DNA of 33,056 bases, taken from positions 1 through 33,056 of the forward strand of contig JASJBV010000026.1 in assembly GCA_030066335.1 (NCBI GenBank), written 5' to 3'. The DNA comes from Gammaproteobacteria bacterium. GTDB taxonomy: Bacteria > Pseudomonadota > Gammaproteobacteria > GCA-001735895. This document shows, piece by piece, positions 1 to 33,056 of this stretch. The notes under the pieces were generated by a model that worked only from the letters and a program-made list of their open reading frames with translations, had not been told where the DNA came from and did no database searches. The translations under genes and the position numbers were made by a program. Numbering within the stretch: the stretch's first letter is position 1; each line of letters begins with the position of its first letter.

Positions 1-445
1 CCGGTTTGATTCCATGCTGTTCCAGGGCAAGGATACACAGCATCGCGGTATAACCGGCAGTTCCGATCGCCATCGCCTGGCGGGTGCTCAGGGTTTCGGG
101 CAGCGGTACCAGCCAGTCGCTGTTGACCCGGGCTACCCCGGCAAAACCGCCGGAATGGGATTCACCGACACCAAACCCGTTGAGTACGACGCGGTCACCC
201 TCGCTGAAACGATCATTTTGTGAGGACATGACGGTGCCGGCAAAATCAATGCCGGGAATCAACGGGTAGTGGCGGATAATCGGTGCGCTGTTGGTCATCG
301 CCAGGCCGTCCTTGTAATTCAGCGCCGAGTATTCCACCTTGACCGTGACATCGCCTTCCATCAGGTCATCTTCGGTCAGCTCGGTCAGGCTAATGCTTTG
401 GCCGTCATCGGTTTTGGTTGCCTGGTAGGCGGGGAAAGTGGTCAT
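1..445 (-). CDS. acuI: MDR-family quinone oxidoreductase / acrylyl-CoA reductase (YhdH/AcuI-like), N-terminal part, truncated by the window edge
   Basis: Reverse-strand reading from ATG at 445: [102 protein letters not shown]... The [11 protein letters not shown] and [12 protein letters not shown] motifs are typical of the YhdH/AcuI family. The ORF is open at the edge, so it is absent from the ORF track. Confidence 0.85.
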
Positions 446-634
446 AGCAAGCGCTCCTCATGGTTACTGGCCGGCTTAACAGCCAGACCCAGATGGGTTA
501 TTGGTACACCAGTGTTAAATGCTGGATTGAGCCGATCATTCTAATCCGCTGAACCGGTTATGACCAGCCAATTCAGGTGTTGCAGACAGGGAGAAATTCA
601 ATCCTCGGGTTGAAGAAATTCAATAATGGAGAGA

Positions 635-1255
635 CTAAAGATCCAGATGAAATGTATCGCTGCGGGACTGTGCCAACCAGCATGGCCTGCCCTGGGGATT
701 CAGTCCGGTGGCCAGGGATAATTCCTGGTCAAGCAGGTTTTTATTCTGTGTTATCAGCTCACCGATGACGATATCGGAATCACGGAATTTATCTGGCAGG
801 TCCGGAGTTCGTTTGCGTTCCTGTTTCCACAGGCCTTCCAGCTGTTGATAAAGTAGACCACCCTGGTCGACCATCTGACGCAGCTTGTTGTCGGCGGGTG
901 GAAAGGGTTGCACCCTGACCTCGATTTGCGCGCCCTGGAATGCATCTGCCGAATCGTCCCAGGTTAATAACCAGTCGCATTCGAGTTTCGCCCGGCGCCC
1001 GGGCAGGTCAAAGAAAAACTCCCAGCGGCTGGCCTTGCCGTCAATGTTTATCCCATCGGCCGCAGTGATCAGTTTCAGGCGGGGGTTACGATCGAGTTTT
1101 CGGGCAAAGGGTAAAACCAGGGCAAAAGCCTGACCAGCGCTTAGAGGGTCGTTAATGTCCTCCAGTTGATGCACGGACTTTTCCTCGCTGACCAATGACT
1201 GGCGGTCAAATGCTTGCCCGAGTTTGTTATACAGACGTCGTATATCCTTGATCAT
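635..1255 (-). CDS. hypothetical protein
   Basis: 206-aa ORF collinear with its neighbours; no family recognised. Confidence 0.7.
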   Translation of the reverse strand: MIKDIRRLYNKLGQAFDRQSLVSEEKSVHQLEDINDPLSAGQAFALVLPFARKLDRNPRLKLITAADGINIDGKASRWEFFFDLPGRRAKLECDWLLTWDDSADAFQGAQIEVRVQPFPPADNKLRQMVDQGGLLYQQLEGLWKQERKRTPDLPDKFRDSDIVIGELITQNKNLLDQELSLATGLNPQGRPCWLAQSRSDTFHLDL

Positions 1256-1271
1256 GCGTAAGCCTGGGCGT

Positions 1272-1553
1272 CTAGTTTGTCTGGGAATGCCTGGTTTTGA
1301 TTAGTTCATAACAAGACTCGCAGACCAGCGCCATATCGTTGAACTTCCTGAACTCATCGGTCATGCCATCTTGCGCGGTGAACACTTCCTCGCATTGATG
1401 ACACCAGGCTTGTTTATCTCCCGGCTCCGAGCTGTTCTCGATGAAGCCCAGGGGGCGATGGTCTTTGTCGTCACAGAGATGGCGGCATACGACCACTGCC
1501 AGACCTCTACCATGTTTATCACAATCAACATAGAGATAATCGTCTTCGCTCAT
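1272..1553 (-). CDS. hypothetical cysteine-rich (CxxC/CxxxH) protein
   Basis: Start at MSEDDYLYVDCD (1553), preceded by AGGATGA. Contains WCHQCE and CESCYELI motifs suggesting metal binding. Confidence 0.65.
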   Translation of the reverse strand: MSEDDYLYVDCDKHGRGLAVVVCRHLCDDKDHRPLGFIENSSEPGDKQAWCHQCEEVFTAQDGMTDEFRKFNDMALVCESCYELIKTRHSQTN

Positions 1554-1603
1554 CGAGTCATCCTGATTAATTGTACCAGGTTTATATATAGCCCAAATCG
1601 TCG

Positions 1604-1993
1604 TCACTCGGTAATTTCAATCCGGTTTCCCTCAGGGTCCAGGATCACACTTTCATAATAGCCATCGCCGGTAGTCCTTGGTCCATCAATCAATGCATAA
1701 CCATCAGCGACCAGCCTGGCAGTCAGGTCATCTACCGCCTGCCTGGCACCGACGGACATCGCGAAATGGATAAGGCCGGTTGCTTGCTTGATAGGATCGT
1801 TTTTATTGTCGGGAATAGTCGCCATCTGCATGATTTCCAGCCTGGCACCCGAATCGAAACTCAAAAAGTAAGATTCGAAGCCTTTATTGGTATTGGTGTA
1901 TTTATTATTGGCTCTGGCCCCAAAATATTTAATGTAGAAATCTTTCAGAGTCTCGAGATCTTTTGTCCAGATGGCAATATGTTCAATCTGCAT
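1604..1993 (-). CDS. VOC/glyoxalase family protein
   Basis: [25 protein letters not shown]...[12 protein letters not shown]. Confidence 0.9.
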
Positions 1994-2047
1994 TATGCTT
2001 GGTAAACATGTGTAATAGTAATTGATTATTTTCCTTTTTCGACCGGT

Positions 2048-2440
2048 TCAGGCATCTTTGTTTCGGGTACCCTCACCCGGGGTGATAAACAGCATCTTGG
2101 TTTTGACGCCGGTTTTAGCGGTATGCCAGATGTTTCGGGGAACGATGACATAACTGCCGGGCTGAACCAGCTCGATTGATTTATCGCCTTCCTCCAGCTG
2201 CAACACGAAACGGACCTTGCCGGACAACAGAATAACGATTTCGTCTCCATGGGGATGAATTTCCCAGGTCGGCCAGTCCTGGCTGAATTCGTAACAGGAG
2301 ATGAGTTCATGGCCCTTACACCCGTTGTAATCTTTGTCGAGTCTTGCGTACAGGGTCGAATCAAATCTTTCGATTGTCGCTGTTTTATCCGGACTTAAAA
2401 CCACAAAGTCCCGTTCGATGAAATATTTCGAATCAGCCAT
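2048..2440 (-). CDS. cupin domain protein
   Basis: WEIHPHGDEIVILLSGKVRFVL...PGSYVIVPRNIWHTAKT is a cupin double motif. Confidence 0.88.
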   Translation of the reverse strand: MADSKYFIERDFVVLSPDKTATIERFDSTLYARLDKDYNGCKGHELISCYEFSQDWPTWEIHPHGDEIVILLSGKVRFVLQLEEGDKSIELVQPGSYVIVPRNIWHTAKTGVKTKMLFITPGEGTRNKDA

Positions 2441-2490
2441 GATGAACGCTAAACATAACTAGTTAAGGAGGTATGTACTTATCAAGACGC

Positions 2491-2769
2491 TCAGCCCCCA
2501 CTCAGCGCCTGGAAAATGTAAACCTTGCCATCTTCATGTACCCGATCGGACAGCTTAAGCTTGTCGATGACCACGCTGTTGTTGATGCAAAGCATGACAT
2601 GCCGTCGCAGGGAACCCTGTTCGTCGAGCACATAATCGTTGAAACCCGGGGCCATTTCGTTGACCGCCGCGATGATCTCGGCAACCGAACCGGCGGGCAC
2701 GATAATCTCGCGGTTTTTCAATTGGGGAAAGAACCGGTATAGATGGGAAGTCATTTCAACGCTGGGCAT
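2491..2769 (-). CDS. MoaD/ThiS-like ubiquitin-fold protein with C-terminal GG
   Basis: MPSVEMTSHLYRFFPQLKNREIIVPAGSVAEIIAAVNEMAPGF...VYIFQALSGG-stop. Beta-grasp pattern and diglycine terminus. Upstream start at 2823 rejected because it overlaps the preceding gene. Confidence 0.75.
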   Translation of the reverse strand: MPSVEMTSHLYRFFPQLKNREIIVPAGSVAEIIAAVNEMAPGFNDYVLDEQGSLRRHVMLCINNSVVIDKLKLSDRVHEDGKVYIFQALSGG

Positions 2770-2774
2770 GATCG

Positions 2775-3959
2775 TCAGCCAAACCTTACTGAGTAAATCG
2801 GCGGTAAATTGTTGCCCAGGCATCGCCAGGTTTCACCGCGGTCTTGCGACAGGTAGGCATTGCCCGTGGTGCTACCAAAACATAGGGTATCGCCCGCCAC
2901 ATCGAGGCTGTGCCTGAGTACGATGTCGTAGGCATTATTCTGGGGCAGACCGTCACGGAAAGATTGCCAGTTATGTCCGCCGTCGGTCGTCCTCGCAACG
3001 CAGAGCCCGCCAGCAATCGCCATCCGCTCCGAATCCGCCTGCGCCGGCACCACCCAGGCGGTACGCCCATCATCATCATCGACCGCAATCGGAAAGCCAA
3101 AATGTACCCCGGCATCCGGTCGGCTGACCTTGGTCCAGTTTTGTGCAGCATCATCGCTGTAGAACACACCGCAATGGTTTTGCTGCCAAAGATGTTCAGG
3201 TTGTCCCGGGCAACTGCTGATGAAATGCGGATCGTGTCCCCACTCGGCTTCGGGATCCGGCAGGTAATCCATGGTCATACCGCGATTACGGCTCGCCCAG
3301 GTCTGCCCGCCATCCGAGGTCTCCAACACCCCGGCGGTAGACACCGCGACATGGATATGATTCTTATCTTGTGGGTCGACCACGATCGAGTGGATGCCCG
3401 GTTCGAACACCCCGTAATCCACGCTCGCCGGGGTACCGTTCCATTGGTTTTCACTGGTTGCATCACCGGCAAACAAATCACCGCCACGACTTTCATGGTT
3501 CCATAACGGCCGGTTCAGTTGCCAGCTGTCGCCATCGTCATCGCTGACGAACAAACCACCTGGTATCGTGCCGGCGTATAATCTGCCCGGCTGATCGGCA
3601 GCGCCGAATGCGATATTCCAGATCTTGTAGACGCTGGCATCGGCATATTCGGGTTGGCCAGTCGGGGAATCAGGATCGAAATCCGGGGTAGGCAGGTACT
3701 TGACCACATAGCGGGCACCCTTGGGGTATTTCACCGAAGATAAATCTTCCCAGCTGCCGCCATCATCGCGCGAGCGGGACAGCTTGGGCCCCCAGTGCCC
3801 GTGGTCGAGGGAGGCCCACAGGGTACCATCCCGTGGGTCGCGGCTCGCGTAGCAAACCGGTATCCCCGCATGCATGATTGGGCGAGGCAGCCAGCCAGCG
3901 CCTTGCCGGTCGAATATTACCGTACCCTTACGGGTTCCCAGGATGATCATATCGGACAT
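2775..3959 (-). CDS. WD40/YVTN/BNR-repeat (sialidase-fold, photosystem II stability factor-like) protein
   Basis: Repeated SxDxGxxW boxes: SRDDGGSWED, SDDDGDSWQL, SDGGQTWAS, TTDGGHNWQS, SQDRGETWRC. Confidence 0.88.
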   Translation of the reverse strand: MSDMIILGTRKGTVIFDRQGAGWLPRPIMHAGIPVCYASRDPRDGTLWASLDHGHWGPKLSRSRDDGGSWEDLSSVKYPKGARYVVKYLPTPDFDPDSPTGQPEYADASVYKIWNIAFGAADQPGRLYAGTIPGGLFVSDDDGDSWQLNRPLWNHESRGGDLFAGDATSENQWNGTPASVDYGVFEPGIHSIVVDPQDKNHIHVAVSTAGVLETSDGGQTWASRNRGMTMDYLPDPEAEWGHDPHFISSCPGQPEHLWQQNHCGVFYSDDAAQNWTKVSRPDAGVHFGFPIAVDDDDGRTAWVVPAQADSERMAIAGGLCVARTTDGGHNWQSFRDGLPQNNAYDIVLRHSLDVAGDTLCFGSTTGNAYLSQDRGETWRCLGNNLPPIYSVRFG

Positions 3960-4023
3960 AACTTTTCTCCATTATTGGCTAAAAGCGATGCAAAAGGTTA
4001 CATAGCTAAAGCATGTTTCCATA

Positions 4024-4878
4024 TCATTGGAACATATCCCTATGCGCGTCGACGAACTCTGTAAAGCTACAGGGCCGCCTGCCCAGGACTTCCTCGACAT
4101 CCGTGGTGACCTGCTCGTATCCGCCGCGGGAGAACCAGTTGAATATCTCGCTGATTTTTTCCGCACCCCATTCCGGCAGACCGGCCTCGATCATGCCTGA
4201 CTTCATCTGGGCGTCATTGATCGGGTAGTAATGCACATCTTTACCGATCGCGTCGCCGATGATCCTGGCCAGTTCATCGAAGCTCAATGCCTCCGGGCCG
4301 GATAATCGATAGATCTTATTTTCGTGTCCAGATTCTGTCAGTACTTTCACCGCGACCGCAGCGATATCCCGGATATCGATAAAGCTTTGCTTGGCATTGC
4401 CTACAGACATGTAGATCGCATCGTAGGCCTTGATCGTGGGAATCGAGTTGAAGATATTCTGGAAAAACGAGTTGGGTTGTAACAGGGTATAGATGATTCC
4501 GGAAGCTTTGATTTTTTTATCTGTGCGGGCGTGAACCCGAATAATCTCAGAACCGGCGTCCTCACTGGCTCCCATGCCAGATAGCTTGACGATATGCTGG
4601 ATCTCGCTGGTCCTGGCGGCAGTGATGACGTTATCCCACCAAAGCTCATTATCAGGATGGACCGGCATTGCGACATAAACACGCTCTATCCCGCTGAAAG
4701 CCGAGATAAGTGAATCCGTATCATCAAAACTGCCCTCGACCCAGTCAACCCTGGCGATGGATTTTACGCGCTGCTTATCTCTCACCATTGCATTACAAGA
4801 GAGACCCTTTTCGGAGAGCTGCTTGACGACTTCACTTCCGGTATTACCGGTCGCCCCGGTGATAAGAATATTGTTCAT
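4024..4878 (-). CDS. NmrA-like NAD(P)-binding atypical SDR protein
   Basis: MNNILITGATGNTGSEVVKQLSEKG contains a Gly-rich Rossmann motif; LSGPEALSFDELARIIGDAIG. Confidence 0.9.
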   Translation of the reverse strand: MNNILITGATGNTGSEVVKQLSEKGLSCNAMVRDKQRVKSIARVDWVEGSFDDTDSLISAFSGIERVYVAMPVHPDNELWWDNVITAARTSEIQHIVKLSGMGASEDAGSEIIRVHARTDKKIKASGIIYTLLQPNSFFQNIFNSIPTIKAYDAIYMSVGNAKQSFIDIRDIAAVAVKVLTESGHENKIYRLSGPEALSFDELARIIGDAIGKDVHYYPINDAQMKSGMIEAGLPEWGAEKISEIFNWFSRGGYEQVTTDVEEVLGRRPCSFTEFVDAHRDMFQ

Positions 4879-5138
4879 ATTGGCCTCCTCATTGTGCTGA
4901 TCTCACCATGTCATACAGAGTAAAACCGATTATTATTATGACTGCTAAGGTGACTGAATCTTACTCATCGTTGATGGCAGGAGTAGCCAGGATAAATCCA
5001 TAAAAAATTAAAATGACAGTGGCTCCTCCATAATTAATTTCTATGAATCCCTACTGTTCCAAGGTGATTCAGGTAGCCAGGATACCAAGGGTCTACCTAT
5101 ACCCCGAGAATTTCAAGTCAATTTTTTAGCCCGGGTTT

Positions 5139-5894
5139 TCATGCCATGTTGTATGCAACCTTGAGCAGTAGAATGATCGATATGATCAAGAGAAAAAGCT
5201 GAAGCATTTTCTTGTAGGTGTCTACATCGATTCGCTTTCTGATTTTTATTCCAAGATACAAAGCGGCGGAGACAGCAATCAGCATTAATGCAGAAGTTGA
5301 CAGGGTGCTCAGGCTGAATTTGCCATAAACAGAAAACAAGACCAACTGAATGCCCTTGCCAGACATAAAGCTCAGGTTCAATGCCTGAATGATCTCACGC
5401 TTGCTGTATCTTGACTCCATCGAATAGATAATCAATACCGGCGCCATGACGTTGGTAAGCCCGCCCAGTAAACCCGCCGACGTGCCAAATATGATTTTGG
5501 ATGCGCGTGGATTTTGGTAAACCCAAGAAAAGTTGAGATTCAATTTTTCGCGAAATAAATATGCGATGATTGCCACGGCAAGCAAGGCTTCGAATAAAGG
5601 GGTATGAGTGAAAAGTAATATGAAAGTCCCGATAATACTGCCAACCATGGCCAGTAATGCCAATGGCAGGAAGCGCTTAAAAGCTGTAAAAACATTGCCC
5701 TCGCTTACGATGGTTACTACATTGACCAGTAGAGTGGGGATGACGGTCAAGATGATCGCGGTACGAATGTCCGTGACCAGCGCCAACAGAGGTGTCGAAA
5801 CCATCGGAAAACCAAGCCCTATACTGCCATGGAAAAAGGCAGCCAAAAAGAAAATCAACGCAGCGATGATTAGTGTCGCCGCGCTAAATTCCAT
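5139..5894 (-). CDS. TauE/SafE (DUF81) family membrane permease
   Basis: 251-aa polytopic protein; FFHGSIGLGFPMVSTPLLALVTDIRTAIILTVIPTLLVN and GLLGGLTNVMAPVLIIY. Confidence 0.88.
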   Translation of the reverse strand: MEFSAATLIIAALIFFLAAFFHGSIGLGFPMVSTPLLALVTDIRTAIILTVIPTLLVNVVTIVSEGNVFTAFKRFLPLALLAMVGSIIGTFILLFTHTPLFEALLAVAIIAYLFREKLNLNFSWVYQNPRASKIIFGTSAGLLGGLTNVMAPVLIIYSMESRYSKREIIQALNLSFMSGKGIQLVLFSVYGKFSLSTLSTSALMLIAVSAALYLGIKIRKRIDVDTYKKMLQLFLLIISIILLLKVAYNMA

Positions 5895-5954
5895 CGGAAA
5901 TGCTTGCTAATCGGTGCATGGTAGTTTGTTGAGGATAGCGCTAGCCTCATCATC

Positions 5955-6401
5955 TTATATTGATTTCTGCATAAAAACCCTGGTTTCATCCCTGGCAGTC
6001 TCTTGCCATCCCAGGTGCCGGTACAGTGATACAACCTCATCCAGTAATACATGGGTGGTGAGATGCAATTCAGCGTAGTTCTGTGCTCTGGCCTGAGTTT
6101 CCGCCAGTCGCATCAGGGCGCCACCAATGCCTCGCCCCTGGCAGTCCGGGTCGACCCCAATATTGGCGATCGAGGCCTGATCGTCGCTAAATGACATGAT
6201 TAAACCCCCGACGACCTGTCCATCGTCTACGGCCACCCAGGTGGGGTAGTTATTGATCTCCGACAGGTAGTCTACATCCATCGGCGGCAGACGGGCGCCG
6301 CCCATGCGCTCCTGGTAGTCCGCGTAAGCAGACTCCATACAATGCTTGAGGCCGTCCGCATCGTCGGCTGTCGCCGCTCTCAGTTGCCAGCTAGATTCCA
6401 T
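5955..6401 (-). CDS. GNAT family N-acetyltransferase
   Basis: IANIGVDPDCQGRGIGGALMRLAETQAR is motif A; LYRHLGW follows. Confidence 0.92.
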   Translation of the reverse strand: MESSWQLRAATADDADGLKHCMESAYADYQERMGGARLPPMDVDYLSEINNYPTWVAVDDGQVVGGLIMSFSDDQASIANIGVDPDCQGRGIGGALMRLAETQARAQNYAELHLTTHVLLDEVVSLYRHLGWQETARDETRVFMQKSI

Positions 6402-6409
6402 TGGTTTTT

Positions 6410-6856
6410 TTACTGTTTGGCCAGCAGTTTATCAAGTTGATCGGCAAATGCCTTGCGGTCAGTTTGGCTGAACGCTGCTGGTCCGCCCGTTTCAACCCCA
6501 CTGGCACGCATGCTCTCCAGAAAGTCTCTCATCTGCAAGCGGTTGGCGATATTGTCCCTGGTAAAACGCTCTCCACGCGGACTCAACACATGGCCATCCT
6601 TGTCGATCGCCTCGGCCGCCAATGGTATGTCACTGGTGATTACCAGGTCACCCGGTTCCATCCTCTTGATGATCTCTTTATCGGCTGCATCAAAACCGCT
6701 GGAGACCTGGATCATTCTAATCTGCGGTGACCTGGGTACAGGCACCTGCTGATTGGCAATCAGCGTGAGCATGACCTTGGTGCGCATAGCTGCGCGAAAC
6801 AGTATTTCCTTGATCGCTACCGGACAGGCGTCCGCATCTACCCAGATATTTTTCAT
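6410..6856 (-). CDS. YaiI/YqxD (UPF0178, DUF188) family protein
   Basis: [23 protein letters not shown]...[35 protein letters not shown]. Confidence 0.92.
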
Positions 6857-6943
6857 GACTGTTAACCATCTATGCCAGGATTAAAGCTGGGCGGTACATT
6901 ATCCCTCTCATTTCCTTTCACGTTATTAATTACCACAAGTCAT

Positions 6944-7801
6944 TTAATGGTCTCGTTGCTGTATCGAGGTGAAATGATCTTTAAGCCGGTGGGTTCCATA
7001 TTCGGGTGCAATCATATCGATGGCAGTTACGGTCATAAAGAACTCGATGGGTCCGTAAAACTTGCTGTTGGTAATTATTCTAAGCAACTTAAGGATGCTT
7101 TTGCGCATCCAGTGAGGGATATGCCTTATTCTTGGTTTGTTTCCGCTAACTTCGAATGCAGTCTCTGCAATCTCGTTATAGGTCATAGTGTCAGGACCGC
7201 CGACTTTAATTTCCCGCTCTGAACTGTCTATCGCATCAATGCAAACCTCGGCCAGGTCTGCACCATGAATCGGATTGGTTTTCTGCTCGCCGCTGCCAAA
7301 AAGATAAATACTGCCTTTCTGGGCCATCGCATAGAACTCGGACATATCGGCAAAGAATCCATTTGGGCGAATAACACAATAGTCGAGATCTGCCCGTGTT
7401 AGCTCATCCACGAATCTTTCCTTGGCATCACAAATTTTAAGCTGCCGGAGTCTTTCACCATTCAGTACCGACACGTAAATGAACTTGCGTACTCCGCTGG
7501 CGCAGGCTTCATTGAGCAAATTCAGATTCGCCTGGTAGTCGACATCCAGATAGGTCAGCCCATCTTTCTGCCGGGTAATGCCCACGGTGGAAATCACCGT
7601 ATCAATTCCGCTGCAGCATCCCTTTATCGTCTCCGGCTGGGTTATCTCGGCCTGAAAAACGTCTTCAATCTCGATACCTAGTTGGGCCAGTTTGTCTGCT
7701 GAACGTACGATGACACGAAGATCGTAATCACTTTGTTGCAGCGATCTGGCAATATGACTGCCCAGATAACCAGTGGCACCCGCCAGTAGTATCCTGCTCA
7801 T
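6944..7801 (-). CDS. NmrA-like SDR / NAD(P)H-binding protein
   Basis: MSRILLAGATGYLGSHIARSLQQS...IDTVISTVGITRQKDGLTYLDVDYQANLNLLNEA. Confidence 0.9.
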   Translation of the reverse strand: MSRILLAGATGYLGSHIARSLQQSDYDLRVIVRSADKLAQLGIEIEDVFQAEITQPETIKGCCSGIDTVISTVGITRQKDGLTYLDVDYQANLNLLNEACASGVRKFIYVSVLNGERLRQLKICDAKERFVDELTRADLDYCVIRPNGFFADMSEFYAMAQKGSIYLFGSGEQKTNPIHGADLAEVCIDAIDSSEREIKVGGPDTMTYNEIAETAFEVSGNKPRIRHIPHWMRKSILKLLRIITNSKFYGPIEFFMTVTAIDMIAPEYGTHRLKDHFTSIQQRDH

Positions 7802-7859
7802 GTCCTGGCACCTGGGGACTCATAACGACCCGCATACATAAGCCTGTTATTTCTTGGCT

Positions 7860-8189
7860 TCATGGATTAGTCGGGACCAGCTTGCCATCGACTTCAATGT
7901 GCTTGATGGAACAGCTATCGATCAGTTCTTCATAACCCTCGGGCAGGAATGACTGCTGCCATTGTTCGCCAAACAATGACTGGATGGATGCCAGGTCTTC
8001 CCACACCGAGATGAACACCAGGTCATTTTCATTGGCGGACAGATTTTCGCCGAACAAGTAGCCAAGGTTACCGGGCTTGCCGTTGACCACCGCAACCGAG
8101 GTAGCTGACAGTTTCTGCTTGAGTATCCCGGCCTGGCCCGGTCTCGCGCGTACCTCAAAGATTCGTAAAATAGTCTTACTGAGTTCCAT
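7860..8189 (-). CDS. antibiotic biosynthesis monooxygenase (ABM)-like protein
   Basis: ILRIFEVRARPGQAGILKQKL...FISVWEDLASIQSLFGEQW. Confidence 0.75.
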   Translation of the reverse strand: MELSKTILRIFEVRARPGQAGILKQKLSATSVAVVNGKPGNLGYLFGENLSANENDLVFISVWEDLASIQSLFGEQWQQSFLPEGYEELIDSCSIKHIEVDGKLVPTNP

Positions 8190-8228
8190 CTTGTTATCGC
8201 CTCATGGTTATCTGCATTGCGTTTGAGA

Positions 8229-8603
8229 TTACTCAGCCTCCCAGGGTGAACAGACATCGATCAAGCAGCCATTGGGGTCCCGGGTCAGAAATCGGCGCTG
8301 GCCGTAGAACTCGTTACGTGGTTCCTGCAGGATAGGGAGGTTCATTGCCAGGGCTTTCTGATAGGTAACATCGACATCGGCCACGACAAAGGTGACGTAC
8401 ATACCGCCCGGATTAGTTTGAAAATCCACAGGTACCAGCTCGTGGTCTCTTTTGATGATGCCATACTCGATATCCCGGTTGTCAGCTGTGCAAAGCTGAA
8501 CATACCAATCGCTGTCATACTTGACCTCCAGACCAAGCAGTTCAACGTAGAAATCTCTACTCCTGGCTAAATTATCTGAACAGATGTTGGTCAGTATTCT
8601 CAT
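8229..8603 (-). CDS. VOC/glyoxalase family protein
   Basis: LTNICSDNLARSRDFYVELLGLEVKYDSDWYVQL...FLTRDPNGCLIDVCSP. Confidence 0.9.
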   Translation of the reverse strand: MRILTNICSDNLARSRDFYVELLGLEVKYDSDWYVQLCTADNRDIEYGIIKRDHELVPVDFQTNPGGMYVTFVVADVDVTYQKALAMNLPILQEPRNEFYGQRRFLTRDPNGCLIDVCSPWEAE

Positions 8604-8687
8604 CGTGATCTTCAGTCAGGGTTAATGGTTGGGGTAGGGGACAGAGACCACCATAGTTGCGGGCAAACTTGGATGACCTGTCAGGCG

Positions 8688-9476
8688 TCATATTTCAATC
8701 TCATCACCAGACCGCATGATGTTGCATTCGATATCCAGCTTCTCCACTTCACGCTTGAACAATAGGTCATCAGCCTTGGCGATATTCTTGATCCATAAGA
8801 ACGGCACGTTATAGTGGCAGGGAATCACTTTTTTCGGCTCGATCATCTTCACTGCTTCAACTGCGTCGGTTACGTCCATGGTCCAGGTATTGTTGCCCAT
8901 GCCGCCAATAGGTAGCATCAGTACATCCGGCTGCAAACCTGTCCAATCCTCGAGGTAGATGGAATCCCCCAGGTTTACAATCGTTTTACCATCCAGGCTG
9001 ATCTTGAAGCCCATGGACCCAATGCCCACCCGTTCACCGGGTCCGGGTTGCTTTTTTATCTTGAACCAGAGGATTGGCACTATGATCGGGCCATGCACGG
9101 ACTTGACCGCTTCAATATCTACATCACCTAGACTGATGGAATCGCCAACATCCAGTGCATGTACATTGTCAAAGGGTACCCAGGATGTGAGTTCTCTTCC
9201 GCGAGGATCTACCAGCAGAGTTTTGCCATCTTCGACCCTGGCTAAATCCTTGCCGCATACCACGGGTGCATGGCTGGCTTCCGCTACTCGATCGGATTGC
9301 CAGTGATGGTCAGGATCACCGTGGGTGATCAAAATGTGGGTAATACTGCTCCAATCGGCTGCGGGAATCAGACTGGAAAAATTGAAGATCGAGAAATATT
9401 GCCCGGGGTCAATGGCAATTTTGTTGTTGCCACTTTCGATGAGGAATGCATTGTAAAGAAAGTGCCTGATCTTCAT
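8688..9476 (-). CDS. MBL-fold metallo-hydrolase (UPF0173-like)
   Basis: LIESGNNKIAIDPG, ITHILITHGDPDHHWQ, NLGDSIYLEDW, VIPCHYNVPF. Confidence 0.9.
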   Translation of the reverse strand: MKIRHFLYNAFLIESGNNKIAIDPGQYFSIFNFSSLIPAADWSSITHILITHGDPDHHWQSDRVAEASHAPVVCGKDLARVEDGKTLLVDPRGRELTSWVPFDNVHALDVGDSISLGDVDIEAVKSVHGPIIVPILWFKIKKQPGPGERVGIGSMGFKISLDGKTIVNLGDSIYLEDWTGLQPDVLMLPIGGMGNNTWTMDVTDAVEAVKMIEPKKVIPCHYNVPFLWIKNIAKADDLLFKREVEKLDIECNIMRSGDEIEI

Positions 9477-9624
9477 GAGTTGCTGCTCCTATGCAAACGT
9501 TCTTTAGTCAGTCATTTCTGTGCTTATTGCACCAGCAACTTTCTGCTAGCTGATGGTAAATGCTAACAATGGCAGCGCAATCTAACTGCGGCTGGATAGC
9601 TTCATGATATGCATATTCTGCCAT

Positions 9625-9909
9625 TTAGCCAGAGTTAACATATCTCAGGATGGCAAACAGCGTACCAAAAGCGAGTGATACAAGCGGGACGAGGGCAGAG
9701 CCGACAAAATTTATCGTCATTTGATGCTTTAAAGCCCTGATGCCATCCATGATCGACCAGGCTACCAGCAACAACAGTGCGCAGCCAACCACCACGTGCC
9801 ATTGTTTATCCTCGATAATACCCATGATCAGTAACACCGGGCTGAAAACCGCAGATATCCAGACGATACTGACTCCCCTGGTACGCAGGAAGGCGGTAAA
9901 TTCATTCAT
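9625..9909 (-). CDS. small hypothetical membrane protein
   Basis: 94 aa with hydrophobic helices. Confidence 0.6.
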   Translation of the reverse strand: MNEFTAFLRTRGVSIVWISAVFSPVLLIMGIIEDKQWHVVVGCALLLLVAWSIMDGIRALKHQMTINFVGSALVPLVSLAFGTLFAILRYVNSG

Positions 9910-10001
9910 GGTGCTGGTGTTTTCTCCGCATGACGGGAGCTTACGGGAAGACGGCGGGCTGGACCAGGCTCATTGTCTATTTCGAGCCCGGCTTTGCATG
10001 C

Positions 10002-10397
10002 CTAATCACCCTCGCGGCGTTCGTCTATTCTCCGATCCGGCATGACCTGCCCGATCCTGGTTTGGGCGCGGCGTTCCTTCTGCTCCCGCCGCTCGACGAT
10101 GCGCCGCTCGATGTAGCCGGTTCCATCGGTATCATCGATATCGGGCACCGGCTCGATATAGCTGAGTGCGCCGATTTCACTCAGGGTGATATGTAACTTG
10201 AACGCGACATCCGCTTGGATATTGTTTTTGATGACAACCGGTCTGCTGGCGAACATATGAGCGATTTCCTTCTCGTTCAGCTTGAACTTTTCCGCCACCT
10301 TGGCGTGGATTTCGCTGGCTTCACCCTTATGCTTGAACACACTGAAGAGCACGACCCGGTACAGGACCTGCTCGGATGCGGATTTCTCGCTCATCAT
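10002..10397 (-). CDS. hypothetical protein with charged C-terminal tail
   Basis: 131-aa ORF; YRVVLFSVFKHKGEASEIHAKVAEKFKLNEKEIAHMFASRPVVIKNN, then an RR/EE-rich tail. Confidence 0.6.
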   Translation of the reverse strand: MMSEKSASEQVLYRVVLFSVFKHKGEASEIHAKVAEKFKLNEKEIAHMFASRPVVIKNNIQADVAFKLHITLSEIGALSYIEPVPDIDDTDGTGYIERRIVERREQKERRAQTRIGQVMPDRRIDERREGD

Positions 10398-10621
10398 CCT
10401 TCTCTCATGGTTGGAATTATGGCAAGTATAGTCAGCCGGATTGATCCGGGCAATCCGACATAGTTATCAAAACGATAGTGACAAAACTATCAGGTCTGAT
10501 CCCAGACCCTGAGCATCCAGCAGCCATCAGGTAATGGATTGCTTGCTGTTGATGCCCTGGGCAAAATCCCGTGGTCAGGGCCTGCATACCCCAGTTATCA
10601 ACCTTGCGGAGCGGACTTTGA

Positions 10622-10918
10622 CTAAACCTGGAAGTCAAATACCACGATGTCTTCAATCAGGGGCTCGAAAACCGCCTTCAGAGCCTCGTGTTCGGGGTGT
10701 GGTAAGTAATTTTGGCGACCCGCCTCGTCCGCAAATGTCATCAATACCGCATGGGTGAAACCCTGGTTCATGTGCTCCGGGCTATCATTCAAACCCCATT
10801 CCACCGCAACCACACCGGTTACTTTTTGCGGCATGGCCTCGAACAAAGCCCTGAGCTTTTCCAGCTCGGGAGTATCAGCCGATTGTTTGAATTGAATCAG
10901 TAATATATGACGAATCAT
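10622..10918 (-). CDS. Dabb-family (stress-responsive alpha/beta barrel) protein
   Basis: MIRHILLIQFKQSADTPELEKLRALFEAMP...VEWGLNDSPEHMNQGFTHAVLMTFADEAGRQNYLPHPEHEAL. Confidence 0.93.
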   Translation of the reverse strand: MIRHILLIQFKQSADTPELEKLRALFEAMPQKVTGVVAVEWGLNDSPEHMNQGFTHAVLMTFADEAGRQNYLPHPEHEALKAVFEPLIEDIVVFDFQV

Positions 10919-11010
10919 CTGTCTTCACCGCCAGCTTTCGGGTTAATAATGAAACAGCAGCAAATCAGAGCATCCCGCCAACAGTTGTAGAGATCGATAG
11001 AAACAAGCTT

Positions 11011-11367
11011 TCAGGTATTTTCCTGCAACCAGTCAACTGCTTCGTCGTAACTGTTGAACATCTGGATTAACTTGGCCCGGTTCTTAGCCACCGTTTCTAA
11101 AAACGATTGATCACTTTTGGTGACCTCTGAAGTGACTACGGCAAATCTGATATCTGCAGGTAAGTCCTTGCCAAATTGAAATATATCGGTGGTTCCGGGA
11201 GTTGTCTGTTGTTTGCGTACATCGACCAACACTGATTTGGCGCCGGTTTCGTGATGAATTCTAATCACCTGGGACAGTGAGCTCCTCCAATCGTCGATAC
11301 TTGTCTGACCGGACGAAACAACCAGAATGATGGCGCTATCTTGCAAATATTCTACAGTTTCAGGCAT
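11011..11367 (-). CDS. STAS/SpoIIAA-like domain protein
   Basis: 118 aa; TGAKSVLVDVRKQ...FNSYDEAVDWLQENT. Confidence 0.6.
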   Translation of the reverse strand: MPETVEYLQDSAIILVVSSGQTSIDDWRSSLSQVIRIHHETGAKSVLVDVRKQQTTPGTTDIFQFGKDLPADIRFAVVTSEVTKSDQSFLETVAKNRAKLIQMFNSYDEAVDWLQENT

Positions 11368-11438
11368 GTACCTTTACCATCAGTTTCAGTTTTATGGCGC
11401 TAGCTGAACTCCGGCCAGATAGCGAAAAATGATGTGCT

Positions 11439-12125
11439 CTATTGCTTGCCATCTTTGACGATGATGCGTTCCGCAAGGTCTTGCATGCTGGTGGCGTAGA
11501 CATCGGGTTCCAGATACTGGGGATGATAGGGCGCAGCTGAACGGTCGATATAAGCCGCATGCATGCCCGCGGTCAATGCACCATGCGTATCCCAATCATG
11601 GGTGGCGACCAGTCGTAAGGTTTCTATCGGCCGGTTCAGGCGATCAGCGACAAACTGATAGACCCTGGGATCAGGCTTGAAGCTGCCGGTCTCCTCGACC
11701 GACACAAGCTCATCAAAATAGTCCAGCAAACCTGCATTGGTAATTTGGCTGGTCACCAGCTTCAGCGACGAATTGGTAAATGACACGGTGCGATAACCGG
11801 CTGAACGCAAGCGGTCCAGGGCCGGCTTGATATCAGCATGCGGAGGCAGGCTGGCAAAACTGCTGAGGATATCCTCACGCGCAGCCGCGGGAAGCTCGAT
11901 GCCGAGGCGAGCGGAAATAGTATCGAGCATGGTCCCGGCCAGGGTGCCGAAGTCGCTTTTGACATTGGTCAGGATACACACGGTGGAGCTGTGTAACAGC
12001 ATCGAAAACCAGCTGCCGGTGACCGCTGGATTGCCAAAAGCCGATTCGAATTTAGGCTGCAAAGAGCTTAAATCGAGGACCGTTTCATTGATATCGAATA
12101 GTATCGTGTCTCGTTCCATAACCAA
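11439..12125 (-). CDS. haloacid dehalogenase type II (HAD superfamily)
   Basis: ILFDINETVLDLSSLQPKF..., FTNSSLKLV, SFKPDPRVYQFVADRL, LVATHDWDTHGALTAGMHAAYIDR. Confidence 0.93.
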   Translation of the reverse strand: MVMERDTILFDINETVLDLSSLQPKFESAFGNPAVTGSWFSMLLHSSTVCILTNVKSDFGTLAGTMLDTISARLGIELPAAAREDILSSFASLPPHADIKPALDRLRSAGYRTVSFTNSSLKLVTSQITNAGLLDYFDELVSVEETGSFKPDPRVYQFVADRLNRPIETLRLVATHDWDTHGALTAGMHAAYIDRSAAPYHPQYLEPDVYATSMQDLAERIIVKDGKQ

Positions 12126-12179
12126 CTCGCCTCCCGGTCGTAACGTTAATACGACTGCATATGCTCGTCCTGCACATCC

Positions 12180-12791
12180 TTATCCCCTGGTTGCCAGCAG
12201 AACCGAGTGAAACCCGCAGCTTTCATCTTCCAGTTTAATCTCGATATTGTTAAATCCCAATGAATTTAAGATTGATTCGTATTCATCGGGTTCCAGGCTG
12301 GAATGATAAACCTCCTCGCCTTCCACCATGCCCGTTACTTCGCCCGCTTCATGGCCAATCGTCAGCAGCAGGGAGCCTTCGGGATTAAGATGCTCGGCAA
12401 ATAAAAACAGCACCTGGCGCTGTTCTTGTTGGGTCAAATGAAAAAATCCATCCCAGCTGATAATGCCGTCGAAGCTTACATCCAGTTTCAGTTCCCGCAT
12501 ATCCATATTTATCCAGCTGGCATCCGGAAAACGTGACCGCGAAATCTCCAGCATATTTGCTGATGCGTCAAGCCCGGTTACATCAAGCCCGCATTCGAGA
12601 AGATAGCCGGCGATCGGTTCGCCAGCCCCGCAACCGACATCCAGGACGTGGCCCTGAGCAGGTAACCGGCGGATGAATTTATCCATCCAGGGCTGTTCGA
12701 AAAATACCCGCGGCCGATGTTCATCCCAGGCCTGTGCATGCTTCTCATAGATTTCTATGGTCCGGTGGTGGATTGTATCTAGTTTACCCAT
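12180..12791 (-). CDS. class I SAM-dependent methyltransferase
   Basis: HVLDVGCGAGEPIAGYLLECGLDVTGLDASANML is motif I/II. Confidence 0.93.
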   Translation of the reverse strand: MGKLDTIHHRTIEIYEKHAQAWDEHRPRVFFEQPWMDKFIRRLPAQGHVLDVGCGAGEPIAGYLLECGLDVTGLDASANMLEISRSRFPDASWINMDMRELKLDVSFDGIISWDGFFHLTQQEQRQVLFLFAEHLNPEGSLLLTIGHEAGEVTGMVEGEEVYHSSLEPDEYESILNSLGFNNIEIKLEDESCGFHSVLLATRG

Positions 12792-12853
12792 AACACCTGA
12801 GTATGGAATGCACAGAAAGCGCTGCGTCCGTCGCCGGTGGAGCTTTGTTGGGC
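12788..12853 (-). repeat. attC-like site of the 12862-13257 cassette; leftmost convincing site
   Basis: Gene-sense GCCCAAC-AAAG...GTTATGG. Both ends match the attC core consensus (RYYYAAC / GTTRRRY-like). It lies directly after the VOC gene stop. Confidence 0.65.
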
Positions 12854-12861
12854 GGAATCAC

Positions 12862-13257
12862 TTACTGGCTAATCCGCAATACATGACCATCAGGATGACG
12901 CAGATGGCACTCGCGGACACCCCAGGGCAGGTCTTCAGGTGGGAAAACCACTTCGATGCCGGATTCCAGGGCCATGGCATAGATGTCATCCACATTGTCC
13001 ACCCAAATTGACATCCATGAGCCCTTGTCCTTTGTTTCGTTCCCGCCCGGTCCAAAGGTGCTGGTATTGTCACCTTTACCGCGTCCGCCTTGTCCGTCCT
13101 GACACAAGAAAATCTCGCATTCCCCAGACCCAACCGAGCCGAAACTGGCAGGATCGCCCCAATCCCACTTCTTTTCCCATCCCAGGCTCTCGAACCATTC
13201 GAAGCTTTGCTCCAGGTTCGAGACATTCAGGATCGGATTAATCGCTTTTGCTCTCAT
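12862..13257 (-). CDS. VOC/bleomycin-resistance-like protein
   Basis: AINPILNVSNLEQSFEWFESLGWEKKWDWG...LPWGVRECHLRHPDGHVLRISQ. Confidence 0.92.
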   Translation of the reverse strand: MRAKAINPILNVSNLEQSFEWFESLGWEKKWDWGDPASFGSVGSGECEIFLCQDGQGGRGKGDNTSTFGPGGNETKDKGSWMSIWVDNVDDIYAMALESGIEVVFPPEDLPWGVRECHLRHPDGHVLRISQ

Positions 13258-13322
13258 TCGCTATGCCTCCTGTTTACGAGATCAAGCAGCGGAACCGCAA
13301 ACCATCAACCTCCAAGGTCGTA

Positions 13323-13724
13323 TCATTTAACCGCTAGCTCGGCGTTGTATAGCCACACATAAATCACCCCGAAGGTCACGATGTATATGATTGAACTGAC
13401 GGTGAAATTAGATAAGTTTTTAGAAGCGGATTTAGCCGCTGAACGGACTGCATCCGGGTCGTCGCCAATCGACCTAATCTTCGCTTTACTGGCTTTGGCC
13501 TGTCTTATGCCAAAGATAACCAACAGGATCGAAGCCAGACCCAGGTGCCAGGTAAAAAACTGGTGCAGTGATAGGAACAATAGCGTCCATGCGGTTGCTG
13601 CCGAATAGATTAGAAGAATCGGAAATGCCTTCCAGAAATAATTTTCGTGGGTGGAAAAACTGAATATCTGTATGACCACGAGATGGGTGACCAATAAGAA
13701 AACAAGGTATATGAGTATCTCCAT
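13323..13724 (-). CDS. hypothetical membrane protein
   Basis: 133 aa with several hydrophobic helices. Confidence 0.65.
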   Translation of the reverse strand: MEILIYLVFLLVTHLVVIQIFSFSTHENYFWKAFPILLIYSAATAWTLLFLSLHQFFTWHLGLASILLVIFGIRQAKASKAKIRSIGDDPDAVRSAAKSASKNLSNFTVSSIIYIVTFGVIYVWLYNAELAVK

Positions 13725-13789
13725 TTTATTGTTTTAATACCCAAGCTTCAGCATAAGGAGTTTTGCCCATCATCTCACGATTCTCAGGC

Positions 13790-14806
13790 CTACCATTGAT
13801 GTTCCTCTTTAATGATGCGCATCCGTGGAACAGATCCGCCAAAAACAGGATGGCGAATGATACGCTCTTTATTCGGATTCTTACCGGAGCGGTATTTTAT
13901 CCAGGCTTTCTTGACACCACCTATGCCGCCAAATATTTGCACCAAATTCATTAATCCTTCATCGATATCGTCCGCGCTATGAATGGTGAGTGCCTCAGTG
14001 TCAAAACCCAAATATATATAATCATCCTGATCGACAATAAACTTTAAGCCAATCATAAAATTATCGGGTGCCACCAGATGCTCTTCTCCCTGTGTTGGTG
14101 GGTGATTAAGCCAGGAAACGGTCTTGGATCTGGCAGTGAAAACTTGATTAAAATCATTTGCAAAGTCCATTAGATCATTATCACTTTGCATATTCTTATG
14201 TTTATTGAAAAGCTCAAGGATAAGATCTTTCTTTTCCCTGTCTTTGGTGAGCAACCGTACAAGAGCAGTTTTGTATCTTCTATCTTTGCCAAAATCCATC
14301 TTTTCATATAGCTCTGTCTGTTTCTGCAGAGCTATCGGATCTACCGGTTTGTCTTTCTTCCGGCTTTGTTTTGCTTTTATCGCTCTTTTCTTTTTTCGTT
14401 CTTCCGCGGGATCCTTGATCTTAAACTTTTTATAGACGCTGTTATATTTTTGCAATGAGCATTTTGCATTGTCAGCTATGCAGAAGTTTTCAGTACTGTG
14501 ATCATCAAATATAGTTTTCAGCTTGATGCCATGTACTGCTGTTAAAGATAACCAGTCACATAATTCATCTATGGTCACGCTTGGATATTTTGATCCGTAA
14601 CAAAATATCCTGATCTCATTCTTACTTCTTGCGAAACCTTCAATTGGGTATCTATCCGTTTCGCTGGCAAGTTCCAGGTTCAATAATTTGCTTATTACAA
14701 CCTCAAGATAATCTTGCTTTGACTTTATATCTGTCTCGTATTGCTTGATGATATTTTCAGCATCCTGTTCTGTATGATAAAGAATGTATATCTCATAACT
14801 TTTCAC
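13790..14806 (-). CDS. hypothetical protein
   Basis: 338-aa ORF with a central Lys-rich segment (EERKKKRAIKAKQSRKKDK); no family recognised. Confidence 0.8.
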   Translation of the reverse strand: MKSYEIYILYHTEQDAENIIKQYETDIKSKQDYLEVVISKLLNLELASETDRYPIEGFARSKNEIRIFCYGSKYPSVTIDELCDWLSLTAVHGIKLKTIFDDHSTENFCIADNAKCSLQKYNSVYKKFKIKDPAEERKKKRAIKAKQSRKKDKPVDPIALQKQTELYEKMDFGKDRRYKTALVRLLTKDREKKDLILELFNKHKNMQSDNDLMDFANDFNQVFTARSKTVSWLNHPPTQGEEHLVAPDNFMIGLKFIVDQDDYIYLGFDTEALTIHSADDIDEGLMNLVQIFGGIGGVKKAWIKYRSGKNPNKERIIRHPVFGGSVPRMRIIKEEHQW

Positions 14807-14949
14807 AGCGGTAAGACTCCCTAATCATTTTATTTATATTAAATTTTGTCAGATGCCGTCCATATATGAGCATCTATTGAGTGGCGAAGAACGCAAAACT
14901 CAGTTTGTGTTTTTTCTTGCTACTTAAGGCGCTGGTTATTATCCAGCAC

Positions 14950-15555
14950 TTACTCGCGTTTAAACCATCTCAGTATTGAAGCTAACAATCCCTTTTCTCT
15001 ATTCAGGATGTCATGAATTTCATTTTCAACGCCAAAAGCTTCTATTTCAGCTATGAAATTCTTGTTCAGATAGTAGCCTGTTGGGAGATCAGCTAAATAT
15101 AGAAAATTGCCATCTAGTGCTTCGTAGGCCCACTTTGCAAAGCCTTCAATGATGTCATCGGTATCTGCGAGGCTGAAATTCCATCCGTATTGTTTGCCTT
15201 CATATTTGAAGGATAGACTCATCTCCGAGGTACTATCATGCTCGTCCTTGGGTGGTACTAATACCACATCCTCGATTTTTACCTTGCCCTTTGAAACATT
15301 TACGACATTTTCAAACCATAAGTAAAATTCATTTAATAACTGACCGCTTATCCAGCCGCCTTTGGGTACCGTGCAATCTATTGAAAATTCATCGGCATAC
15401 TCAGTAATCAACTCATGAGTAATTAGCGATTCGTCATCTTCATCTACAGCGCCAGTCTCATCCAGAAACTGCTTTATTTGTTCGATTGAGACGTCATCCG
15501 GGATTAAATCGTACTTAACAAAGATATCTTTGATTTTTTCTAAATTTGCTTCCAT
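14950..15555 (-). CDS. hypothetical acidic protein
   Basis: 201-aa ORF rich in Asp/Glu; no family recognised. Confidence 0.75.
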   Translation of the reverse strand: MEANLEKIKDIFVKYDLIPDDVSIEQIKQFLDETGAVDEDDESLITHELITEYADEFSIDCTVPKGGWISGQLLNEFYLWFENVVNVSKGKVKIEDVVLVPPKDEHDSTSEMSLSFKYEGKQYGWNFSLADTDDIIEGFAKWAYEALDGNFLYLADLPTGYYLNKNFIAEIEAFGVENEIHDILNREKGLLASILRWFKRE

Positions 15556-15581
15556 GGAAGTTTCCTTGCTTATTCTTAGTT

Positions 15582-15688
15582 TTTCAACGCGGAAAAAGTG
15601 TCACGTTTTACTGGGTGCGATGAGCTGCGATAGCAGCGAATCTGCCTATCAGCAATGAGTATAGGCAAAATAGATTCGCTTGTTAGGC
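15582..15688 (-). repeat. attC-like site of the 15683-15997 cassette (long, stem-rich)
   Basis: TTTCAAC-G...CTT-GTTAGGC. Internal inverted repeat AGCGAATCTgCCTAT (15635-15649) / ATAGGCaaaatAGATTCGCT (15661-15680). Confidence 0.75.
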
Positions 15689-15997
15689 TTCATTGCTCTG
15701 ATAAAACACCTCGTAGAGCGCAGAGGTTTCCTCTTTTTCGAGCAGGTAGTCATCATCCTCCGGATAATATTTTGCTTTCTCCGGGTTTTCTCCGGCAAAT
15801 TGCTTAACCGCTTCCATGGAGTCCCAATGGGTGACTAACAAGAAATGCGCAACGTCGGCCTTAACGTTTTTGAGGAACATTAATTTTTTTAGACCATCCA
15901 CTGAGCTGTAATCTGGTACAGCTCTCTCTTTCATGAATTCTGCGTAATCATCAGCCTTGGACACCTCGACCATGCCATGCCATATTCTAACGATCAT
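15683..15997 (-). CDS. antibiotic biosynthesis monooxygenase (ABM)-like protein
   Basis: MIVRIWHGMVEVSKADDYAEFMKERAVPDYSSVDGLKKLMFL...FLLVTHWDSMEAVKQFAGE. The TAA stop is shared with the attC core. Confidence 0.85.
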   Translation of the reverse strand: MIVRIWHGMVEVSKADDYAEFMKERAVPDYSSVDGLKKLMFLKNVKADVAHFLLVTHWDSMEAVKQFAGENPEKAKYYPEDDDYLLEKEETSALYEVFYQSNEA

Positions 15998-16110
15998 GTT
16001 ATTGCTCTGGTTGAAAGGTTTATCATAATTGTGAAATTATCCCGCGATGCTTAACCAGGTGTTGAGCGAGTGACCGTCGAGAGGTCGTGGCTTGAGAGCC
16101 TTGCCGGGCT

Positions 16111-16527
16111 CTAACCACTTATCTCTGGCGGTAATTTATCAAACAAAGGGATATCTGTAGGCAGTATTGCCCATTTCGGTGCAGACGATGTAAAGATGGC
16201 CAGTTTCGGTTTAAATTCCCCGTTCCCTTCGATATTCGAAGCGGCAACGGTATGGAAACCGGCACTGGTAAATTCGACACTCAGGCTGACGCCGCAATGC
16301 GGACAGCTGTGGCAGTGGATATCGCCACCCGCATCATCCTGGGTCGTATAAGCGGTTGGTACAGTCTCGCCAACAAACCTGAAGTTGCTACTGGGGACCC
16401 AGATTCCGAACCACTTGTCACTGCCGGTTCTGGTCTGGCAGTCAGTGCAATAACAGAAAACCTGGTTGATCGGCTCGCCGGTGAACTCAAACCGAACCTG
16501 GCCACATTGGCAATTACCTTTTCGCAT
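16111..16527 (-). CDS. GFA (glutathione-dependent formaldehyde-activating enzyme/centromere protein V) family protein
   Basis: GNCQCGQVRFEFTGEPINQVFCYCTDCQTRTGS...CHSCPHCGVSL. Confidence 0.93.
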   Translation of the reverse strand: MRKGNCQCGQVRFEFTGEPINQVFCYCTDCQTRTGSDKWFGIWVPSSNFRFVGETVPTAYTTQDDAGGDIHCHSCPHCGVSLSVEFTSAGFHTVAASNIEGNGEFKPKLAIFTSSAPKWAILPTDIPLFDKLPPEISG

Positions 16528-16588
16528 CTAGTCCTCCAACTATTTGACCTTCTACTGTAGATATTCAACCGAGGATTGACAATGCCTA

Positions 16589-17561
16589 TCATTGTGTACC
16601 CATGACAACGATTTTGCCCCCGGCCTGGTTCGCATCCATTAACTGATGCGCCTGAACAAGTTCCTCAAATTTGAACACCGGACCGGTTTGAATCATTAGC
16701 TGACCTTGCGCTACCAATTCAACATAGCGTTGAAGCTGTTCAGTGCTGATATCGGATGCGCCGCCACTGTAAGAAGTCAACTTGACGCCGGTCGGGATAT
16801 CGCCCATCGGTTCGAAGTTCTCCAGGGTCCACTTGCCACCCAGGATACCGGTCATGCAGACAATGCCACCACTGCTCACGCAACCTAGTGAATCCAGCAG
16901 GGTAGTGGTTCCAATCAGTTCCAGCACGCGGTCAAAAGGCCGGTGCTCACTATCCTCGAGCTGCCGTGCCAACGATCCGTCATCAACCCAGACCTCGTCG
17001 GCACCTGCCGCCTTGAGCATGTCAATTTTTGCTGGACTTCTGGATGTGGTGGCCACAAATAACCCGGCATCTTTGGCCAGGGCCAGGGCGGCCATGCCTA
17101 TGGAGGACGTACCGCCACGGATCAGAATCGATTCGGCACGCTCGATCTCAAGCCCGGTATGCAGGGAACCATGCGTGGTCTGCAGCATTTCCGGCAGCGC
17201 GGCTAAATTCTCCCAGGGCAGTTTGGTTGACAATGGAAACACATGCGTGTGGAACCAGGGTGTACTCCGCGTAGGAGCCATCGAATTCCCGGCCCATGCC
17301 GCCCATGATTGCAGCCACCGTGCTGCCGGTCTTGATATCCAGTCCTCCGCCATCCACCAGTTCTCCCACACATTCTATGCCGAGCACCCGCGGGAACTGC
17401 ACCGACGGGGAGTCGCCATTGCGGGTAAACCACTCTGACCGATTGAGTCCGAACGCCCGGATTCGAATCAATGCCCAGCCGGGGCGAGGTTCAGGGCGAT
17501 CGACTTCCTCCAGCGAGAACTGGTCCGGGCCGCCGGGTTGTCTGATGATCCATGCTTTCAT
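16589..17561 (-). pseudogene. MDR-family zinc-independent alcohol dehydrogenase, interrupted by a frameshift near 17235-17252
   Basis: ORF 17148-17561 (MKAWIIRQPGGPDQFSLEEVDRPEPRPGWALIRI...FDGSYAEYTLVPHAC) continues only in another frame in ORF 16589-17371 (...HVFPLSTKLPWENLAALPEMLQTTHGSLHTGLEIERAESILIRGGTSSIGMAALALAKDAG). Confidence 0.85.
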
Positions 17562-17722
17562 GACAAGGATTAAGTTCCATGTTGAACATTATCTGGTCGC
17601 ATAACGTCCCGTATCTTCGACCAGGCTGGGCGTATGGCGAGCAATTGGCTCGACTGCTGGCGCTGGTTAAGCGGTTCTTCGCTTTATTCTTGAATACTCC
17701 AGTTCCATTCGTCGAGGTTATG

Positions 17723-18181
17723 TCAGGCGGCTGTCTGATTCAAGCGACGTAAACGTCCTGACAGCCTGAATCCATCACGCATGTTCAACGACATTAAGGT
17801 CAGGTTGATGCCGCCGGCGATTAGTTCGAGCCCCTGAACCAGGTAGAAAGACAGGCCAAAATTCCCGGTTGTGGCGAGGTGGTCGAGGTAGATCGCAGCT
17901 GGCAGCAGGATCAGAATTCCGTTGGCAGCGATAAATGGCATCCGCCTTTTCTTGTTATCGATCAATCCAGCTTTGCGTTTGGACGAGAGTGCAAAGCCGG
18001 TTGCACCGGTGATCGCTATTGCAGGCACCAGAATGAACAGGCCCGGGCTGACAATGAGACCCTTGACGGTGGTAATCATGGCAAGGCTTGCAAATAGTTC
18101 GACAACAATGGTGGAAACAAAAAATGTGCCTATACATAGCGTGGCGATGAGGGCCGCAAACAGGTGAATGACTTGTTTCAT
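17723..18181 (-). CDS. hypothetical polytopic membrane protein, divergent from the marR-like gene
   Basis: 152 aa with about 4 hydrophobic segments; GGAGGAAATACC before the ATG at 18181. Confidence 0.8.
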   Translation of the reverse strand: MKQVIHLFAALIATLCIGTFFVSTIVVELFASLAMITTVKGLIVSPGLFILVPAIAITGATGFALSSKRKAGLIDNKKRRMPFIAANGILILLPAAIYLDHLATTGNFGLSFYLVQGLELIAGGINLTLMSLNMRDGFRLSGRLRRLNQTAA

Positions 18182-18202
18182 GGTATTTCCTCCGGTCGGA
18201 AA

Positions 18203-18241
18203 ATTGACAAGATACTGTCATTATGACAATATCTTGTCAAT
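18203..18241. promoter_or_regulatory. candidate MarR-family operator (inverted repeat) in the divergent promoter
   Basis: ATTGACAAGATACTGTCA-TTA-TGACAATATCTTGTCAAT: 18-bp arms with one mismatch and a 3-bp spacer, between two divergent start codons. Confidence 0.8.
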
Positions 18242-18261
18242 TGTTTATTTACGAGAAATTC

Positions 18262-18705
18262 ATGAAGCACAGCGCCAAAGGCCATACTTTTACCGAAATC
18301 GTTATCGAATCGTTCAAACTGAGCGGGCTGCTCGCCAACGAAGGGGATCGTATCGCCGCGCCACTCGGCCTCAGCAGTGCGAGATGGAAAATTCTGGGCG
18401 CGTTGGCACGGTCTGAAACCCCGCTCACGGTGTCGCAGATTGCGCGAAATATGGGGCAGTCCCGGCAGGCAGTCCAAAGCCTGGTCAACATCATGAGTGA
18501 AACAGGTCTGATAGAGTTTCAGAACAATCCCAATCACAAGCGTGCCAAGCTGGCTGTTCTGACGCCTACAGGCGTGAACTCATATCAGGAAATGGAGGCG
18601 ATCCAGATCCCATGGGCAAACGACTACGCCAGTCAAATGACGATTGATGATCTGGAAAGAACGCTCGTAACGCTGAAGAAAATTTCAGGATTGTTTAGCG
18701 CTTGA
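18262..18705 (+). CDS. MarR-family transcriptional regulator
   Basis: LSSARWKILGALARSETPLTVSQIARNMGQSRQAVQSLVNIMSETGLIEFQNNPNHKRAKLAVLTPTG is a winged helix. The start at 18262 avoids the operator; the track ORF starts inside it (18223). Confidence 0.9.
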   Translation: MKHSAKGHTFTEIVIESFKLSGLLANEGDRIAAPLGLSSARWKILGALARSETPLTVSQIARNMGQSRQAVQSLVNIMSETGLIEFQNNPNHKRAKLAVLTPTGVNSYQEMEAIQIPWANDYASQMTIDDLERTLVTLKKISGLFSA

Positions 18706-18796
18706 GTTTCACCTGGCAAACCGCATATCTCCAGTTACAGTGAGCTGACTATAGCGGGTGTTCTGCTCGATCTTGTCAGGCGCGTCCAGGTCATTG

Positions 18797-19018
18797 TTAC
18801 TTTCGTCTTTTCTTGAGCCTGAAGCCGATATAAAAGGCGATGCCAAAAGCCAAGCTTGTTACCGGATATACGAGTAACATAGCGAGATAATGGTAGCCCC
18901 CGCTACCCTCAAAAGTTGGATCTTGAGGATATGTTATATACCCAATGATTCCTGCAACAGCCAATCCAACCAGGGCTCCTAGAAAAAATACGAATATACC
19001 TTGTCGCTTTATATCCAT
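18797..19018 (-). CDS. small hypothetical membrane protein
   Basis: 73 aa, two hydrophobic segments and a basic tail RLKKRRK. Confidence 0.6.
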   Translation of the reverse strand: MDIKRQGIFVFFLGALVGLAVAGIIGYITYPQDPTFEGSGGYHYLAMLLVYPVTSLAFGIAFYIGFRLKKRRK

Positions 19019-19145
19019 GATTTAACCAGCTCGTTAAGCCTATTTACTTTATCAAAATAGTTAGCTAGTTCTTCGTATAACCAAGAACGCCATGCTCTGA
19101 ATTAATTTGAAGGATATTGGAAAAACGTCCGACAGCAGCGCCTGG

Positions 19146-19643
19146 CTAACTGCTATACACATAAAGTGTTTCCAATTCGCTGGGATCTGACAGTAATGGC
19201 ATCTTTGTCTCCGTGGCTACAAATCCCAATTGTCGGTAGAATTCAATTGCCGCTTCATTACTGTCAGCGACCCATGCGTGGATTTGTTCTGCACCCCGCT
19301 GATGCAGCCACTCAGCGGCTGCATTGAATAAGCGGGTACCAATGGCTTGTCGCCTAACTTTTGGGGATACCCACATAGCACAAATATACGCACGTCCTTC
19401 GGTGGTCTCGAAGAAAGCACCAATCTGGCCGACTGCTGAGTTAGACTGGGTTGCCAAAAAGGTAGTTGATTTTTCTGACTGGGAGTGGGACCTGGCCGCT
19501 TCCTCAAATTCTACCATCGGTTTTTTTCGCTCATCCTCAAGTTTCGCGCCAAAGGCGCCCGGTGAATCAGTAAGTGCAGCCAGCCTCACAGTGCGTAAGA
19601 GCATACCTTCATCTTCATTTATCCTGTGGATTTCAATAATCAT
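19146..19643 (-). CDS. GNAT family N-acetyltransferase
   Basis: ICAMWVSPKVRRQAIGTRLFNAAAEW...NEAAIEFYRQLGFVAT. Confidence 0.92.
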   Translation of the reverse strand: MIIEIHRINEDEGMLLRTVRLAALTDSPGAFGAKLEDERKKPMVEFEEAARSHSQSEKSTTFLATQSNSAVGQIGAFFETTEGRAYICAMWVSPKVRRQAIGTRLFNAAAEWLHQRGAEQIHAWVADSNEAAIEFYRQLGFVATETKMPLLSDPSELETLYVYSS

Positions 19644-19650
19644 GGAAACC

Positions 19651-19725
19651 AGTTAACGCTGGGATACCGGACTCAGTGACAGCGAGATTGAACCGGCAAT
19701 AGGGCTCCATTTGATCCATTTGATA
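19651..19725 (-). repeat. degenerate attC-like site
   Basis: AGTTAAC-GCT at the R' end; the opposite core is eroded (CATTTGATC). Confidence 0.4.
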
Positions 19726-19731
19726 TAAACT

Positions 19732-20361
19732 TTATTTAGGGTTTGACTCAACATCCTTCAATCCCAGCATGATTGCCGCTGCAATCAAGAAAGAACCTGA
19801 AATCTTGTTTAGGTGCTTACGCGCGGAAGGGATTAATTTTTGACTTAACCATTCGGCAAACTTTGCATAAAAGCACAGGAAGCTTGCGTCCATCAGCAAG
19901 TAGGTTGAACTCAAGATAGAGAACTGTAAAAGTAAGTTACCCTCGGGGTTAATGAACTGAGGAAACAATGCCGCAAAGAAGATGACAGCTTTCGGGTTGG
20001 CTGCTGAAGTTACGAAGCCCTGCCAGTACAGAGAGTGGCCTGATCGAACTTGTTTTTGTCGATCGATGATGACGCCTTGTTTGGAGAAGATTAACCGTAA
20101 ACCGAGATATACGAGATAGATAACCCCGGCCCACTTCACGACCAGGAAAAAATCCCGGGAACTGGCAATAATGCTTACCAGGCCGACAGAGGCGACGACC
20201 ATTTGAATGAAATTGGCCGTTAAGTCACCTGCCGCGGTGAATAGCGACCTTTTGAAACCATTGCTGATACTGTTGGATAAGATCAGAAGCTGGCTTGGGC
20301 CGGGTGTGCTCATCAATACAAGCACCGTACCTATGTATACGATCCAAACATCAATATTCAT
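19732..20361 (-). CDS. LysE/RhtB family transporter
   Basis: LVLMSTPGPSQLLILSNSISNGFKRSLFTAAGDLTAN...FVTSAANPKAVIFFAALFPQFI. Confidence 0.94.
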   Translation of the reverse strand: MNIDVWIVYIGTVLVLMSTPGPSQLLILSNSISNGFKRSLFTAAGDLTANFIQMVVASVGLVSIIASSRDFFLVVKWAGVIYLVYLGLRLIFSKQGVIIDRQKQVRSGHSLYWQGFVTSAANPKAVIFFAALFPQFINPEGNLLLQFSILSSTYLLMDASFLCFYAKFAEWLSQKLIPSARKHLNKISGSFLIAAAIMLGLKDVESNPK

Positions 20362-20380
20362 GCTTATCTCCAGTTTCTAT

Positions 20381-20433
20381 GGCTTATAAGCGACAGCTTA
20401 GGAGCCGCGTAGGACTTAATCCACTGGTTAGCT
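20381..20433 (-). repeat. degenerate attC-like site
   Basis: GGCTTATAAGCG (eroded core) ... CCACTG-GTTAGCT just before the 20440 gene stop. Confidence 0.5.
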
Positions 20434-20439
20434 GTTTTA

Positions 20440-20805
20440 TCACACCCAAACATCATTTTCAGCAGTGAGGTCACTTTCTGTGTCACCAGTATTCACAACC
20501 CCTTTAGGCTCTACCAGCATGATTTTACATTCATCTCTCGCCACCGGTTTATGCTCAATGCCTCTCGGGACTATGAACATCTCGCCCGATCCGAGGGTAA
20601 CGCTTCCATCCCTGAACTCAATATCTAATGTCCCTTCAAGCACGATAAATACCTCATCCGTGTCAGGATGATCATGCCATACGAATTCGCCCTGAACTTT
20701 AACTAGTTTGAATTGGTAGTCATTCATCTCGGCAACGACTCTGGGAGACCAATGCTCGCTGAATTTTGCTAGCTTATCTTTAAAGTTAATTGGTAGGTAG
20801 TTCAT
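20440..20805 (-). CDS. cupin domain protein
   Basis: [64 protein letters not shown]...[14 protein letters not shown]. Start chosen at 20805 because the longer ORF runs into an attC-like site. Confidence 0.93.
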
Positions 20806-20819
20806 AATTTTGTACTTAC

Positions 20820-20891
20820 ACCCAACTCCTAGAAACATTCGCAAAAGCGTGCGTCGCGGTACATTGGCCTGAGCTCATGCCCTTGTTTTTT
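20820..20891 (-). repeat. degenerate attC-like site
   Basis: ACCCAAC (perfect RYYYAAC) ... CCCTT-GTTTTTT (eroded). Confidence 0.4.
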
Positions 20892-21201
20892 AACTTTCAC
20901 CTGGGTTGCTATCACTTTTCTTTACCCTGACATACCTTAAGAACTTGAAAACTATCCAGATACAAATAAGTGCTATGAATCCAATTTCGTACCATTTGAG
21001 ATCTGTACTGTTACCAAATGCACTATCAAAGTTGCTTAAACCTCTCCAGCAGCTTGCTTGCCATAGTGAAAGAAGCGTAATAATGATCCATTTTATATAT
21101 GGCCTCTTTTTCGCGCGAACCTCAAAGAAATCCATGAGTACCAGAGTCACAACTATAATCGCGGCACCGAACACGAATACAAAACGTATAAAATCGTCCA
21201 T
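20890..21201 (-). CDS. small hypothetical membrane protein
   Basis: 103 aa with 3 hydrophobic segments. Confidence 0.65.
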   Translation of the reverse strand: MDDFIRFVFVFGAAIIVVTLVLMDFFEVRAKKRPYIKWIIITLLSLWQASCWRGLSNFDSAFGNSTDLKWYEIGFIALICIWIVFKFLRYVRVKKSDSNPGES

Positions 21202-21228
21202 ATATTTTCTTGATATTCTAAATCGCTA

Positions 21229-22332
21229 TCATTTATTGATCTCTGACGCTATAAAGTCCTCTGATTTTTTCAAAGCAGTTAACCCTTGTTCTAGCTCTTC
21301 CACTTTAAAATTAATGATTTTCTGACGTTCCTCTTCGCTATCAGCAAATATATGCTCGCCCTTTTTTGTTATTTCAATTTTATCTCGTATTTCGTTCGTT
21401 GCTTTGTTTGATAGATCTATAAGCGAGCCATGTTCTGGATGGTATACATCAAAATTAACTCCTAGCTTCGCGAATAATTTCAGAATGCTGAGTTTCTTGG
21501 TATTTTCGCTATTCCATGCCAGATACATGATGGGCGTCATTCCATTGTTATTTTTGCATTCAAAATCTGCTCCAGCCTCAAATAATTTATTAATGGTCGA
21601 GTTTTGGATAGGTATATATCGATCCGAGCAAATCTCATGTAATACCGTATTTCCTTCTGCGTCTTGATGGTTAACATCAGCACCTTTCTCAAGCATAAGC
21701 TGAATTATTTTGTGTTTTCTTGCGCCCATTTCAACAGCTGCTATGTGCATCGGTCCGCCTCCGGCTGTTGTGCCATAGTCTCTGACCTTTAAAGGCCTTG
21801 ATACATTAAGCGGCGCACCGGCATTAATTAGTGCTTCCACCATTGGTGCGCTGGTTATGTACATATGTACATCGCGAACGAGGCAGTCTGTTAGAGGTAA
21901 AATGGTCGTAATATTCAGACCTTCATTTATATGTCTGTTAACGGCTCTTGCATCGTATTTTTCTATAGCAAGAATCAATCCAATCTCCGGATAAGAATCA
22001 GATATATCCTTCACCAGCTTTTTATATGCTATTTTCTTTCCATCGGAATAGGCTAATTGAGAATGACTGCCATCATCCCTGTATCTATCGGCTAATACAT
22101 ATTTAGGATTTAAACCGAAGAGTATCTTTAAAACATCACTTGGTTCGAAATTACTTCCACTGAGGAAATTTACAAACTGTACATTCCCAACTGATTCGAA
22201 ATCTGTTAAATCGGTATAAAAACTATACAATGATGGATCTTTCTTGTTTCCTGCTCTCAGAAATTCTTCACTCCTGGCAGCTTGATTAAGATCTTTAAAA
22301 ATTAGTATGCAATTTAGGTTTTGTTCAGACAT
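21229..22332 (-). CDS. ankyrin-repeat protein
   Basis: GGGPMHIAAVEMGARKHKIIQLMLEKGADVNHQDAEGNTVLHEICSD...LFEAGADFECKNNNGMTPIMYLAWNS. Confidence 0.9.
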   Translation of the reverse strand: MSEQNLNCILIFKDLNQAARSEEFLRAGNKKDPSLYSFYTDLTDFESVGNVQFVNFLSGSNFEPSDVLKILFGLNPKYVLADRYRDDGSHSQLAYSDGKKIAYKKLVKDISDSYPEIGLILAIEKYDARAVNRHINEGLNITTILPLTDCLVRDVHMYITSAPMVEALINAGAPLNVSRPLKVRDYGTTAGGGPMHIAAVEMGARKHKIIQLMLEKGADVNHQDAEGNTVLHEICSDRYIPIQNSTINKLFEAGADFECKNNNGMTPIMYLAWNSENTKKLSILKLFAKLGVNFDVYHPEHGSLIDLSNKATNEIRDKIEITKKGEHIFADSEEERQKIINFKVEELEQGLTALKKSEDFIASEINK

Positions 22333-22359
22333 GACGTATAAAAATTATGAATCAGGATT

Positions 22360-22406
22360 ACATAACCTCTAATTAATCGAAATAAGATGAGGGCAACGTG
22401 TTGTTT
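22360..22406 (-). repeat. possible degenerate attC-like site
   Basis: ACATAAC ... GTTGTTT, short; weak internal symmetry. Confidence 0.3.
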
Positions 22407-22417
22407 GTCTTCGGTAA

Positions 22418-22909
22418 CTATTTATTCTCCGCCTTTGAGAAGTCATTTAATAACCTCTTAAAATCCTTCCATTCATTATCTTCATAAAAATTTATTTCTA
22501 TCGGATAGCGAGGATGACCGCTTAGAACACTATTGAAAATTTCCAAGAAATTTTCTCGGTCATGGATATAGTAAACCAGCTCTTTGAGGTTGTTTCCCGT
22601 TCGACTGTATACATGGCGAAGAACACTATAATTCTCTATGTTCTCTTCAATGGCAACTTCCAGTGCGATCATTCTTTGATTTACGTCTGCCACCGGCATT
22701 CCATTATTTGAAGATCCATCGTACTTCCAGGCAATAACCGTTAACCAGGTTAAATTAGCTCTGACTGATTCTTCCGGAAGGTCGTTGACGAATTTATAGA
22801 TTACAGGAGCTCCATCTTCATAAACACGCCCAATGATTCCTTTCTCTTCTTCAGCATTAATTGTCATAGTCAATAGAATTCCAATAAGGGTGGTGATTGT
22901 CCGCTTCAT
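22418..22909 (-). CDS. secreted DUF695-like protein
   Basis: Signal-like N-terminus; WKYDGSSNNGMPVADVNQRMIALEVAIEE...SRTGNNLKELVYYIHDRENFLEIFNSVLSGHPRYPIEINFYEDNEWKDFKRLL. Confidence 0.75.
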   Translation of the reverse strand: MKRTITTLIGILLTMTINAEEEKGIIGRVYEDGAPVIYKFVNDLPEESVRANLTWLTVIAWKYDGSSNNGMPVADVNQRMIALEVAIEENIENYSVLRHVYSRTGNNLKELVYYIHDRENFLEIFNSVLSGHPRYPIEINFYEDNEWKDFKRLLNDFSKAENK

Positions 22910-22910
22910 A

Positions 22911-22947
22911 CAGCTAGCGCCGCCAGCAGTGGCTGGCCTTGTTATGA
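22911..22947 (-). repeat. short degenerate attC-like site
   Basis: CAGCTAGCG (core TAAC mutated to TAGC), GCCAGC-AGT-GGCTGGC hairpin, CCTT-GTTATGA. Confidence 0.45.
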
Positions 22948-23337
22948 GTTTTTACCATCTTTGATGTATAGAATGACTAAAACGACTACATAAACAGTAA
23001 TGGCTCCGGTTTGTAACCAGTAAGGTATAGTGGACTGCCCAGCGATTAACACAGAAGCTAAAGCCGATGATACATTTACCGCACTCAAGCCTAGAACTGT
23101 GAGCGCTAAAACGATAATCGCGGTTAACGCTACATCTCGATGCTTAGACGCAGAGTAGAAAAGCGCAACATAAGCTAACACGGCGAACGATATAATTTTA
23201 TCCTGGTAGGCATAGAACGGCGTGTCATAGTAGACAAACAGGATAGGTAACTTGATACCGAAAAAGTGGGCTAAAGCCATACAGACGAAATATGCTGCGC
23301 CGGCTAGGAATGCAAATTTTGTAATTGTTGAGTTCAT
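22942..23337 (-). CDS. hypothetical membrane protein
   Basis: 131 aa with several TM segments; the TAA stop is shared with attC core GTTATGA. Confidence 0.75.
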   Translation of the reverse strand: MNSTITKFAFLAGAAYFVCMALAHFFGIKLPILFVYYDTPFYAYQDKIISFAVLAYVALFYSASKHRDVALTAIIVLALTVLGLSAVNVSSALASVLIAGQSTIPYWLQTGAITVYVVVLVILYIKDGKNS

Positions 23338-23348
23338 GTTCGATTCCT

Positions 23349-23422
23349 GGCTGTTAGAAGACTCAAAAAGTTAGCCTTATTTGTACGACATAAGGAGTCA
23401 CAAAATTAGAGTCTGGTTAGGC
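23349..23422 (-). repeat. attC-like site of the 23427-24020 cassette, one core eroded
   Basis: GACTC..CCTTAT-ttgtacgac-ATAAGG..GAGTC nested inverted repeats, then GTTAGGC directly before the gene stop. Confidence 0.5.
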
Positions 23423-23426
23423 ATGG

Positions 23427-24020
23427 CTATTTCCATCTAGCAACTAAAGCCAACGTTTCTTCTGAGATAGGACTAATGATATCTGAAAGTTTCCACTTTT
23501 CTTTTTTAATAAAAATTAGACTTAAGATTAGTTCAGTATCTTTACCAATGAATTGCACATGTTTCTCGACCACAGATACACTTTTAAAACAAAGTGTGAA
23601 TCTTTCACCATCAGATGGTTTCGTCGTATTTGTGCATTTTTCCAGTTGGTTAATTTTATCCTTTTTCTTTAAGTAAGCTAATGTATAGTCAGATAGTTGT
23701 CTTGGCACCAGAAAAAGCACAGCTTTTTCTTCTAACTGGCTTGATGTTTCATGATCGAATTCTGTCTTACCTAGTGTCTTTACCGCATCCCTAATTCGTA
23801 GTTTCATTCCATTATTCAGTGAATCAAAATCAACATATTCAGATAAACTTGCTTCCCATTTAGCCCTATCTTTCTTAGGGAGACGACGATCATCACTAAC
23901 AAGATATTTAATACCCAGTCCACGCATAATATCGTCGATTATTTGATCACCTTCAGCATTTCCCAAAGCATTACCACAGTAGATGATTAGGAATACTACT
24001 TTTAACAATTTAGAGAACAT
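23427..24020 (-). CDS. hypothetical secreted/lipoprotein-like protein
   Basis: 197 aa; N-terminal hydrophobic signal-like segment. Confidence 0.7.
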   Translation of the reverse strand: MFSKLLKVVFLIIYCGNALGNAEGDQIIDDIMRGLGIKYLVSDDRRLPKKDRAKWEASLSEYVDFDSLNNGMKLRIRDAVKTLGKTEFDHETSSQLEEKAVLFLVPRQLSDYTLAYLKKKDKINQLEKCTNTTKPSDGERFTLCFKSVSVVEKHVQFIGKDTELILSLIFIKKEKWKLSDIISPISEETLALVARWK

Positions 24021-24041
24021 ACACTTATTTTTCCTATGATT

Positions 24042-24114
24042 GCCTGACGTCTCTCTTTAAATATGAGATGACCGATTGGCGGACATTTGATCCGACTGCA
24101 TGGGCATGTTCGAC
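24042..24114 (-). repeat. degenerate attC-like site of the 24150-24824 cassette
   Basis: GCCTGACG...GATGACCG..GGACATTTGATCCGACTGCATGGGCAT-GTTCGAC aligns with the attC at 32033-32101 (GATCGACCG..GGAGATTTGATCCGATGCAGTGCCTT-GTTATGC). Confidence 0.5.
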
Positions 24115-24149
24115 CCAGTTGCATTGATTATCATATTTCTTGAGGCAAG

Positions 24150-24824
24150 TCAGATTGACTTGACCTCAGGTTGAATAAGATTCAGAACGGTGCGCATGTC
24201 TCTTCCGGAGAAAAGAAACTTGATAACGATACAGGCGGATGCCTCAAGGAGCCTGGCATACTTGAGCTCACCTACATCAACCGGATCGCAGCCTAGATTA
24301 TCAATTAATTCCGCAACCTGGGTTTTTGCTTCGGATTGGTCCCCACAATAAAGCGCAACCAATTTACGCCCGTCGAATTCCGGAGGTTCCATTTCCCACA
24401 CGGAGGCCTGGCACATATTGAAGGCTTTGACTATCTGAGCATCAGGTATCAGAGCGGCTATGTGCTCGGCCAGGGAGCCCTCGTTGAAAATGGTCGGAAG
24501 GTAATACTCTCCCTCGTTATCGTGCGGTCCACCGGGCACGTTAACGGGATTGTTTATATCAATGACCACTTTGCCGGAAAATGCCTCGGCTCCGCCGCCA
24601 CTTTGAATGGCATCTGCAACTGCATTTGCGGGGGTGGCGAAGACAATTACATCACCGAATTCAACGGCTTCGGAAATCGAGCCACTTCCAGATGCTTGTA
24701 TCTGCTGGGCTAGCTCAGCCGCAGACTCTGCATTTCTTCCACCAATGAATATTTCGTGCGAGGTTGCCCAGCGCTTTGAAAGGGCCTTAGCCATGTTGCC
24801 GTAACCAATAAATCCGATCTTCAT
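24150..24824 (-). CDS. NAD(P)-binding / NADPH-F420 reductase-like oxidoreductase
   Basis: MKIGFIGYGNMAKALSKRWATSHEIFIGGRNAESAAELAQQIQ...VVIDINNPVNVPG...IVKAFNMCQASVWE. Confidence 0.88.
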   Translation of the reverse strand: MKIGFIGYGNMAKALSKRWATSHEIFIGGRNAESAAELAQQIQASGSGSISEAVEFGDVIVFATPANAVADAIQSGGGAEAFSGKVVIDINNPVNVPGGPHDNEGEYYLPTIFNEGSLAEHIAALIPDAQIVKAFNMCQASVWEMEPPEFDGRKLVALYCGDQSEAKTQVAELIDNLGCDPVDVGELKYARLLEASACIVIKFLFSGRDMRTVLNLIQPEVKSI

Positions 24825-24850
24825 CTTGTCTCCTCGTGTAGTTTGAGTCT

Positions 24851-24921
24851 ACTGCATCGTATCATTCGTCGCTGCACTCGAGAGACGAGTGGAACGGTCA
24901 TGCTGCATGTGATGGTTATGT
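24851..24921 (-). repeat. degenerate attC-like site of the 24916-25596 cassette
   Basis: Internal hairpin ACTCG-AGAGA-CGAGT and R''-like GTTATGT containing the gene stop. Confidence 0.4.
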
Positions 24922-25596
24922 TTGTACGGTAGTTAATCTAATCTCATATTGCCATTGCTCGTTGACCTCAAGAATGACATCTGCTGACTTCATATAGGGT
25001 TCAACGTACAACTTGTATGCAGTCAGTTCATCTCTCAATTTGAGGTTCGAATATTCTACTGATTGTTTTCTTTTCTCGATATCTGCTTTGTGCCTTATCT
25101 TCAAAAGAAGATTATCGTTTGTATGCATAAAAATCGAATAGCTTATGTATGGCTTCAGGCTCTGATGCATTGAATGAAGACCGTCCAAAAACAGGATATG
25201 GCATGGATTTATCGTGATCTTTGAAGGCAAAGTTTTACCTTCAGCATGATCGTATGGAAAGCATTCAATTGGAGTGCCCTGTAAAAACCCATATAGATTA
25301 CTTTTGATTTTTGCTAGATCGTATGCTTCTGGCTGATAGCCACTTATGTCCAGATCATTGCGCTTGGATCTGTCCATTAGGTAAGAGTCGAGAGTAATAT
25401 GAGATGCATTGAGCCCGCTTTTTACCAATGCGCTAACAAGCTGGCGAGAAAGCTGCGATTTTCCAAGGTCGGCGGCGCCGCATATTGCAACTAGCAAAGG
25501 GTTACCATCGAGGGCTGATGCTTGCTGGCTAATAGCCCCTACCAGGTCGTTGAATTGGATGACTTCACCATATCTGTTTGAGCTAGACGAAGCCAT
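24916..25596 (-). CDS. uridine kinase-like P-loop kinase
   Basis: Walker A GAADLGKSQ; ILFLDGLHSMHQSLKPYISYSIFMHTNDNLLLKIRHKADIEKR. No ATG between the attC-embedded start and Walker A. Confidence 0.8.
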   Translation of the reverse strand: MASSSSNRYGEVIQFNDLVGAISQQASALDGNPLLVAICGAADLGKSQLSRQLVSALVKSGLNASHITLDSYLMDRSKRNDLDISGYQPEAYDLAKIKSNLYGFLQGTPIECFPYDHAEGKTLPSKITINPCHILFLDGLHSMHQSLKPYISYSIFMHTNDNLLLKIRHKADIEKRKQSVEYSNLKLRDELTAYKLYVEPYMKSADVILEVNEQWQYEIRLTTVQT

Positions 25597-25667
25597 AACG
25601 CCTCGCGTTTACCGCCAAATTGACGGCACAGCCGGCAATGTTATCTGGCTGCAAGCGCTCGTTATGA
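25593..25667 (-). repeat. attC-like site of the 25674-25955 cassette
   Basis: CCATAAC-GCC ... CGCTC-GTTATGA. Confidence 0.7.
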
Positions 25668-25673
25668 GCAAAC

Positions 25674-25955
25674 TTAATCACTTTCTCCGCCATTGCTTTG
25701 AGTCGGCCTTTCTGTCGTAATATTGTGTGACCGTGACCCAGGTACCTCATTCTCTTTAAGATTATCTTCTTCCAGGATCCGGTTTATCGTCCAGGCCACT
25801 AAGGCTCCTAGAAAAGGCAGAGAAAAAATTAATATTAACTGAAAGAATTTCTGACGTTTGTTCAGAAACTTGCTTTTTACTACATACACGCTCGATATCA
25901 GCATAATTAGTAGAGCGACTAATAATGTAACTATAAGAAACTCGATTGGTTCCAT
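25674..25955 (-). CDS. small hypothetical membrane protein
   Basis: 93 aa, two TM segments and a polar tail. Confidence 0.65.
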   Translation of the reverse strand: MEPIEFLIVTLLVALLIMLISSVYVVKSKFLNKRQKFFQLILIFSLPFLGALVAWTINRILEEDNLKENEVPGSRSHNITTERPTQSNGGESD

Positions 25956-26085
25956 TTATGTTCTGTGCCTCATAACTTCACGCTTAGCGTAATCCCGGAG
26001 CGAAGCGACTGGTTGTTCCCTGTGCTGCGCCCTGGTATGGGATTTATTGTGGATGGTGTTCATAAAAACTAAACTAGCCAGAGAC

Positions 26086-26367
26086 TTAATTTTTACTTTT
26101 AACCAATGGAACGAAAGTATCATTGAGCAAGCTAGTTAGCATAGATAACAGTACCGCACTCATCGCTACTAGATGAGGGTCGGTTGTGTAGTTTGGCACC
26201 ACTGCCACTGCAATAATAATTGGAGCAACCGTAAATACCGACCAGCCAGGAACACTCACTCTTTCGCCACAGCTTCTACATGGAGCTGAGGTAAGAGGGC
26301 CCAAAAAACTTCGACGCAATGGCGGCAGACAATAGCCGCCACAATGTGGACATTGATCTGTACTCAT
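26086..26367 (-). CDS. small zinc-ribbon-like membrane protein
   Basis: MSTDQCPHCGGYC...APCRSCGERV, then two TM segments; AGAAGG upstream of the ATG at 26367. Confidence 0.75.
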   Translation of the reverse strand: MSTDQCPHCGGYCLPPLRRSFLGPLTSAPCRSCGERVSVPGWSVFTVAPIIIAVAVVPNYTTDPHLVAMSAVLLSMLTSLLNDTFVPLVKSKN

Positions 26368-26427
26368 TTTTATACCTTCTTTAGTTTCTGATCCCATTAC
26401 TTGATTAATGATATCCAGGCTTTTACG

Positions 26428-26505
26428 CATAAAGTTTGAGGTAAGGGGCCGAGCGGTAGCCAGGTCCCAGCGAACAAAAGGGGTTAACTTGCCCGCTTGT
26501 TATGT
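26428..26505 (-). repeat. attC-like site of the 26521-26967 cassette (R' eroded)
   Basis: CATAAAGTTTGAGGTAAGGGGCCGAGCGGTAGCCAGGTCCCAGCGA...CGCTT-GTTATGT; near copy of the 29417-29494 attC. Confidence 0.7.
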
Positions 26506-26520
26506 TTGATAAGAATAACC

Positions 26521-26967
26521 TTAATAACTGTTTGGTTTGCCACCTTCATCGTGTAAATATGCGCTAAGGCTGTCAAGGATATAATGATCCCATCCACCAC
26601 TACAGACATCGAAGCATTGCAGTTGTGAATGAAGCCCAAGGTGTGTAAAAATTATTTCTGATCTTCCCAAATGTTCTGATATTTCAAAACGTATTCGCGT
26701 TCCTAGCCACTCTTCCGGATCATCGAGCGAGTCCATTATCATATGAGACTTTACACACTCCAGTTCGATGAATTGCGGTTCATTTAGGGTTATAGCTTTG
26801 AATACCCAATAAGAATCTCCCCCAAATCCTGTTTTTGCTTCGTCACCAACATTTACGAAACGCCCGCTCATAGGGGTCCACCAGTTTGACATTTCCTCGG
26901 TAATTGCCTTGTACGCACGCCTTGCGGTGACCGGACAACTCATTGTTTTCGTGTAATTATTGATCAT
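26521..26967 (-). CDS. SRPBCC/AHSA1-like domain protein
   Basis: ARRAYKAITEEMSNWWTPMSGRF...RIRFEISEHLGRSEIIFTHLGL...GGWDHYILDSLSAYL. Confidence 0.85.
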   Translation of the reverse strand: MINNYTKTMSCPVTARRAYKAITEEMSNWWTPMSGRFVNVGDEAKTGFGGDSYWVFKAITLNEPQFIELECVKSHMIMDSLDDPEEWLGTRIRFEISEHLGRSEIIFTHLGLHSQLQCFDVCSGGWDHYILDSLSAYLHDEGGKPNSY

Positions 26968-26972
26968 ATGGT

Positions 26973-27075
26973 ATTAAACGCTGCATTCACCAGTGGGGTA
27001 ATTCGGCGAGATTTTGTGTGTTTCCGCGGAAAAAATGCGACAACTCGTGGAATTCGGTGAAATGCCTTGTTAGTT
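26973..27075 (-). repeat. attC-like site of the 27084-28055 cassette
   Basis: ATTAAAC-GCTGC...ATGCCTT-GTTAGTT; internal CCGCGG and CGCCGAATT-like symmetry. Confidence 0.65.
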
Positions 27076-27083
27076 TTTCTATT

Positions 27084-28055
27084 TCAATCAACTGTAATCA
27101 CCACTTTCCCTTTAAAACAGCCCTTTCCAAAATACCAGAATGCCTCAGTAATTTCACTCAATGGGAAACACTTGTCTATAACTGGCTTAACTTTACCAGA
27201 CTCAAACAATTCATTAATAATATTCAGGCCTTTATTTGGTTTGTGAAGTACTAAAGTCAATGTCTTGTTATCTTTCTTTTTAATCAAGGGACCAAGCAAT
27301 GCGAGTTGCAATATTGAAGAGGTTTTACCACCAACGGATGCGTAAATACCGTTTGAACTTAATGCTCGCTTATAAGCAAAAATTGAACGATTTGACCTAA
27401 CATCAAGAATAAAGTCGTAATGCTCACCATTTTTCGTAAAATCGTTTTTCCGATAATCAATAACATGATCTGCACCGAGAAAAGACATTGCCTCTAATTT
27501 CTCCGTGCTGTCCACAGCTGTAATCTTCGCGCCAAATGTTTTTGCTATTTGGATGGCGAACGTTCCCACACCTCCACAACCGCCATTGATTAAAATACTG
27601 CTACCCTGCTTAATCTCATTTTTCATTTGAAATGCTTGTAAGGCAAGAAGTGCTGCCTGGGGTGTGGCTGCTGCCTCTTCAAACGACATTTTAGAGGGCT
27701 TTAGTGATAACCCCGATTCACGGGCACAGACATATTCCGCAAAGCCGCCCCAATTACCCCCACTCAGGTCTCCATATACCTCATCGCCTATATTTAAATT
27801 TCTTACATTTCTACCAACTTTTTCAACACGTCCAGCTATGTCGCAGCCAAGAATATTAGCTTTTTTGGGTCTGAGTAACCCGCTAAACAGACGATATTCA
27901 TACGGTACTCCGGTTAACATGTCCCAATCCCATGAGTTTATGGATGCTGCATGAACCTTTAGCAATACCTCATCATCTTTCGGTGATGGTATCTCTACAT
28001 CAGTTAATGAAAGAACATCAGGAGCCCCATATTTTTTGTATACAGCAGCTTTCAT
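27084..28055 (-). CDS. MDR-family NAD(P)-dependent alcohol dehydrogenase/quinone oxidoreductase
   Basis: MKAAVYKKYGAPDVLSLTDVEIPSPKDDEVLLKVHAASIN...SILINGGCGGVGTFAIQIAKTFGAKITAVDSTEKLE. Confidence 0.95.
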   Translation of the reverse strand: MKAAVYKKYGAPDVLSLTDVEIPSPKDDEVLLKVHAASINSWDWDMLTGVPYEYRLFSGLLRPKKANILGCDIAGRVEKVGRNVRNLNIGDEVYGDLSGGNWGGFAEYVCARESGLSLKPSKMSFEEAAATPQAALLALQAFQMKNEIKQGSSILINGGCGGVGTFAIQIAKTFGAKITAVDSTEKLEAMSFLGADHVIDYRKNDFTKNGEHYDFILDVRSNRSIFAYKRALSSNGIYASVGGKTSSILQLALLGPLIKKKDNKTLTLVLHKPNKGLNIINELFESGKVKPVIDKCFPLSEITEAFWYFGKGCFKGKVVITVD

Positions 28056-28111
28056 GTAGTCACTTGATTGGAATATTGTTGTTACAGCTCAATACATTTT
28101 GCACTCGGAGA

Positions 28112-28158
28112 CCTAATGTTTAAATAAGAAGCCGAGCGACTTAAACCACTTGTTAGGC
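28112..28158 (-). repeat. short degenerate attC-like site of the 28171-28470 cassette
   Basis: CCTAATGTTTAAATAAGAAGCCGAGCGAC...CCACTT-GTTAGGC; shares AAG.AGCCGAGCG with the 29417 attC but lacks its central portion. Confidence 0.55.
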
Positions 28159-28170
28159 AGCGTTCATCGA

Positions 28171-28470
28171 TTACTGGATGAGCCATGATATTAGTTTATA
28201 CTCAGCTGTAACGACAGCTAAACATAACGCTATAAATACCCAACCATGATAACCTGCCCATGATTCTTCTTCTGTCGCTCTGATAGTCTCTGAATGAAAC
28301 AAGTTGTCTAGCGAAAAGAACAAATCTTTAGAGTTTTGAAAGAATGTTTTCGCGATAACAAAATAAACCGGAATATTTAGCAATAACAGAATAATCCATA
28401 AAATTGTATTTTCTGCCAAGAAAGAAGTGGCCACTATCACAATAGTGATGCTCAGCAGAGATCCAATCAT
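28171..28470 (-). CDS. small hypothetical membrane protein
   Basis: Start set at MIGSLLSITIVIV (28470) because the longer ORF to 28506 runs into the attC. Confidence 0.7.
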   Translation of the reverse strand: MIGSLLSITIVIVATSFLAENTILWIILLLLNIPVYFVIAKTFFQNSKDLFFSLDNLFHSETIRATEEESWAGYHGWVFIALCLAVVTAEYKLISWLIQ

Positions 28471-28479
28471 TATCTTCGA

Positions 28480-28559
28480 TGTTAACCTTTGCTCAGAGAG
28501 CCGCATGCAGTTTGCACGGTCCCAGCGACCGTAGGGAGCAACTTGACCTGTTTGCTATG
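28480..28559 (-). repeat. attC-like site of the 28565-28990 cassette
   Basis: TGTTAAC-CTTTGC..GGTCCCAGCGACCGTAGGGAGCAACTTGACCT-GTTTGCT. Confidence 0.6.
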
Positions 28560-28564
28560 CATAT

Positions 28565-28990
28565 TCATGAAGATACTTGTTTAATATCAATGCGCCCATA
28601 GTGCTCTTGCATGCGACGGGACTTAACTAGATAGACTGACATGACAATGTAGTAGAGAACCTCTCTGGCCAAGTCGAAGTACCTACTATCGTTCGTCATG
28701 AAATCAAAGGTTTGTATAAAACACATTGTGGCTAACATAGAAAAGAGAATCATCATCGCAATCGGGGTAAATTTCCATCTAGTAAAGTAACCGACTAAGT
28801 AAACTGTTCCTGATAAAGTAATGATTAACCAATGAAAAAATTGCGTACCGCTTGGAAAACTGGCGTTTTGAAGTGGTATAAAAAGCACGATGTCGAAGAA
28901 ATATTCTAAAAATCCAAGCACTCCCCAACAGAGCATAGTTATCGAGGCCAGCAGGATAAGGTAAGAAAAAAGCATTGACACATGTTTCAT
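28565..28990 (-). CDS. hypothetical polytopic membrane protein
   Basis: 141 aa with 4 hydrophobic segments. Confidence 0.75.
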   Translation of the reverse strand: MKHVSMLFSYLILLASITMLCWGVLGFLEYFFDIVLFIPLQNASFPSGTQFFHWLIITLSGTVYLVGYFTRWKFTPIAMMILFSMLATMCFIQTFDFMTNDSRYFDLAREVLYYIVMSVYLVKSRRMQEHYGRIDIKQVSS

Positions 28991-29024
28991 ACTTGTCTCC
29001 TAATTGTTAACCCGCCTGTAGTTA

Positions 29025-29087
29025 ATATAACGCCTCAGTAACCGGGGCAGCTTTGCTGCGTCCGGTACCGTAGGCGCTTAGTTGATT
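29025..29087 (-). repeat. attC site of the 29094-29411 cassette
   Basis: ATATAAC-GCC...CCGGGGCAGC-TTT-GCTGCGTCCGG...GGCGCTTA-GTTGATT. Confidence 0.8.
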
Positions 29088-29093
29088 GACTTT

Positions 29094-29411
29094 TTAAGGG
29101 CGTTCATCGACTGAATAATTGCTTATGTATTTTTTCACTAGGTCTTCAATAATATTGCCCAAAAATACAAGTAAAGCTAGCATCGGGATTCCAAGTAACA
29201 AATATATACCTGGCCATGCCATACCCCTTAAAATCCATGATCCATCTATCGCCAATAGCAACCCATGCTGCATTACGACAGGAAGCTGTAAAACAATAAA
29301 CTTTCCTTTTGGATCAGATATAAATTGCGCCCAGATTACACAGACAATTATGATAGCTATATAAAGCGCACCTAATATTAAACCTGTTTTACTAAGCTGT
29401 ATGATTTTCAT
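29094..29411 (-). CDS. hypothetical membrane protein
   Basis: 105 aa with TM segments. Confidence 0.7.
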   Translation of the reverse strand: MKIIQLSKTGLILGALYIAIIIVCVIWAQFISDPKGKFIVLQLPVVMQHGLLLAIDGSWILRGMAWPGIYLLLGIPMLALLVFLGNIIEDLVKKYISNYSVDERP

Positions 29412-29416
29412 TATTC

Positions 29417-29494
29417 CCTTAACGTTTAAGGTAAGAGGCCGAGCGGTAGCAGGTCCCAGCGACCGAAGGGAGCGCCATGACCCACTTGTTAGCT
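29417..29494 (-). repeat. attC site of the 29489-29821 cassette
   Basis: CCTTAAC-GTTTAAGGTAAGAGGCCGAGCGGTAGCAGGTCCCAGCGACCGAAGGGAGCGCCATGACCCACTT-GTTAGCT. Confidence 0.85.
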
Positions 29495-29821
29495 GTGAAT
29501 TTGATATCGTGCGCTCCAGTATAACTTAATGAATACTACGAACGAAAAAAATGTAGACAAAGGCAAAAGTACAATGAGAGGTATGAATTGCACTATATTT
29601 GCAAGCATCAACAAGCCGAAAACACAGGCCAACCCCAACAGAAAATAAAACTGATACAATGCAGCCATAAGACCAACTTGAATTATTTTTATAAAATTAA
29701 CTTGATTACCAGCGATGAGAGAATAAGGGTAGAGCAAACCCATTATCCCAACTGCCAGTAAAATTACCGGTAGAAAGGTGAAGGAAGCAAAAGCTATATT
29801 CTTAAACGTGGTTATATCCAT
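29489..29821 (-). CDS. hypothetical membrane protein
   Basis: MDITTFKNIAFASFTFLPVILLAVGIMGLLYPY...; TM-rich; stop TAA inside the attC core. The track's start at 29836 is GTG inside an attC. Confidence 0.7.
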   Translation of the reverse strand: MDITTFKNIAFASFTFLPVILLAVGIMGLLYPYSLIAGNQVNFIKIIQVGLMAALYQFYFLLGLACVFGLLMLANIVQFIPLIVLLPLSTFFSFVVFIKLYWSARYQIHS

Positions 29822-29834
29822 GGCAGGTCTAATC

Positions 29835-29914
29835 ACCCAACGCTTGGCTAAGAGCGCGCAGCATCCTGGAGCGTCCCAGCCACCGCAGAGAGCAACTTGA
29901 CGACCTTGTTAGTA
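29835..29914 (-). repeat. attC site of the 29909-30352 cassette
   Basis: ACCCAAC-GCTTGGCTAAGAGCG..GCGTCCCAGCCACCGCAGAGAGCAACTTGACGACCTT-GTTAGTA. Confidence 0.85.
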
Positions 29915-30352
29915 TGCTTTTGGCACCCTGACCATAAAATAGTGAATTTCATTTTCACCCGTAATTTTAAAACCGTGACGTTTATACAAAGAACCGACCG
30001 GGTTCCACTTTAAGTATTCCAATACTACTTTATGAGAGTTTTTATCACATTCGTTTAGAAATTTGGTAAGGACATTTGTACCAATACCTTTGTTGCGATA
30101 TGCATTTTTGATATAAAACTCTCCAAGCCTCATTGCTTCCTGGTTTTCAGCTATAGACACAGTCCCAATCGGCTCGCCTTCTAATAATATTATGAACCAC
30201 GGCTTTTCTAGCCATCTTTGTTTGTGAAGAGCTAACTGGAAGTCTTCATCCCAGCCCCACTTAGACTTTATATAAGAGCCCATGGCATCTTTCTTAACTT
30301 CAAATGCAAACTCAAAATCACTTTCCGATGCCTTCTTTAGCTCAATGTTCAT
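29909..30352 (-). CDS. GNAT family N-acetyltransferase
   Basis: LGEFYIKNAYRNKGIGTNVLTKFLNECDKN...VGSLYKRHGFKITGENEIHYFM. Confidence 0.94.
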   Translation of the reverse strand: MNIELKKASESDFEFAFEVKKDAMGSYIKSKWGWDEDFQLALHKQRWLEKPWFIILLEGEPIGTVSIAENQEAMRLGEFYIKNAYRNKGIGTNVLTKFLNECDKNSHKVVLEYLKWNPVGSLYKRHGFKITGENEIHYFMVRVPKAY

Positions 30353-30358
30353 ACATCA

Positions 30359-30438
30359 CACTAACGCTTATATAAAGAGCGTGCAGCGATGCAGAGCATC
30401 CCAGTCTAGGTTTCTTCTGCTGGTTGTACTTGTTAAGC
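30359..30438 (-). repeat. attC site of the 30433-30855 cassette
   Basis: CACTAAC-GCTTATATAAAGAGCG...GTACTT-GTTAAGC. Confidence 0.8.
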
Positions 30439-30855
30439 AACATTTGCTTGCATTGAAATGACATGCTCATTTTGACCTGTTTGGGTAAACCCTAAACGTT
30501 GATATAAGTTCCTGGCTGGATTAGAGCTAAAAACTCTTAGTCGTAAATATTTAAAGCCACGCTCTTTAGCTAATGCAAAGGCTAATTTTGTAGCTAATGT
30601 ACCAAGCCCAATATTTTGGGATGCCTTCTCAATTTGTAAATCTCGAATATACAAGGCTTCACTATCACTGGATAAGCGTAAAATTCCAACTTTAATTTGA
30701 TTTGATAATATAACGAAGTTTTCCATTTGCCCCCAGCTGGATTCAAATAAGTCAGTTTGCCATTCGATACCATATTCTTTGTAGTAGCGATCCATATTTT
30801 CACGCACTAATTTTTGAGCGTACTGCTTATCTTCAGTATGGCAAAGCTCGATCAT
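30433..30855 (-). CDS. GNAT family N-acetyltransferase
   Basis: LYIRDLQIEKASQNIGLGTLATKLAFALAKERGFKYLRLRVFSSNPARNLYQRLGFTQTG. Confidence 0.94.
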   Translation of the reverse strand: MIELCHTEDKQYAQKLVRENMDRYYKEYGIEWQTDLFESSWGQMENFVILSNQIKVGILRLSSDSEALYIRDLQIEKASQNIGLGTLATKLAFALAKERGFKYLRLRVFSSNPARNLYQRLGFTQTGQNEHVISMQANVA

Positions 30856-30865
30856 TATTCTGGCT

Positions 30866-30931
30866 GCTTAACGCCTACAACAGAGGAAAATCGACCGCAG
30901 GGAGTGAATCTTGTGGAGCTGATTGTTAAGT
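30866..30931 (-). repeat. attC site of the 30926-31306 cassette
   Basis: GCTTAAC-GCCTACAACAGAGGAAAATCGACCGCAGGGAGTGAATCTTGTGGAGCTGATT-GTTAAGT. Confidence 0.82.
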
Positions 30932-31306
30932 TTCAGATGCATCTTGTGAAATTTTATAAACCCAATGAGCGCCAATTAAAATCGGGAAAAACCATAGTGA
31001 AATTAATATATTGAATATTTGGCTAATGCTAAGTTCACCTGCTAAAAAGAGGTAGACAATACTCAGTACTCCGGCCAAATAGTAATAAATATATCTTTTT
31101 GGCCTTAAATTTACCGCAAACTCAAGATACAAAAACATTCTCCACAATGAATATACGCCAAGGATACCGCCAATATAAGTTGGAATAATCAGTTCGGGTC
31201 GAAGTAATGCTCCAATTGGGAAAAACAAAGTTGAATACAGAATAACGCCTGTAGATGGTAATACCACCACGATGAACTCAATCCAGTGTATAACGCGCTC
31301 GATCAT
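30926..31306 (-). CDS. hypothetical membrane protein
   Basis: 126 aa, TM-rich. Confidence 0.75.
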   Translation of the reverse strand: MIERVIHWIEFIVVVLPSTGVILYSTLFFPIGALLRPELIIPTYIGGILGVYSLWRMFLYLEFAVNLRPKRYIYYYLAGVLSIVYLFLAGELSISQIFNILISLWFFPILIGAHWVYKISQDASET

Positions 31307-31310
31307 TAAA

Positions 31311-31421
31311 ACTTAACGCCCAGCTAAGCCGCCGGAACGGAATTGATTGTTTTGTGCGAGCGTAGCGGAAAAGCACAAAACGAGCGACGCAGTGTAGATC
31401 GGTTTGAGCTGCTTGTTAGCC
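31311..31421 (-). repeat. attC site of the 31416-32009 cassette (long)
   Basis: ACTTAAC-GCCCAGCTAAGCCG...GTTTTGTGC (31349-31357)/GCACAAAAC (31373-31381)...GAGCTGCTT-GTTAGCC. Confidence 0.88.
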
Positions 31422-32009
31422 TTTATTGCCAATTGGACGCTGTCCTTTCTTTAAACGCCAGATGGCTAGATAGACTAAAGAGACTAGTAGTACCAAGAAA
31501 AATAAAGTCGTTAACCCACTTTTAGCTATTGTAAAGCTACTAGCACTTTTCACTAAGTTTTCGGATACATCAGGAAAGGCATATAGCATTGCAACGATAC
31601 TCGCATTTTCAAGGTAATCGAATAATCCGGCAAATACTGGAACAAATGCTAGCAAGTGCACTCTTGAATGCTTTGGAAGCCCCTGCTTTAAAATCCATGT
31701 AATCATCAGAGCATATGAAACACCAAACATTGCCGGATAAACCAAATCAATTGGTATCTGAATAGTTAGGTATGCGTTTCTACCGTCTGGGCCCAGAGAT
31801 TTCAGCAGTTCGATAGCTTCTGCATAACTATACCCAGCTGGAGACATATCAAACAATATTGACTCTGGTGAAAAGCTCAAGACCAAAGGTATGGAATATC
31901 CTAAAATCGTACCATAAACCACGTTGGTCAAGACAAAAAGGATTAGCACCGCTCTGCCACTTGAAGCACTTTGTAAGAAAGATATTGCTCTATTCATTAA
32001 CGCTCTCAA
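31416..32009 (-). CDS. hypothetical membrane protein
   Basis: 197 aa with several TM segments. Confidence 0.78.
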   Translation of the reverse strand: MRALMNRAISFLQSASSGRAVLILFVLTNVVYGTILGYSIPLVLSFSPESILFDMSPAGYSYAEAIELLKSLGPDGRNAYLTIQIPIDLVYPAMFGVSYALMITWILKQGLPKHSRVHLLAFVPVFAGLFDYLENASIVAMLYAFPDVSENLVKSASSFTIAKSGLTTLFFLVLLVSLVYLAIWRLKKGQRPIGNKG

Positions 32010-32032
32010 TGAAAGTTAGTTCGTCGTGTTAT

Positions 32033-32101
32033 GGCTAACGCCGTACTCAGCGGGTAGATCGACCGCAGGGAGATTTGATCCGATGCAGTGCCTTGTTATG
32101 C
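32033..32101 (-). repeat. attC site of the 32047-32604 cassette
   Basis: GGCTAAC-GCCGTACTCAGCGGGTAGATCGACCGCAGGGAGATTTGATCCGATGCAGTGCCTT-GTTATGC. Confidence 0.88.
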
Positions 32102-32604
32102 CTACTTAGTATTTTTAGTACGCGTTTGTTTTTTAACATACTTTTTGTGCCGCTAACACTTAGATATTTTTGTTTTTGCGGATGCTTGTTTAGTTTAAAA
32201 CCCAACTTTTCGTAAAGGCGTATTGCTGCAATGTTGTTCTTTAAAACCTCAGTTACTAACTTATCGAACTCCTCATTTAAAAGAGACTCTCTCGCTGCAT
32301 TTAAAAGTGCTAATAAAACTGGCCCACTACGATATTTTGGCAATATTTGAATAGATGAAATGTATATATCATTTTCATTATCCCAACTTCTGCAATATTG
32401 TAAGTAACCCGCAGTAGCACTATTAACTGATGCAACAAAAATAGTTGGATTACCCTCGAACCCTTTTCTTCTCATTTCTTCAGGAAATGTTACTCCGGCA
32501 TCAGAAAGTATTTGCCCCATTGTCAACTTATCTAGTTCAACTAATTGATCATCGAGTCCATCGACAAAAACCTCTGGCCCTATAAATTTTCTGATCTTGA
32601 CCAC
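32047..32604 (-). CDS. GNAT family N-acetyltransferase with attC-encoded C-terminus
   Basis: IYISSIQILPKYRSGPVLLALLNAARE...NNIAAIRLYEKLGFKLNKHPQ; the frame stays open into the attC, giving HNKALHRIKSPCGRSTR. Confidence 0.85.
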   Translation of the reverse strand: MVKIRKFIGPEVFVDGLDDQLVELDKLTMGQILSDAGVTFPEEMRRKGFEGNPTIFVASVNSATAGYLQYCRSWDNENDIYISSIQILPKYRSGPVLLALLNAARESLLNEEFDKLVTEVLKNNIAAIRLYEKLGFKLNKHPQKQKYLSVSGTKSMLKNKRVLKILSRHNKALHRIKSPCGRSTR

Positions 32605-32621
32605 GTTCTATCTCTATAGGC

Positions 32622-32680
32622 ATAACGTTTAAGCTAAGGGGCGCCGCTTTGCGGCGTCCCGATTGAGCGCCTTGTTAGAA
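32622..32680 (-). repeat. attC site of the 32685-33032 cassette
   Basis: ATAAC-GTTTAAGCTAA-GGGGCGCCGC-TTT-GCGGCGTCCCG-ATTGAGCGCCTT-GTTAGAA. Confidence 0.88.
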
Positions 32681-32684
32681 GGCG

Positions 32685-33032
32685 CTAATTCCAGTTTATT
32701 TTAAAAGCCTTAGTTTTAGATTTAACATCAGGCCAAATTACTAGCTCATTACTGTGAGTATAGTAATACCCAACAGATTGCTCTGGCGATGGGTTTAGCA
32801 CGCCCACACTAGATTGTGATTTAACAAAATGAACAAGTATTTCATCTGGTGGGCCTTTATATTGCCCCATTACCTTTTTTATTAATTTAGTGGCCTGAAC
32901 GTCATTTTTTATTTTTAACTCACTACAGAGAACATACATTACATCTTGTTTTTCGTAACCTGGTACTACACTGTCACATTCAGCATATGCCAGTAAGGGT
33001 GTTAACAAGATGAGTGCGATGCTCTTTTTCAT
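32685..33032 (-). CDS. hypothetical secreted protein
   Basis: 115 aa with signal peptide-like MKKSIALILLTPLLAYAECD. Confidence 0.75.
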   Translation of the reverse strand: MKKSIALILLTPLLAYAECDSVVPGYEKQDVMYVLCSELKIKNDVQATKLIKKVMGQYKGPPDEILVHFVKSQSSVGVLNPSPEQSVGYYYTHSNELVIWPDVKSKTKAFKINWN

Positions 33033-33037
33033 AAGCC

Positions 33038-33056
33038 TTCTAACGCTTTACTGAGG
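33038..33056 (-). repeat. start of a further attC site, truncated by the window edge
   Basis: TTCTAAC-GCTTTACTGAGG has the same R' end layout as the other attC sites, immediately upstream of the 33032 start codon. Confidence 0.65.

Follow-up and report, generated by a model that had tools for sequence, protein, structure and literature searches.

Introduction

In Vibrio and Xanthomonas, sedentary chromosomal integrons carry long one-way arrays in which small cassettes are accompanied by attC sites, and many of the genes belong to no known family (PMC12444791, PMC11023631). IntegronFinder places arrays in the CALIN class (clusters of attC sites lacking an integron-integrase) when they contain two or more attC sites but have no nearby intI. 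The authors of IntegronFinder 2.0 have described CALINs as proposed degraded integrons; they contain almost six attC sites on average, with the warning that draft genomes inflate their number (PMC9024848).

The window analysed here is a contig stretch of 33,056 nucleotides from an uncultured gammaproteobacterium. It resembles the Vibrio and Xanthomonas integrons in its one-way array of small cassettes, its attC sites and its many genes without a known family, but differs from them in three respects: no integrase is seen in the array, the attC sites are heterogeneous and more degraded the farther they lie from the presumed attI, and the position of the array is not conserved within the genus. 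Because two or more attC sites are present but neither the contig nor the rest of the assembly contains an intI, the array is formally a CALIN, larger than the average one; this assignment is provisional, since the contig breaks off on the side expected for the integrase.

Results

Approximately 28 small genes fill the region from ~15.6 kb to ~33.06 kb, almost all of them in minus orientation (Table 1). An earlier note on this DNA had described more than 20 mostly single-gene units, nearly all of them minus-strand, which agrees with our count; the exception in strand is one MarR gene on the plus strand. Its description of the products as mostly unknown proteins was overstated, as 14-15 of the ~28 lack a Pfam match. 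Most cassettes contain a single gene in a single orientation and move as units of gene plus attC. In gene orientation, many spacers start with TAACAAG and finish with CGTTA; read on the plus strand this is YYYAACG...CTTGTTRRR, the recurrent motif noticed previously. An Rfam search of the whole window returned no match, and PADLOC found no convincing defence gene among ten proteins. The ankyrin protein was rejected as a defence gene, since its match to a candidate system (E 8e-14) is due to the repeats.

attC sites were sought with a covariance model, R1, trained only on other genomes, from which 27 attC sites were taken, nearly all at intI-bearing loci. The model has 18 pairs, and 84% of its paired cells can pair, compared to 26-41% when the pairing is slid. 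The best 12 R1 matches in the window all lie on the minus strand, all overlap intergenic spacers and all rank ahead of the first plus-strand match. The top three (34-41 bits; E 7e-8, 2e-7 and 4e-6) are located at 31.3-32.7 kb, and weaker matches continue leftwards as far as 17.6 kb; nine of the 12 are individually weak (E 0.03-0.93). An attC covariance model had been proposed as the test that could refute an integron, and its outcome was positive. A scan for two boxes plus a stem gave 21 minus-strand and one plus-strand match at a score of at least 20 (1.75 in shuffled DNA), and seven and none, respectively, at a score of at least 28 (0.0 in shuffled DNA). R''/R' boxes around an imperfect palindrome are present in the window. 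The two-box scan replaced a looser box-and-stem scan, which was dropped as its plus-strand matches were as numerous as those on the minus strand. A strict search for RYYYAAC...GTTRRRY found only six pairs in the window and is uninformative, since the motif and its reverse complement are identical. Most sites fold no better than shuffled DNA, and folding was set aside as proof of attC. The attC score declines with distance (Spearman -0.60, p 0.019), a modest trend in which weak matches are pooled. The sites at 26.4, 28.5, 29.4 and 29.9 kb form a sub-family of similar sequences; the remaining sites differ.

Table 1. attC sites and genes of the array, from the broken right end leftwards. G and C numbers denote related genomes and their contigs.
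Position	Strand	Feature	Scores and relatives
33033-33056	-	cut attC, R' half only	contig end severs site; AAGCGTTAGAAGG
32685-33032	-	cassette ORF, 115 aa, no Pfam	
32620-32680	-	attC	R1 39.5 bits, E 1.7e-7; BLASTN homologue is attC in G023
32047-32604	-	cassette ORF, GNAT acetyltransferase	C-terminus read from attC
32033-32101	-	attC	R1 33.8 bits, E 3.9e-6; homologous attC in G007 C222 and C541
31416-32009	-	cassette ORF, 197 aa membrane protein, no Pfam	41% relative on attC-bearing G007 C37
31311-31421	-	attC	R1 41 bits, E 7.2e-8
30926-31306	-	cassette ORF, 126 aa membrane protein	
30866-30931	-	attC, weak in R1	R1 15.2 bits; two-box 33.2; 92%/36 bp to G028 attC
30433-30855	-	cassette ORF, GNAT	
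30359-30438	-	attC, weak	R1 8.6 bits; two-box 27.7
29909-30352	-	cassette ORF, GNAT	
29835-29914	-	attC, weak	R1 16.4 bits; two-box 25.6; 87%/39 bp to G003 attC
29489-29836	-	cassette ORF, small membrane protein	
29417-29494	-	attC, weak	R1 14.7 bits; 80%/64 bp to attC in G003 C130
29094-29411	-	cassette ORF, small membrane protein	
29025-29099	-	attC, weak	R1 14 bits; fold z -3.05
28565-28990	-	cassette ORF, membrane protein	
28487-28557	-	degenerate attC	no model match; 77%/61 bp to attC 29835-29914; repeat family D1
28171-28506	-	cassette ORF, membrane protein	
28111-28158	-	attC, short	R1 13.5 bits; two-box 32.3
27084-28055	-	cassette ORF, zinc-type alcohol dehydrogenase	77% relative adjoins attC in G004 C48
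26973-27075	-	attC, weak	R1 13.3 bits; 68%/99 bp to attC in G007 C383
26521-26967	-	cassette ORF, AHSA1-like (just under cut-off)	
26427-26505	-	attC, weak	R1 11.3 bits; 87%/52 bp to attC 29417-29494
26086-26430	-	cassette ORF, no Pfam	
25674-25955	-	cassette ORF, no Pfam	
25593-25667	-	attC	R1 17.6 bits; two-box 29.6; fold z -2.0
24916-25596	-	cassette ORF, PRK/uridine-kinase-like	
24847-24921	-	degenerate attC	two-box 24.8
24150-24824	-	cassette ORF, F420/NADP oxidoreductase-like	
24042-24114	-	degenerate attC	two-box 23.1
23427-24020	-	cassette ORF, no Pfam	
22942-23337	-	cassette ORF, membrane protein	
22912-22947	-	attC remnant	R1 9.1 bits, E 3
22418-22909	-	ORF, DUF695	
21229-22332	-	ORF, ankyrin repeats	
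20890-21201	-	ORF	39% relative adjoins partial intI in G003 C134
20440-20844	-	ORF, cupin	65% relative among strong attC sites in G016 C20
20343-20433	-	degenerate attC	two-box 20.5
19732-20361	-	ORF, LysE translocator	
19651-19728	-	degenerate attC	R1 7.4 bits; two-box 20.8
19146-19643	-	ORF, GNAT	
18797-19018	-	ORF, small membrane protein	
18223-18705	+	MarR regulator, opposite strand	one cassette with 17723-18181; 77% DNA identity to G014 array
17723-18181	-	membrane protein of MarR cassette	72% aa to G014 array
17599-17672	-	attC, leftmost well supported	R1 14.9 bits; two-box 32.5; aligns with G014 attC, same place
16589-17561	-	alcohol dehydrogenase cassette, disrupted reading frame (two ORFs that overlap)	85-86% aa relative between attC in G035 C94
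16111-16527	-	ORF, GFA-like	83% relative in distal G014 array
15683-15997	-	ORF, 104 aa, no Pfam	
15598-15688	-	possible attC remnant; of its halves only R'' is good	two-box 21.0, left box 19.1; fold z -2.3

Arrays of attC sites are present in related genomes, some of them adjoining intI. Five attC sites of the window have BLASTN homologues that are themselves attC sites in G003, G007, G023 and G028, and the genes adjoining these five have no tblastn match in the homologous stretches. Relatives of window genes lie between or next to attC sites in G004, G014, G016, G020, G035 and G038. Single cassettes reappear beside different neighbours in other genomes, and genomes of the same genus have only scattered single genes in common with the window. 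An array in the same family (G014, contig C40) shows the same succession of strong and then weak attC sites, and shares with the window the MarR/membrane protein cassette and the GFA gene, in the same order; the similarity of the former stops at the attC. The G014 array differs in that it has an intI, that its proximal cassettes are unlike those of the window, and that the alcohol dehydrogenase is absent between the shared units.

No intI was found in the assembly, a metagenome-assembled genome that is 82% complete and in 230 contigs. The contig breaks within an attC on the right, the side expected for intI, and a second small array, on contig C90, likewise ends inside an attC. The earlier placement of attI and intI to the right of position 33056 agrees with the orientation of the array and with this break. 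An intI above the cut-off occurs in many relatives, including two genomes of the same genus, but its site is not conserved: the gene is a neighbour of argH in a different genus of the family (G014, G016, G031, G037) and adjoins an ABC transporter operon in G001. Neither place holds an intI in the present genome. Both were rejected as the location of a missing intI, as argH in this genome and genus precedes other genes (DUF501-like, esterase) and the operon is absent. At its left end the window carries an acuI-like gene, as found on the chromosomes of relatives, and no contig joins both flanks; the idea of using acuI to mark the distal flank was rejected, as its neighbours differ in relatives. 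The array could be a true CALIN, a sub-case of the integron reading in which the integrase has been lost and a relic array is shuffled only by an integrase acting in trans. The lack of intI in the assembly, the many degraded attC sites, the broken intI of G020 (same family) and the published proposal that CALINs are degraded integrons all fit this possibility. The incompleteness and fragmentation of the assembly, the two contigs ending inside attC sites, the inflation of CALIN counts by draft genomes and the intact appearance of the three rightmost attC sites speak against it, and we consider it a possible but not the probable outcome. The array has probably been cut off by the assembly, and we lean, if only slightly, towards an intI that the assembly failed to capture over one that has been lost.

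The earlier note had extended the array leftwards to position 12788. Support for attC stops near 15.6-17.6 kb: neither R1 nor the two-box scan detected an attC in the spacers from 12.8 to 15.6 kb, nor any enrichment of attC over 1-15 kb as a whole. Some adjoining genes within the array also have no attC between them (e.g. 20890/21229 and 16589/16111). It is unlikely that the whole contig from 0.6 to 33 kb is one integron that has lost every attC in its leftmost 15 kb. The left part does contain the same kind of small single genes on the same strand, and the GNAT gene at 5955-6401 has counterparts in G020 and G038 that are cassette genes with strong attC sites on either side. However, apart from the lack of attC enrichment, several spacers there are too short (8 and 16 bp) or the genes overlap, and the region contains the assembly's single DUF188 gene, a gene whose loci in relatives have no strong attC nearby. 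That the array is instead a set of unrelated small genes, with terminators or other palindromes mimicking attC in the spacers, might be argued from the weak mid-array scores and the folding at shuffled level, but is highly improbable in view of the strict strand bias with no plus-strand match at equal score, the E-values of an independent model and the homologues of its attC sites that adjoin different cassettes in other genomes; for 25-33 kb it is already refuted.

Discussion

The right half of the window, from ~15.6 to ~33.06 kb, is almost certainly the distal part of a sedentary chromosomal integron, as the earlier note had proposed; the model matches, the attC arrays in relatives and the cassettes with changing neighbours all support this interpretation. 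What we observe is an ordinary integron array, with good attC sites near the broken right end and worn-out ones leftwards. Its mostly single-gene cassettes would each once have been followed by an attC. New cassettes would enter at an attI that we place to the right of the contig, beyond position 33056, through an IntI tyrosine recombinase that acts on the bottom strand of attC in its folded form. Older cassettes would thereby be shifted to the left, where their attC sites may decay and their genes become fixed; this order of ages is our reading of the leftward weakening of the sites.

A more tentative idea, which we consider doubtful, is that cassettes leave the integron as ordinary fixed chromosomal genes, so that the integrons of this family would be one-way conveyors; this would show as attC sites disappearing steadily the farther a gene lies from the integrase. 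The genes at 1-15 kb that now lack attC would therefore have been delivered by the integron.

The array alone is an element of an expected kind. It brings in an uncultured family of Gammaproteobacteria that is rich in integrons, together with ~14 cassette proteins that belong to no known family, and arrays whose attC sites fade with distance make the question of how a cassette becomes a permanent gene testable.

attC sites and array limits

The earlier note had placed a chromosomal-integron cassette array at 12788-33056. To avoid circularity, we trained an attC covariance model (R1) only on sites from other genomes, almost all from loci that also contain intI. In the resulting 27-site alignment, 84% of cells are paired in the expected structure (R''/R' followed by L''/L', with a single base skipped), compared with only 26-41% when partner columns were slid as a control. 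The top 12 R1 matches in the window all lie on the minus strand and overlap spacers: three strong sites are followed by nine weaker ones from 30.9 to 17.6 kb. The best plus-strand match ranks thirteenth and is just 20 bases long. A second method, combining two position-specific boxes with a stem score, agrees: at a score of ≥20 it returned 21 minus-strand sites, 1 plus-strand site and 1.75 in shuffled DNA, and at ≥28 the counts were 7, 0 and 0.0. This two-box scan of the window found no attC excess in 1-15 kb. Thus, support for the array extends leftwards from the right end to 17.6 kb and perhaps to 15.6 kb, and does not reach the proposed left limit of 12.8 kb. Gene calls bore out the minus orientation of nearly all window genes.

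Features of the window and their counterparts in other genomes
Feature	Position	Strand	R1 (bits)	Observation
attC	32620-32680	minus	39.5	DNA match is attC in G023
GNAT ORF	32047-32604			C-terminal end encoded by attC 32033-32101
attC	32033-32101	minus	33.8	DNA match is attC in two G007 contigs
attC	31311-31421	minus	41 (E 7e-8)	
attC	30866-30931			DNA match is attC in G028
attC	29835-29914			DNA match is attC in G003
attC	29417-29494			DNA match is attC in G003
Dehydrogenase	27084-28055			77% relative in G004, adjoining an attC
Cupin	20440-20844			65% relative in G016, amid attC sites
MarR/membrane pair	17723-18705			77% DNA identity to unit of G014 intI-bearing array
Palindrome (near-perfect)	18202-18242			Between MarR gene and divergent membrane gene
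attC	17599-17672			Equivalent in position to G014 attC ending MarR/membrane unit
Alcohol dehydrogenase	16589-17561			85-86% relative in G035, flanked by attC sites
DUF188 gene	6410-6856			60-71% to relatives
GNAT gene	5955-6401			65-66% relatives in G020 and G038, flanked by strong attC sites
acuI-like oxidoreductase	1-445			Left contig end

Sites and cassettes shared with other genomes

Five window attC sites have DNA matches that are attC sites elsewhere. R1 scores these counterparts at 28-36 bits, and three of the five window sites reach only 15-16 bits. The adjoining window genes, used as tblastn queries, gave no match in the counterpart stretches at the cut-offs used. From sequence comparison, a site shared without its gene is the pattern that would be predicted for gene cassettes.

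Cassettes also recur as units. The MarR/membrane match in G014, a genome of the same family, begins past one attC and fades at the following one, and a GFA gene comes next in both arrays. Same-genus genomes otherwise gave scattered single-gene matches only, on separate contigs. The palindrome is likely a MarR operator, giving a cassette with its own regulation.

Towards the left end, the DUF188 gene, the sole one found in the assembly, lies 8 bp from the GNAT gene that is a cassette gene elsewhere; its same-genus relatives are no closer than those of other genera. The acuI-like gene adjoins prp (methylcitrate) genes in G003 and G007 and has no prp neighbours in the window.

The missing integrase

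Cassette orientation places the expected attI and intI to the right of the window, and the right contig end falls within the R' half of a further attC. As the earlier note had observed, the window contains no integrase; none scored over the cut-off in the whole metagenome-assembled genome (3.04 Mb, 230 contigs, 82% complete), of which the window is one complete contig. The only intI relative there is a Xer-like recombinase on contig C29. intI is frequent in the family, and two same-genus genomes have it. In another genus of the family, a broken intI adjoins a long attC array (G020 C1, L050, near 71.9-72.5 kb). A tyrosine recombinase at about 2900-3675 of G007 C215 (L202), flanked by attC sites at 956 and 3840, resembles IntI at a level of only about 30%.

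A second, plus-reading array occupies 1-2138 of contig C90 (L194) of the source genome. This contig starts inside an attC; three more follow, all directed away from the broken end, and ordinary genes begin at about 2.4 kb. Since both contigs are cut inside an attC, the genome has at least two arrays broken on the integrase side. A lone attC (28 bits) adjoins a 79-aa ORF at 1518-1588 of contig C218 (L195). As IntegronFinder defines it, the window is a CALIN, a cluster of attC sites lacking an integron-integrase, but the tool's authors caution that draft assemblies overstate the number of CALINs, since contigs break at attC sites that resemble one another (PMC9024848).

Probable ageing and content of the array

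R1 score falls with distance from the window's right end (Spearman -0.60, p 0.019). The same test gave -0.58 in G020, -0.89 in G014 (inflated, as its sites are in the training set) and no significance in three other arrays. In established integron biology, IntI acts on attC as a folded single strand and recombines it with attI, which leaves the newest cassettes beside intI. We read the fall as ageing, in which attC sites would decay distally and cassette genes become fixed. The distal alcohol dehydrogenase is broken into two overlapping frames, whereas the relative in G035 aligns in one frame; it is either a pseudogene or an assembly error.

The cassettes had been described as mostly unknown proteins. 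About half of the array proteins lack a Pfam family, with many small membrane proteins among these, and "mostly" is an overstatement. There are five GNAT acetyltransferases, counting the leftmost, and other typical cargo (dehydrogenases, cupin, LysE exporter, GFA, DUF695, ankyrin); none of ten proteins tested was a convincing defence gene. We regard this as an ordinary sedentary-integron array, a new example of a kind already known.
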